In this document: positions 1 to 47,207 of the stretch, in pieces
How the letters are laid out: each line of letters begins with the position of its first letter
Numbering within the stretch: position 1 is the first letter of the stretch
NCBI GenBank assembly: GCA_025774805.1
Contig: JALGZR010000011.1
Span: 1-47,207, forward strand
Direction of reading: 5' to 3'
Source: a bacterium
Lineage (GTDB): Bacteria > ARS69
Length of the DNA stretch: 47,207 nucleotides
The notes under the pieces: model-generated
The model's input: only the letters and a program-made list of their open reading frames with translations
Database searches by the model: none
Told to the model about the DNA's origin: nothing
Program-made: the position numbers and the translations under genes

Positions 1-1
1 C

Positions 2-472
2 CAGATCGAGTACGAGGCCATCCAGCACGAGATGGAGATCCTGAAGGACCGTGCCGACGAGCTGGAAGAGCGGGGCCTGGAGTGGATCGATCGGGCCGAC
101 GCGGCGGAGCTCCAGCTACCGGAGGTGACCCGGCAGCTGGAGGAGATCGAATCGTCGGCGCAGACCGCGCGGGCGGAGCTCGACACGAAGACGACGGAGC
201 TCAAGCGGATTCACGATGAAGCCGCCCAGCTCCAGGCGCCGATTCTCGAGAAGATCTCGGCGGGCGCGATCTCCTACTACAAACGTCTTCGGCGGGCGGG
301 CCGGGCCCCGTTCGTCGCGCTCGTGAGACGTGGGGCTTGCAGCGGATGCGGGTTCCGGCATCCCCCTCAGAAGCTCCAGGAGATCAAACGGGGCTCCAAG
401 ATGATGACCTGCGAGCAGTGCGGCCGGATCCAGGTGTGGCAGGGCGACGAGGAGGAGACGGTCGGGTTCTGA
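2..472 (+). CDS. C4-type zinc ribbon protein (CT398-like), 5' end missing
   Basis: The reading frame is already open at the first bases of the window, so the gene begins upstream and only its last 156 codons are visible. The first ~85 residues are a charged, heptad-like coiled coil (many E, L, R and A). The C-terminal ~55 residues form a zinc ribbon with two CxxC knuckles, CSGCG and CEQCG, preceded by the typical YYKRLRRAGR stretch. This is the layout of the CT398/CdsZ-type family, in which a long helical hairpin carries a zinc ribbon; the family is widespread but its molecular role is unclear outside chlamydial type III secretion. The stop lies 14 bases before RNase HI, which suggests cotranscription. 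The family call is strong; no precise function can be given. Confidence 0.85.
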   Translation, partial: QIEYEAIQHEMEILKDRADELEERGLEWIDRADAAELQLPEVTRQLEEIESSAQTARAELDTKTTELKRIHDEAAQLQAPILEKISAGAISYYKRLRRAGRAPFVALVRRGACSGCGFRHPPQKLQEIKRGSKMMTCEQCGRIQVWQGDEEETVGF

Positions 473-485
473 CCCGCGGGATCGC

Positions 486-1046
486 ATGGTGAGCCTCTCC
501 CCCGGCGCCCGCCGAATCGCGGAGCGCCTCCTGGCCGGCGAAAGCCTGAACGACATCGCCGCCCCCGGCGATCCGGCGCGGGGAGAGATCGAGGACTACC
601 TGGCGTCCGCGCTCGGGTCGTCCCCCCCCGTCGGGCTCCCCGCGGACCGGCGGGCGGTGGCCTACGCCGACGGAGCTTCCCGCGGGAACCCCGGGCCCGC
701 CGCCTACGGAATCCGAATCGTGGCGGGGGACGGAACCGAGCTCTACGCCGAGGGGCGGGCGATCGGCCGCGCCACGAACAACGTCGCCGAGTACCGGGCC
801 GCCGTCACCGTTCTGAGGAAGGCTCTCGAGCTGGGTCTGGACCGCATCGAGCTGCGGCTGGACTCGGAGCTCGTCGTCAAGCAGCTCACCGGCCAGTACC
901 GCGTCCGACAGCCCGCGCTCGTGGAGCTGAAGGCCGAGATTGACTCCGTCGTGCGCCGATTCGAGTCCTTCCGGGTCCGGCACGTGCCGCGGGAGCGAAA
1001 CGCGGAGGCCGATCGGCTCGCCAACCGAGCCCTCGATCGGCTCTAG
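486..1046 (+). CDS. rnhA: Ribonuclease HI with N-terminal extension
   Basis: A 186-residue protein that would cleave the RNA strand of RNA-DNA hybrids (R-loops, Okazaki primers). The RNase H fold covers about residues 56-186. All four catalytic acids are visible: D62 in YADGAS, E102 in NNVAEYRA, D126 in LRLDSELV and D176 in RNAEADRLAN. The compact domain without a basic protrusion resembles the RnhA/YpeP-type single-domain enzymes. Residues 1-50 are an extra N-terminal segment (SPGARRIAERLLAGESLNDI) that may be a small helical domain and is not a recognised hybrid-binding domain. The ATG at 486 is used; no strong ribosome-binding site precedes it. Repeat copy 1 starts 7 bases after the stop. 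Confidence 0.9.
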   Translation: MVSLSPGARRIAERLLAGESLNDIAAPGDPARGEIEDYLASALGSSPPVGLPADRRAVAYADGASRGNPGPAAYGIRIVAGDGTELYAEGRAIGRATNNVAEYRAAVTVLRKALELGLDRIELRLDSELVVKQLTGQYRVRQPALVELKAEIDSVVRRFESFRVRHVPRERNAEADRLANRALDRL

Positions 1047-1052
1047 TCCGGG

Positions 1053-1105
1053 CTAGCCTGCATTTCTCACCGGGCGCGTTGCGAGGCCGGTGAGAAAGGC
1101 AGGCC
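1053..1105. repeat. Dispersed palindromic repeat, copy 1
   Basis: Left arm 1053-1073 (CTAGCCTGCATTTCTCACCG plus G) and right arm 1087-1105 (CCGGTGAGAAAGGCAGGCC) are inverted repeats with one or two mismatches around a 13-base loop. It lies between RNase HI and the rnpB promoter. Five other copies share the arm sequence. As RNA it would fold into a long hairpin and could end the RNase HI transcript, but there is no U-tract. Confidence 0.85.
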
Positions 1106-1246
1106 AACCTCTTCGCCTTCTCCCGTCCCCGGGTCGGTTCGTCCTCTCTCGGCCGTCGTCCCGCGGCATCCCGCGCCGCGCTTGCGCCGATCCCCTCCCC
1201 GGTCGATCTTCCCGGGAGGGGCGCCGACCGAGGGCCCGACAACCCC

Positions 1247-1275
1247 TGGCAGTGCCCCGGCAAAACTGGTACTGA
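1247..1275 (+). promoter_or_regulatory. Probable sigma-70 promoter of rnpB
   Basis: TGGCAG (1247-1252) and TACTGA (1270-1275) are separated by 17 bases, with a TGG just before the -10 box (extended -10-like). The -35 is weak. Transcription would start near 1282, three bases before the first base of the RNase P P1 helix, and this agreement is the main support. Confidence 0.5.
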
Positions 1276-1284
1276 TTGGAATCT

Positions 1285-1643
1285 GGGGAGGTCCAGATGG
1301 TCGCGTCCCCTTCGGGGACGAGGAAAGTCCGAGCTCCACCGGGCAGGGTGCTGGCTAACGGCCAGTCGCGGTAACGCGAAGGAAAGTGCCACAGAAAACA
1401 GACCGCCCGGGGGTCCGCCCCCGAGCAAGGGTGAAACGGTGAGGTAAGAGCTCACCAGCGCCTCCGGTGACGGGGGCGGCTCGGCAAACCCCACCCGGAG
1501 CAAGGCCGAATAGGAGAAGAGAGGCGGCCCGTCTCGCTACGATTCTCGGGTAGGCCGCTCGAGACCCGGAGCAATCCGGGTCCTAGAGAAATGACCATCG
1601 CGGGTCCACGGACCCGAACAGAACTCGGCTTACGGGCCTCCCC
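1285..1643 (+). ncRNA. rnpB: RNase P RNA, bacterial type A
   Basis: Catalytic RNA that matures tRNA 5' ends. The P1 helix is GGGGAGGTCC (1285-1294) paired with GGGCCTCCCC (1634-1643). The conserved blocks occur in order: GAGGAAAGTCCGAGCTCC near 1320 (CR-I), AGTGCCACAGAAA near 1385, GGTGAAACGGTGAGGTAAGAG near 1430 (partly variable), and the 3' core AGAACTCGGCTTA near 1619. The length of about 359 nt is normal for type A. No long open frame in this interval is credible. The end is set by P1; a short T-run follows, then the recJ ribosome-binding site within 15 bases, so read-through into recJ is possible. Confidence 0.95.
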
Positions 1644-1672
1644 TTTCCCTACCCCGCGGGGAGGACCCGGCC

Positions 1673-3379
1673 GTGCTCCGGAAGAACTGGATCACCCCGA
1701 AACCGGTCGACGAGGCGTTGCTCACGCGCCTCGAGTCCGAGCTCGACGTGCCGCGCGTCGTCGCCCGCATCCTCGCCGCCCGAGGGAAGACCGATCCCGC
1801 GGCGGCGCGTCGCTTTCTCTTCCCCGACCTCTCCCAGCTCTCCTCCCCCTTCGCGTTGCTCGGGGGAGAAGCGGCGATCGACCGCATCCTCCACTCCCTC
1901 CGTCACCGGAAGAAGATCCTCGTCTTCGGGGACTTCGACGTCGACGGCGTGACCGGAACCGCTCTCGCCCTGCGGACCCTGCGCGAGCTCGGCGCCGACG
2001 TCGACTACCTGATGCCGAAGCGTCTCGTCCACGGCTACGGTCTCTCCCGCAAGGTGCTCCCCGATCTGATCGCGCGGAAACCGGATCTTCTCGTCACCGT
2101 CGACTGCGGCATTCGATCGATCGACGAGGTGGCGGAGCTGGCCGCCGCGAGCATCGACGCGGTGATCACCGATCACCACGAGCCGGCCGACGAGCTTCCT
2201 CCCGCGGTGGCGGTGGTCGATCCGAAGCGACCCGGCGACGAGTATCCCGACAAGCGGCTGGCGGGGGTCGGAGTGATGTTCCAGCTTCTGCGGGGGCTCT
2301 CCGACCAGCTCGAGCACGAGCTCGACCTCAACACCGATCTCGATCTCGTGGCCCTCGGAACGGTGGCCGACGTCGTGCCACTCGACGGAGAGAATCGCGT
2401 CCTCGTTCACGAGGGGCTCGACGTGCTGAACCGGAGGGAGAAGATCGGCGTCATGGCCCTCGCGCTCGAGGCGGGGATCGAGCGGCGGCTCGAGTCGTGG
2501 CATCTCGCCTACCTGCTCGGGCCGCGGATCAACGCCGCCGGCCGCCTCGGGGACGCGGCCGACGCGGTGCGGCTTCTCATCTCCTCGGACACGGCCGAGG
2601 CGAGCTCTCTCGCCAAGCGTCTCGACAAGGAGAACCGCCGCCGCCAGACGATCAGCGCCGAGACCCTCCAACAGGCCCTCGACGCCATCGAGCGGGGCAC
2701 CGCCGGCGAGAATCCCGCCGGAATCGTTCTCGCGTCCAACGTCTGGCATCCCGGAGTGATCGGCATCGCGACCGCGAAGCTCGTGGAGCGATACCACCGC
2801 CCATCGGTCCTCATCGCCATGGACGGCGACACGGGTCGCGGATCCGTCCGGTCGATTCGGGGGATCGACGTCTGCGAGGTTCTGGCGGAGTGCGAGGATC
2901 TGCTCACGCAGTACGGAGGGCACGAGATGGCGGCGGGGCTGTCCCTGGCGCGGTCCGACGTCCCCGCGTTCCGGGAGCGCTTCGCCGCGGGCGTCGGGCG
3001 CCGTCTCGACGAGCGGACCGCGCACCCGGAGCTCAAGATGGACGCCGAGATCGGCGCGGAGGAGATCGACGAGGGGCTCGTCGGAGACCTCGACCGCCTC
3101 GGTCCGTTCGGCTACGGAAACTCGCGGCCCGTCTTCCTGCTCCGGAACGTCCGCTGCGAGGGGCGCCCTAGGATCGTCGGACGGGGGCACCTCAAGATGG
3201 CGCTCCAGCGCGACGGCCAACCCTCCCTCGCCTGCATCGGCTTCGATCTCGGGGACCACGTCCGCCGCGGCTTCCCCCAGGGCCCGCTCGACGTCGTCGG
3301 CCACGTGTCCATCAACGAATGGAACAACCGCCGAAACCCCCAACTCCAGATCCTCGATCTCCGGGAGGCCGCCGCGTGA
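1673..3379 (+). CDS. recJ: Single-stranded-DNA-specific exonuclease RecJ
   Basis: A 5'-3' exonuclease for single-stranded DNA acting in recombination and mismatch or base-excision repair. The 568 residues match the short RecJ form. Motifs: GDFDVDG (86-92), DCG (144-146), DHH (167-169), GPRINAAGRL (283-292) and GGHEMAAG (415-422), which are the metal-binding DHH and DHHA1 signatures. The last ~110 residues resemble the C-terminal OB fold. The GTG at 1673 is chosen because GGGGAGG at 1658-1664 sits eight bases upstream. The gene starts only 30 bases after rnpB and overlaps the next start codon by 3-4 bases, so it is probably translationally coupled to rel. Confidence 0.95.
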   Translation: MLRKNWITPKPVDEALLTRLESELDVPRVVARILAARGKTDPAAARRFLFPDLSQLSSPFALLGGEAAIDRILHSLRHRKKILVFGDFDVDGVTGTALALRTLRELGADVDYLMPKRLVHGYGLSRKVLPDLIARKPDLLVTVDCGIRSIDEVAELAAASIDAVITDHHEPADELPPAVAVVDPKRPGDEYPDKRLAGVGVMFQLLRGLSDQLEHELDLNTDLDLVALGTVADVVPLDGENRVLVHEGLDVLNRREKIGVMALALEAGIERRLESWHLAYLLGPRINAAGRLGDAADAVRLLISSDTAEASSLAKRLDKENRRRQTISAETLQQALDAIERGTAGENPAGIVLASNVWHPGVIGIATAKLVERYHRPSVLIAMDGDTGRGSVRSIRGIDVCEVLAECEDLLTQYGGHEMAAGLSLARSDVPAFRERFAAGVGRRLDERTAHPELKMDAEIGAEEIDEGLVGDLDRLGPFGYGNSRPVFLLRNVRCEGRPRIVGRGHLKMALQRDGQPSLACIGFDLGDHVRRGFPQGPLDVVGHVSINEWNNRRNPQLQILDLREAAA

Positions 3380-5580
3380 ACGAACGTCCTTCGCCGCCGG
3401 CCGCGCGGGCTCCGCTCCCGCTCGAGGGGGTCCTGGGGCTGAACGACCTGTTCGCGTGCCTCCACGAGCCCGAGGCCCACGACCTCGAGCTCATCGAGCG
3501 GGCGTACGAGTACGCCCGCCGGCGGCACTCCGGGCAGATGCGGCGATCGGGAACCCCGTACATCCATCATTGCCTCGCGGTGACGTGCATTCTGGCGGAG
3601 CTCCGACTCGACACGACCACGCTCGTCGCCGGATTGCTGCACGACGTGATCGAGGACACCGAAGCCTCACCGGACGATCTGCGCCGGGAGTTCGGCGATC
3701 ACGTCGAGTTGATCGTCGACGGGGTCACCAAAATCGGGGGGTTCGAGTTCCGGAGTCCGGAGGAGCACCACGCCGAGAACTGGCGGAAGATGCTGCTCGC
3801 GATCGCCAAGGACTTGCGTGTCATTCTGATCAAGCTCGCGGATCGCCTGCACAACATGCGGACGATCCAGTACCTCCGGCGGGACAAGCAGGATCGAATC
3901 GCCCGCGAGACGCTCGAGATCTACGCCCCCCTCGCGCATCGGTTCGGGATCGCGACGATCCGGTGGGAGCTCGAAGATCTCGCCCTCAAGGTCCTGCAGC
4001 CCGCCGTCTATCAGGAGCTCGTCGAAAAGGTCGGACAGAGACGGGAGGAGAGAGAGGAGTTCCTGAGGCGGCTGACCGGCCCGTTGAGCAAGGAGCTCGC
4101 GAAGCTGAACATCGAGGCGGACGTGGCGGCGCGGGCGAAACACTTCTACAGCATCTACAACAAGATGGTCTCCCAGGAACTGGCATTCGAGGATCTCCAC
4201 GATCTGCTCGCCGTGCGCGTGATCGTCCCGCAGATTCGGGACTGCTACGAGTCCCTCGGCACCATCCACTCTCTCTGGAGGCCGGTGCCCGAGCGCATCA
4301 AGGACTACATCGCCTCTCCGAAAACGAATCACTATCGCTCGCTGCACACCACCGTCATCGGGCCCGATCACCGTTGGGTCGAGTTCCAGATCCGTACCCA
4401 TGAAATGCACGCCGAGGCCGAGTTCGGGATCGCGGCCCACTGGGCCTACAAAGAGGGAAAGACGCAGCTTCCCGACCTGATCACGAGCTTCCCCTGGCTG
4501 GGGGAGCTCGTGAAGGAGCAGGCCGACCAGAACTCCGAGGAGTTCCTCGATCTCCTGAAGTCCGATCTCTTCCAGCACGAGGTCTTCGTCTTCACGCCGC
4601 GGGGAGATCTCAAGGTTCTCCCGAAGGGCGCGACCCCGATCGACTTCGCGTACCAGATCCACACCGAGGTGGGCAACCGGTGTGTCGGAGCCCGGGTGAA
4701 CGGACGCATCGTGCCGCTCCGCCGCCACCTCGAGAACGGGGACACGATCGAGATCATCACCTCTCCCATGGGACGGCCCAGCCAGGATTGGCTGAGCCTG
4801 GTGGCGACCGCCGGAGCGCGGGGCAAGATCCGACGGTACTTCCGGCTCGAGCACGCGCAGCATTCCATCGCCTTGGGCAAAGAGATGCTCGAGCGCGAGG
4901 CCAAGCGGCTGCGCATCGATCTGGGAAAGGCAATGGGGCCGGATGCGGCGAAGCGATTCGGATTCGACTCGGTCGAGAAGCTGTACGCGACGATCGGTCA
5001 GGGGGACTTCTCCGCACTGCACGTGCTCCGCCGGCTCTTCCCGGGCGTCGAGGAGAAGAGGGAGCCGAAGGGAATCCGGCGAATCCTCACCTTCACGCGG
5101 CGCCGAGAGGGGGGGGTGCGGGTGCAGGGTTTGAGCAACGTGATGATCCGCTTCGCGGAGTGCTGCCAGCCGGTGCCGGGGGAGACCATCGTCGGGATCG
5201 TCACGCGAGGTCGCGGAATCTCGGTCCACCGGAACGATTGCCCAAACACGTTCGCGCCGATCGTCGAGGCGGAGCGGCGGATCGCGGTCGATTGGGACGT
5301 CACCCGTGACGACGCCTTCCGCGTCCACCTCGCGGTGGAGGGAGAGAATCGCCGCGGACTGCTCGCGGACATCTCCTCGGCGATCACCGGTCTCGACACG
5401 AACATCCTCTCGGCCACGGTGCACGCCGAAGACCACCGGGCCATCGGGAGGTTCATCGTGGAGGTCGAAGACTTGGCCCACCTGCGCAAGATCATCAAGG
5501 TCGTGCAGAAGGTGAAGGGCGTGGTCCAAGTGTTCCGCCAGGATCATAATCCTGAGCGCAGGTCCTCCGACCGGCCCTAG
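3376..5580 (+). CDS. rel: Bifunctional (p)ppGpp synthetase/hydrolase, Rel/SpoT family
   Basis: Makes and degrades the alarmone (p)ppGpp in the stringent response; cytoplasmic, ribosome-associated. 734 residues with the full long-RSH layout. The hydrolase HD domain has HH at 64-65, HDVIEDT at 89-95 and ADRLHNMRT at 155-163. The synthetase domain has RAKHFYSIYNKM near 253-264 and YIASPKTNHYRSLHT at 311-325. TGS spans about 402-463, followed by a helical region and a C-terminal ACT domain (about 650-725). The intact HD box and the basic RxKH (RxKD-type) loop argue for a bifunctional enzyme, not a synthetase-only RelA. The GTG at 3376 overlaps the recJ stop and has GGGAGG seven bases upstream; a longer in-frame start inside recJ is less likely. 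The TAG stop lies in the left arm of repeat copy 2. Confidence 0.95.
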   Translation: MNERPSPPAARAPLPLEGVLGLNDLFACLHEPEAHDLELIERAYEYARRRHSGQMRRSGTPYIHHCLAVTCILAELRLDTTTLVAGLLHDVIEDTEASPDDLRREFGDHVELIVDGVTKIGGFEFRSPEEHHAENWRKMLLAIAKDLRVILIKLADRLHNMRTIQYLRRDKQDRIARETLEIYAPLAHRFGIATIRWELEDLALKVLQPAVYQELVEKVGQRREEREEFLRRLTGPLSKELAKLNIEADVAARAKHFYSIYNKMVSQELAFEDLHDLLAVRVIVPQIRDCYESLGTIHSLWRPVPERIKDYIASPKTNHYRSLHTTVIGPDHRWVEFQIRTHEMHAEAEFGIAAHWAYKEGKTQLPDLITSFPWLGELVKEQADQNSEEFLDLLKSDLFQHEVFVFTPRGDLKVLPKGATPIDFAYQIHTEVGNRCVGARVNGRIVPLRRHLENGDTIEIITSPMGRPSQDWLSLVATAGARGKIRRYFRLEHAQHSIALGKEMLEREAKRLRIDLGKAMGPDAAKRFGFDSVEKLYATIGQGDFSALHVLRRLFPGVEEKREPKGIRRILTFTRRREGGVRVQGLSNVMIRFAECCQPVPGETIVGIVTRGRGISVHRNDCPNTFAPIVEAERRIAVDWDVTRDDAFRVHLAVEGENRRGLLADISSAITGLDTNILSATVHAEDHRAIGRFIVEVEDLAHLRKIIKVVQKVKGVVQVFRQDHNPERRSSDRP

Positions 5581-5631
5581 CCTGCATACCTCACCCGGCT
5601 CGCGACGAGCCTGTTGAGATGTGCGGGCCGG
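5577..5631. repeat. Dispersed palindromic repeat, copy 2
   Basis: Left arm 5577-5602 begins CTAGCCTGCATACCTCACCC; right arm 5606-5631 is its imperfect inverse, with a 3-base loop. The CTAG at the arm start supplies the TAG stop of rel, so the repeat begins inside the coding region's last codon. It separates rel from pgeF. Confidence 0.85.
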
Positions 5632-5676
5632 TCCCACAACCGGCGACCCGTCCGCCCCGAAAGCGGGAGCGTTTCG

Positions 5677-6441
5677 ATGAGTCCGCTGCTGGGAAAAGCC
5701 GCGCGGCTGGTGACGAGGGGAGATCGTCTCTGGTACCGGGCTCCGCTGCTCTCCCTGCATCCCGAGATCGTCCACGGCGTGACCCACGCGGGCCTCGGGA
5801 ACTTCTCGCTCTCGACGGGCGACGATTCCGAGGCGGTCGAGTCCCGGCGGCGAGGACTGCTCGCGGCGGCCGGTCTCGGCGGGGCGCGCGTCGTCGCGCC
5901 GCCGCTCCACCATTCCTCGAACGTGGCCGTCGTCGACGGGGGGCGTCTCCCTGAAGGGGAATTCGATGCCTTCGTGACCCGCGACGCACGGACCGTGATC
6001 GCGGTCACGGTGGCCGACTGCGCGCCGGTCTTTTTCGTCGACCCGCGAGAGAAGGCGTTCGGAGTGGCCCATGCCGGCTGGCGGGGTCTGGCCGGAGGGA
6101 TCATCCGCGCCGCGGTGCGCGCTCTGGTGGATGAGCTGGAGGTACGGGTGGGCGATCTGCTGGTGGGGGTCGGGCCGGCGATCCGCGGACCGCGCTACGA
6201 GGTCGGGCCCGAGGTTTGGGGGCTGTTCCCCGAGCCGTTCGCCGTCCCGACCGGAGATCCCCGGCAGGGGCAGGCTCAGCTCGACCTGCCGTCGTGCGCT
6301 CTCGCCGACGCGGCGGCGGAGGGCGTTTCCCGAGACAATCTCGTCGATTTCGCTCTCTGCACCGCCGATCATCCCGACGACTTCTTCTCCCACCGGCGAG
6401 GTGACTCCTGTCGTCACTGGGCGTTCATCGGGCGTCCGTGA
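5677..6441 (+). CDS. pgeF: Purine nucleoside phosphorylase-like / PgeF (YfiH, CNF1-laccase fold) protein
   Basis: 254 residues. The family was once called polyphenol oxidase/laccase-domain; members act on purine nucleosides and, in E. coli, correct a wrong residue in peptidoglycan stems. Family marks: HSSNVAVVDGG, VTVADCAPVFFVD, HAGWRGLAGG and GPAIRGPRYEVG, supplying the conserved zinc-binding His/Cys/His set. The usual ending SCRHWAFIG is present. The ATG at 5677 has GGGAG about seven bases upstream; the in-frame TTG at 5614 lies inside repeat copy 2 and is rejected. The stop is 12 bases before dtd. Confidence 0.88.
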   Translation: MSPLLGKAARLVTRGDRLWYRAPLLSLHPEIVHGVTHAGLGNFSLSTGDDSEAVESRRRGLLAAAGLGGARVVAPPLHHSSNVAVVDGGRLPEGEFDAFVTRDARTVIAVTVADCAPVFFVDPREKAFGVAHAGWRGLAGGIIRAAVRALVDELEVRVGDLLVGVGPAIRGPRYEVGPEVWGLFPEPFAVPTGDPRQGQAQLDLPSCALADAAAEGVSRDNLVDFALCTADHPDDFFSHRRGDSCRHWAFIGRP

Positions 6442-6454
6442 TACATTGCAGCCA
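6442..6454 (+). promoter_or_regulatory. Candidate leaderless promoter of dtd
   Basis: TACATT (6442-6447) lies six bases before the dtd ATG, where transcription would start on the ATG itself. No Shine-Dalgarno sequence precedes the start. The layout TANANT-GCNNNC-ATG is the same as at 19149-19163. No convincing -35 box is seen. Confidence 0.35.
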
Positions 6455-6924
6455 TGCGCGCCTTGATTCAAAGGGTCTCCCGCGCCCGCGTCGACGTCGA
6501 AGGGGAGACGGTCGGCTCGATCGGCCCCGGCCTCCTCGCGCTGATCGGGGTCAAGCGGGGCGACACTCGAGACGACTGCGAGTGGGTCGCGGGGAAGATC
6601 GCCACGCTTCGGATCTTCAACGACGGCGCCGGCAAGATGAATCTCTCCCTGGAGGAGGTGGGAGGTGCCGTCCTCCTCGTTTCGCAGTTCACCCTCTACG
6701 GAGACGCGCGGAAAGGACGGCGCCCTTCGTTCACGGCGTCGGCTCCTCCCGAAGAGGCCGTGCCCCTCCTCGATGTCCTGCGCGAAGAGGTCGAGGCCCA
6801 CGGGATTCCGGCGGAGACGGGGCGCTTCGGCGCTCACATGATCGTCGAGCTCACGAACGACGGTCCGGTCACGCTGATGATCGACTCCGATGTGCGGCGC
6901 GGCACGGAGCGGAAGGATCGATAG
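6454..6924 (+). CDS. dtd: D-aminoacyl-tRNA deacylase
   Basis: Hydrolyses D-amino acids mis-attached to tRNA (and Gly-tRNA-Ala), keeping D-residues out of proteins; cytoplasmic homodimer. 156 residues, near the usual ~145-150. It begins [13 protein letters not shown], the standard DTD N-terminus, and carries the active-site motif SQFTLYGD (residues 77-84) and the Gly-Pro motif TNDGPVT near the C-terminus that gives chiral selectivity. There is no ribosome-binding site, and a -10-like box sits directly before the ATG. It is followed by maf after 24 bases. Confidence 0.95.
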
Positions 6925-6948
6925 AAACGCGAAGGGAAAGGGAAAGAC

Positions 6949-7644
6949 ATGGTTCCTGTCAGGACTGAGCGCTTTCGCCTGCTCGCCCCGGACTCACCGC
7001 TGGGGAACGTGTCACTCGTCCTCGCCTCGGAGTCGCCCCGGCGCCGGGCTCTGCTCCAGAGCCTGGGACTCCAGTTCACCGTTCAACCCGCCGAGGTCGA
7101 CGAGCGCAAGGACCTTCCGGAGGATCCGGAGGGCCGGGCGCGGACCCTCGCGATCCGCAAGGCCCGCGTCATCGCGGAGCGGCTCCGAGAATGCATCGTC
7201 CTCGCGGCGGATACGATCGTCGTCCGCTCGGGCAGGATCTACGGGAAACCGGGAGACCGCGAGGAGGCGATCGTGATGTTGAGCGATCTCACGGGAGGGG
7301 AGCACCAGGTGATCACCGCGGTCTGTGCCGCGCACGGAGCGCGCGAACGGTACGAGACCCGGATCGTGTCGACGGCCGTGCGCATGAATGAAGTCGGAGC
7401 GGAGGAGATTCGCCGCTACGTCGATACCGGAGAGCCCTTCGGCAAGGCGGGCGCGTATGCGATTCAGGGGCTCGGCGGTCTGCTGGTGACCCGCATCGAG
7501 GGGGATTACTCGAACGTCGTGGGTCTGCCGCTCAGCGCTACGCTGGATCTTCTCGAGGAGATGATTCCCCGGGAGGCGTCCGCAGGCGGGGAGTCGCGGC
7601 CGGCCGCGACCTCCGCGGCCACGGAAGGGGAGACGAAACCGTGA
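6949..7644 (+). CDS. maf: Maf-type nucleoside triphosphate pyrophosphatase
   Basis: House-cleaning pyrophosphatase that hydrolyses dTTP/UTP or modified nucleotides to monophosphates. 231 residues; the Maf fold runs from about residue 21 to 205. Signatures: LASESPRRRALL, AADTIVV, the lysine-bearing GEPFGKAGAYAIQG and EGDYSNVVGLPL. An extra N-terminal tail of ~20 residues (MVPVRTERFRLLAPDSPLGN) and a low-complexity Ala/Glu C-tail are unusual. A purine-rich GGAAAGGGAAAG precedes the ATG; an internal GTG near residue 21 could be an alternative start. The stop overlaps the yjbQ start (GTGA). Confidence 0.92.
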   Translation: MVPVRTERFRLLAPDSPLGNVSLVLASESPRRRALLQSLGLQFTVQPAEVDERKDLPEDPEGRARTLAIRKARVIAERLRECIVLAADTIVVRSGRIYGKPGDREEAIVMLSDLTGGEHQVITAVCAAHGARERYETRIVSTAVRMNEVGAEEIRRYVDTGEPFGKAGAYAIQGLGGLLVTRIEGDYSNVVGLPLSATLDLLEEMIPREASAGGESRPAATSAATEGETKP

Positions 7645-8060
7645 GCGTCCATCACGACGAGCTCCGACTCTCCACGGCCGGCGACGGGACGATGCACGAT
7701 CTGACCGAAGATGTCTCCAATTGCCTCGCCCGGTGCGGCGTGAGCGAAGGAACCGTCACGGTTTTCGTCCCGGGGTCGACGGCCGGCATCACGACCATCG
7801 AGTACGAGCCGGGGCTGATCCGCGACTTCCCCGCGGCGATGGACCGCTTCGCTCCGCGGGACCTGACGTACCACCACGACGAGACCTGGCACGACGGAAA
7901 CGGGCACTCCCACGTGCGGGCGAGTGCGCTCGGACCCTCGCTCACCGTTCCGGCCGCCGCCGGTCGCCTCGTGCTCGGAACTTGGCAGCAGATCGTTCTC
8001 GTCGACTTCGACAACCGTCCGCGGGATCGGCGGGTGGTCGTGACGGTCATCGGGGAATAG
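7641..8060 (+). CDS. yjbQ: YjbQ / UPF0047 family protein
   Basis: 139 residues, the whole family length. The conserved core is present: VFVPGSTAGITTIEYEPG, a histidine-rich loop (YHHDETWHDGNGHSHVRAS) and LGTWQQIVLVDFDNRPRDR. Some members have weak thiamin-phosphate-synthase-like activity in vivo, but the physiological role is open. The GTG start overlaps the maf stop in GTGA, so translation is likely coupled. The identity is secure; the function is not. Confidence 0.9.
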   Translation: MSVHHDELRLSTAGDGTMHDLTEDVSNCLARCGVSEGTVTVFVPGSTAGITTIEYEPGLIRDFPAAMDRFAPRDLTYHHDETWHDGNGHSHVRASALGPSLTVPAAAGRLVLGTWQQIVLVDFDNRPRDRRVVVTVIGE

Positions 8061-8073
8061 AGGCTCCTTCGAC

Positions 8074-8952
8074 GTGCCTTCCGGGACCGGGCCGGCGGAT
8101 CGGGCCTTCCCGAGCGCGAGAGCGGCGATCGTCTACCTGCTGATTGCGGTCGCGGTGGGTGCCCCCCTGTACGTGGCGGGCGCGCTCGGTCTGCGCGCCC
8201 TCGGCCTCGTCCCCGACGGCGGCCCGGTCGTGCTGCCGTTCTTCCAGATCGCTCTGCTCCTCGTCACCGTGTGGCACCTCCGAGACCGTCGGTTCCCGTG
8301 GCGGGACGCGTTCCCCGTCCGTCGGCCCTCCCTCGCCGAGCTCGGTCACGGTCTCGCGACGGGATTCGCGGGGGTCCTCGTGGTGATCTTCGGGCTCGGC
8401 GGTCTCGCGAACCTCGTGCCGCCCGATTTCCCCTGGGGTCGGGGGCCGCCCGATCTGCCCTCGGCGGGTTTCCCCTACCTCGTTCTGATCCTGACCGGAG
8501 TCGGGGTCGCTCCCGTCGCCGAAGAGGTCTTCTTCCGGGGGCTCGTCCTCCGCGGGCTGGTCGCCCGACATGCCTCGGGCCGTGCGCTCCTGATTTCCGC
8601 GGTGATCTTCGGGCTCGCCCACATCGAGTCGCTCCACCGCGGACTCGCCGCAGCGGGCCTGGGCATGCTGCTCGGCTGGTGGTTCCTGCGGACCCGGAAT
8701 CTCGTCGTGCCAGTGATCCTCCACGCCGGGATCAACGCGTTCGTCACGATCGTTCTCGGGCGCGTGGTTTCCGAGGAGGCGTGGGCGGGCGGAGAGCTGG
8801 GTTCCGAAGGTGCCCTGCCCGCGCCGGTGGCCCTGCTCGGACTCGCGGGCGGCGTCGCGATGCTGGCCGCGACCCTCCGGCTGGCCACGAGAGCGCTTCC
8901 GGAGCCGCCGCCCTGGCCGGAGCCGCCGGGGACGGTGGGGGAGGGGGAGTAG
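8074..8952 (+). CDS. CPBP-family intramembrane metalloprotease
   Basis: 292 residues with about eight hydrophobic segments. The CPBP (CAAX protease and bacteriocin-processing, Abi) motifs are intact: EEVFFRGLVLRG (motif 1, EExxxR) near residues 150-161, FGLAHIES (motif 2, FxxxH) near 180 and HAGINAFV (motif 3, HxxxN) near 218. Members are membrane glutamate/metal proteases related to Rce1; substrates in this genome cannot be told. The GTG at 8074 lies 13 bases after yjbQ with a weak AGAGG, so it is probably the last gene of the dtd-maf-yjbQ unit. The N-terminal ~10 residues are uncertain. Confidence 0.85.
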   Translation: MPSGTGPADRAFPSARAAIVYLLIAVAVGAPLYVAGALGLRALGLVPDGGPVVLPFFQIALLLVTVWHLRDRRFPWRDAFPVRRPSLAELGHGLATGFAGVLVVIFGLGGLANLVPPDFPWGRGPPDLPSAGFPYLVLILTGVGVAPVAEEVFFRGLVLRGLVARHASGRALLISAVIFGLAHIESLHRGLAAAGLGMLLGWWFLRTRNLVVPVILHAGINAFVTIVLGRVVSEEAWAGGELGSEGALPAPVALLGLAGGVAMLAATLRLATRALPEPPPWPEPPGTVGEGE

Positions 8953-8989
8953 TCCCCCAGGTCTCTCCCTTGCCTCGGCCGGCAGGCAA
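8943..8989 (+). terminator. Candidate terminator hairpins after the CPBP gene
   Basis: Two inverted repeats in tandem: GGGGGA-GTAG-TCCCCC (8943-8958), whose loop holds the stop codon, and TTGCCT-N8-AGGCAA (8970-8989). There is no U-tract, so intrinsic termination is only a guess. The rest of the gap to 9113 shows nothing recognisable. Confidence 0.3.
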
Positions 8990-9113
8990 TGGAACAGTGG
9001 AGGGGCTCCGCGGTCCGTTTCCATGCCCCGGACCGGATGGTGCCTCGGGAATCGACGCGGGCTGCCTTGCCTCTGAGATCACGCATGGATTGATCGAGAA
9101 GGAGGAGTCCACC

Positions 9114-10292
9114 TTGACTGCCACACCCCGACATTCCCTGCTCCTGGTCCTCGTCTTCTCGCTGGGCGCGACCCCGGCCGCCGCGGGGGCGGAGGAGAAA
9201 AAAGAGGCGGTGTTCCCCTCGGGCTGGCCGTGGCGAGGGGTGGGGGTCAAGTATCCCGGTTTCGAAGAACTGGACCGGCTGGAGGAGCTTCACAGGACCG
9301 AGGGAATCCGGCACTTCTGTCTGGTGCCGAAACACCGTGCCTTGGCCCGGAAGAAGGGAATCACCCTGCAGGAGGCCTGGACCGAGAGCCTGGATTGGAT
9401 GGTGGCCGCCCTGGCCCGATGCAAGAGACTGGGCATTACCGCGTCCGTCCTGATGGACGGGTTCCCGGTGTACGAGAACTGGAGCTCCGCGAGACAAACC
9501 TCCGAATTCTGGGACACGCCCGCTTGCCAGGACGAGGCTCTCGAACGGATCGTGGAGCTTGTCGAGCGCCTGCCCACGGGGCCGGAGCTGGGCCACATCC
9601 AGTTCTTCTCGGAGCCCGTATACCGAAAGGAGGATCCTTCGGGCAAACGAAGGGTCCGGGTGTCCACGCCGGAGGTGTGGCCGGCCTTCTTCGAACGAAT
9701 TCGAAAGACGGTTAGGGAGCACGGAGATTTCTGGCTGGGATACAGTCCGGGTCCGGGTGGCCTGCGCCGAGGCTACAAGAAACAGGCGGTCTTCGATGAT
9801 CCGCGCATTGTCTACAACGCCCACATGTACAGCCCCGGCATCTACACGCACCAGGGTCTCGAGGGAAAAGAACACCCGATCGAGTATCCCGGGCGCCTCG
9901 AGAAGGGTCGGAGATTCTGGAACAAGAAAGCGCTGCGGGAGTCCTTACAGCCGCTGCGGGACTTCCAACTGAAATGCATCGAGTCCGGGCGACCGGTGCC
10001 GGTCATCATCAACAGTTTCAGCGCCATCCGGTGGGCGCCCGGCGGCGAGCAGTACCTGCTGGACCTGGCGGACATCTTCCAAGAGTACGGCTGGTCCTAT
10101 TCCTACTGGTGCCTGGGGGGGGCGCATGTATGGGACCCCGACTACGGCAATGTATTCGATGAGAAGACCCCGTGGCAGCGACAGTTCGTCGGCAAGACGT
10201 CGGTTCGGTGGAACACCCTGCGAACGATCCTGGCCCCGCGGGGAGAAGAGGAGAGGGAGAGCGGGGAGGGATCCGACCGACGAGATCCGTGA
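9114..10292 (+). CDS. Secreted glycoside hydrolase family 5-like protein, probable pseudo-enzyme
   Basis: 392 residues from a TTG start with an excellent AAGGAGGA seven bases upstream. The open frame continues upstream but overlaps the CPBP gene and lacks sense there. Residues 1-26 form a signal peptide (LLLVLVFSLGATPAAA). The body is a TIM-barrel cellulase-like protein: FFSEP carries the acid/base Glu (residue 167), YNAHMYSPGIYTHQG is the family's HxY region, and SFSAIRWAPGGEQYLLDL matches the strand-7 segment. In active relatives that segment reads GEFSAIRWAPG; here the Glu nucleophile is Ser301 (INSFSAIRWAPG). It may be inactive, a carbohydrate binder, or use another residue. Codon choice differs somewhat from the neighbours (more CTG and AAG), hinting at separate acquisition. 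Confidence 0.75.
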   Translation: MTATPRHSLLLVLVFSLGATPAAAGAEEKKEAVFPSGWPWRGVGVKYPGFEELDRLEELHRTEGIRHFCLVPKHRALARKKGITLQEAWTESLDWMVAALARCKRLGITASVLMDGFPVYENWSSARQTSEFWDTPACQDEALERIVELVERLPTGPELGHIQFFSEPVYRKEDPSGKRRVRVSTPEVWPAFFERIRKTVREHGDFWLGYSPGPGGLRRGYKKQAVFDDPRIVYNAHMYSPGIYTHQGLEGKEHPIEYPGRLEKGRRFWNKKALRESLQPLRDFQLKCIESGRPVPVIINSFSAIRWAPGGEQYLLDLADIFQEYGWSYSYWCLGGAHVWDPDYGNVFDEKTPWQRQFVGKTSVRWNTLRTILAPRGEEERESGEGSDRRDP

Positions 10293-10384
10293 TCGACGAA
10301 CCCCGGATTCCCCCGTCCGGTTCCCTCTCTCGCCGGGGGTGCGACGCCCGTCCCCCGGGGGCCTCCGACTTCCCCGGCCTGAGC

Positions 10385-11434
10385 TCAGTGGGCCGTGCCC
10401 TGCCAAGGGAGAGCGGTCGCCTCGTCCGCGTGCCGCTTGATCTGGGCGAGGGCCTGAATGTACTTGTCCTTCGGTTCCAGCCTCACCGCCCGCTCTACCG
10501 ACCTCGCCGCCGCATCGTACCGCCCGAGCGCGTCGTAGACGACACCGAGATTGTAGTGAGCCGAGGCGAGCGAAGGAGCGGCGACGGCAACCGAGCTGAG
10601 CGTCAACGCCGCTTCGTCCCAGAGCCCCGCCTGCGCGTACTTGATCGCCAAATCCGTCTCGACCAGATCGTTCTCCTCGAAGCGGACGGCGCGGACGACG
10701 TACTGGGGTTGGATCTGTCGGAGAAAGCGGCCGGTCACGCGAGAGGAGAGGTCGTCGAGGATCACGTCCTTCGTCGGCAGATGATGGGTCTCGTCCTCCC
10801 AGGCCTTCTCCGAAAAGTGGACGGTCTCCGTCTTGATGGCGACGATCTCGCCGGTGTTCACGTTCGCCATCCGGAACGTCACCCCCATCGTGCCCTCGCG
10901 AATCACGTGACCGCGATCGATGAGGACGGTCCGCATGATCTCCGTCTTGACCTCGTGGACCCTCCCGCTGCGGTCTTTCTCCTTCACCGTCTCGTACTCG
11001 CCGGTGCCGATCTTCGTCTCGAACTTGGAGATCCCCGTCTGGTCGTCGACGCTGAAGACGTCGACCGTCCCGAAGATGAGCGCGTCGACCCCGAGTAGCT
11101 TGAGCCGGTTGGCGGTCTCCGGATTCACGTGCTCCGAGTTTCCGAACTCACGCTCGTAGAGGATCTCCTCCAGCTTCTCGCGCTCGAACATGCGGAAGTG
11201 ACCGTTCTCTACGATTCCCTGGGTCAGCTTCGCCGTCACGAAGCGGCCGGTTTGGTCCAGGCCGTCGAAGTCGGCGACGGCCACCCGCTCGATGTCACCG
11301 ACGTCGATCTCGGCGGGTACGCGGGTCTGGAATCGGGCGACGGGGGAGCCGCATCCGGCCAAGAGAAGAACGGCGAGAAGGATCAACGTGCCGACCTTGC
11401 AGAGGTTCGCAGTCACGGAATTCGTCCTTTGCAT
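10385..11434 (-). CDS. CsgG-like lipoprotein with C-terminal TPR repeats
   Basis: 349 residues. The N-terminus LLAVLLLAGCGS is a lipoprotein signal with the lipidated Cys at about residue 28, so the protein is anchored to a membrane. Residues 45-130 (VAVADFDG, RFVTAKLTQGIVENGHFRMF, KLLGVDALIFGTV) follow the CsgG/TolB-N-like pattern seen in curli-secretion-type lipoproteins. Residues ~255-330 are tetratricopeptide-like (ASAHYNLGVVYDALGRYDAA). The ATG at 11434 has GAGGAT upstream. It is convergent with the GH5-like gene and divergent from mtnA. No curli subunit is nearby, so a secretion role is not supported. The family call is moderate. Confidence 0.7.
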   Translation of the reverse strand: MQRTNSVTANLCKVGTLILLAVLLLAGCGSPVARFQTRVPAEIDVGDIERVAVADFDGLDQTGRFVTAKLTQGIVENGHFRMFEREKLEEILYEREFGNSEHVNPETANRLKLLGVDALIFGTVDVFSVDDQTGISKFETKIGTGEYETVKEKDRSGRVHEVKTEIMRTVLIDRGHVIREGTMGVTFRMANVNTGEIVAIKTETVHFSEKAWEDETHHLPTKDVILDDLSSRVTGRFLRQIQPQYVVRAVRFEENDLVETDLAIKYAQAGLWDEAALTLSSVAVAAPSLASAHYNLGVVYDALGRYDAAARSVERAVRLEPKDKYIQALAQIKRHADEATALPWQGTAH

Positions 11435-11748
11435 GGGATCATCCTCGAGGCGCCTTCCGGACGGGCGCCTTTCTCACCATGGAGGGCAACGCACCCGGCC
11501 GGGCCGGGCGCACTTTCCCTGGAGATCGGAATCCACCGGGCCCCACTCAAGCGCGCAGGATGCCGGCGGAGTCGCCCCCGCTCCGAGTTTCCGGCAGGAG
11601 CCGACCGCCCGGGCCGATCGGGGAACACCTCCCCGGACGCCTCGCGGCTTCTCCGCCTTCCCGATCCCCGCTAGGATGGAGCCCCGGCCCGCCGGGACGT
11701 TCGGTGGGCACCCCGCCATCGGGCTCCGGAAACCGTGCAGGAGGGAGC
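11435..11748. other. Divergent intergenic region between the CsgG-like gene and mtnA
   Basis: 314 bases with no credible gene. It holds a 7-bp hairpin, AGGCGCC (11448-11454) with GGCGCCT (11464-11470), in the leader of the - strand gene. GCTAGGAT near 11670 might be a -10 box for mtnA, but no -35 box is visible. Nothing else stands out. Confidence 0.4.
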
Positions 11749-12789
11749 ATGGATTTCTTCACCGTGAAGTGGGACGACGGCGTGGTCGTCCTTCTCGATC
11801 AGACGAGACTTCCCGCCGAGGAGGTCTATCTGTCCTGCGAGAGCGTCGATGACGTCGTCGCCGCGATCCGCCGGCTCTCCGTTCGCGGTGCCCCCGCGAT
11901 CGGCGTGGCGGGAGCCTACGGTGCCGCGCTCGCCGCCCACCTCTCCGAGACGACCGATCCCGCCGCGTTTCGCGCGGAGATCGAGCCGGAGCTGACGAAG
12001 CTGCGCGAGGCGAGGCCGACCGCGGTCAACCTGGCGTGGGCCGTCGATCACGTCCGGCGCGTCCTCGATTCGGTGGCCGACCGGCCGGTGCCTACCCAGC
12101 GGGAAGCCGTGCTCGCGGAGGCCCGGCGCATTCACGAGGAGGACGCCGAGGCGTGTCGCGCCCTGGGTCGCCACGGGGCGGAGCTGCTCCCGGACGCCGG
12201 GACGGTGCTCACCCACTGCAACGCCGGCGCTCTGGCGACCGGGGGCCGGGGAACGGCGCTCGCGGTGATCTACGCCGCCGTCGAGGCGGGGAAGCGGATC
12301 CACGTCTTCGCCGACGAGACCCGGCCGCTCCTGCAGGGCGCGCGCCTGACCGCCTGGGAGTGCGGCCGGATGGGCGTCCCGGTCACCGTTCTGTGCGACA
12401 ACGCCGCGGGCTCGCTGCTCGCTCGCGGAGAGGTCGACTGCATCGTCGTGGGGTCCGATCGCATCGCGGCCAACGGCGACGTCGCGAACAAGATCGGCAC
12501 CTACCCGCTCGCCGTCCTTGCCCGTGAGCACGGCGTTCCGTTCTACGTGGCCGCGCCGACCTCCACCATCGATCTCGCGACCCTCACCGGCGCCGGCATC
12601 CCCATCGAGGAGCGGGCGGCGGACGAGGTGACCACGCCGCGCGGACTGCGCATCACCCCCGAGGGAGTCCCCGCCCTCAACCCTGCCTTCGACGTCACAC
12701 CGAACGCCCTCGTCGCGGCAATCGTCACGGAGAGGGGGGTCGCGCGCGCGCCCTACGAGGAGAGCCTGCGACGCCTGCTGGAAGATTAG
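11749..12789 (+). CDS. mtnA: S-methyl-5-thioribose-1-phosphate isomerase
   Basis: Converts methylthioribose-1-P to methylthioribulose-1-P in the methionine salvage pathway; cytoplasmic, eIF2B-like fold. 346 residues. Motifs: VRGAPAIGVAGAYGAA, THCNAGALATGGRGTA with the catalytic Cys, ADETRPLLQGARLTAWE, and GSDRIAANGDVANKIGTYP with the catalytic Asp. The ATG at 11749 is chosen because AGGAGG lies at 11739-11744 and the MDFFTVKW start fits the family; the longer in-frame extension is rejected. No other methionine-salvage genes are nearby. The TAG stop falls inside the left arm of repeat copy 3. Confidence 0.93.
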   Translation: MDFFTVKWDDGVVVLLDQTRLPAEEVYLSCESVDDVVAAIRRLSVRGAPAIGVAGAYGAALAAHLSETTDPAAFRAEIEPELTKLREARPTAVNLAWAVDHVRRVLDSVADRPVPTQREAVLAEARRIHEEDAEACRALGRHGAELLPDAGTVLTHCNAGALATGGRGTALAVIYAAVEAGKRIHVFADETRPLLQGARLTAWECGRMGVPVTVLCDNAAGSLLARGEVDCIVVGSDRIAANGDVANKIGTYPLAVLAREHGVPFYVAAPTSTIDLATLTGAGIPIEERAADEVTTPRGLRITPEGVPALNPAFDVTPNALVAAIVTERGVARAPYEESLRRLLED

Positions 12790-12850
12790 CTCACACCTCT
12801 CACCCGGTCTGCCGTCGCCGCAGCGGAGGCTCGTGAGAAGTGAAGGCTAG
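12786..12850. repeat. Dispersed palindromic repeat, copy 3, between convergent genes
   Basis: Left arm from 12786 (TTAGCTCACACCTCTCACCC) and right arm 12831-12850 (ending GTGAGAAGTGAAGGCTAG) are inverted copies around a ~25-base loop. TTAG gives the mtnA stop and the terminal CTAG gives the stop of the convergent sulfatase gene, so both genes end inside the repeat. It is well placed to act as a bidirectional terminator. Confidence 0.85.
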
Positions 12851-14301
12851 TCCACATATCCCAGGGCCCGCATCTCCTCGAGGGTCTGCTCGTCGGGAAG
12901 AGCGGTGACCGTGTCCCCGTCCGCGGCGGGCAAGAAGAACTCACCTCGCCTTCGTTGGTCCTCCATGAGGGTCTCGAGCTCTTTCGACAGCCGCTGGACC
13001 AGCTCAGGATGAGCTTCGTGCCGGTCCTCCAGCTCGAACGGGTCCGCCGCGAGATCGAACAGTCGAACCCGCCCCTCGTCATCCGTGATCACCTTCCATC
13101 GACCCGAGATCAGCGTCCGCCGTCCCGGATCGAGCGGGGACATCCCGAAGACCGGAGTCTCTACGAAGCTCGGATCCAGGACGTCCTGGCCGCGCGCCTG
13201 TCGCCAGAATTCCTCGGGCTCGAGCTGAGGTAGAAACCGCAGGGCCGTGGGAACGATGTCGATGATCGAGAGCGTCCGATCGACTCGGCGCGGCGTCTCT
13301 CCCGGTGCCCGAAGGAGCAGCGCGAGGCGCAGCTGCTCGTCCCATACGTCCCCGTGAGTCGCGGCGTCGTGTTGGCCCAGCCCCTGCCCGTGATCCGAAG
13401 CCACGACGAGAACGGTCCTGTTCCAGTCGTTCCGGGCCTCCAACGTGTCGAGAAGCCGGCCGAACGAGTCGTCGAACATCCGTACGGCTCCGTCATAGAG
13501 GTTTACCAAGTCCCGCGGCTTGAGCCTTCGGCCTTGATGCGGCTCCACGGTCCCGGGGAACCGCCGCGTCTCCAGGTACCGCTGGAGAGCCTCGTCGTCC
13601 CCGTACATCTTGTTGTACGGAGGAGGAGGGTGTTCGGGCCCGTACGGGCCGTGCGGATCGAAGTAGTGAATCCACAGAAGGAACGGGGATTTGGCCTCGT
13701 CGAGCCAGGCCAGCACTTCCCGTGTGGTCTCCGGCGCCGACCGGCGGACTCCCTTGTTCTGGTTCCATTCCTGGAACCCGGCCGAGAGTCCGGTAATGCG
13801 CTTCACGGGGGTCGCGCTCACAAATCCGCTGGTCCGATACCCGAGCTCGGAGAGATGACTTGCTATGGTCGACAATCGGTCGCTGCCGCGAAAGGCCATC
13901 GCACGCATTTCCTTGACGGTACTTCGATTGACGAAGTTGTCCGCGATGCCGTGCTCCAGGGGATAGACGGACGTCATCAGAGAGAGGTGGCTCGGGGTCG
14001 TCCGGGACACGGGTGCGAAGCAGGCGTCGAAGACGATGCTCTGCCGGGCGAGGCGATCGAGGTTCGGCGAGGTGTCGCGGAAGTAGCCGTAGCATCCGAG
14101 ATGATCGGCCCGTAACGTGTCGACCGTGACCAGCACGAGATTGCGCGGGCCGGAATCGGACGAACTGAAGGGCGAACAGGATAGACCTGCCGCCAGTGCA
14201 ATCGAAGCGAGCGCCTTTGCGATGGATCCGGGGAATCGGCCCATGCCGGCCAGGGGCCGGACCCGCGTCGGGCCGGGATCGGTCGCCTTATCGGGGCACA
14301 T
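12847..14301 (-). CDS. Sulfatase-fold (alkaline phosphatase superfamily) lipoprotein
   Basis: 484 residues. LAAGLSCSPF near residues 37-45 looks like a lipobox (Cys42), so it is likely exported and lipidated. Met20 (14244) is an alternative start; neither start has a well-placed ribosome-binding site. Metal-site motifs: VTVDTLRADHLGCYGY (59-74), TTPSHLSLMTS (101-111) and ASDHGQGLGQHD. The C-terminus ALGYVD is typical of the group. The position of the formylglycine Cys/Ser in the CxPSR signature is Thr101, so it may not be a classical sulfatase; phosphatase or phosphotransferase activity is possible. It starts three bases after the PHP gene stop, so the two are one operon. Confidence 0.85.
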   Translation of the reverse strand: MCPDKATDPGPTRVRPLAGMGRFPGSIAKALASIALAAGLSCSPFSSSDSGPRNLVLVTVDTLRADHLGCYGYFRDTSPNLDRLARQSIVFDACFAPVSRTTPSHLSLMTSVYPLEHGIADNFVNRSTVKEMRAMAFRGSDRLSTIASHLSELGYRTSGFVSATPVKRITGLSAGFQEWNQNKGVRRSAPETTREVLAWLDEAKSPFLLWIHYFDPHGPYGPEHPPPPYNKMYGDDEALQRYLETRRFPGTVEPHQGRRLKPRDLVNLYDGAVRMFDDSFGRLLDTLEARNDWNRTVLVVASDHGQGLGQHDAATHGDVWDEQLRLALLLRAPGETPRRVDRTLSIIDIVPTALRFLPQLEPEEFWRQARGQDVLDPSFVETPVFGMSPLDPGRRTLISGRWKVITDDEGRVRLFDLAADPFELEDRHEAHPELVQRLSKELETLMEDQRRRGEFFLPAADGDTVTALPDEQTLEEMRALGYVD

Positions 14302-14304
14302 TCC

Positions 14305-16248
14305 TCAGTGTTCCGAATCGAAGTACGCGGGACTCGACCAGGCCATCTCGGAGTCCTCCTGGGTGACACGGAGGTATGCGCCCCGGATGTCGTCGGCCCG
14401 AGGCCCGTGGGCGTTCGCCGCATCCGGCTCCCAGTGGACCAGGGCGATCCTCCGGTCCTCCCCCGGTTCGAACTCGGCGACCGTCGCAAACGGCGGATCG
14501 CCGCTCTTGGGAATGCCGACCAACTCGACACTTCGGAGCGTGTCCGTTCCGATCACGCGTCCGCGCACTCCCGTCCCGCCCGTCTCCCCGTCGAACGATT
14601 CGAGCTCGATACGAACCCTCGGTCCGGTCGTGCCGTACGTCCTTCCCTCGGCGAGCGCATCGAAGAGGGAGGCCCGATCGAGGGAGGACACCCAGACGGC
14701 GCAGATCCCGGGACCGGCGGGGTACTCGTCGGTCAGCACGTTCTTGAGGCGGATCGGGGTTCCCGGAAGCGCGTAGTGATTGTCGGTCGACGCGATGATC
14801 GCGAACTCGCGGCCGAGTGACAGGCCCTCTTGCAGCGAGCCCCGACGGGGTCGGGGGTCTTCCGGGTCCTCCCGGGCCGTGAACGACATCAGGGGCCCGA
14901 TCGGCACCTCGGAGCTTCCCTTGTTGCTGAAGATCTCGACCACCGTTTGGAAGCGTGGGTCGTGGTGCTCCCACTGCATGCGGGGTTGCCCCGTGACCCC
15001 GGGGTGATGAGGGATCGTGAGCGCGCGGCCCGGCGGAAGCGCCGCCCAGAGGTCCTCCGGCGTCCGGTAATCCGGCACGGGGAGATAGGGTCCCTCGAGG
15101 TCGCGATAGTAGACATTGTGATGTCCAAGGTTATTCGTCCACTCCCACCCGAGAAGCACGGCGAAGCGCCCGGGGTCTTCGTACTCATCCGCGAGCATCC
15201 GCGTCTCCTCCCAAGACCGCTCGGTCATGCATCCGTACAGGTAGTTGACGTCGTGGTCCGTCTTCGCGGTGAAGTCGAGGCCGACCACGTTGCGCGCGTA
15301 CCGGAAGCCCTCATGCGGGGATCGCGACCCGTCGGAGTGGTTCGAGTGCCAGTGCAGATCTCCCCATCGCAGGAGCGATGTCACCTCATCGCCGACGACC
15401 ACGGGCAGGTCCCAACCGGGATTCAATCCGGCGGCGCGGGCCGACACCCACCAGACGCCCTCTTCCGGCAGAGACGTCCCGAAGAACCCGACCGCGTCGT
15501 CGAGGTTAGATGAGACCACCGGAATCGCGCCCGACTCGCTCCCCGACTCGTGAACCGCACGGCCCTCGATGCCCTCCGGAAGGAGGCTGGGGAAGCCGAA
15601 CGAGTCGAGAGCCGCCACGCGGAAGGCGACAAATTCGTGTGGAGAGGACTGCGATGGGCCGGAGAGATGGAGACGGTCGGGGGGAGCACGGCTTACGGAC
15701 AACGGTGGGCTGGACCAGGGGACCTCCTCCCCCCGGCCACCCGTCGCCGGTCGCCAGAACATTCGAAACGGGACGACTTCCTCGGGGAACCGTTGAGAAC
15801 GCCCCTCGTATCGAAGCCCGATTTTCTGCCCCGCCGGCAGCTCCGTTTCCAGCACCACGATCACGGAAGGCGGCAGGTGTTTCTGAGGTCGCGGCCCACC
15901 ACCCCGACACAAGACTGCCTGAGGGTAATCCATGACGAAGACCCGGGCCGGCCCGCTCATCAGGGAGATCCTTCCCGGACCCTCCCCCTCCATGTGCGCT
16001 TCGCTCCATCTCATCGCCGGCTTGGGGGCACAGAGGGGGAAACGCAGTTCCAGCGTGTCGCCCGCGGCAAGGCCCGAACGGAGCGCGGTCATCTCGATCC
16101 GAAGAGTGGTGTACCGTCCGGCCACGACCGGCTCCGGGCTCGTGAGAGTGGCCACGCAGGGAGGGCCGGCCTCGGCCCCGCCGGAGAGCAGCCCCAAGAG
16201 GAGTGTGATCGGTCCCACCCAAGACCTTCGGACTGCCGGCGGACTCAT
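14305..16248 (-). CDS. Secreted PHP-domain metal-dependent hydrolase (DUF3604-like)
   Basis: 647 residues with a signal peptide (PITLLLGLLSGGAEA). Residues ~25-290 are beta-rich domains of unknown kind. From ~295 comes a PHP domain: WGDLHWHSNHSDG (HxH at 299/301), TAKTDHD (330-333), LGWEW, IPHHPG and ASTDNHYALPG, supplying the His/Asp/Glu metal ligands. The last ~110 residues are another beta domain. The ATG at 16248 is preceded by GGAGG six bases away; longer starts lack this. PHP proteins of this kind accompany sulfatases in many environmental bacteria, but the substrate is unknown. It is followed directly by the sulfatase-fold gene; 131 bases lie between it and the glycosyltransferase gene upstream. 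Confidence 0.82.
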   Translation of the reverse strand: MSPPAVRRSWVGPITLLLGLLSGGAEAGPPCVATLTSPEPVVAGRYTTLRIEMTALRSGLAAGDTLELRFPLCAPKPAMRWSEAHMEGEGPGRISLMSGPARVFVMDYPQAVLCRGGGPRPQKHLPPSVIVVLETELPAGQKIGLRYEGRSQRFPEEVVPFRMFWRPATGGRGEEVPWSSPPLSVSRAPPDRLHLSGPSQSSPHEFVAFRVAALDSFGFPSLLPEGIEGRAVHESGSESGAIPVVSSNLDDAVGFFGTSLPEEGVWWVSARAAGLNPGWDLPVVVGDEVTSLLRWGDLHWHSNHSDGSRSPHEGFRYARNVVGLDFTAKTDHDVNYLYGCMTERSWEETRMLADEYEDPGRFAVLLGWEWTNNLGHHNVYYRDLEGPYLPVPDYRTPEDLWAALPPGRALTIPHHPGVTGQPRMQWEHHDPRFQTVVEIFSNKGSSEVPIGPLMSFTAREDPEDPRPRRGSLQEGLSLGREFAIIASTDNHYALPGTPIRLKNVLTDEYPAGPGICAVWVSSLDRASLFDALAEGRTYGTTGPRVRIELESFDGETGGTGVRGRVIGTDTLRSVELVGIPKSGDPPFATVAEFEPGEDRRIALVHWEPDAANAHGPRADDIRGAYLRVTQEDSEMAWSSPAYFDSEH

Positions 16249-16379
16249 GTTTGCCTCCGCGTACCGGAACGGCCGATCCCCTGGACTCCAGGGTGTCACC
16301 AGATTACCACGGCTCGGGTTCCGACCGAGATCGGACCTCCGCTCCCGGACGAGACCCGTCGTTCTCGAGATCATCCCTC

Positions 16380-17861
16380 TCAATTCCCTTCACGTCGTAT
16401 CTCTCGGCGGCTGAGCCACAGAAACGCGACGGACGCCGGCACGGCGGCCAATACGTACGAGAGGATCTTCGCCTCCGTACGGGGCAGGGTGGGCGTCATC
16501 TGCACGAAATACACTCCGATGAAGGCGGTCGCCGTGAACAGAATCAGCGCGCTCAACTCCCGCCGGCGTGCCGAGGCGATGACCACCGGGAATGCCGGAA
16601 GGGCATACCAGGGGTAAAGCAATGGGCTGAAGAACAACAGGTAGAGCATTTGATCGCGTCCGAACCTTCGAAGGAACGCGGCCCGGTCTCGGACACGCCA
16701 CACGCCGGCGAGAACGACCACGGCGAATGCGGTCCCCATGACGGAATTTGCCACGGGCCCCCGGATCCCGATCTCGCGGCCGGCGTGCTTCAGGACAAAT
16801 GCCAGAGAATTCATGGTCCAGCCCTTGATGATCGAGAGCGACGTGAGAGGGCCGGCCCCCATCCAGTCGGGAACGAGCCAAACGGTGTAGAAAGCGGCCC
16901 CGAGTCCCACGACCTGGAGCACTCGCGCGACCGCTCTCCCACGCCGTCTTTCCAGCGAGAAGATCAAGGCAACGATCGCTGGGAGCACGAACAGGTACGT
17001 GATCTTCACCGCACATCCGAACAGAACGACGGCGAGACCGAAGGTGGTTCGTCCTGCTGCAACGCGATTCACACCCAAGGCGAACATCAGTGTCACCAGG
17101 ACGTCGACATGGCCGTTCACGGCGACCTCGATGAGAACCAGGGGATTCCACGCGAACAGGAGGAGGAGGCTCCGAGCGGTCCGTTCATGAACTCCAAGAC
17201 GCTGCAACGTGTCCGCCGTGACCCAGAGCGAGACGAGGAGACAGATCACGAAGAACGACTTGAACGCCAGAGCGTTGCCGAAGTCGCCGAATCGGGCGAC
17301 GTACAGGTGTTGGAAGAGTCGGGCTGCCAGCGGGCCGTAAATGGAACCGTGCTCGATCTGAGACGCGATGACCGGCGTCTCGAGACGCTGGAAATCGCTG
17401 AGCGGCACCTCGTAGGGGTTCGCGGCGTACCTGTCCGCGATCTCTCCAGTCGCCACGTATACCAGGAGATCCCGGGAGAGGGAGGGTACGGTGGGCAGCA
17501 GCATCAAGGAGAACAGAGCGGAGACGAAGAGGATGCTCCTTACCGACGGTGGTTCGTCCCGACGCGCGAATCGGTACGCCATCAGGTAGAGAACGAAGAC
17601 CAGTCCGATCAGGATCGCGAAGACGACTGCTCGATCCGACGCGTGAGAGAAGAGATATCGGTTGACGCTCTGGATCGGATCCAGCGCTTCCGACCGGGAC
17701 GCGAGAATCCGTTTCGTCCACCGGGTCAGTCGCAGAGTCATGAGGGGGGTGCAGAATGCAGCGTGCAAGCCTACGAACACCGCGTAGAGTGCAGTCATGC
17801 CGACCACACATGCCCGGAGCCGCCTCCGGGGGGCCGAGGAGGGCTGATCGCCTTCGGTCAT
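16380..17861 (-). CDS. Polytopic GT-C glycosyltransferase (GT87/DUF2029-like)
   Basis: 493 residues with about 11-12 membrane helices and few soluble loops. SRDLLVYVATGEIADRYAANPYEVP in the first external loop (an acidic residue plus an NPY motif) and FAWNPLVLIEVAVNGHVD in the middle are the hallmarks of the GT87 family, polyprenol-phosphate-mannose-dependent mannosyltransferases. It would add a sugar to a lipid- or protein-linked glycan on the outer face of the inner membrane. The ATG at 17861 (MTEGDQ) is used, 19 bases after the stop of the broken sulfatase. The exact sugar and acceptor are unknown. Confidence 0.8.
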   Translation of the reverse strand: MTEGDQPSSAPRRRLRACVVGMTALYAVFVGLHAAFCTPLMTLRLTRWTKRILASRSEALDPIQSVNRYLFSHASDRAVVFAILIGLVFVLYLMAYRFARRDEPPSVRSILFVSALFSLMLLPTVPSLSRDLLVYVATGEIADRYAANPYEVPLSDFQRLETPVIASQIEHGSIYGPLAARLFQHLYVARFGDFGNALAFKSFFVICLLVSLWVTADTLQRLGVHERTARSLLLLFAWNPLVLIEVAVNGHVDVLVTLMFALGVNRVAAGRTTFGLAVVLFGCAVKITYLFVLPAIVALIFSLERRRGRAVARVLQVVGLGAAFYTVWLVPDWMGAGPLTSLSIIKGWTMNSLAFVLKHAGREIGIRGPVANSVMGTAFAVVVLAGVWRVRDRAAFLRRFGRDQMLYLLFFSPLLYPWYALPAFPVVIASARRRELSALILFTATAFIGVYFVQMTPTLPRTEAKILSYVLAAVPASVAFLWLSRREIRREGN

Positions 17862-17880
17862 CCGCGTTCTCTTGTTCCCC

Positions 17881-19040
17881 CTAGTCCACGTATCCCAGGA
17901 CCCGCAGGGCTTCCAGCGTCTCCGGATCGATTCGAGTCTCCTCATCCAACTCGAGACCTCCGGAGGTCCCCTCGACCGCCCACATCGCCAGAGTGGGCCC
18001 GCTACGGGCCATCCAATCCTTCGGCGGATCGTCGACCGGACACCGGAGCGACTCGGGACTCGCGCGAAACGTCGCGGCCTCGGGACGCAGCGACGAGGGA
18101 CCGAGGAGAATCGACTCCGAGCGCTCGCGACCGTCGATCGCAAAACGGCAACGGATCTCCGCATTTGGGGGGGACACGTAGAACAGCAGCCCGTCGACGT
18201 CGTCGGAGGTGAGGAACTCGAACTCGAAACGCGTTCGGGTCGAATCGATGTCCCAGTCATCGAATTCTCGGCTGCCGATCCTGCCGGGGTCGAGCTCATA
18301 GGGAAAGGCCTGGACGATACGCCCGCTCGTCTCGATCCGACCCTCGATCTTCACTTTCGGATCGACGCCACGGCATCCGATGCGCCACCCCCCTTGGGGA
18401 AGGCGGGCCCTCGCGAGCAGCTTCGGCAGGAGCTTCCCGATTCTCTCGGGATGAAGGGAGGCGAGATCCCTCGTCTCCCCGGGATCCGTCGAGAGGTCGT
18501 AGGGCGAGGACTTGCCGAGGAACACACCCAGAATCAGCTTTCATCCTCCTTCTGCGTAGGTCTTGAGCTCGCCACCGAACATGACGGCCTCGGCGTAGCG
18601 GGGTGCTCCCGGATCCTCATCGTCCGGCCGGAGACGGGCGATGAAGCTCCTCCCCTCGTATCCGTCCGGGATCTCCTCCGCAGCATCTCGAGAACGGTCG
18701 GAGCGACGTCGATCATGCCCACCGGTGACCGGACGATTTCCGTGCGCTCGATGTCGAGCGTCCGGGCGACTCTCTCGGGGCACCTCGGACCAGGGGAAGT
18801 CGAAGGACCTCCTCGTACATGGTATGGGGGTGACCCAGTCCTTGGTGATCCCAGAGCTCCTCTCCGTGATCGCTGAAGACGAGGATGATCGTGTTGTCCC
18901 CGAGTCCCCCGAGTTCGAGCTCGCTCAGGATCCGTCCGACTCCCTGATCGGTCTCCCTGGTCTCGCCGTCGTAAAGGGCGCGGCCCTTGCGGGCGAGAGC
19001 GGGAGAGAGGATCCGACGGTCGATCGTTGCGCATGGGGCG
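17881..19040 (-). pseudogene. Broken sulfatase-family gene (N-terminus lost, two frameshifts, one stop)
   Basis: Sulfatase C-terminal sequence is readable only by switching frames. About 19040-18800 gives LYDGETRETDQGVGRILSEL and FSDHGEELWDHQGLGHPHT. About 18790-18675 gives GMIDVAPTVLEML in a second frame. From 18670 down, a third frame gives EEIPDGYEGRSFIARL and GGELKTYAEGG, then a TGA at 18541-18543 where relatives often have Trp (WKLI), then KLILGVFLGKSSPYDLSTDP and an ~200-residue tail ending LGYVD. The catalytic N-terminal half is absent; sequence above 19040 is not sulfatase-like. The remaining 214-codon open segment (18525-17881) could be expressed but lacks an active site. Assembly error could explain the frameshifts, not the missing half. 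Confidence 0.8.
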
Positions 19041-19148
19041 GTCCGGGGGCGAGGTGGTTGCGGGGAATCCTACCGATCCCGTTGGGCGGCGTCCACCGAC
19101 GGCGGCGGACGTGCGTGAAGATGGTGCGAACAAGCGGTGGGAAGCGAG

Positions 19149-19161
19149 TATACTGCGATCA
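19149..19161 (+). promoter_or_regulatory. Candidate leaderless promoter of the PHP-LamG gene
   Basis: TATACT (19149-19154, 5 of 6 consensus bases) lies six bases before the ATG at 19161, so the transcript would begin at the start codon. No Shine-Dalgarno sequence and no clear -35 box are present. The spacing is identical to that in front of dtd. Confidence 0.45.
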
Positions 19162-21158
19162 TGCGTTCCTCCGGTCTCCGGGCGGTCGGCGCCCTTCTGA
19201 TCCTCGGCTTGCTCGCCGCGGCCGTCGCGGTGAGGGGTTCGGGCTCTCGCCCGGGCTCGAGCCTCCGCGTCGACGACCCGTACGCCACCGGGCGCGGCCG
19301 CTGGTACCGGGGCCAACTCCACGCCCACTCCAACACGCATCGCTTCTTCGTGAGTCAGGACAGCCTGAAGGAAAAGGTCGAGAGGTACCGCGACGCCGGC
19401 TACGACTTCGTGTGCATGACCGATCACAACTTCAGGTCGAAGATCTTGGACCGGCCCCACGCCGCACTCCCGACGCGGGACCCCCGAGTCCCCGGGATCC
19501 TCTTCATCTCCGGGGCCGAGATCGGCTTCACGCTTCTCCCTCCACCGGGTGGCACACGGATTCGTCACAAGCACCACATGGGCGGGATCGGCATGGGCTG
19601 GAGCGTGGCTCTGGGGGAGTCCCTCTTCCAGCTCGTCGAGAGCGACTACGCGACGCCGCAGGCGGCCATCGATTCGATTCGCATGATGCGATACGCCCCC
19701 GACAAGGAGGCGCTGGCGATTCTGAATCACCCGGAGATGGTGGCCCGAGGCGACGTCAGCATCTACCCGCACGAGATGGCCCCGATCCGTGGCCAGGGGG
19801 GGATCGAGGTGTACAACACGCTGTGGGCACGCGCCCGCCCCGGGGGAAAGGCCTGGCAGAACCACGGGGCCTCCCACTGGGACTTCATGATCCGGTACCT
19901 GGAGGGCATGCGCTGGGGCTTCGCCACCGATGACGCGCATGACTACCGGGTCGGCCTGGACTACCTGGGGGGGTGGATCCTCGTGCAGGCGGAGGAGCTC
20001 ACGACCGAGGCGATTCTCGACGCGATCAAGGCAGGGCGGTTCGTGGCCTGCGTCGACTCGTGCCATGGTGCAAAGCGCGACACGGTGAGCGCCGTCTTCA
20101 CCGAGCTCGGCGTGCAAGGCCCGAGCCTCGTCGCGGCGAGTGATCGGCCCTCGGAATTCACCTGGTGGTCGGATTACGGACATCTCGTCCGGCGGCGAGA
20201 GGGCGTGCGCGCCGACACATTCTCTCTGGAGGGGTGGGAACGCGCCGTCCGCGTGCGGATCCGCAACGAGGCGGGCGCGGCCTATTCGCAGCCGTTCTTC
20301 GTGCACGGTTCCCGTCGAGACGACGATCGATGGCAGCTCCGTCCCGAGAAGAACACCCGCCTTCTTCTCCACTTCAACGAGGGAAGTGGGAATCGGGTGG
20401 AGGATGCCTCCGGAGAGGGCCCTCCTCTCACGCTCTCCCGACCGAGGATTCCGCCGGCCCCGGACTGGGCGGACCTGGCCGACACGGTCGTCTACCGCGA
20501 CTCGCTGTGGGGGGGGTGGTTGCACAACGGCGTCGGGACGACCCCCGACGAGACCGACCTCGATCGGGATCGAGGCGGCTACGCGGTGCGCGCTCACGGT
20601 CGAAGCCTCGAGGGCCGCCTGCCGGTTCGGGAGGGATCCCCGCTTCTCTTCGAGGGCGCGCTGACCCTGGAGTGGATCGGAACGATCACGCGCCGAACGG
20701 ACCGCGAGCAACCTCTTTTGGTGAACGAGACGCTGGCGCCGGACGGGAGCCGGACCGGTTGGCGGGTCGTCGTGGCCGAGACCGGCGCTCCGGAGAGCTA
20801 CCGCTTCCGCTTCTACGAGGCGAGCGAGGAGGGGAGGGCCCATTCGGTTCCGATCGACGGAGTCGTTCCGGGAGAGGTCCATCTCCTCGCCGTCACTCTG
20901 GAGGGGACCCACCGGGGAAGCCGGGTGCGGGTCTTCCGGGACGGAGCCGAACAGGGCGAGGCGAACGTGGCCGGAGCGCGGGTCGCCTGGCGCACCCGAC
21001 CGCAGCGCGGAACCGAGCCGGGACTCGCGCTGTTCGCCGACCCCTTCGAACCGGAGCGGGAGGCTTTCTACCACCTCCGGGAGCTCCGGATCACCGAGGG
21101 AATCCGTCCGGACGACGAGATCCGCGCCGACGCGGAGCGCCTCGGCTACACGCGGTGA
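19161..21158 (+). CDS. Exported PHP-domain protein with C-terminal LamG-like domain
   Basis: 665 residues. Residues 8-25 form a signal or anchor helix (VGALLILGLLAAAVAV). The PHP domain covers ~45-330: RGQLHAHSNTH (HxH at 54/56), CMTDHN (86-90), LNHPEM and FATDDAHDY, with metal ligands intact. Residues ~400-640 (LLLHFNEGSGNRVEDASG, ALTLEWIGTITRR, HLLAVTLEG, FYHLRELRI) follow the LamG/concanavalin-like pattern, a likely glycan-binding module. The ATG at 19161 is preferred over the GTG at 19137 because a -10-like TATACT lies between them. It is a second, distinct PHP protein next to the sulfatase/PHP/glycosyltransferase operon and divergent from it; the substrate is unknown. Confidence 0.82.
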   Translation: MRSSGLRAVGALLILGLLAAAVAVRGSGSRPGSSLRVDDPYATGRGRWYRGQLHAHSNTHRFFVSQDSLKEKVERYRDAGYDFVCMTDHNFRSKILDRPHAALPTRDPRVPGILFISGAEIGFTLLPPPGGTRIRHKHHMGGIGMGWSVALGESLFQLVESDYATPQAAIDSIRMMRYAPDKEALAILNHPEMVARGDVSIYPHEMAPIRGQGGIEVYNTLWARARPGGKAWQNHGASHWDFMIRYLEGMRWGFATDDAHDYRVGLDYLGGWILVQAEELTTEAILDAIKAGRFVACVDSCHGAKRDTVSAVFTELGVQGPSLVAASDRPSEFTWWSDYGHLVRRREGVRADTFSLEGWERAVRVRIRNEAGAAYSQPFFVHGSRRDDDRWQLRPEKNTRLLLHFNEGSGNRVEDASGEGPPLTLSRPRIPPAPDWADLADTVVYRDSLWGGWLHNGVGTTPDETDLDRDRGGYAVRAHGRSLEGRLPVREGSPLLFEGALTLEWIGTITRRTDREQPLLVNETLAPDGSRTGWRVVVAETGAPESYRFRFYEASEEGRAHSVPIDGVVPGEVHLLAVTLEGTHRGSRVRVFRDGAEQGEANVAGARVAWRTRPQRGTEPGLALFADPFEPEREAFYHLRELRITEGIRPDDEIRADAERLGYTR

Positions 21159-21256
21159 GCGGAGAGGGGTCATGGCTCAGAGCGTCTAGATCTAATTGAG
21201 AGTTAGACACAGCCCCCACCGCTCGCCCCCCCTTCTCCCGGGGCGATTCGAACCGT

Positions 21257-21306
21257 CCAGCCTGCATGTCTCACCCGCCTCTGCAGCGGCACCGGAAAAG
21301 CCGCAC
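21257..21306. repeat. Dispersed palindromic repeat, copy 4 (degenerate)
   Basis: The left arm CCAGCCTGCATGTCTCACCC (21257-21276) matches the family well. The right arm is eroded; CCGGAAAAGCCGCAC at 21292-21306 may be its remains. It lies between the PHP-LamG gene and the rplM promoter. About 50-100 bases upstream an imperfect long stem (GGTGAGCGG at 21154 with CCGCTCGCC at 21219) could end the PHP transcript. Confidence 0.6.
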
Positions 21307-21354
21307 CCCAGATCTTCGCCGCGGGGCTCCCGCCTGCGAGCGGCCTCGCCCTTC

Positions 21355-21384
21355 TTGACGCCCCGTTTCAGATGCTGCTAATCT
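21355..21384 (+). promoter_or_regulatory. Sigma-70 promoter of the rplM-rpsI operon
   Basis: TTGACG (21355-21360) and TAATCT (21379-21384) are 18 bases apart, with TGC just before the -10 box. It is one of the clearest housekeeping promoters in the window. Transcription would start near 21391. Confidence 0.7.
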
Positions 21385-21390
21385 CACCCC

Positions 21391-21545
21391 CTTTTCGTGG
21401 CCGAAATCCACGAGCCGGGAAAGTGTGCCTAGGACCCGCACCGGCCCGGCTCAGGACGGGGCGAGGCCGGCTCCGGGGAGGGAGGCCGCAGGAAGCCTCC
21501 GGACGGAGCCCCGGCCGACAGCCTCCGTCCGGGAAGAGGTGAGAT
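21391..21545 (+). promoter_or_regulatory. Structured leader of rplM, possible L13 autoregulatory site
   Basis: A ~155-base untranslated leader. A 5' hairpin TCGTGG-N7-CCACGA (21395-21413) is followed by a GC-rich region with a perfect 10-bp stem: CCGGACGGAG (21499-21508) with CTCCGTCCGG (21523-21532) around a 14-base loop, ending just before the ribosome-binding site GAGGTGAG. Competing pairings (GGCCGGCTCCG with CGGAGCCCCGGCC) are possible. L13 leaders are known from several phyla; I cannot match this one to a described class. Confidence 0.4.
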
Positions 21546-22001
21546 TTGAAGACCCACGTCACGAAAGCGTCCGAGATCCGACGGGACTGGCACCTGATCG
21601 ATGCCGACGGTCTGGTTCTGGGACGCATGGCCGCGGAGGCCGCGATTCTGCTCCGCGGGAAACACAAGCCCGACTACTCGACCCACCTGGACGGCGGGGA
21701 CCACGTCATCATCGTGAATGCCGACAAGGTGGTTCTCTCCGGTCGCAAGCTGGACCAGAAGCAGCGATCCCGCCACTCGGGATATCCCGGAGGGATGAAG
21801 ACGAAGTCGTACCGGGCCTGGATGAGCGAACGACCCGAAGAGGTCATCCGGAAGGCGGTGCGGGGAATGTTGCCGAAAAACCGTCTGGGCCGGCAGATGC
21901 TGAGGAAAGTGAGGATCTACGCGGGGCCGGAGCACCCTCACTCCGGTCAAGATCCGAAGCCGTACGAGGTCACGAGCTCGCGTCCACCGCGGGGCGTGTA
22001 G
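21546..22001 (+). CDS. rplM: 50S ribosomal protein L13
   Basis: Primary rRNA-binding protein of the large subunit. 151 residues. Typical segments: WHLIDADGLVLGRMAAEAA, LRGKHKPDYSTHLDGGDHV and GGMKTKSYRAWMSERPEEVI, then GMLPKNRLGRQMLRKVRIYAGPEHPH (split here across the family block). It starts at TTG with GAGGTGAG upstream. rpsI follows 16 bases later, the usual L13-S9 pair. Confidence 0.97.
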   Translation: MKTHVTKASEIRRDWHLIDADGLVLGRMAAEAAILLRGKHKPDYSTHLDGGDHVIIVNADKVVLSGRKLDQKQRSRHSGYPGGMKTKSYRAWMSERPEEVIRKAVRGMLPKNRLGRQMLRKVRIYAGPEHPHSGQDPKPYEVTSSRPPRGV

Positions 22002-22017
22002 CTCGAAGGAGAAGTTC

Positions 22018-22410
22018 ATGTCGCAAGTCATCTATCGGGCCACCGGACGTCGGAAGACCGCGGTCGCCCAGGTACGTCTGATGCCGGGGAGCGGGAACCG
22101 GAAGGTGAACGGACGCGATTTCCGTGAGCACTTCCGCCGCGATTCTCTCGTCGACGTGACCGAGGCGCCGCTCGCCCTCACGAACAACAGCGTCGCGTTC
22201 GATGTGGACGCGTCCGTGAAGGGGGGAGGTCTTGCCGGGCAGGCCGGGGCCATCCGTCTCGGCATCGCTCGGGCCCTCGTCCAAGCCGACGAGGATCACA
22301 GGCGGGTGCTCCGGGGCGCGGGCTTCCTGACCCGCGATTCCCGCATGGTCGAGCGGAAGAAGTACGGGCAGCCGGGCGCCCGCCGTCGCTTCCAATTCAG
22401 CAAGCGATAG
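22018..22410 (+). CDS. rpsI: 30S ribosomal protein S9
   Basis: 130 residues. It begins YRATGRRKTAVAQVRLMPG and ends ARRRFQFSKR, the conserved basic tail that reaches the P-site tRNA. SLVDVTEAPLAL and GAIRLGIARAL are in their normal places. AAGGAGAAGTTC precedes the ATG. A 168-base gap without a clear hairpin terminator separates it from rpsB, so the operon may continue. Confidence 0.97.
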   Translation: MSQVIYRATGRRKTAVAQVRLMPGSGNRKVNGRDFREHFRRDSLVDVTEAPLALTNNSVAFDVDASVKGGGLAGQAGAIRLGIARALVQADEDHRRVLRGAGFLTRDSRMVERKKYGQPGARRRFQFSKR

Positions 22411-22578
22411 AGCAAGCGGAAGAAGAGGCGACCGAAGTCCGGAAGCCGCCGGCCGACGTCGGTCGGCAGACAACTCGCACGCCATCCGACCGGATGGAGG
22501 TCCGCCAGGGCGAGATCGGCGCCCGGCGGCCCGGACGGGAAGACGGTGGCGGAAGCCCAACCGAGAAGGAGACCGATC

Positions 22579-23361
22579 TTGTCCGATATCACCCTCAGGG
22601 ATCTGCTCGAGGCGGGCGTTCACTTCGGGCACCAGACGCAGCGCTGGAACCCGAAGATGCGCAAGTACATCTTCATGGAGCGGAACGGGATCTACATCCT
22701 GGACCTCCAGAAGAGCCTCGCCCTCCTGGAGCGGGCCCGGAAGACGGTCCGAGAGGTCGTCGGCCGCGGCGGCACCGTCCTCTTCGTGGGCACCAAGAAG
22801 CAGGCCAAGGAGGCCATCCGCCTGGCGGCGGAGGACTGCGGCCAGTTCTACATCGATGAGCGATGGCTCGGCGGGATGCTCACGAACTTCCAGACGATCC
22901 GGCGCTCGCTCCACCGCTTCCAGGAGCTCGAGCAGATGCGGGACGAGCCGACCTACGAGCTCATATCCAAGAAGGAGCGGCTCCGCCTCGACAAGGAGCG
23001 CCTGAAGTTGGACAAGGTGTTCCACGGAATCAAGTCGATGTCCCAGCTCCCCGCGGTCGTGTTCATCGTGGACATCGTCAAGGAGAAGATCGCGGTCTCC
23101 GAGGCGCGCAAGCTCGGGATTCCTGTCGTCGGGATCGTGGACACGAACAGCGATCCGGAGCAGGTTTCGCATCCGATTCCCGGGAACGACGACGCGATCC
23201 GCTCGATCCAGCTTCTGACGAATGCCATTGCCGACGCCGTGAAAGAAGGGGCGGTCAAGGCGCGCGAAGCCCGCGAAGCGCTCGCGAAGGCCGAGGCGGA
23301 GAAGAAGGCCGAGGCCGAGGCCCCATCCGAACTGACCGAGCCGGCGGCGACCAAAGAGTAG
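22579..23361 (+). CDS. rpsB: 30S ribosomal protein S2
   Basis: 260 residues. Motifs: LEAGVHFGHQTQRWNPKM near the N-terminus, GTKKQAKEAI, DERWLGGMLTNF, IVDTNSDPEQVSHPIPGNDD. The TTG at 22579 is chosen: AAGGAG sits eight bases upstream and S-D-I-T-L-R-D-L-L-E-A-G is the normal start. The GTG at 22546 would add 11 atypical residues. An Ala/Glu/Lys-rich tail follows residue ~235. It is followed by tsf, the usual pairing. Confidence 0.96.
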   Translation: MSDITLRDLLEAGVHFGHQTQRWNPKMRKYIFMERNGIYILDLQKSLALLERARKTVREVVGRGGTVLFVGTKKQAKEAIRLAAEDCGQFYIDERWLGGMLTNFQTIRRSLHRFQELEQMRDEPTYELISKKERLRLDKERLKLDKVFHGIKSMSQLPAVVFIVDIVKEKIAVSEARKLGIPVVGIVDTNSDPEQVSHPIPGNDDAIRSIQLLTNAIADAVKEGAVKAREAREALAKAEAEKKAEAEAPSELTEPAATKE

Positions 23362-23452
23362 ATTCGGGTACCGACCGGTTCGCCGCGCGCCCCCGCGCTC
23401 CGCGATACCCTGACCGGGGCTCCCCACGAGGCACCCCGAGGAGAGGAAGAGA

Positions 23453-24052
23453 ATGTCGATCGACGCCAACATGGTGAAAGAGCTCCGCGCCAAAACGGGA
23501 GCCGGCATCATGGACTGCAAGAGGGCCCTGGCCGAGTCGGAGGGAAGCGTGAAGGACGCCATCGCCGCCCTCCGGAAGAAGGGTCTCGCCTCTGCCGACA
23601 AGAAGGCGGGCCGGGCCACGAAAGAGGGCCTGATCGGCTCCTACATCCACGGGAAGGGAAAGATCGGGGTCCTCGTGGAAGTCGCGTGCGAGACCGATTT
23701 CGTGGCGCGCACCGACGACTTTCAGGCGCTGGTGCGGGACCTGGCCATGCACGTCGCCGCCTCCGATCCTCTGGCCGTCAGCCGCGATGAGTTGGATCCG
23801 GCCCTGATCGAGGCGGAACGGGAGATGCTGATGGCCCAGGCCGCCGAGATGGGGAAGCCGGCCCACGTTCTCGAGAAGATCGTCGAGGGGAGATTGGAGA
23901 AGTGGTACGGTGAGCGCGTCCTCCTCGAACAGGAATTCGTGAAGGACCCGGACCAGACCGTTGAGGATGTCGTCAAGGGTGTGATCGCCAAGCTCGGCGA
24001 GAACATCCGGGTGAAGCGGGTCGTCCGGTTCGCGATCGGCGAGGGAAGCTGA
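23453..24052 (+). CDS. tsf: Elongation factor Ts (short form)
   Basis: Nucleotide exchange factor for EF-Tu. 199 residues, matching the short Thermus-type form with one core subdomain, not the ~280-residue E. coli form. [18 protein letters not shown] (UBA-like N-terminus) and [15 protein letters not shown] with the TDFV motif that contacts EF-Tu are clear. GAGGAGAGGAAGAGA precedes the ATG. Confidence 0.96.
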
Positions 24053-24058
24053 TTCCTT

Positions 24059-24081
24059 CGCCACTCGCGCGGTTCGTGGCG
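24059..24081 (+). terminator. Hairpin after tsf
   Basis: CGCCAC (24059-24064) pairs with GTGGCG (24076-24081) around an 11-base loop, starting seven bases after the tsf stop. There is no U-tract, so it may be a processing or attenuation site instead of a terminator. Confidence 0.3.
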
Positions 24082-24113
24082 GCGCGCTCTCCCGGACCTC
24101 GTCGAGAGGTGCC

Positions 24114-24839
24114 ATGAGCTCGGTACGATACAAGCGAATCCTTCTCAAGCTCTCGGGCCAGATCCTGGCGGGGGAGGGAGACTTCGGGCTCTCACCGCCG
24201 GTGATCACCCGGGTCGTCGGGCAGATCCACTCTGTCACCAGCCTCGGTGTCGAGGTCGGTATCGTCATCGGAGGCGGGAACATCTTTCGAGGGCTGATGG
24301 CCGGCACCCTCGGCTTGGATCGGGTCAACGGCGACTACATGGGCATGTTGGCCACCGTGATCAACGCCCTCGCCCTGCAGAGCGGTCTGGAAAAGATCGG
24401 CGTGCCGACGCGGGTGCTGACCGCCCTCACGGTCACGCAGGTCGCCGAACCCTACATCCGACGTCGCGCGATTCGACACCTGGAAAAGGGGCGCGTCGTC
24501 ATCATGGCCGCCGGAACCGGCAACCCCTTCTTCACCACCGACACCGCCGCCTCCCTCCGCGCCGTGGAGATCGGAGCACAGATCATCCTGAAGGGAACCA
24601 AGGTCGACGGAGTCTATACGGCCGATCCGGAGAAGGACGCGTCGGCCGAGTTCCTCAAGTCGATCTCCTTCAAGGAAGTCCTGACGAGGGGGTTGAGGGT
24701 GATGGACGCCACGGCAATCAGCCTCTGCATGGAGAACGGAATTCCCATTCTCGTCTTTCGGATGGGCGAGACGAACAACCTGCGGAGAATACTGCTGGGA
24801 GAGGATATCGGAACCCTCGTGGGGAGTGATGCAGGATGA
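24114..24839 (+). CDS. pyrH: UMP kinase
   Basis: Phosphorylates UMP to UDP; hexameric amino-acid-kinase fold, cytoplasmic. 241 residues. [28 protein letters not shown] (phosphate loop), [34 protein letters not shown] and [17 protein letters not shown] are all present. GAGAGGTGCC precedes the ATG. The stop overlaps the frr start in ATGA, so translation is coupled. Confidence 0.97.
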
Positions 24840-25393
24840 GTGACGCGATCTTCGATCAGTGCGAGAAGAAGATGACCAACTCCGTCGAAGCGCTGAAGCG
24901 CGAATTGGCGAAGCTCCGCGTCGGCAAGGCGACCCCTGCCCTGCTCGACGGCGTCCTGGTCGAGGCTTACGGGACCCAGACGCCGCTCAATCAGCTCGGG
25001 ACCGTGGGCGCGCCCGAACCGCGTCTTCTGGTGGTGCAGCCATGGGACAAGAACATCATCGGCGCGATCGAAAAGGCGATTCGGGCTTCCGACCTCGGTC
25101 TCAACCCGGGCAGCGACGGCCAGGTCGTCCGTGTGCCGATACCGCCCCTTACCGAAGAACGCCGCAAAGAGATCGTCCGGCTGGCAAAGGGGTACGCCGA
25201 AGAGAGCCGTATCGCGATTCGTAACGCGCGACGAGAGGCGAACGACGCCTTGAAGACGGCGCAGAAGGCCGGCGATCTCACGGAGGACGAAGAGAAGCGG
25301 GCCCACGAGAGAGCCCAGGATCTGACCGACAAGCACGTGAAGGAGGTCGACGAGATCCTGGAGAAGAAAGAGAAAGAAATCCTCGAAATCTGA
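24836..25393 (+). CDS. frr: Ribosome recycling factor
   Basis: Splits post-termination ribosomes together with EF-G. 185 residues, the family's exact length. [38 protein letters not shown] and [21 protein letters not shown] are diagnostic, followed by the long three-helix-bundle tail. The ATG overlaps the pyrH stop. Confidence 0.97.
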
Positions 25394-25403
25394 CGGCGAT
25401 CGC

Positions 25404-26201
25404 ATGACGGAACGCGCAGTCGAGCTCAAGCGGGAGATCGAGAGCGGGGGGGATCTGCCTCGCCACCTGGCCGTCATCATGGACGGAAACGGCCGGTGGG
25501 CGAAGGAGCGGAACCTGCCCCGCCTCGCCGGCCATCGGGCCGGAGTGGACTCGGTTCGCGAGATCGTCCGCGCGACCGCCGAGCTCGGAATCGAGGTCCT
25601 CACTCTCTACGCGTTCTCCGTGGAAAACTGGAATCGTCCCAAATCCGAGATCAGCGGACTCATGCAGGTCCTCAAGGAAACGCTTCGCCGGGAGGAACGG
25701 GAGCTCGACGAGAACGACGTCCGTCTGAGGACCATCGGGCGGGAGTCCGACCTTCCGGCGGGAGTCCGTCGCCAGCTCGAGAAGACCCGGAAGGCGCTCT
25801 CCTCCAACGACGGTCTCATCCTCAATCTCGCCCTCTCCTACGGCGGTCGTCCCGAGATCGTCGACGCCGCCCGGCGGGCGATCGCGGAAGTCGCGGCCGG
25901 TCGGCTCGATCCCGAGGAGCTCGAGGAGGAGTCCTTCGGCCGTTTGCTCTACACGGGAGATCTCCCGGATCCCGATCTCCTGATTCGGACGAGCGGCGAG
26001 TTGCGGGTCTCCAATTTTCTGCTGTGGCAGATCGCGTACGCCGAGATCTGGGTGACCCCGACCCACTGGCCCGACTTCCGGCGAGTGCACCTCTACCAGG
26101 CGATCCGGGACTATCAGCTTCGCGAGCGCCGGTTCGGTCGAACCGGCGGGAGGGCGAGAAAGGTCGCCAAGCTCCGGTCCTCGCGCGCCAGAAAGAAGTA
26201 G
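25404..26201 (+). CDS. uppS: Undecaprenyl (isoprenyl) diphosphate synthase
   Basis: cis-Prenyltransferase that makes the C55 lipid carrier for peptidoglycan and other envelope glycans. 265 residues. HLAVIMDGNGRWAKER (catalytic Asp), LPRLAGHRAGVDSVREIV, TLYAFSVENWNRP and DLLIRTSGELRVSNFLLWQ are intact, plus the late EIWVTPTHWPDF. The basic C-tail (RKVAKLRSSRARKK) is lineage-specific. Only 10 bases follow frr and 3 bases precede cdsA. Confidence 0.96.
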   Translation: MTERAVELKREIESGGDLPRHLAVIMDGNGRWAKERNLPRLAGHRAGVDSVREIVRATAELGIEVLTLYAFSVENWNRPKSEISGLMQVLKETLRREERELDENDVRLRTIGRESDLPAGVRRQLEKTRKALSSNDGLILNLALSYGGRPEIVDAARRAIAEVAAGRLDPEELEEESFGRLLYTGDLPDPDLLIRTSGELRVSNFLLWQIAYAEIWVTPTHWPDFRRVHLYQAIRDYQLRERRFGRTGGRARKVAKLRSSRARKK

Positions 26202-26204
26202 CGA

Positions 26205-27047
26205 TTGGGCACACCACTCCGCGTGCTCAGCGGGATCGTCTTCGTACCCTTTCTCGTGGCCGTCTCTCTCGCGGGGGGCGGCTGGTTCCTCTTCCTGGTG
26301 GAGTGGATTCTCGTGGTCGCGCTCTGGGAGTTCTACCGGCTCACGGAAGAGAAGGGGGTGAATCCCTCCAAGAAGACCGGAGTGGCGGCGGTGCTGGTGC
26401 TCGTCACCATGACGTATTGGGTCGGGCCCGATCACCTGGGTCTCTTCTTGGCCGTCTTCGTGATCACGATCACCCTGCGGGAGCTGTTTCGGGCGGAGAT
26501 GGCGCTCCCGATCTACGACATCGCGACGACCGTCTTCGGTGTCCTCTACGTCGGCTGGCTCGGGACTCACCTGCTTCTCCTCCGGGAGCTCCCCCGTGAG
26601 ATCGGTCTCGACTACCGGCTCGGCAGCCACTTCGTTCTGTACGCCTTTCTCATGGCGTGGGGATGCGACACCGCGGCCTACTTCGTCGGACTCGCGATCG
26701 GTCGGCACAAGCTCTTCCCCCGCGTGAGCCCGAAGAAATCGGTCGAGGGAGCGGTGGCCGGGTTCCTGGCCGCCGTCGGAGGCGCGATCCTGGGACGCAT
26801 CTGGTTCGTGAGAGACGCTCAGGGAAGCCCGCTGCTCGGGCTGGGGGAGGCGTTGATCCTGGGAGCCCTTGTGGGAACCGCGAACCAGCTCGGCGATCTG
26901 GTGGAGTCGCTTCTCAAGAGGGACGCCGAGGTCAAGGACACCTCCGACAGCATTCCGGGACACGGCGGCGTGCTGGATCGGTTCGACAGCCTCCTTTTCT
27001 CGGCTCCCGTGACGTACTATTTCCTCGTGCTGGTGGTCTCCCGGTGA
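26205..27047 (+). CDS. cdsA: Phosphatidate cytidylyltransferase
   Basis: Makes CDP-diacylglycerol, the branch point of phospholipid synthesis; inner membrane. 280 residues, about eight membrane helices. The CDS signature near the C-terminus is complete: LLKRDAEVKDTSDSIPGHGG followed by LDRFDS. SPKKSVEGAVAGF is also typical. The TTG at 26205, three bases after uppS, is the only sensible start; no good ribosome-binding site is seen, so coupling with uppS is likely. Confidence 0.93.
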   Translation: MGTPLRVLSGIVFVPFLVAVSLAGGGWFLFLVEWILVVALWEFYRLTEEKGVNPSKKTGVAAVLVLVTMTYWVGPDHLGLFLAVFVITITLRELFRAEMALPIYDIATTVFGVLYVGWLGTHLLLLRELPREIGLDYRLGSHFVLYAFLMAWGCDTAAYFVGLAIGRHKLFPRVSPKKSVEGAVAGFLAAVGGAILGRIWFVRDAQGSPLLGLGEALILGALVGTANQLGDLVESLLKRDAEVKDTSDSIPGHGGVLDRFDSLLFSAPVTYYFLVLVVSR

Positions 27048-27143
27048 TCGGGAGCGGGGTCGGCGCGAGCCCGGATCCCCCGGGCCGCGCGAGCGGCGAA
27101 GCCGGCCGGGACGCCCCCGGCGAACCGGAGGGAAGCGAGAACG

Positions 27144-28361
27144 ATGACGCAGGGTGAACCGAAGCGGGTCGCGATTCTCGGATCGACGGGCTCGATCGGC
27201 GGCAGCACGCTCGACGTGGTCCGGCAGTGGCCGGACCGCTTCGACGTTCGTGCCCTCGCTGCGGGGGGGAACTGGGAGTCCCTTCTCGCACAGGTGATCG
27301 AGTTCCGTCCCCGGATCGTCGCGCTTCGCGACGCCGGCGCCGCCCGGGCGCTCCGGGAGGCGCTCTCCGTCGCGGACGCCGTCTCGTCCCCGCCCCCGGT
27401 TCTCGAGGGAGAAGAGGGCCTCCGGGAGATCGCCGGAGGCGACGGGCTCGACCTCGTCGTGAACGGGCTCGTGGGAAGCCTCGGTCTCCTGCCGACCCTG
27501 GCCGCGCTCGAGAGCGGGGCGTCGGTGGCGATCGCGAACAAGGAGACCCTGGTCATGGCGGGAGAGCCGGTCATGGCCGCCGCGAGCCGCAGCCGGGGGG
27601 AGCTGTTCCCCCTGGACAGCGAGCTCTCCGCGATCCACCAGTGCCTGCGGGGAAACCCGGAGAAGGCCGTGCGCCGGGTGATCCTCACCGCCTCGGGCGG
27701 CCCCTTCCGCCTCCGTTCGGGCCCGGACCTGGCCTCCGTCACCCCCGAGGAGGCGCTCGCCCACCCGACCTGGAACATGGGGCCCAAGGTCACGGTCGAC
27801 TGCGCCACGATGATGAACAAGGGGCTCGAGGTGATCGAGACGCACTTCTACTTCGACATCCCCTTCGATCGAATCGAAACGGTCGTGCATCCGCAGTCCC
27901 TCGTTCACTCGATGGTCGAGTTCGTCGATCAATCCGTCATGGCCCAGATCTCCGCGCCCGACATGTGCCTGCCGATCCAGTACGCGATGACCTACCCCGA
28001 GCGTCTGCCGTCCGGGGTGCGATCTCTCGATCTGGTCGCGACGGGCTCGCTCACGTTCGAGAAGCCCGACCTCGAGCGCTTCCCCTGCCTCCGGCTCGCC
28101 CGGGATGCGGGACGGACGGGCGGAACGGCTCCCGCCGTGCTCAACGCCGCGAACGAGATCGCGGTGGAGGCCTTTCTCGCCCGAGAGATCCGGTTCGATC
28201 AGATCCCGGGAGTGATCGAGCACTGTCTGGAACGGTGTGTGGGTCATCCGGAACCGACCCTGGAGAACTTCCTCTCGGCGGACGGGTTCACCCGGGAGGA
28301 GGCCCGCCGGGCCGTCCGAGATCTCCGCAGCCGCGCCCACGCCCGGGGGACCGCATCATGA
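27144..28361 (+). CDS. dxr: 1-deoxy-D-xylulose 5-phosphate reductoisomerase
   Basis: Second step of the MEP isoprenoid pathway (DXP to MEP, NADPH and divalent metal). 405 residues. Motifs: ILGSTGSIGGSTLDVVRQW (NADPH site), ANKETLVMAGE, LDSELSAIHQCL (metal ligands), TASGGPFR, HPTWNMGPKVTVDCATMMNK and VHPQSLVHSMVEF. The ATG at 27144 has GGAAGCGAGAACG upstream. The stop overlaps the rseP start in ATGA. With uppS and cdsA nearby, this cluster supplies lipid carriers and membrane lipids. Confidence 0.97.
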   Translation: MTQGEPKRVAILGSTGSIGGSTLDVVRQWPDRFDVRALAAGGNWESLLAQVIEFRPRIVALRDAGAARALREALSVADAVSSPPPVLEGEEGLREIAGGDGLDLVVNGLVGSLGLLPTLAALESGASVAIANKETLVMAGEPVMAAASRSRGELFPLDSELSAIHQCLRGNPEKAVRRVILTASGGPFRLRSGPDLASVTPEEALAHPTWNMGPKVTVDCATMMNKGLEVIETHFYFDIPFDRIETVVHPQSLVHSMVEFVDQSVMAQISAPDMCLPIQYAMTYPERLPSGVRSLDLVATGSLTFEKPDLERFPCLRLARDAGRTGGTAPAVLNAANEIAVEAFLAREIRFDQIPGVIEHCLERCVGHPEPTLENFLSADGFTREEARRAVRDLRSRAHARGTAS

Positions 28362-29710
28362 CCTTTCTGGAACCGCTGGCCGTCTTCGCCCTCGCTCTCT
28401 CGATCCTCCTGCTGGTGCACGAGTGGGGGCACTACTGGGTCGGGCGGCGGTTCGGCGTACGGGTGCTGAGGTTCTCGCTCGGCTTCGGTCCCGAGATCGC
28501 GGGGTACACCCGGGGGGACACGCGCTTCTCCATTCGGGGAATCCCGTTCGGGGGCTACGTTCTCTTCGCCGGGTCCGACCCGGAAGAGGAGCGTGAGCAC
28601 CTTCCCGACGATCTTCTCGCCCAGTCGATCCCGGTCCGCTCCGCCATCGTGCTCGCCGGTCCGGTCATGAACTTCCTGCTCGCGATCTTCTTGTTCGCGG
28701 TCGTCCTCTACGCGCAGGGGATACCGGTGCTGCCCGACACTCGGATCGGATCCGTGGCGGAGGACTCGGTGGCCGAGACGATGGGTCTCCTTCCCGACGA
28801 CGAGATCCGCCGGGTCAACGGAGTCGATGTCGAGGGCTGGATCGAGTTCAGTCGAGAGCTCGGCAAGGTCGGCGCGGGTCAGGTCCTGACCCTCACCGTC
28901 GACCGCGCCGGAGAGACGCTCGAGCTACGCGGGTCGGCCCCGGAGGACGATGGATTCGGCGGCACTCTCTTCGGTGTGGTCTATCACATCGAGCCGATCG
29001 CGGGGACGGTGAAGCGGGGAGCTCCCGCCTGGAACGCGGGCCTACGGAAGGGCGACCTCGTCCGATCGGTCGACGGCGAGCCGGTCGACCACTGGAGCGC
29101 CCTCGTGGGACTGATCCAGGCGCGACCCGGTCAAGAGGTCACGATCGCATGGGTCCGGAACGGGCACGAGTTCGAGAGCCGGGTGACTCCCGCGCCGATC
29201 GAGGTGACCGGAGAGGACGGCGAGCCGATGACGATCGGTCAAATCGGGATCGAGCCGGGCACGGAGCTCGAGCGGGTCGGCGCGCTGGCGGCGATCGCGG
29301 GAGGTTGGAGCCGCACCTGGTGGATCACGAGCGAGGTCTTCAAAATCCTTCCCCGTCTGCCGGTGACGCTGGGCCGCGGTCTCCTCCGGATGATCCAGGG
29401 CAAGGCGGCGGGAGACGAGGGTCTCGGAGGCCCGGTCCGCATGGCTCAGCTCTTCGGCGAGGCGGCGCGCTGGGGCCTCTTCCACTTCCTCGCGATCCTG
29501 GCCAGCATCTCCACGCAGCTCGCGATCTTCAACCTTCTCCCGATCCCCGTTCTCGACGGCGGCCACCTCTCTCTCTATGCCGTCGAGGCCGTGACGCGCC
29601 GTCCGCCGTCGATCCGGATCCGGCTCATTCTCCAGCAGTTCGGATTCGCGCTGCTTCTTCTGCTGATGCTGTCCGTGACGGTGATGGACGTCGGTCGGTT
29701 CTTCGGATAG
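28358..29710 (+). CDS. rseP: Site-2 protease RseP (RIP metalloprotease)
   Basis: Intramembrane zinc protease that cleaves anti-sigma factors and signal-peptide remnants. 450 residues. HEWGHYW (HExxH zinc site) is in the first membrane helix, at about residues 23-29. Two PDZ domains follow (~110-190 and ~195-280, with GSVAEDSVAETMGLLPDDEI and APAWNAGLRKGDLVRSVDG). NLLPIPVLDGGHL near residue 395 holds the third zinc ligand, and a final helix ends the protein. The start is the ATG overlapping the dxr stop; the longer in-frame extension runs through dxr and is rejected. It is the last gene of the ribosomal/lipid block. Confidence 0.96.
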   Translation: MTFLEPLAVFALALSILLLVHEWGHYWVGRRFGVRVLRFSLGFGPEIAGYTRGDTRFSIRGIPFGGYVLFAGSDPEEEREHLPDDLLAQSIPVRSAIVLAGPVMNFLLAIFLFAVVLYAQGIPVLPDTRIGSVAEDSVAETMGLLPDDEIRRVNGVDVEGWIEFSRELGKVGAGQVLTLTVDRAGETLELRGSAPEDDGFGGTLFGVVYHIEPIAGTVKRGAPAWNAGLRKGDLVRSVDGEPVDHWSALVGLIQARPGQEVTIAWVRNGHEFESRVTPAPIEVTGEDGEPMTIGQIGIEPGTELERVGALAAIAGGWSRTWWITSEVFKILPRLPVTLGRGLLRMIQGKAAGDEGLGGPVRMAQLFGEAARWGLFHFLAILASISTQLAIFNLLPIPVLDGGHLSLYAVEAVTRRPPSIRIRLILQQFGFALLLLLMLSVTVMDVGRFFG

Positions 29711-29945
29711 ATCGCTACGCCGCGATGGGGTCGGCCCGGGCGCCGGCCTCGCCTCGCCGAGCCGACACTCCGGGCCACTACGCCCCCAGCCCCAGCCCAC
29801 GCCGCTCATTCCCGATCACTGCAGCGAGATGCTCCCCCGACAGGGGTCTTCAGGACGGACAGCGCCCTGGTCAGGAAAGCCCACGGGGGCTACCGTGCCG
29901 GACGCGGCGAGAACGAGGCTTCACGACATTTCCCAGACCGACGGA

Positions 29946-29974
29946 TTGACAAATATTTGCGATATAGGTAATAT
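29946..29974 (+). promoter_or_regulatory. Near-perfect sigma-70 promoter of the AAA ATPase gene
   Basis: TTGACA (29946-29951) and TAATAT (29969-29974) are exactly 17 bases apart, in a conspicuously AT-rich ~45-base patch within GC-rich DNA. Eleven of twelve hexamer bases match consensus. It drives the ATPase gene, whose ribosome-binding site GGGAGG is at 29990-29995. The stretch from 29711 to 29945 upstream contains no gene. Confidence 0.8.
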
Positions 29975-30000
29975 TACCAGCCCATCCCCGGGAGGTAATG

Positions 30001-31263
30001 ATGGCCACTAACATATGGAATCCACTGGGGATACGGACGAGCCCCTTCTTCCAGGAAGCCCTGGACATCTCGGAGTCGGACCTCAGACCGATCGATCTCT
30101 TTGTGGGTCGTGCCGACGAGGCCGAGAACGTCTTGCAGCGGACGCTCGGCGGGGACTCCACCCGGCTGCTGGTCTCCGGACAGCCAGGCGTAGGGAAGAC
30201 CACCTTCATCCAGCACGTGAAATCCCGGCTCGCCAGCGAGCACGGCTTTGCTGTCTCCTCGGAGTTCTGTCGCGTGCCGCACCAGCTCTCGGTGACCGCT
30301 CTCGGCGCCGACCTGCTCCGCGCGGTAGTTCGGAGCTTGAGGAACGTCCTGCCGGGAAACGTTCTGGAGACGCTCGGCGGGTTCGAACGCACCCGTGCAC
30401 TGGTCGAGGAGACCGAGCGACGCGCGCGGCAGTGGAGCGTCTCGGTTCTGGGATCCGGTGGTGGTCTCGGGTCGGACCGAAAACGCCACCGGCCCGCGTT
30501 TGGCCCGGATCAATTCCAGGATATGCTCGCCGAGTTGTGTTCCGGCGCCATGGCCCAAGGCGTAGCCGGCACCGTAGTACACCTGAACAACCTGGAGAAC
30601 CTCGAACGCGATCCCGAGGAGGCGTCACTGCTCCTGCGGGACGCGAGAGACTACTTCCTGGTCCCTGGGCTGCACCTGCTGCTCGGCGCGACGCCCGATT
30701 TCCACAGCCGAATCCTCTCGGTCCATGCCCAGGTCCGAAGCGTTTTCCGGCCGCCGATGGCCCTGGCGCCGATGAAGCTCGAAGACGTGCAGGAGATGCT
30801 TCAGCGACGGCTCGATCATCTCCGTATCGGGCGGCAGGAAGTGACTCCCCCGGTCACCTCGGAGTTGGTGGGTCAACTTCACACCCTGTTCCGAGGAGAC
30901 CTCCGGGGGATGCTCGGCGCCCTCGAGGAAGCCTGCTACCAGGCTCTGGGCTCCCTCCGCCCGGCCCCCCTGGGCCTCGAGGAGGCCCTACCGGTACTCG
31001 CCCCGCTGTACCAAGGACAACTCGTGAGTGAACTCCGCCGGGCGGAGCTTGCTCACCTCGAGAGACTTGCTGCGCTCGGTGAGAAGGACTTTCGTCAGGC
31101 GGACGTGATCGATCATCTGGGACTCTCTCAGGGCCGGGTGAGTGCCCTGTTCTCCCGTCTGGAGCGAGCCCAGGCGATCCTGCCGATTCGGTCCGAGGGC
31201 CGAAGCCAGTACTTTGTCATCGCCGGCCGAGCCCGGTTGGCGCTCGGCTATCGCGCCGACTGA
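30001..31263 (+). CDS. Orc1/Cdc6-like AAA (STAND-type) ATPase with C-terminal winged helix
   Basis: 420 residues. Walker A SGQPGVGKTTF (59-69) follows a lead-in PIDLFVGRADE, as in AAA_16/Orc-type ATPases. The Walker B strand reads TVVHLNNLENLE (191-202), with Asn in place of the usual Asp-Glu. LLLGATPDF (226-234) fits sensor 1. The last ~75 residues (FRQADVIDHLGLSQGRVSAL, IRSEGRSQYFVIAG) form a MarR-like winged helix-turn-helix, so it probably binds DNA. The ATG at 30001 is five bases from GGGAGG; the ATG at 29998 is also possible. It sits alone between rseP and an IS91 remnant with its own strong promoter. The fold is fairly sure, the role unknown (regulator, replication or defence). Confidence 0.78.
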   Translation: MATNIWNPLGIRTSPFFQEALDISESDLRPIDLFVGRADEAENVLQRTLGGDSTRLLVSGQPGVGKTTFIQHVKSRLASEHGFAVSSEFCRVPHQLSVTALGADLLRAVVRSLRNVLPGNVLETLGGFERTRALVEETERRARQWSVSVLGSGGGLGSDRKRHRPAFGPDQFQDMLAELCSGAMAQGVAGTVVHLNNLENLERDPEEASLLLRDARDYFLVPGLHLLLGATPDFHSRILSVHAQVRSVFRPPMALAPMKLEDVQEMLQRRLDHLRIGRQEVTPPVTSELVGQLHTLFRGDLRGMLGALEEACYQALGSLRPAPLGLEEALPVLAPLYQGQLVSELRRAELAHLERLAALGEKDFRQADVIDHLGLSQGRVSALFSRLERAQAILPIRSEGRSQYFVIAGRARLALGYRAD

Positions 31264-31625
31264 TCCGAAGCTGACCCAGCCGCAACTGCTTCAACCGCTT
31301 CCTGGCCCGGCAGTGGCCACCCCCGAGTCGGACGGACGAGGCTCCCCCGCCGTAGGAGAAGGAGTTCGCTTCCTCGCCGCGAAGTATCGTCGCGGGATCA
31401 AGGTTGCGGGGGATGTCGTTTCCCGTGGGAGATGCCCGTGGGAGATGGGGTGAGGTGAGGTTGCTCCCGGGGGATGAAGACGTGCTTGAGCCGGGGGATT
31501 TCACTCGGCGTGAATGGGGTGTGACGGTGATCGTCGATCGGAGGTTGCGCACAGGCCCGGGCGCAGAGAGACCGAGCGCGAGATGGACGGACTGCGGCGA
31601 GGGCGGGGGAACGTGAGGAGTTCAG
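31264..31625. other. Non-coding stretch between the ATPase and the IS91 remnant
   Basis: About 360 bases without a credible gene; small open frames here lack ribosome-binding sites and family likeness. It contains a short direct repeat (CGTGGGAGATG at about 31424 and 31437) and several GGGGGAT runs, but no clear terminator. It may be eroded insertion-sequence DNA. Confidence 0.4.
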
Positions 31626-32057
31626 TCAGCCGCTCGAGGAGCTCTCGAGGTCGGGCGGAGCCCTCTCGGCCCAAGGTCCGGCTCGCGGGTCGATTCCCTT
31701 GGCTCGGACGCGTCGCAGGGTGGAAGCGATGACGGCGGGGTCGAGGGTGAATGCGAGGAGGGACATTTTCGATCCGCACTTCGGACACGAGAGGACGTCG
31801 ACATCCCAGATTCTGCGTAGAAGGTCCGCCCATCGCCGTCCCATGGCGCGCAGTCTCTCGGGGGTGGGCGGCAGCGGCTCCTCGGGCTTCGGAGGCTCCG
31901 GTGCCTTGTGTTCAAGGATCCCCTTCTCTCGCCAGAACGCGCGCCTTCGAACGGAGTAGGCTCCATAATAGCGGACCATGATTTCCCGCTTTCGCGGCAC
32001 GTGTGCGAGATGAACCGCCCCGGCTTCTCCGGAGATCTTCCTACCTGACGCCTCCGG
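31626..32057 (-). pseudogene. IS91-family transposase, C-terminal remnant
   Basis: Only the last ~140 codons are readable; the frame is closed upstream by a TAG at 32058-32060. VRYYGAYSVRRRAFWREKG and WADLLRRIWDVDVLSCPKCG followed by MSLLAFTLDPAVI are the C-terminal signature of IS91-type (Y2 rolling-circle) transposases, including the CPKCG metal-binding knuckle. The N-terminal zinc-binding and catalytic tyrosine regions are missing and could not be found nearby. It marks past insertion of mobile DNA between rseP and feoB. Confidence 0.8.
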
Positions 32058-32148
32058 CTACAGGTGGAGTCTTCCTGACCTCGATAGTACGCCTCTTCGT
32101 ACTCGGCCGGCGGGACATCTCGAGGCCGCGCGCTGGGGCGTCTTCCAC

Positions 32149-34383
32149 TTACGCTCCCAACCCCAGTCCCCGGTACGCGATCGCGACGCCGAGACAGACG
32201 ATCAAGCCCAGACCGAGGGGCAACAGGACCGACACCCAAGTCCAGCGCGCGCTCCCGGTCTCCCTCCAGATCGTGAAGATCGTCGTGGAGCAGGGATTGT
32301 GCAGAAGGCTGAACAGCATCAGGTTCACCGCGGTGAGCGTCGTCCATCCTCCCGCCCGGAGGATCCGCTCGGTCGCCGGGGCCGACTCGAGCTCGAACAT
32401 GACGCCGGCGCCCTCTCCGACGCCGGCCAGCCCCGTCGTCAGAACGGTGAGCATGAGCACGGTGGGGATCACGATCTCGTTCGCGGGAATCGCCACCAGG
32501 TAGGCGAGCAGGATCACGCCGTTCAATCCCAGGAACAGTCCGACCGGGTCGAGCCGATCGATCAGCCACCCGGCCAGGGACGTGTCGCCGACCGGTACGT
32601 TCGCCGACGTCCAGATCACGAGACCCGCCGGAGCGGCGAAGAGCACCGCGCGCCAGAGCACGAAGATCGTGCGATCGATGAGAGACGTGTAGAGCGTCTG
32701 GAGGAGGCGCGGAGGTCGGTAGGGCGGAAGCTCGAGGCTGAAGGTGGAGACCTCGCCCTTGAGGATCGTCCGCGAAAGGCCCCAGGACGCGAGGAGCGTG
32801 ATCGCGATCCCCAAGAGGGCGACACCGACCACCGCCCCGGAGGCGATCAATCCCGAAAGATGGGCGGGGACGAGAGCCCCCAGGAAGATCGACGCGACGA
32901 GAATCTGCGTGGGCCAGCGTCCGTTGCACAGCGCGAAGTTGTTCGTGAGGATCGCGATCAGGCGCTCCCGCGGACTGTCGATGACACGCGCCGCGATCAC
33001 TCCCGCGGCGTTGCAGCCGAAGCCCATCGACATCGTGAGGGCCTGCTTGCCGTGCGCCCCCGCCCGGCGGAACAGGTGATCGAGGTTGAACGCGACGCGG
33101 GGCAGGTAGCCGAAGTCCTCGAGGATCGTGAAGAGCGGGAAGAAGATCGCCATCGGAGGGAGCATCACGCTGACCACCCAACCGATGCTGAGGTAGACTC
33201 CGTCTACGAGCGCGCCGGACAGCCACCAGGGCGCGCCGATCCACTCCGCGAAGCTCTTCAGGGCCGGATGGCCGACGTCCAGGAAAACGTGGGCCAGCCA
33301 CGAGGAGGGGACGTTCGCGCCCGCGACCGTGATCCACATCACCCCCCCGAGAAGCGCCAGCATCATCGGGAATCCCGTGAGCCGGCTCGTGACGAGGCGG
33401 TCCAAGGCGCGGTCGAGATCGAAGCGGGGTCCTCCGTCCGGGCGGGACAGCGCGCGGTCCGCGATGCGCGCCGCCTCGGCGAAGAGCGTCTCCATGAGCG
33501 AGTCGTGGAATCGGGGGCCGGCCTCCCAGCGGAACTCACGCGCCGCCTGGAGTAGACCTCGGAGACGGTGGGGAGAGAGAGGGATGCTCTCATTGTTCGT
33601 GCTGAGCTCCCCACCGAGCTCGCCCTCGCGGAGAGCACCGACGATACGCCGGTCCCCCTCCAGAAGTCGCATCGCGACCCATCGGGCATTCGGCAGGGAG
33701 GGAAACGTCTCCTCGACCCGGGACACGAGCCCCGCGAGCGCCCGGTCCAGTTCCGTCGACCCGGCGCCGAACCGACGGGGAGCGGTTCGGACGGCCCCCG
33801 ACGCCACGCCGGAGATCGTCCGGATCAACTCGTCGATGCCCTCGCCGGTGCGGGCCGCGGCCGGCACCACCGGGACCCCGAGGTCCTTCGCCAGCCTCCT
33901 CACGTCCACTCGAAGGCCACGCCGCCGGGCCTCGTCCACGAGATTGAGGCAGATCACGACGCGATCCGTGATCTCGAGGACCTGAAGCGCGAGGTTCAGG
34001 TTGCGCTCCAGGCAGGTCGCGTCGATCACGACGACGGTCACGTGCGGTTGCCCGAAGAGCAGGAAGTTGCGCGCGATCTCCTCGTCCCGGCTCTGCGAGA
34101 GGAGCGAGTAGGTGCCGGGGAGGTCCACGAGCCGGAACCGCGTGTCCCCGTAAGAGAAGGCGCCCTCCGCCCGCGACACGGTCTTTCCCGGCCAGTTGCC
34201 GGTATGCTGCCGAAGCCCGGTCAGGCGATTGAAGACCGTGCTCTTCCCCGTGTTCGGGTTGCCGGCGAGGGCGACGACGCGGTCTCCCTCCTGCACGTCG
34301 AGACCGTGGCGGACGAGGCCGGCGACCTCGGGCGCGGCGGCCGGACAGGACTCGCAGGCGGATCCCGCGCCCCGCGCCGTCAT
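32149..34383 (-). CDS. feoB: FeoB-type metal transporter with G domain
   Basis: GTPase-gated divalent metal importer of the inner membrane. 744 residues. The G domain shows GNPNTGKST (41-48), T61 in the switch, DLPGTYSLL (87-95) and NLVDE (147-151). From ~340 on there are about eight to ten membrane helices with two gate regions. A Cys pair (CESC, 10-13) precedes the G domain. The first gate reads GCNAAGV and NNFALCNGRWPT, differing from the GCxVPA/PFMSCSARLP pattern of classical FeoB, so the metal (Fe or Mn) is open. The ATG overlaps the stop of the DtxR-FeoA gene in ATGA. Its stop is 91 bases from the IS91 remnant. Confidence 0.9.
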   Translation of the reverse strand: MTARGAGSACESCPAAAPEVAGLVRHGLDVQEGDRVVALAGNPNTGKSTVFNRLTGLRQHTGNWPGKTVSRAEGAFSYGDTRFRLVDLPGTYSLLSQSRDEEIARNFLLFGQPHVTVVVIDATCLERNLNLALQVLEITDRVVICLNLVDEARRRGLRVDVRRLAKDLGVPVVPAAARTGEGIDELIRTISGVASGAVRTAPRRFGAGSTELDRALAGLVSRVEETFPSLPNARWVAMRLLEGDRRIVGALREGELGGELSTNNESIPLSPHRLRGLLQAAREFRWEAGPRFHDSLMETLFAEAARIADRALSRPDGGPRFDLDRALDRLVTSRLTGFPMMLALLGGVMWITVAGANVPSSWLAHVFLDVGHPALKSFAEWIGAPWWLSGALVDGVYLSIGWVVSVMLPPMAIFFPLFTILEDFGYLPRVAFNLDHLFRRAGAHGKQALTMSMGFGCNAAGVIAARVIDSPRERLIAILTNNFALCNGRWPTQILVASIFLGALVPAHLSGLIASGAVVGVALLGIAITLLASWGLSRTILKGEVSTFSLELPPYRPPRLLQTLYTSLIDRTIFVLWRAVLFAAPAGLVIWTSANVPVGDTSLAGWLIDRLDPVGLFLGLNGVILLAYLVAIPANEIVIPTVLMLTVLTTGLAGVGEGAGVMFELESAPATERILRAGGWTTLTAVNLMLFSLLHNPCSTTIFTIWRETGSARWTWVSVLLPLGLGLIVCLGVAIAYRGLGLGA

Positions 34384-35402
34384 GGCCGGACCTCCCCTTC
34401 GCGTTCGACCCGGATCCACCGTGCCTGGTCCTCCCGCAGCGCGATCAGGCTGCCGCGCACCCGGTACGCGATCGGATCACCGCCCGCGCTCGACATCTCC
34501 GCCGCCACGACCGTTCCGGGAACGAGACCCAGGTCGAGGAGCCGCCTGCGCTGCGGGCCGACGCAACCCGGTGAAATGCCGACGACCTGCGCCACATCCC
34601 CCGGGGCGAGCGAGGCCAGCGTCTCGAAGCGCTCCTCGGACGGCGCTTCCCCCGCGAGCGGAAGGACGGTGACGTTCGCCGCCGCCACCGGGGAGAGCTC
34701 GAGGCTCCTCCCTTCGGTGAGGAGCCGGAGCCGCCCGGGAGACGCCTCGACCATCTGCAGCGTCATGCCGACGTGCAGGTTCCGGTCGACGAGCTGGGCG
34801 TAGAGCGTCTCCGGCTCGTCCTCGAGGTGCACGATCGTGCCCTGCGCCCCTCGAGGAAGAGCGGGAAGGGGCACCCCGCGCTGCGGGGGCAACTCTCCAG
34901 AAGCCGTGGGAATCGGGTCTCCGTGCGGGTCCCAGGCGGGCTGGCCCATGCGCGCCGCGAGCGCCTCCGTCTCCTCCGCCGACATCCGGTGCTCTCGCTT
35001 CTCCGCCCGCCGGTGCCACTCGATCTCGTCCACCCCCGTCTCCTCGGCGAGGTACCGTTCCCAGAGACGATGAACCCGGAGAATCCGCCGGGCGTAAGCC
35101 CGCCCGTCCGCGGTGAGCCGCAGCGCGGTCCCCTCGCGGTCGACCAGGCGCCCGTACTCGAGATCCTCGACGACCCGGGCCGCCTGGTCCCCCGTCACCT
35201 CCATTGCTCCGGCGAGACTCTCGATCGTGGCCGGCAGGTCCCGGTATTCGGCGTCGTGGAGGTGCTTGAGCGCGTCCTCGATCCGGACCCGCCGCCGCCC
35301 CGGCCGCGCCCGCCCGGAGCGCCGTCCCCGAAGCAAGAAGATCGCGGCGAGCACGAGGGCGATCCCCGAGAGCAGGAGAAACAGGAGAGACAGGCTCGTC
35401 AT
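34380..35402 (-). CDS. Membrane-anchored DtxR/MntR-type regulator fused to two FeoA-like domains
   Basis: 340 residues. Residues 4-24 (LSLLFLLLSGIALVLAAIFLL) are one membrane helix followed by a basic stretch. Residues ~40-100 form a DtxR winged helix (ALKHLHDAEYRDLPATIESL, then VVEDLEYGRLV). Residues ~105-165 form the metal/dimer domain (RILRVHRLWERYLAEE, REHRMSAEE, WDPHGDPIP). Two FeoA/SH3-like domains follow (~180-250 and ~265-337; second with CVGPQRRRLLDLGLVPGT). The ATG at 35402 has GGTGGGA upstream. It is upstream of and coupled to feoB, so it may be both the FeoA partner of FeoB and a metal sensor. Whether it still binds DNA is unknown. Confidence 0.8.
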   Translation of the reverse strand: MTSLSLLFLLLSGIALVLAAIFLLRGRRSGRARPGRRRVRIEDALKHLHDAEYRDLPATIESLAGAMEVTGDQAARVVEDLEYGRLVDREGTALRLTADGRAYARRILRVHRLWERYLAEETGVDEIEWHRRAEKREHRMSAEETEALAARMGQPAWDPHGDPIPTASGELPPQRGVPLPALPRGAQGTIVHLEDEPETLYAQLVDRNLHVGMTLQMVEASPGRLRLLTEGRSLELSPVAAANVTVLPLAGEAPSEERFETLASLAPGDVAQVVGISPGCVGPQRRRLLDLGLVPGTVVAAEMSSAGGDPIAYRVRGSLIALREDQARWIRVEREGEVRP

Positions 35403-35431
35403 CGACAATCCCACCCGGCGGCACGGGACCT

Positions 35432-35503
35432 CGCCCGCACGTCTCATCGGCCTCGGCGGCCGGCCGCCGCCTCGCGACGAGCCGGTGAGAGGTGCAGACT
35501 GGT
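35432..35503. repeat. Dispersed palindromic repeat, copy 5, in the feo leader
   Basis: Left arm 35432-35455 (CGCCCGCACGTCTCATCGGC) and right arm 35477-35503 (CCGGTGAGAGGTGCAGACTG) are imperfect inverses with a ~22-base loop. It sits 30 bases upstream of the DtxR-FeoA start, between that gene and the palindromic operator, so it would be part of the 5' leader if the transcript starts near the operator. Confidence 0.8.
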
Positions 35504-35508
35504 TGAAC

Positions 35509-35540
35509 TTGACTAGCGACCTGAGTTTAACCTAGGTTAA
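35509..35540 (+). promoter_or_regulatory. Promoter with DtxR/MntR-type operator
   Basis: TTGACT (35509-35514) and TAGGTT (35533-35538), 18 bases apart, form a sigma-70 promoter for the + strand regulator gene. The perfect palindrome TTAACCTAGGTTAA (35527-35540) covers the -10 box. AACCTAGGTT-type palindromes resemble DtxR/IdeR/MntR boxes. Placed between two metal-regulator genes, it is the likely site of metal-dependent repression of one or both. Confidence 0.65.
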
Positions 35541-35608
35541 TAGAGATCGGGATCTCGGGCAAGTCCCTTGAGCCCGGGGTCGCCTCCCCCCCGAGCCCGG
35601 AGGAGCGT

Positions 35609-36274
35609 TTGTTCGGTGCCGCCGTCGAGGACTACCTGAAGTCCATCTACGAGCTCTCGGTCCGGTCGGAGCGCGTCACCCCCTCCGCCGTGGCCCAGGC
35701 GCAGGGCGTCTCCGTGGCCGCGGTCACGAAGATGGTCCGGCGTCTCAGGGAGCTCCGCCTGGTCCGATACGAGCGATCCACGGGCATCGAGCTGACCCCC
35801 GCCGGTCGCCGGGTCGCCCTCGAGATGATCCGGCACCACCGCCTCATCGAGCTCTACCTCAAGGAGGCGCTCGGCTACACGTGGGACTGCGTGGACGAGG
35901 AGGCGGAAAAGCTCGAGCACGTCATCTCGGAGGAGCTCGAGGAGCGGATCGACCGGATGCTCGGCCATCCGACCCACGATCCGCACGGGGCCCCCATCCC
36001 CACGAAGGACGGGAAGATCGACACGACGCGCCATCCCGCCCTGATCGATCTCGAGCCGGGGCAAAAGGCGAGGGTCCGGCAGGTCCCCGACGGCGATCCC
36101 GCCCGTCTGCGCTACCTCGGGACGCTCGGGCTCTATCCCGACACGCCGATCGAGCTCGTCGGGCGCGATCCCTTCGGAGGACCTCTCCACCTCCTGGTGG
36201 ACGGCGAGAGCCGCTCGATCGGGGAGGATCTCGCCCGCAGCATTCTCGTCTCGCCGGGAGACGGGACCGGCTGA
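35609..36274 (+). CDS. DtxR/MntR-family metal-dependent repressor
   Basis: 221 residues. Winged helix at 1-65 (VEDYLKSIYELS, GVSVAAVTKMVRRLREL), dimer/metal domain ~68-140 (MIRHHRLIELYLKEALGY, EEAEKLEHVISEEL, HPTHDPHGAPIP), C-terminal FeoA/SH3-like domain ~148-217. By alignment with B. subtilis MntR, D8, the His in RHH, and E, E, H of EEAEKLEH are kept, but position 11 is Lys instead of Glu. The start is TTG with GGAGG five bases upstream; no ATG exists in the open frame. It is divergent from the feo operon across a palindromic operator. Mn or Fe specificity cannot be decided. Confidence 0.88.
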   Translation: MFGAAVEDYLKSIYELSVRSERVTPSAVAQAQGVSVAAVTKMVRRLRELRLVRYERSTGIELTPAGRRVALEMIRHHRLIELYLKEALGYTWDCVDEEAEKLEHVISEELEERIDRMLGHPTHDPHGAPIPTKDGKIDTTRHPALIDLEPGQKARVRQVPDGDPARLRYLGTLGLYPDTPIELVGRDPFGGPLHLLVDGESRSIGEDLARSILVSPGDGTG

Positions 36275-36555
36275 GGGGATCGACCGAAAGCGAGCCCCCC
36301 GGACACTCCTGATCCATGCCCCCCTCCCATGCCCCGCATCCCTCGCCGGGCCGGTCGCGAGGCCGCGAAGGGTCGTGTCGGGCAAGGAGATGGGGTGATT
36401 TCGCCCCGGGGCGGGAGTGTCCCCGCGACGAAGCCGGGCGCGCCTTGCCGTGGCTGCGGCAAGGGCCGACGAGATCGTCGGCCTGGGCAGTCAAGCGCGC
36501 GCATCGGAATGACGAGATGACGAGAGGAGAGATCGGAGACGATCCAGGGGGACGC
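36275..36555. other. Non-coding region with consecutive strong hairpins
   Basis: 281 bases without a convincing gene. Four inverted repeats follow each other: GGGGTG-N4-CGCCCC (36392-36407), a GC stem around 36408-36427, CCTTGCCG-N6-CGGCAAGG (36443-36464) and GGCCGACG-AGAT-CGTCGGCC (36464-36483). This is denser structure than a terminator needs and lies upstream of the two small membrane-associated genes. No known riboswitch class was recognised. Confidence 0.4.
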
Positions 36556-36795
36556 ATGCGACCAGACGATCGGCAAGACCCGGGGGACGATCAGCCGGGG
36601 ACGAAGCGGCGGCACCGGATCCTCGTGAACCGCGATCTCCACGCGGCGCTGGCCCACGACCTGAACGCGCTTCTCGACTGGGTCCAGAGCGAGTTGCCGG
36701 CGACCGAGGATGGTCACCCGGAGCGATCAAGCACGGCGGGGCGCGACTCGTTCGAGAGGTCCGAGGAAGAAAGGCGAGTACCGTCCCCTCGCTGA
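36556..36795 (+). CDS. Small soluble paralog of the next gene, apparently an internal deletion
   Basis: 79 residues; the ATG at 36556 follows AGGGGG. Residues 17-27 (KRRHRILVNRD) match the N-terminus of the next protein (ERRRQFIVNRE), and residues 27-43 (DLHAALAHDLNALLDWV) match its C-terminal DLHFELADDINAFLDWV. The ~100 residues between these blocks there, two membrane helices and a HAMP-like stretch, are absent here. The tail after residue 50 is not similar. It may be a degraded duplicate or a short soluble competitor; no function is known. Confidence 0.55.
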   Translation: MRPDDRQDPGDDQPGTKRRHRILVNRDLHAALAHDLNALLDWVQSELPATEDGHPERSSTAGRDSFERSEEERRVPSPR

Positions 36796-36851
36796 GATCC
36801 GGTCACGGACCCTCCGGTCGACAGGAACCGGAGTGAAACAGGGAGGAATCC

Positions 36852-37355
36852 ATGCCGAAGCCCCAAACCGAGCGGCGCCGTCAGTTCATCGTCAACCGGG
36901 AGCTTCAGCTCAAGATCATACTCTCGGTGTCTCTGCCGATGCTCGTCATTCTCCTGATCGTCGTCGGGATCCAGCTCGCCCTCGATCACGGCGTACGGGC
37001 GGGAACGATCGCGGTGGATGCGACGATCTTCGGGATACCCGAGCGAATCGTCTCCGTCGTGCTCTTCTTCCTCTTCGCGACCCTGTTCTACGTCATGTTC
37101 GCCCTCAACGTCTCCCATCGGGTCGCGGGAGCATCGTATCGTCTGTCGGAGACGCTGAAGGCGTTTCAAAGGGGCGACCAGAAGGTTCGCGCCCGATTGC
37201 GGGATGGGGATCTGCACTTCGAGCTCGCGGACGACATCAACGCCTTCCTCGACTGGGTCGAGTCGCGCGACGCGGCGAACGTCGCGTACTCGGAAAAAGC
37301 CGACCCGGGCGCGGGCGATCCCTCGGAGGAGCCGGCGGGCATCGCGACCTCCTGA
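36852..37355 (+). CDS. Small two-helix membrane protein, HAMP-like
   Basis: 167 residues with AGGGAGGAATCC directly before the ATG. A basic N-terminus (RRRQFIVNRELQLK) is followed by one helix at ~17-42 (ILSVSLPMLVILLIVVGI), a short periplasmic loop, and a second at ~62-82 (VVLFFLFATLFYVMF). Then comes a HAMP-like cytoplasmic stretch (YRLSETLKAFQRGDQKVR, LADDINAFLDWVES). It looks like the sensory membrane part of a chemoreceptor or kinase without an output domain. It is convergent with the pilin operon; a link to it is only suggested by position. Confidence 0.7.
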   Translation: MPKPQTERRRQFIVNRELQLKIILSVSLPMLVILLIVVGIQLALDHGVRAGTIAVDATIFGIPERIVSVVLFFLFATLFYVMFALNVSHRVAGASYRLSETLKAFQRGDQKVRARLRDGDLHFELADDINAFLDWVESRDAANVAYSEKADPGAGDPSEEPAGIATS

Positions 37356-37420
37356 AGGCGGGGAGGCGGTCGCTCGCGGGCGGCACGGGGCCCGAGCCGG
37401 CCGAGGTCCGGGGAGGTCGT

Positions 37421-38731
37421 TCAGAGCTCCTTCCAGGCGAGCTGGGTCAGCGGCAGGCTGCTGCCGACGTAAGTCGCGATCGCGTCCTGACTGTACAGAA
37501 TCGTCGAGTTGCCCGCCGAGAAGGCGTCGGTCGTCGCTCCCCGCACGATGATGGCGCCGAGGATCCAGGCGGTTCCGATGATCTCGCAGTCCCCCTCCAC
37601 GAAAACGAGTCCTCGCCACACGAAGTTCCCGGCGATATCCATGTCCCCGTCGACGTAGATTAGCCCTTGTCCGTTGTTACCGTTGAACTTCTCGCCTGCG
37701 GTGGCGTGACCGTTCACGACGACGATGCCGTCCATGACCGCGGCGTCGTTGGCGCTCGTATAGTCGGGGTTGCTTCGAATCTCGTTCCACTCGGCGACCG
37801 AGAGACCGAGGTACTCCTCGACGTTGAAGAAGGCGTTCGCGCTCGAGGTGTCCGACCAGGCCGGAAAGCCCTCGAGGTCGCTCGCTCCTCCCGTGGCCGC
37901 GTCGTCTCCCGTCGTCTGGACCGCCACCAGACAGCCGGCAACCGCATCCATCGTCCGATTCGCGCACAGCTCGAAGGGCCGGCACGCCGGGATTCTCGTT
38001 CCCACCGGGGTGTTCATGTCGTGGTTGTGGCCGCAGCCGCACATGTTTCCCGTCAGGTCGACGGCGTTGTCGGAGATGATCGCGGCCGTGACGTTCACCG
38101 TGATCGGGACGTGCGTGACCTCCGTCTGGATCATGCGCCGGGCGCCGTTCAGGATCGCGGGAACGGTGATCACGTCGATCGGCATTCCCGAGACGAAGTT
38201 CTCCGGCGGGAATCGGTTTCCGTCGTAGCGAACGAGCTCCGGCGCCTCTCGAACTCCGTCCGCATCGAGGTCGACCCACTTGTGCTCGATCACGATGGGG
38301 GTGAGGCCCCCGTTCACATCGCCGTAGTGGAGCCAATCCGTGGAGGACTGGACCGTGGGAACCACGATCTCGGTGCCGACCGGGGCGGGAAGAGCGCCCG
38401 CGTCACTCAGGTAGACCTCCGTGCGCCAATCCGGATCCGGATTCACGGGATCGTCTCCGATGAAGGCGTCGAACGTGTAGGCGTTCGCCGTCACCATCGT
38501 GCCGGGGGAGAGATTCATCCGGCCGAGGACCTCCGAGATGCCGGCTTCCGCGACGTAGAGGGCGGCCGTGTGATTCCTCTGATTGTCCGCGATCTGGATC
38601 TCGGTGGTGGAGAAGATCATGAATCCGACGCTGAGAACGGCCAGGGCGCCCAGGATCATGAGCATGGAGACGAGTGCGACCCCGCGCTCTTCCTCCGGAC
38701 CGGACGCGACGTTTCGTGTGATTGCCTGCAC
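37421..38731 (-). CDS. PilX-like minor pilin
   Basis: 436 residues, last gene of the pilin operon. The N-terminus EERGVALVSMLMILGALAVL is a prepilin-like helix of the PilX N domain, followed by TTEIQIADNQRNHTAALYVAEAG as in PilX proteins. The long C-terminal part is beta-rich and ends with a repeated strand pattern (GLIYVDGDMDIAGNF, FVEGDCEIIGTAWILGAI). A Cys/His cluster CGCGHNHD (231-238) with further Cys at 250, 256 and 267 could bind metal or form disulfides. The GTG at 38731 is used: GAGGTGATA precedes it and overlaps the upstream stop. The likely role is priming or tip assembly of type IV pili. Confidence 0.82.
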   Translation of the reverse strand: MQAITRNVASGPEEERGVALVSMLMILGALAVLSVGFMIFSTTEIQIADNQRNHTAALYVAEAGISEVLGRMNLSPGTMVTANAYTFDAFIGDDPVNPDPDWRTEVYLSDAGALPAPVGTEIVVPTVQSSTDWLHYGDVNGGLTPIVIEHKWVDLDADGVREAPELVRYDGNRFPPENFVSGMPIDVITVPAILNGARRMIQTEVTHVPITVNVTAAIISDNAVDLTGNMCGCGHNHDMNTPVGTRIPACRPFELCANRTMDAVAGCLVAVQTTGDDAATGGASDLEGFPAWSDTSSANAFFNVEEYLGLSVAEWNEIRSNPDYTSANDAAVMDGIVVVNGHATAGEKFNGNNGQGLIYVDGDMDIAGNFVWRGLVFVEGDCEIIGTAWILGAIIVRGATTDAFSAGNSTILYSQDAIATYVGSSLPLTQLAWKEL

Positions 38732-38741
38732 GCTTATCACC

Positions 38742-41711
38742 TCACTGTCCGAAGTAGACGACCAACTCGCCACTCTGCACCGCCGTGCGGGTTCCGACCG
38801 CGATGTCTTCGAGTCCGTCGATGTTGAAATCGCTGATGGTGAGAGTCACGACCTCTCCCGATCCCGCGTGGGACCACTCGGTGCCGGAGCTCGGAAGATA
38901 TCCGAAGCTCCGATACACGTTCAGGGCGCCCGCGTACTGGGTCGTGCGAATCCCCGCGACCACGTCCGGGAAGATGTCGGGATCGAACCGGGCCAGACCG
39001 AGCGAGAGCACTTCCCCTCCGCTGTCGATCCAGTCGTCCCGAAGTCCGGCCGCGCCGAACGTGGCCTTCCCGGACTCGATCTCGTTGAGCCACAGCTCGA
39101 CCCCTCCCGCCCCGGCGGCCCTCGAAGTTCCGACCACGAGGTCGACGTCCCCGGAATCGTCTTCGCGCATGTCCGCCGAGCTCAGGGAGAGAACGGCCCC
39201 CTCCGTCCACAGGACCGAGGACACGGTCCACGTCCACGGCAGGTCGAAGTCCCCGTCGTCCCCGGCGACGAAAACGGTGACCCTCCCCTGGTAGCCCCCC
39301 ATGTCCTGCCCCACGGCCATGTCGGGAAAGCCGTCGCGGTTGAAGTCCGCGACCTCGATCGCGGTGATCTCTCCGAGCCCGCCGGCCGAATCGTGGTGAA
39401 GATCGCTGGTGATCAGGTGGCTGTAGGCGAGGGGCGCGCTCTCGATCCAGATCTCGACGTGCCCCGATCCCGATCCGTCGACGGTCCCGACGAGCAGGCA
39501 ATCGGAGAAGAGGTCCGGCCACCCGCTCTCCGCGAGCGAGAGGACGGTGGATCCGAGATCGGCCGCGAAGGTCGCGGACGGAGTCACCGGGAAGGTGCCT
39601 CGCCCCCCTCCCCCCGACTGGGTCACCCAGAACACGATGTTCGGCGACGTGCCGACGTCGAGTCCGGTCAAGACGTCGGGGACGCCGTCGCCGTTGGCGA
39701 AGATCTCGAGCAGGGTCGGAATGGGGTGTCCGGTCGCGCGCGAGAATGTCGGAGTGGGCGAGAACAGGGCGGTGATCGGGGTAGCGGAGTTCCTCCGCTG
39801 GTTGTGCCAGACATGGAGATTGTCGGATCCGGCGGACAGCTGCGTTCCCAGGATGATGTCGACATCCCCCTTGTTGTCCTCCTCCAGATCCACCGCCTCG
39901 ATCGAGAGTGCCCGATCCGTTTGACCGACGGTCACGACCGTGAAGTTCACGGAGGAGTCGAGGATGTCCCCGAAGTCCACGACAATGGTGCTGTCGGCGG
40001 GCAGGTGGACGCTTCTCACCGTATTGGGGGTCGTCGAGGAGTAACCCGACAGATCCTCCTCGTACATGTCGTAGTTCCCGGAGGGGAGCGCGAACGCGTA
40101 CTCGCCCGACCCGTTCGTGACGGTCGAGTCGAGGAAGGATCCCCTGGATGCGAGAATCGGAACGTCCGGGATTCCGGGCTCCCCTCCGTCGTGGACACCG
40201 TCCTCGTCCTCGTCCAGGAAGACGACGCCGCGGATCGTCCCCGATCCCGTGACGAGGATATCCCCGAAGTTCACGACCTCGACCTGGCCGTCGGCGGTCA
40301 GGACGACCTCCACCGCATTGGAAGTCGTCGACGCCCAGCCCACCGAGTCGGTCTCCACCACCGTGTAGGCCCCGACGGGAACCTCGAACGAGTAGAGACC
40401 TTCCATCCCGGTCGTGTCCGTCATGCCGGTGTGCAGGGAGACGACGACCTCCTCGATTCCGCGCTCTCCGACGTCGAGGGCGGCGTTGCGGTTCGCGTCC
40501 TCGAAAACCTTTCCCCGGATGGTCCCGACCCCCGAGCCGGGCCGATCCCCGAATTCGGTCACGACCGTCTGTCCGGTCGTGACCGCGACGTTGAGAACGT
40601 TGGGCGTCGTCGACAGGTATCCCGGCGGATCGAACTCCGTCACGGTGTAGCTTCCCGGACTGGTCTCGAAGTGGAACTGCCCCATCGCCGTCGTTTCGAA
40701 CGACTCCCCCGTGCTGAGTCGTACCACCACGTCCGGAATCGGAGGCTCGTGGGCCGGATCGAAGACCTGGTCCCCATTCGAGTCCTGGAACACGGTCCCG
40801 ACGATCAAACCGCTTCGCCGCATCTGATTCCGGAAGGAGACCGAAGAGATCAGGTTCCGAGTGCGGTAGTCGGGCCGCCCGCCGGTGTCCCCGTCCTCGG
40901 TCGTCAAGGTCGTCACGACGCGGGTCACGAGCGCGAGGTCGGCCGCCGGGATCGGCGCGAGGAACGCGATCTCCGCCTGCGAGAGTTTCCCGTCCGAATC
41001 GACGTCGCCGTGAAGCACCTCGGGGGTTGCCGGATCGTTGTCGTCGTCGAGAAAGTACGTGAAGAGGGGAGTCGGCAGGGTGCCGTCCGGATCGGGAACG
41101 GGTCCGCGGACGAGCCCCATGTTCTCGCCGGTCCCTCCGTTCGTCCCGTCCCCCCGGTCCCCGTAGACCTCCTTGCGGAGGACGAAGTCCCGAGGATTGG
41201 GCGTGGCCTCCTCGAGGTCGTCCCCCTGATCGGCGCTGCCGACCGCGCCGTCCCCGTCGGAGTCCAGCGTGTATCGAATAGTCTCGGCGCCGGTCGCGAA
41301 GGTGGTGGTCGGAACGTAGAGTGACCCGCCCGGGGGAACGGTCGCGGGCCCCGCCGCGAGGTTGATGGCGCCCGGGAATCCCGGGGCCATCGGATCATCC
41401 TGCGCGGGTGAGATGTTCGCGTTGAAGATGATGTCCCACGGGCCGGCATGGACGAGGCCCCTCTGACCGGACCCCATGTCCAGACCGAACCCGGTCGAAC
41501 GGAGATCCCCCGTGACGAGGTCGACGGCGATCCGCGTGCTCTGCTGGCGGTCGCCCTGCTCCACTGCGCTTCGCGACAGCCTCCGGCTGTTCTGAAACGC
41601 CTGAATGCCGATGACGAGAAGAACCGAGAGCACCGTGAGCGAGACCATCACCTCGATCGCTGTGAATCCCCGGCTCGAACCAGAGGGCGGTCTTCCGAGA
41701 TTCCGATACAC
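38742..41711 (-). CDS. Giant PilW-like prepilin with three SdrD-B repeats and FG-GAP repeats
   Basis: 989 residues, against ~250-350 for usual PilW. RGFTAIEVMVSLTVLSVLLV (14-33) is a class III prepilin signal with Glu5. Residues ~40-300 fit a PilW-type head. Three SdrD-B/Cna-B-like repeats follow at ~302-389, 396-484 and 491-583, each with a Gx(V/I)FxDxNxDxxxDxxE start and a closing VxxFGD. Residues ~596-989 are FG-GAP/VCBS-like repeats (DLEEDNKGDVDIILG, DFNRDGFPDMAVGQDMGG, DFNIDGLEDIAVGTRT), probably a calcium-binding beta-propeller. The GTG at 41711 has AGGAGG six bases upstream. The predicted role is an adhesive minor pilin at the pilus tip. The fusion is one uninterrupted frame. Confidence 0.85.
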   Translation of the reverse strand: MYRNLGRPPSGSSRGFTAIEVMVSLTVLSVLLVIGIQAFQNSRRLSRSAVEQGDRQQSTRIAVDLVTGDLRSTGFGLDMGSGQRGLVHAGPWDIIFNANISPAQDDPMAPGFPGAINLAAGPATVPPGGSLYVPTTTFATGAETIRYTLDSDGDGAVGSADQGDDLEEATPNPRDFVLRKEVYGDRGDGTNGGTGENMGLVRGPVPDPDGTLPTPLFTYFLDDDNDPATPEVLHGDVDSDGKLSQAEIAFLAPIPAADLALVTRVVTTLTTEDGDTGGRPDYRTRNLISSVSFRNQMRRSGLIVGTVFQDSNGDQVFDPAHEPPIPDVVVRLSTGESFETTAMGQFHFETSPGSYTVTEFDPPGYLSTTPNVLNVAVTTGQTVVTEFGDRPGSGVGTIRGKVFEDANRNAALDVGERGIEEVVVSLHTGMTDTTGMEGLYSFEVPVGAYTVVETDSVGWASTTSNAVEVVLTADGQVEVVNFGDILVTGSGTIRGVVFLDEDEDGVHDGGEPGIPDVPILASRGSFLDSTVTNGSGEYAFALPSGNYDMYEEDLSGYSSTTPNTVRSVHLPADSTIVVDFGDILDSSVNFTVVTVGQTDRALSIEAVDLEEDNKGDVDIILGTQLSAGSDNLHVWHNQRRNSATPITALFSPTPTFSRATGHPIPTLLEIFANGDGVPDVLTGLDVGTSPNIVFWVTQSGGGGRGTFPVTPSATFAADLGSTVLSLAESGWPDLFSDCLLVGTVDGSGSGHVEIWIESAPLAYSHLITSDLHHDSAGGLGEITAIEVADFNRDGFPDMAVGQDMGGYQGRVTVFVAGDDGDFDLPWTWTVSSVLWTEGAVLSLSSADMREDDSGDVDLVVGTSRAAGAGGVELWLNEIESGKATFGAAGLRDDWIDSGGEVLSLGLARFDPDIFPDVVAGIRTTQYAGALNVYRSFGYLPSSGTEWSHAGSGEVVTLTISDFNIDGLEDIAVGTRTAVQSGELVVYFGQ

Positions 41712-41725
41712 CGTCTGCCTCCTGT

Positions 41726-42127
41726 TCACCGCGACAGGTACGTCGAGATCTGTACGTTGCGGGGGATTCCGTTGTCCGTGTAGCTCACGGCAAGGTCGAT
41801 GCTCTTCATTCCGGCCAGGGGAACGTCGTCGGTCACGCTCCACGCGCGGGAGTACACGCCCTGGATCGGATTGCCGGCATCTACGTGCGTACCCGCCGTG
41901 AGATCCGGGTCCGTCCGGGGAAGCGCCTTGAGGCGCTCGATCTCGTCCTGCGCCAGACTGGAAGCGATCGACATCTTCCCGCTCTTCTGCACCGAACGCA
42001 TTCCGAGAGGGAAGAGGCTCAGGAAGCCGAGCATCAGCATTCCGAAGAACGTCATGGCGATGATCAGCTCGATGAGGGAGAACCCTTCGTCGGTCCTTCT
42101 CGGGAGAAGGCGTCGAAACCGTTTCAC
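41726..42127 (-). CDS. PilV-like minor pilin
   Basis: 133 residues. DEGFSLIELIIAMTFFGMLM is a clean prepilin signal (cleavage after Gly15, Glu5 present). The rest (SSLAQDEIERLKALP, PIQGVYSRAWSVTDDVP, SIDLAVSYTDNG) is the short PilV-type head. The GTG at 42127 overlaps the upstream stop in GTGA, and the gene ends 14 bases before pilW. It is expected to join FimT, PilW and PilX in the initiation complex of a type IV pilus or type II-like pseudopilus. Confidence 0.85.
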   Translation of the reverse strand: MKRFRRLLPRRTDEGFSLIELIIAMTFFGMLMLGFLSLFPLGMRSVQKSGKMSIASSLAQDEIERLKALPRTDPDLTAGTHVDAGNPIQGVYSRAWSVTDDVPLAGMKSIDLAVSYTDNGIPRNVQISTYLSR

Positions 42128-42639
42128 GGAAGAACCTCCGTGTTTCCCGTCATGGTGTTGATACGTATGGTCTTCGAGCGTCCCCGCCCATCCACGATCT
42201 GGACATCACCGGTCTGCGACGTCGTGCCGTTGGGGCGGAACGTCATCCGGTTCCCCCCCCAGTTCACGTTCAGCAGGGAGACGCCGACGTCCATCAGGTA
42301 GGGACCGAGCGTCTTTTCTCCGGCGTCCTGCACTCCGTCGGCGTCGCGGTCTTCGAAGATGGTGAACCGGTCATTCGTGGGAGCGAGGGTGACCACGTAG
42401 GGCACCTTCTCCCGGACCGCCAGCTGCCGGGTCAGGAACATCTTGCTCGTCATCTCGTTCACGTCCGCATTGAAGCGATAGCCCTCCACGGTGGATCGCA
42501 GGCTGGGAATCGAAGCGGCGAGCACCATTCCGAGGACCGTGACGGTGATCAGCAGCTCCAGGAGGGTCATGCCGTTCTGGGACGTCACGAGACACGACTG
42601 GCGGTCGCTCGTGGAATGGATTCGCATCGCCTCTCTCAC
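42124..42639 (-). CDS. FimT/GspH-type minor pilin
   Basis: 171 residues, first gene of the pilin operon. QNGMTLLELLITVTVLGMVL is a prepilin signal in which Met follows the cleaved Gly and Glu5 is kept. The head fits GspH/FimT (ADVNEMTSKMFLTRQLAVRE, NRMTFRPNGTTSQTGDVQI). The GTG at 42639 has AAGGAG eight bases upstream; the ATG four codons later is an alternative. A sigma-54-type promoter lies ~75 bases upstream. Confidence 0.87.
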   Translation of the reverse strand: MREAMRIHSTSDRQSCLVTSQNGMTLLELLITVTVLGMVLAASIPSLRSTVEGYRFNADVNEMTSKMFLTRQLAVREKVPYVVTLAPTNDRFTIFEDRDADGVQDAGEKTLGPYLMDVGVSLLNVNWGGNRMTFRPNGTTSQTGDVQIVDGRGRSKTIRINTMTGNTEVLP

Positions 42640-42715
42640 GCCGACGTCTCCTTGCGATGATTTGCAGGTCGACAGGGTCTCGCGTACCGCAGTTCAGGCG
42701 GCCGCCCAAGCACTG

Positions 42716-42732
42716 ATGCCAGGGTCGTGCCA
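42716..42732 (-). promoter_or_regulatory. Sigma-54 promoter of the pilin operon
   Basis: On the - strand TGGCACGACCCTGGCAT matches the -24/-12 consensus TGGCACG-N4-TTGCA at all but one position, with GG and GC exactly 10 bases apart. Transcription would start near 42705, ~65 bases before the FimT start. No activator-binding site was identified. The rest of 42640-42907 has no gene. Confidence 0.75.
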
Positions 42733-42907
42733 GACCTGAGCGATCAGCTAACCACCGCCTTCAACAGCGTGAGCGGGTTTCCGCAATGATCGCCAAACGG
42801 CGTCGTGGAGTGCTTTCCCGCCCGTAACAATGAGCTTGAAGCAGAGGTAATGGTCTCGGGGACGCCGGAGGGGAATGCGCGGGGAGAAGGGTGAGGAGAT
42901 CGAATCG

Positions 42908-43258
42908 CTACCGGGTGCTCCCGAGCTCGGTCAGCGCGGCCGCGATCCGCTCTCCGAGCACCCGGGGTTGATCGAGATAGGGCTTCGTCCAGGCCTCCCA
43001 CTCCTCGTCACTCAGATGCGTTCCCGGAAGAAGGTCGAGCGCCGCCCGGAAGGAATCGGGCTGTGCGGTGTGGAGGCGGGAGAGGCGGATGACCTCTCCG
43101 TAGTAGTCGAGGAAGTCCCCGCACCTCTCCTCGATCGCGAGGGTCTCCGGGGACTTCTCCGGCGCCGAAGAGTCCCCCCCGAGCCGACAGGACGGGGCCA
43201 GCAGCGCGACGCCCGCCAGGGCGAACCGGGCCCAGGTCGAAATCGTCCGCGCGCGCAT
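42908..43258 (-). CDS. Small lipoprotein of unknown function
   Basis: 116 residues. ALAGVALLAPSCRLGGDS is a lipoprotein signal with the lipidated Cys at residue 24. The mature part is short, acidic and helical (LAIEERCGDFLDYYGEVIRL, SDEEWEAWTKPYLDQP). GGGGAGGG precedes the ATG. It is divergent from the TamA-like gene, with repeat copy 6 between them. No family was recognised. Confidence 0.65.
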   Translation of the reverse strand: MRARTISTWARFALAGVALLAPSCRLGGDSSAPEKSPETLAIEERCGDFLDYYGEVIRLSRLHTAQPDSFRAALDLLPGTHLSDEEWEAWTKPYLDQPRVLGERIAAALTELGSTR

Positions 43259-43277
43259 CGAAGCCCTCCCCGGCCGG

Positions 43278-43356
43278 GCGAGCCCGCATCTCTCACCGGG
43301 CTCTGCGGCGGCCGCGGCTCCCCGCGCGGCGAGCCCGGTGAGAGGTGCAGGCTAGC
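43278..43356. repeat. Dispersed palindromic repeat, copy 6 (best-preserved long arms)
   Basis: Left arm 43278-43303 (GCGAGCCCGCATCTCTCACC and GGGCTC) and right arm 43331-43356 (GAGCCCGGTGAGAGGTGCAG and GCTAGC) are 26-base inverses with three mismatches, loop 27 bases and itself GC-rich. It lies between the divergent lipoprotein gene and the TamA promoter. Confidence 0.88.
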
Positions 43357-43414
43357 ACCGCTCCCAACCCGTTGCCACCCAAGAGGTTCGCCTCCGATTC
43401 CCCGCGCCGACTCG

Positions 43415-43443
43415 TTGACACTCCCGTGGCCCTTTGCTAGGGT
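43415..43443 (+). promoter_or_regulatory. Sigma-70 promoter of the tamA-tamB operon
   Basis: TTGACA (43415-43420) and TAGGGT (43438-43443) are 17 bases apart, with TGC before the -10 box. The start would be near 43450, giving a ~190-base leader. That leader begins with a strong hairpin, GCGGCCGGG-N5-CCCGGCCGC (43460-43482), whose loop is T-rich. Confidence 0.7.
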
Positions 43444-43639
43444 GCCGCGCGGCCGGCCCGCGGCCGGGGTTTTCCCGGCCGCCTCCGAGTCCATCCGGGA
43501 CGGTCCGGCCCGATCGACCTGCCGGACCGGCCCCTCCCGCCCGCGTCCTCCGGCTCCCCTCCCCTCCGCCGGGGCGGTCGGAAAGGCGGACCGCCGTCCG
43601 TTCCGGCGCTACCCTCTCCCCGAGGTGGAGAGAGCACCG

Positions 43640-45559
43640 ATGGGCTTTTGGCGCCGTCCGTTCCGGTGGGCTTCACAGGCCGCGTTCCTGGTCTTCGCGG
43701 TGGGAACGTGCGCCACGCCTTCCCGGTCCGAGTCGTGGACCGAGACCCGCCCCGAGGACGTAGCCCGGTTCAGCTTGGAGCGCATCTCGTTCGAGGGGAG
43801 CTTCGCGACCCCGACGGGAGAGCTCGAGGACGTCATCAAGTCCTCCACCTCGGGCATCTTCCGTTTCCGGCCGGTGAATCTCGAGCGTCTCGAGGGGGAC
43901 GTGTTGCGCCTGCGCAATCATCTTCGACGGCGCGGCTACTGGAACGCACAGATTCACCTTCGAATCCTCTTCGAGCACGAGAAGCGGCGGACCCACGCGA
44001 TCTTCGAGATCACGGAGGGAGCGCAGAGATTCGTCGGAGACGTGCACGTGCAGGGGAACCAGACGTTCGACACGGGGGAGATCGCCTCGTGGACCGAGCA
44101 AATGCCGGGTGAGCCCTTCGATCTCAGCTCGACCGATCGGGATCGCACAAGCATCGAGAACCGGTACGCCAACGAAGGGTTTTACCTGGTACGGGTCGTC
44201 GCCGACATCCAGACGGCCGAGGCCCCGGGGGACTCGATCGTTCACGATCTGGTGCACCGGATCTCGGAGGGCCCCCGTTTCTTCGTGGGCTCGATCTCGT
44301 TCGCCGGGAACGAGTTCACGAAAGAGGAGATCCTCCGGCGCGAGATCACTCTGAGCCCGGGCGAGATCCTCAGCCGCGAGCGCATCGACGAGAGTCGGGC
44401 CCGCCTCTACGCGACCGGCTACTTCTCCCGGGTGGAGATCCTGCCGCAGGACGTGGAGGCGAGCCGCGGCGAGATCGACGTCGTCGTGCGGGTCGTGGAG
44501 CGGACCATGCGGTTCGTCGGAGCCGGCGTGGGCTACGGGACGCGGGACCAGCTTCGGCTCTCCGGCGAGTGGGGACACCGCAACCTGTGGGGGCGGGGCA
44601 AGCGCGCGAACGTTCGCGGCATCCTCGCCTCCGAGCTCTTTCCGGCCGATCTGGTGCGGACCCGCCTTGAGGGGCGCTACGTCGAGCCCCGGCTGTTCGA
44701 GACCCGGACGACCGCGACCGCGGAGCTCTTCTACGAGCGGAGACGAGAGCTCTTCAACGTCGGGGCCGAGGAGGGCGAGTACGATCTGAGCCTCGTGGGG
44801 CTCATCACGAACCTGAACCGACCGCTCACGCGATTCACGCGGGGATGGGTGTCGGTCGAGAACGAATGGGCCGATCTCGACGCCGGATCGGGGACGCGGC
44901 CCCCCGACTCGGAGCGTCCCGATCTGACGCGGACGATCACCCTCACGCTGGAGCGCGATCGACGCAACGACTACTTCAATCCGGAGAAGGGGTTTCTGAA
45001 CCGCCTCATCGGAAGCGTATCGGGAGGGCTGCTCGGAGGGGACAACGACTTCTGGAAGACGCAGCTCGAAATGAGCTGGTTCCGCCTTCTCCGCAGCACG
45101 ACGCTGGCCGGGCGCGTCCGGGTCGGATACGAGCGGACGTTCGGCCAGTCGGAGACGGTGCCCGACCGGCAACGATTCAAGCTCGGCGGCTCCACCTCGG
45201 TGCGCGGGTATCGGGAGCGGGAGATCGGACCGGGTGACTTCCTGCTCCTGTCGAACGTGGAAGCGCGTTTCCCCCTGTTCTGGATCGTGGGGGGGGCCAT
45301 CTTCGTGGACGGCGGCAATGCCTGGGAGGAACCGACGGAGGTTCGGTGGAAGGACTTCCGGATCGACACCAAGGACGATCCGGCACGCTCGGCGGAGACC
45401 GACTTCCGGTACGCGGTGGGGGCGGGTGTTCGTCTGAGGACTCCGGTCGGGCCGGTGCGCCTCGACTGGGGGTGGAAGTTGAAGCGGCTTCCGGTCGAAC
45501 CCGACGAGGACGAGGAGGATCGATGGCGTCTGCACCTGAGCCTGGGGAACGTGTTCTGA
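43640..45559 (+). CDS. tamA: Omp85-family outer-membrane protein, TamA-like
   Basis: 639 residues. Residues 1-30 are a signal peptide (AAFLVFAVGTCATPSRS). Three POTRA-like domains follow: ~46-118, ~120-200 (RFVGDVHVQGNQTFDTGEI) and ~205-285 (RFFVGSISFAGNEFTKEEI, RARLYATGYFSRVEIL). From ~295 to the end is a 16-stranded-type barrel with the Omp85 lid motif GGSTSVRGYRE at about 516-526 and a terminal aromatic (SLGNVF). Three POTRAs and a downstream tamB favour TamA over BamA, which has five. It acts in insertion of outer-membrane proteins or in lipid transport with TamB. The ATG at 43640 is used; GGAGAGAG lies upstream and the longer extension lacks a signal peptide. Confidence 0.88.
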   Translation: MGFWRRPFRWASQAAFLVFAVGTCATPSRSESWTETRPEDVARFSLERISFEGSFATPTGELEDVIKSSTSGIFRFRPVNLERLEGDVLRLRNHLRRRGYWNAQIHLRILFEHEKRRTHAIFEITEGAQRFVGDVHVQGNQTFDTGEIASWTEQMPGEPFDLSSTDRDRTSIENRYANEGFYLVRVVADIQTAEAPGDSIVHDLVHRISEGPRFFVGSISFAGNEFTKEEILRREITLSPGEILSRERIDESRARLYATGYFSRVEILPQDVEASRGEIDVVVRVVERTMRFVGAGVGYGTRDQLRLSGEWGHRNLWGRGKRANVRGILASELFPADLVRTRLEGRYVEPRLFETRTTATAELFYERRRELFNVGAEEGEYDLSLVGLITNLNRPLTRFTRGWVSVENEWADLDAGSGTRPPDSERPDLTRTITLTLERDRRNDYFNPEKGFLNRLIGSVSGGLLGGDNDFWKTQLEMSWFRLLRSTTLAGRVRVGYERTFGQSETVPDRQRFKLGGSTSVRGYREREIGPGDFLLLSNVEARFPLFWIVGGAIFVDGGNAWEEPTEVRWKDFRIDTKDDPARSAETDFRYAVGAGVRLRTPVGPVRLDWGWKLKRLPVEPDEDEEDRWRLHLSLGNVF

Positions 45560-45560
45560 G

Positions 45561-47207
45561 ATGAGAGTCCCTGCGCGCGCTATGAGGATCTCCCTGATCT
45601 GGCTGCTGGTGGTCGTTGCGGTGCTGATCTCGGGGATCGCCGCGATCCTGGAGACCGGAGTCCTCACGCCGTACCTCCTCGCGTGGGCCAACTCCCGTCT
45701 CGAGCGGGAGGGCGGCCTCCACGTCGAGGCCTCGTCGTTCTTCCTCCACCCCTGGAGCGGGCTCACCCTCAACGACGTCTGGGTCACCGTGCCCTCCGGG
45801 CGCGCCGGGACCGGCGCCGCGGCGGAGTCCGTCGTGATCGCCGGGTCCGAGGAGGTCGAGGCGGCGCCCCCCTCTCCTCCCGCCCCGGCGTTCGGAGGGG
45901 CTCCCCGGAACCACGTCTTCTCCGTGGGACAGATCGAGGTGGGGTTCCGCGTCTCCGGACTCCTCCGCGGAACCCCGAGGCTGAGCCGGGTAAAGCTGGT
46001 TCGACCCGATCTCGACGTGGAGGAGCTGCTGCAATGGGCAAGGGGGCGCGCCGAGTCCCGGTCCCCCGACCCGACCCGGGAGAAGAGACGGCGCGCCCGC
46101 CGAGGACTGGGGATCGAGGACCTCCGCATCGTCGAGGGCCGCGTGGAAGGACTTGCCGGCGGCACCCTCCGGGGACTTCGGCTGATCGGCCGGCTCGCCG
46201 GCGGGGAGAGCGAGTGGCGTCTCCTCGTCGACGAAGCCGGTACGCGTCTCCATGCCGATCGGATCGACGAGGACCTCGAGATGACCGGCGAGCTGGTCTA
46301 CCGGGAGGGGACGATCCGGTTCGACGGTCTCCACCTCGGGGTCGCGGGAGGCCGGCTCCGGCTGGAGGGAACCGTCGACCCGGGGGGGGACGGGAACCAC
46401 TTGCTCGCGAGCGCCTGGTCGCTTCCGCTCGAACGCCTCGGATCGTGGTTCGGCGTGGAGCACGAGCTGCTGCGGACCGACTTGGAGTGCCGCTTCCTCG
46501 CCACCGGCCGGCCCGATTCCCTGACCGTTCGCGGCGGTCTCCACGGAACCACTGAAGACGGAGTTCGTCGAGAGCTTCATCTGACCGGGCTAGTGCGCCC
46601 CGAGCGCCTCGGGATCGAGTCCCTCCGCCTGATCAGTGGAGAGTCACGGGCCGACCTCGAGGGATCCCTGACCTTCGGAGAGCGACCGGGGGTCGCCGGG
46701 GTCGCGGTCTTTCACGACTTCGATCCGGCGGCGGTGCTGGCCCAGGACGCCTTCGGCGGGATCACCGACTTCGACGGAGTCGTCCACTTCGAGGGATCGG
46801 GGGATCCCCGCGAGTCTTTCGACGGGGACGCCCGACTCCGCCTCACGAGCGCGACGCTCTTCGGCTACCCCGTCGACTCGGGCACGATTTACATGCAGAT
46901 CCGCGATCGCGAGGTGGAGGTGACGGGAGCCCGGCTGTCCCGCAAGAGCTCGGTGATTGTCGGCGTCGGATCGATCGACTCCGACGGTGAGGTCGTCGCG
47001 GAGCTCACCGGGACGATCGAGGACCTCGCCGACTGGGGAATGTCCGCCGAAAGCGTCGTTCCGAGGCTCGGGGGGCGGGCGGCTGCGGAGGTGCTTCTTC
47101 TCGGTCCGATCGACGGCCCGAGTCTCGAGGCGACCTTCACACTGGCCGACGCGACGATTCTCGGAGCGAGGGCAAGACACCTCGAGCTCGAGCTGTTCAC
47201 CGACCGC
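45561..47207 (+). CDS. tamB: TamB-like (AsmA/YhdP superfamily) protein, 3' end cut by window
   Basis: 549 codons without a stop up to the last base; the gene continues beyond the window. The ATG follows the tamA stop by one base. Residues 9-30 (ISLIWLLVVVAVLISGIAAI) are the single inner-membrane anchor. The rest is a repetitive beta-strand pattern of the AsmA/TamB kind (LHVEASSFFLHPWSGLTLND, LRLEGTVDPGG, ADLEGSLTFGERP), forming a lipid-conducting periplasmic groove. A low-complexity Pro/Ala insert occurs at ~95-112. TamB spans from inner membrane to TamA and carries phospholipids to the outer membrane. Confidence 0.85.
   Translation, partial: MRVPARAMRISLIWLLVVVAVLISGIAAILETGVLTPYLLAWANSRLEREGGLHVEASSFFLHPWSGLTLNDVWVTVPSGRAGTGAAAESVVIAGSEEVEAAPPSPPAPAFGGAPRNHVFSVGQIEVGFRVSGLLRGTPRLSRVKLVRPDLDVEELLQWARGRAESRSPDPTREKRRRARRGLGIEDLRIVEGRVEGLAGGTLRGLRLIGRLAGGESEWRLLVDEAGTRLHADRIDEDLEMTGELVYREGTIRFDGLHLGVAGGRLRLEGTVDPGGDGNHLLASAWSLPLERLGSWFGVEHELLRTDLECRFLATGRPDSLTVRGGLHGTTEDGVRRELHLTGLVRPERLGIESLRLISGESRADLEGSLTFGERPGVAGVAVFHDFDPAAVLAQDAFGGITDFDGVVHFEGSGDPRESFDGDARLRLTSATLFGYPVDSGTIYMQIRDREVEVTGARLSRKSSVIVGVGSIDSDGEVVAELTGTIEDLADWGMSAESVVPRLGGRAAAEVLLLGPIDGPSLEATFTLADATILGARARHLELELFTDR

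Follow-up and report, generated by a model that had tools for sequence, protein, structure and literature searches.

Six palindromic repeats, each with a shared arm on either side of a variable loop, lie between genes in the window (the whole stretch of 47,207 nucleotides analysed here, contig C56 of a 5.10-Mb genome of 284 contigs), raising the question of what these hairpins are and why they sit at the boundaries of transcription units. A sequence-only reading had placed all six, correctly to within 1–2 bases, and proposed REP- or MITE-like mobile hairpins, terminators, or RNA-processing or nucleoid-protein sites. All six are intergenic in our own gene calls, with both arms recognisable at five of them, and the left arm alone clear at 21257. 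We consider the six palindromes very probably to be decayed, internally deleted copies of an IS1380-type MITE, and so interpreted the copies of the window are as follows.

1053..1107, unstranded: 55-bp MITE copy with an internal deletion, lying between an RNase H-like gene and the RNase P RNA gene, with CTAG on its left and a degraded CCAA on its right
5577..5631, unstranded: 55-bp MITE copy, the left CTAG (5577-5580) being the TAG stop of a RelA/SpoT gene (3376-5580)
12786..12850, unstranded: 65-bp MITE copy between convergent IF-2B-family and sulfatase genes, left TTAG and right CTAG being their stop codons
21257..21306, unstranded: truncated MITE copy that keeps a clear left end (21257-21274) but no recognisable right arm
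35430..35502, unstranded: 73-bp MITE copy between divergent genes, with FeoA/iron-repressor domains on both sides
36347..36468, plus strand: interior of a decayed full-length copy, resembling the master at a weak model score (E 0.018), absent from the sequence-only reading
43279..43355, minus strand: 77-bp MITE copy that has kept both sub-terminal master segments and lost the middle, located upstream of an Omp85-family gene

The RNase P RNA just downstream of the first copy is of bacterial class A (1285-1647, plus strand; RF00010, 309.8 bits).

Copy number and anatomy

Copies of the arm are far more frequent than expected by chance. At up to three mismatches GTGAGANNTGCAGGCTAG matches the window nine times compared with 0.24 expected, and the whole genome 264 + 291 times (555) compared with 22 + 24 (46) for the reversed control, with a limit of one mismatch leaving 132 + 124 matches (256) and none in the control. 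Among the 116 genomes of the one-mismatch search, arm matches occur in this genome and only three others, in a comparison made largely with MAGs, which are prone to repeat loss. The lineage of the window (G000) is isolated, with four other family members among the genomes searched and its next kin at the domain level.

Anatomy and gene context were counted in 1.21 Mb of stretches from the same genome, which hold 69 two-armed copies, a set from which the truncated copy at 21257..21306 was left out, and 89 lone or broken ends. The full-length master is ~182 bp long, with 36 of the 69 copies of a uniform 180–183 bp and present in both orientations, and the shorter copies, mostly 55–107 bp, retaining the arms together with one or both sub-terminal segments. 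As is typical of MITEs, the element is short, non-coding, and multi-copy, and an all-against-all comparison of the ORFs near the arms gave mainly translations of the element itself. The copies of the window belong to the shorter class and most have decayed, and internal deletion and decay of the ~182-bp unit would yield their palindromes of 50–80 bp. Elsewhere, a copy of 208 bp (C79:72986-73193, in the L186/L185 region) has within it a short tandem duplication that comes from the right half of the central hairpin region.

Target site and insertion

The element ends in CC[T/C]GCATNTCTCACC and adjoins CTAG, with the tetranucleotide outside CCTGCA being CTAG at 181 of 255 ends and mostly YTAR-like at the remainder. 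Six pairs of abutting tandem elements have a single shared CTAG and no pair has two, which identifies CTAG as the target and not as part of the element. Furthermore, two empty sites align without gaps, one for a copy inside an IS1380 relic (L281 compared with L287, 86% over 122 bp) and the other for a copy nested in another copy (L075 compared with L043, 91% over 101 bp). The shared CTAGs and the empty sites, along with a CTAA/CTAA duplication found on an IS1380, conform to IS1380-like insertion into a 4-bp YTAR target with duplication, and together with the IS1380-type ends they bear out the earlier suggestion of MITE-like mobile hairpins. Less easily reconciled with an IS1380-type MITE are the few end pairs other than CTAG, four of which match as direct repeats compared with three as inverted, and the missing YTAR ends of some copies with divergent arms. 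CTAG itself is depleted in this genome, with 313 observed in 1.21 Mb compared with 970 expected under a Markov model from trinucleotides; these elements account, through their ends, for 130 of the 313, and 47 of the 184 other CTAGs are stop codons.

Relationship to the IS1380 family

The terminal inverted repeats are held in common with autonomous IS1380 elements. Two IS1380s of ~1731 bp in a Bryobacterales genome (L235/L239) have the same ends, a 492-residue IS1380-family frame, and target duplications of CTAA/CTAA and CTAG/CTAG, and plasmid IS1380s of Pseudomonas, Rhizobium, and Bradyrhizobium end in CTAG followed by CCCGCATTTCTCAC (CCCG.AT.T.TCA after the CTAG), with the CTAG duplicated. 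In five more hosts, ends of a similar kind lie next to an IS1380 gene or a fragment of one. The claim that no named repeat has this arm holds for Rfam and the literature searched, with queries by arm sequence, for IS1380 and MITEs, and for IS1380 and a CTAG target yielding no description of these elements, but the arm is in fact the terminal inverted repeat of a known family. An IS1380-family DDE transposase would recognise the ends CC[T/C]GCATNTCTCACC and insert the element into CTAG, or more generally YTAR, duplicating 4 bp.

This reading must accommodate a genome in which no intact IS1380 is assembled, the only trace being a 131-residue fragment of another subtype that lacks these ends, and several further hosts of the element without any IS1380, all of them MAGs, which lose repeats. 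An old population of MITEs need not have an autonomous partner in the same genome, and this MAG is incomplete; the mobiliser may have been lost or left unassembled in this host, with mobilisation presumably occurring in trans. The ends and their occurrence on complete IS1380s, the target, the duplication in empty-site comparisons, the nesting, stop-codon sites, covariation, and strand asymmetry are read from the sequence itself. Origins from IS630/Tc1 and from IS4/IS5 were also considered and rejected, with DDE_3 and DDE_Tnp_1 respectively absent from this genome; it was the DDE_Tnp_1 search that brought up the IS1380 copies.

A conserved interior hairpin

Full-length copies from Myxococcota, Acidobacteriota, Pseudomonadota, Candidatus Eiseniibacteriota, and the present genome align over 192 columns and have in common an interrupted hairpin, with CGT.GCGAG posed opposite CGCAGTAG near the ends and a GGCG-stem-CGTCGAG at the centre. 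Across 18 sequences 24 of 42 pairs are changed on both sides, giving 83 double-change cells compared with 30 on shuffling (0/500), and the paired changes previously said to keep the stem are therefore genuine. A covariance model, proposed earlier as a check, was built from the interior without the arms and recovers copies in several phyla. It makes 116 matches in this genome, no fewer than 135 in each of four further hosts, and 22 in Thioalkalivibrio denitrificans ALJD (G134); of 241 genomes taken from across the domain, 12 have a match at E ≤ 1e-6, under a stricter filter. The taxonomic breadth seen among named genomes is a lower bound. The interior is thus conserved more widely than the arms. 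In 43 aligned matches the double-change cells number 242 compared with 76 on shuffling, and the covariation score is 0.649 compared with 0.231 (slid controls ≤ 0.12), values taken from a model-made alignment that favours the model's own structure. No Rfam family matches the elements, either at the gathering score or at E ≤ 0.5. A group II intron match barely over the gathering score was seen at L114:179-251, in a Gammaproteobacterial host of the element.

The two strands of the element differ in their folding. Strand A, which carries CGTCGCGAG on its 5' side, out-folds its complement in all 27 representatives, by 3 to 33 kcal/mol, and the same strand folds better in 36 of 36 copies from this genome and 26 of 26 further copies, although the lineages are related and these counts cannot be taken as independent trials. 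Orientation was set by eye for four long Gammaproteobacterial representatives and by sequence motif or model for the others, with four second-family copies of G219 left out of the count, these having been misoriented by the motif rule, with the opposite sign as a result, and then re-oriented by homology to a sister copy. Consensus folding of strand A and its complement gives -62.2 and -40.9 kcal/mol respectively for the 18 sequences, and -34.9 and -12.2 kcal/mol for a larger set. In a double-stranded cruciform, G-T and A-C changes should be tolerated equally, and the strand bias therefore favours RNA or else single-stranded DNA from one of the two strands. In full-length copies the interior is maintained as a long interrupted hairpin of strand A, most likely as RNA. 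This one-strand hairpin, conserved across several phyla with different ends and lacking an Rfam match, is the new part of the element, and would serve its spread or tolerance and not host genes.

The fold also occurs with other ends. A second subfamily in this genome has the same interior fold and ends in CTAG followed by CCCGGACTATTCATGA (for example L208:7207-7353 and L336:1500-1683), an end shared with five unrelated genomes and found exactly in six of 241, some of which hold copies of ~183–186 bp that fold in the same way; ends of a similar kind also occur on IS1380s. In G013, which belongs to the family of the window, four copies (L413-L416) have arms that are complementary yet mutually unrelated, one with CTAG ends and the others without, and the copies found by the interior model in G113 have partly divergent arms. 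Among those scanned, no protein gene is constantly found beside the divergent-arm copies.

Our tentative proposal, possible but short of probable, is that the ~146-nt interior is a structured RNA, or a single-strand hairpin, not described before and broadly distributed in bacteria, that is needed for the spread of CTAG-targeting elements, keeps its fold through exchange of ends between IS1380 subgroups, and persists in some lineages as an RNA locus whose arms vary freely. It is rather unlikely, though deserving of consideration, that the interior is instead a structured non-coding RNA class itself, found at separate loci with freely varying stems in some genomes, and captured and amplified as a MITE where its outer stem matched IS1380 ends. 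The unrelated yet complementary arms within one genome (G013, and partly G113) would suit such an origin, but could also mark old lineages moved by other IS1380 subgroups. A single-copy case in G200, whose arms contain G-U, the covariation among the 43 matches, and the better folding of one strand in every case tested likewise agree with an RNA class, whereas most copies are dispersed, high in number, and bounded by IS1380-type ends. Additionally, an RNA class is disfavoured by the lack of a constant neighbour among the genes scanned, and by the decay of copies in this genome, which shows no clear G-U bias (27 G-U compared with 17 A-C).

Bacterial MITEs are usually regarded as dispensable remnants that a single insertion sequence has left in a single genus. 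In the present case the same non-coding fold is found with IS1380 ends in several phyla, outlasts their exchange, and covaries on a single strand, which suggests either that the interior of a MITE carries a function in its spread, or that a new RNA family became a transposon.

Location at gene boundaries

Gene context was derived from a purpose-written gene caller (a home-made model), according to which 68 of the 69 two-armed copies are intergenic, compared with a random placement that puts 83% in genes; copies commonly inside genes, one of the refuting outcomes named in the sequence-only reading, were thus not encountered. Counted by boundary type over the 1.21 Mb, 34 copies lie between tandem, 17 between convergent, and 13 between divergent genes. 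The end tetranucleotide falls exactly on the TAG stop codon of a neighbour in 24 of the 69, and in six copies, that at 12786-12850 of the window among them, both ends are the stops of convergent genes. Insertion at a CTAG containing a TAG stop would restore the stop through the 4-bp duplication and leave the gene unharmed, with a CTAG common to two convergent stops providing, as the anatomy suggests, one stop for each gene. Copies are found at transcription-unit boundaries because the CTAG target often lies in stop codons, and survive at gene ends since the duplication restores the stop. No regulatory role is needed to explain the boundary pattern; an element with a specific target site can spread into gene ends almost free of cost, and hairpins in such positions are easily mistaken for regulatory ones.

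That the palindromes are host regulatory sites, whether intrinsic terminators, 3'-end stabilisers, or nucleoid-protein sites, is accordingly improbable. Their location at gene ends, which would favour such a role, is accounted for by CTAG in stop codons, and the hairpins, whilst very stable, have no T-runs beside their stems in the flanks read, with no terminator-like site at the copies in positions 1-20000 of the window. Convergent boundaries are somewhat enriched (17 of 64 compared with 94 of 630), but the 89 lone or broken ends and the lack of the arm in nearly all other genomes searched are not what host sites would lead one to expect. Orientation relative to genes shows no clear bias (13 antisense, 6 sense), which leaves the nucleoid-protein suggestion unsupported and makes a role for the element likelier than one for the host. 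REP/REPIN elements moved by a RAYT (Y1) transposase, which would likewise present inverted arm pairs and variable loops in intergenic DNA, can be set aside almost entirely, as Y1_Tnp (PF01797) is absent both from this genome and from four other hosts, including two in which the copies number 137 or more, no Y1 locus is flanked by an arm pair, and the same ends are found on IS1380.

Comparison with known systems

The closest relatives of the IS1380-type MITE described here are members of the IS1380 family (ISPosp7, IS1380A, and unnamed plasmid members), which have in common with it the terminal repeat CC[T/C]G.AT.T.TCAC and a 4-bp CTAG/YTAR duplication; in contrast to these, the elements of the window lack a transposase gene, and in their interior they show no relationship to the sequenced IS1380 ends used for comparison. 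REP/REPIN elements with RAYT resemble the present element in their inverted arm pairs and variable loops between genes, but no Y1 transposase is present in this and other hosts, and both the ends and the target site belong to the type of a DDE element.

IS1380 serves as the prokaryotic outgroup of the piggyBac superfamily, in which TTAA is the customary duplication and some members have TTAG or CTAA (PMC10813416). The 4-bp TTAA-like duplication and the existence of piggyBac MITEs are points of similarity, whilst piggyBac is eukaryotic and prefers TTAA over CTAG. Among bacterial MITEs, ERIC/RU-1, Correia/NEMIS, and RUP are similar in being intergenic, 100–200 bp long, and bounded by terminal inverted repeats, with long stem-loop transcripts predicted (PMC2229807). 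The MITEs listed there are each restricted to particular genera and for the most part end in TA, whereas the present element combines one fold across several phyla with a tolerance of end exchange and a CTAG target.

Follow-up and report, generated by a model that had tools for sequence, protein, structure and literature searches.

The window, that is the whole stretch of 47,207 nt of DNA analysed here, from an uncultured bacterium, contains a minor-pilin gene whose product joins a PilW-like pilin head, a stalk of three SdrD_B-like domains and a seven-bladed FG-GAP propeller (Table 1). As judged from the sequences compared, the three parts lie in one frame, have been conserved jointly over five phyla and have stayed in the same four-gene cassette, a tight FimT/GspH-PilV-PilW-PilX operon in which the fusion gene is third and neighbouring genes overlap or almost abut. 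We hypothesize, with somewhat better than even confidence, that the product is a modular minor pilin at the PilW (GspJ-like) position of the FimT-PilV-PilW-PilX tip complex of a type IVa pilus. Diderm type IV pili are usually accounted for by a very large tip adhesin, PilY1, that is a protein of its own; in some type IV pili the tip adhesin is probably contained in a pilin instead. If true, this would be a second way to arm the pilus tip, with the propeller as part of a pilin and the cassette conserved in phyla that are poorly studied, and the covalent linkage would fix the relation between pilin and propeller and make that relation testable.

Table 1. Position and supporting evidence of the fusion gene, its parts and its cassette partners
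Feature	Position	Strand	Evidence
Fusion gene (PilW-like head + three SdrD_B-like domains + seven-blade FG-GAP propeller, 989 aa)	38742..41711	-	ORF, SD, Pfam, homologues
Prepilin signal (SRG↓FTAIE) and pilin head, residues 1-295	40827..41711	-	N_methyl 23.8 bits; TIGR02532; unfused heads end at same boundary
Stalk, three SdrD_B/CarboxypepD_reg-like domains, residues 296-585	39957..40826	-	SdrD_B 1.8e-26; SdrD structures 2e-19 by profile
Seven FG-GAP blades, residues 586-989 (likely propeller)	38745..39956	-	FG-GAP over cut-off, seven repeats, propeller model, VIA Z 29-31
FimT/GspH-like minor pilin, first in cassette, 4-base overlap with pilV	42124..42639	-	GspH 37.1 bits, cut-off 21
PilV/GspI-like minor pilin	41726..42127	-	type_IV_pilV 3.4e-7, below cut-off; N_methyl over cut-off
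PilX/GspK-like minor pilin, ~440 aa, 3' neighbour, start GTG 38740 or 38731	37421..38740	-	PilX_N 0.0042, below cut-off; conserved cassette partner

The single frame described in the earlier note was recovered with exact coordinates, running on the minus strand from GTG at 41711 to TGA at 38742 without an internal stop. The start is supported by the sequence aggagg 6 bases 5' of the GTG, and the pilV stop lies 14 bases upstream of that codon. GC3 is even over the fusion gene and its cassette (0.82-0.86), and in a comparison with genome G002 pN was about half of pS in the stalk and propeller. Of the modules named from the sequence alone, the prepilin signal, the three SdrD_B repeats and the FG-GAP region, were found in this one chain above their Pfam cut-offs, the domain composition of a modular pilin with SdrD_B and FG-GAP behind a pilin head. 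The prepilin signal reads SRG↓FTAIEVMVSLTVLSVLLVIGI, and N_methyl (PF07963, residues 13-34; cut-off 21.2) is joined by TIGR02532 (23.5 bits, cut-off 16.3). SdrD_B matched in three stretches at about residues 299-583 (92.9 bits, cut-off 29.7), as it did somewhere in each of the eight members of our alignment, and FG-GAP scored 39.6 bits against a cut-off of 22.1.

The blade repeats number seven, starting at residues 601, 664, 723, 782, 840, 901 and 954 with a spacing of 53-63 residues, and seven are likewise present in the homologues at loci L027, L047 and L048. The DxDxDG-type candidate calcium sites to which the earlier note drew attention vary among the blades: a canonical loop (DxNxDG) is present in blades 4 (residue 789) and 7 (residue 961), a variant in blades 1, 2, 5 and 6, and none in blade 3. 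A PDB search with the single protein sequence gave no match, but a profile of eight homologues matched solved structures in the sequence of the chain: a pilin, geopilin, at 1.3e-4, then SdrD at 2e-19 and then integrin alpha-V at 5.9e-5. Structure prediction was a partial success. AlphaFold2 modelled the propeller alone at low confidence (mean pLDDT 53.8, pTM 0.65, one of five models converging), whereas stalk and propeller together (residues 296-989, two sequences as input) came out unfolded, with a pLDDT of 28.6. The propeller model aligned to many propellers, integrin alpha headpieces being among the best (VIA Z 29-31, rmsd 3.1-3.6, 341-355 residues aligned, spanning residues 3-404) and WD40 propellers scoring similarly, so that membership of the integrin type is argued from the FG-GAP sequence signature and not from the model. 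Taken with the sequence, this modest model makes it likely that residues 586-989 are a propeller, and gives a weak indication that it folds as a seven-bladed, integrin-like one. Tandem SdrD_B domains with DxNxD-type loops, serving as a spacer, are shared with the B repeats of staphylococcal Sdr/MSCRAMM proteins; those proteins are anchored to the cell wall by sortase, whereas in the fusion protein the anchor is a pilin. With the propellers of integrin alpha and the VCBS superfamily (PMC8023676) the C-terminal part has in common seven FG-GAP blades and DxDxDG-type loops in some of them, but identity in the structural alignments is 10-15% and most blades here have no canonical calcium loop.

Full-length homologues, with 29-55% identity over all parts and the same cassette, are present in five phyla and number at least 25 genomes, so that the stalk and propeller are in fact built into a minor pilin, as had been proposed, and other fusions of this architecture exist. 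A search of 290 genomes found them in G138, G176, G270, G133 and G198; in G002 the C-terminal 637 residues lie at a contig end and are followed by the same PilX. The count of five phyla is based on the family lists of the phyla of G000 (the source genome's list), G138, G198 and G133 being disjoint, with the family of G176 in none of these. An alignment of eight sequences is collinear along the full length, and phylum-wise counts made with it gave the fusion in seven of the eight genomes of the G138 phylum (some as contig-end fragments), 17 of the 47 of the G198 phylum (two of the 17 in two frames or pieces) and seven of the ten of the G133 phylum. One relative, BQJX01, is labelled Gemmatimonadota bacterium DHS20C21. 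Head, stalk and propeller distances correlate across 30 proteins (Mantel, r 0.92-0.94), which argues that the parts have been inherited as a unit.

The head is described as PilW-like because of gene order, homology to unfused heads and its place in a tree, and not because of a curated family model: at E values up to 1, the searches listed neither a PilW nor a GspJ model for this protein. The order FimT(H)-PilV(I)-PilW(J)-PilX(K) was found in the window and in related loci. The profile built from the heads of the fusion family matches unfused PilWs from PilY1 cassettes, and in the two of these that were tested N_methyl was the sole Pfam match. Unfused heads of about 290 residues at loci L053 and L054 end where the stalk starts in the 989-residue protein, and at L055 a head is joined to a different C-terminal extension of about 880 residues. 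A stalk-less version also exists: eight genomes of the G198 phylum match the full propeller only, and the six such loci read (L115-L120) have head and propeller with SdrD_B absent, L115 having a Gly/Ser/Thr run at the position of the stalk. As the head is found as a separate gene, with the propeller alone and with another C-terminus, it appears to behave as a carrier for differing C-terminal parts, in keeping with the carrier-effector idea proposed for modular pilins and PilY1 in PMC8179133. The head also contains two EF-hand-like loops, DSDGDGAVGSAD at residues 150-161 (41229-41264, minus strand) and DVDSDGKLSQAE at residues 236-247 (40971-41006, minus strand), the first of them mostly conserved among homologues, unfused heads included.

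Our current working hypothesis is that, after cleavage behind Gly15, the head would use its N-terminal helix to join the three remaining minor pilins in a complex that initiates filament formation and is retained at the tip. The three SdrD_B domains would form a calcium-stiffened stalk holding the propeller ahead of the tip, where it could bind a surface, glycan or protein ligand, and PilT-driven retraction with the ligand bound would then pull the cell. In such a pilus the propeller would take the place that PilY1 has in classical cassettes, by way of a covalent stalk rather than non-covalent docking. We infer the tip location, the adhesion and the functional parallel with PilY1 by analogy: the filament is started by four minor pilins, which stay with PilY1 in a tip/priming complex (PMC7541494), and bulky modular pilins, which present adhesive modules probably at the tip, fit that location best (PMC8179133, PMC9934059). 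The PilW3 of Myxococcus xanthus gives some cause for caution, since sfGFP on PilW3 or PilY1.3 blocks function, in the case of PilW3 perhaps at the secretin (PMC7541494); a large PilW must therefore be able to pass, and added bulk is not harmless.

Modular pilins as such are known. According to PMC9934059 and PMC8179133, PilC (pilin + Ig-like + lectin) and PilB (pilin + vWA) of Streptococcus sanguinis also have C-terminal effector modules on a pilin head and are predicted at the tip, and in PilC an Ig-like module even precedes the lectin. Those proteins come from a monoderm and have one Ig-like module and a lectin or vWA effector, whereas the fusion has three SdrD_B domains, an FG-GAP propeller, a four-gene cassette and a genome in which no PilY1 was detected; the most extreme multi-domain pilin named in that survey has 860 residues, against 989 here. 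ComZ of Thermus (PMC6561018) likewise has a bulky module on a tip pilin, but in that case a DNA-binding beta-solenoid is inserted into the pilin fold. No description of pilins with FG-GAP or SdrD_B modules was found in the open-access literature searched, within which the pilin-stalk-propeller family is thus an undescribed, widely conserved variant, although such an architecture may be listed in the supplement to the modular pilin survey.

The suggestion in the earlier note that the fusion perhaps replaces PilY1 finds support for cassettes but not for genomes. A profile search with PF05567 (PilY1) matched neither the source genome nor the fusion protein, and no separate pilY1 was thus detected; this absence is judged against the 43 of 290 other genomes in which the same search found PilY1, and 14 control genomes were all without a match. 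The propeller of the fusion protein lies in frame with a prepilin head, and so it is not a separate, non-pilin protein of the PilY1 kind. Six genomes in the G198 phylum contain PilY1; where read, their PilY1 cassettes have the order FimT-PilV-PilW (~190 aa)-PilX (~160 aa)-PilY1 (~1000 aa), PF05567 being confirmed by Pfam in two of them. A PilY1 cassette is present in two of the 17 genomes with the three-part fusion and in four of the 30 others, which argues against mutual exclusion, and the two genomes concerned, G315 and G327, carry both kinds of cassette and refute it. The fusion therefore represents an alternative cassette and not a strict genome-level substitute; what the loci show, as read from their sequences, is replacement of PilY1 at the cassette level. 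In a tree of heads all fused heads lie apart from a single group (100/100) of PilWs from PilY1 cassettes, both branches being long and the rooting not given. As with PilY1/PilC and FimU-PilV-PilW-PilX of M. xanthus and Pseudomonas (PMC7541494, PMC13190605), the genes for four minor pilins and a seven-bladed propeller are clustered. In those systems the PF05567 propeller belongs to PilY1, which is secreted as a protein of its own and has variable N-terminal effectors, whereas the propeller here is of the FG-GAP type and covalently linked to PilW.

Most likely the fusion does in its own cassette what PilY1 does in the other, although functional equivalence would have to be reached by propellers of different families, the FG-GAP/integrin type and PF05567. 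A stronger version, in which the propeller substitutes fully for PilY1, also priming assembly and controlling retraction, so that the bacterium needs no PilY1, seems to us doubtful but deserving of serious consideration. It would fit the lack of PF05567 in the source genome and in the six further carriers within the 290-genome set, and of a PilY1 gene in every fusion cassette read; however, 247 of the 290 genomes have no PilY1 anyway, so that finding none in seven carriers has a chance probability of about one in three, and besides the difference in propeller family there are the two genomes with both. Returning to the modular pilin in an alternative cassette, it is tempting to speculate, at somewhat less than an even chance, that there are type IVa pili without PilY1 in which the four minor pilins alone form the priming/tip complex, with an integrin-like propeller on a variable PilW stalk, and that fusion and PilY1 cassettes side by side in one genome provide exchangeable tips. 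If the protein works as proposed, the natural set of stalked, linker, head-only and PilY1 cassettes would allow the contributions of stalk and propeller to priming, adhesion and retraction to be compared.

Alternatively, the cassette may supply the tip for a type II secretion-like pseudopilus or other type 4 filament, with the stalk and propeller binding or gating cargo and not surfaces. GspH is above its cut-off, the GspK model matches three of the eight PilX partners, and a further T2SSE ATPase with an MshEN domain (MshE-like) is encoded on contig 86 of the source genome. We consider this unlikely because a canonical type IVa pilus operon is present on contig 9 (PilB and PilT over NCBIfam cut-offs, with PilC-like, PilS/PilR-like and PilA-like genes), no type II secretion genes adjoin the cassette in the window, SdrD_B and FG-GAP are modules of surface adhesins, and the alternative cassette of the G198 phylum carries PilY1, a tip protein of type IVa pili. 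With a Tad-type ATPase locus also present beside the MshE-like ATPase, the type IVa machinery is the probable, and not the certain, assembling machine. A role of the extension in DNA uptake or mechanosensing instead of adhesion is rather improbable, given that FG-GAP propellers and SdrD_B domains typically bind proteins or glycans or act as spacers; it draws on ComZ, whose large beta-solenoid binds DNA (PMC6561018), and on a beta-helix-like match in the PilX-like partner (residues 347-417 of the longer frame) to one_C_dehyd_C, formylmethanofuran dehydrogenase subunit C, at 7.9e-4, below cut-off. Perhaps, going by this match, that part of PilX is a second module at the tip; the hints are weak, and no ComZ-like DNA-binding beta-solenoid is claimed. 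That an assembly or sequencing error joined two genes, a possibility left by the draft state of the source genome (284 contigs), can be dismissed, since independent full-length homologues in five phyla share identical junctions and GC3 is even across the parts of the gene (0.84-0.86).

The GspK and Verru_Chthon_A models also matched the PilX-like partner below cut-off. Like the Verru_Chthon four-gene cassettes (TIGR02596, TIGR02598-02600), the window has prepilin-like genes in a cassette, and each of its four proteins matches a different one of those four models; membership was rejected, as the matches are N-terminal only and all scores are far under the cut-offs. Variant arrangements were also seen: two tandem PilX genes, not one, at the stalk-less loci L115, L117, L118 and L119; head, stalk, propeller and PilX partner in one 1392-residue frame in G328 (L091:172-4347, minus strand); and a tandem pair of complete fusion cassettes in G315 (L136:621-11142), which has its PilY1 cassette elsewhere. 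Contig 197 of the source genome (L074:1-3452) contains a further minor-pilin cassette, truncated at either end of the contig, with FimT-, PilV- and PilW-like genes; right after the PilW stop, another frame encodes part of a protein containing four fn3 domains and one bacterial Ig domain, and the junction contains a 14-base near-repeat. It is possibly a second modular pilin whose frame has been broken. By reading of the surrounding window, a small membrane protein of two helices, ending in a HAMP-like tail (36852-37355, plus strand), is convergent with the end of the pilin cassette, and the region 32149-36274 holds a FeoB-like GTPase transporter (32149-34419, minus strand) adjoined by two DtxR/FeoA-like regulators (34380-35447, minus strand; 35609-36274, plus strand). 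On the other side, 42875-47207 encodes an Omp85/TamA-like outer-membrane protein with POTRA-like repeats and then a TamB/AsmA-like protein that runs past the end of the window.
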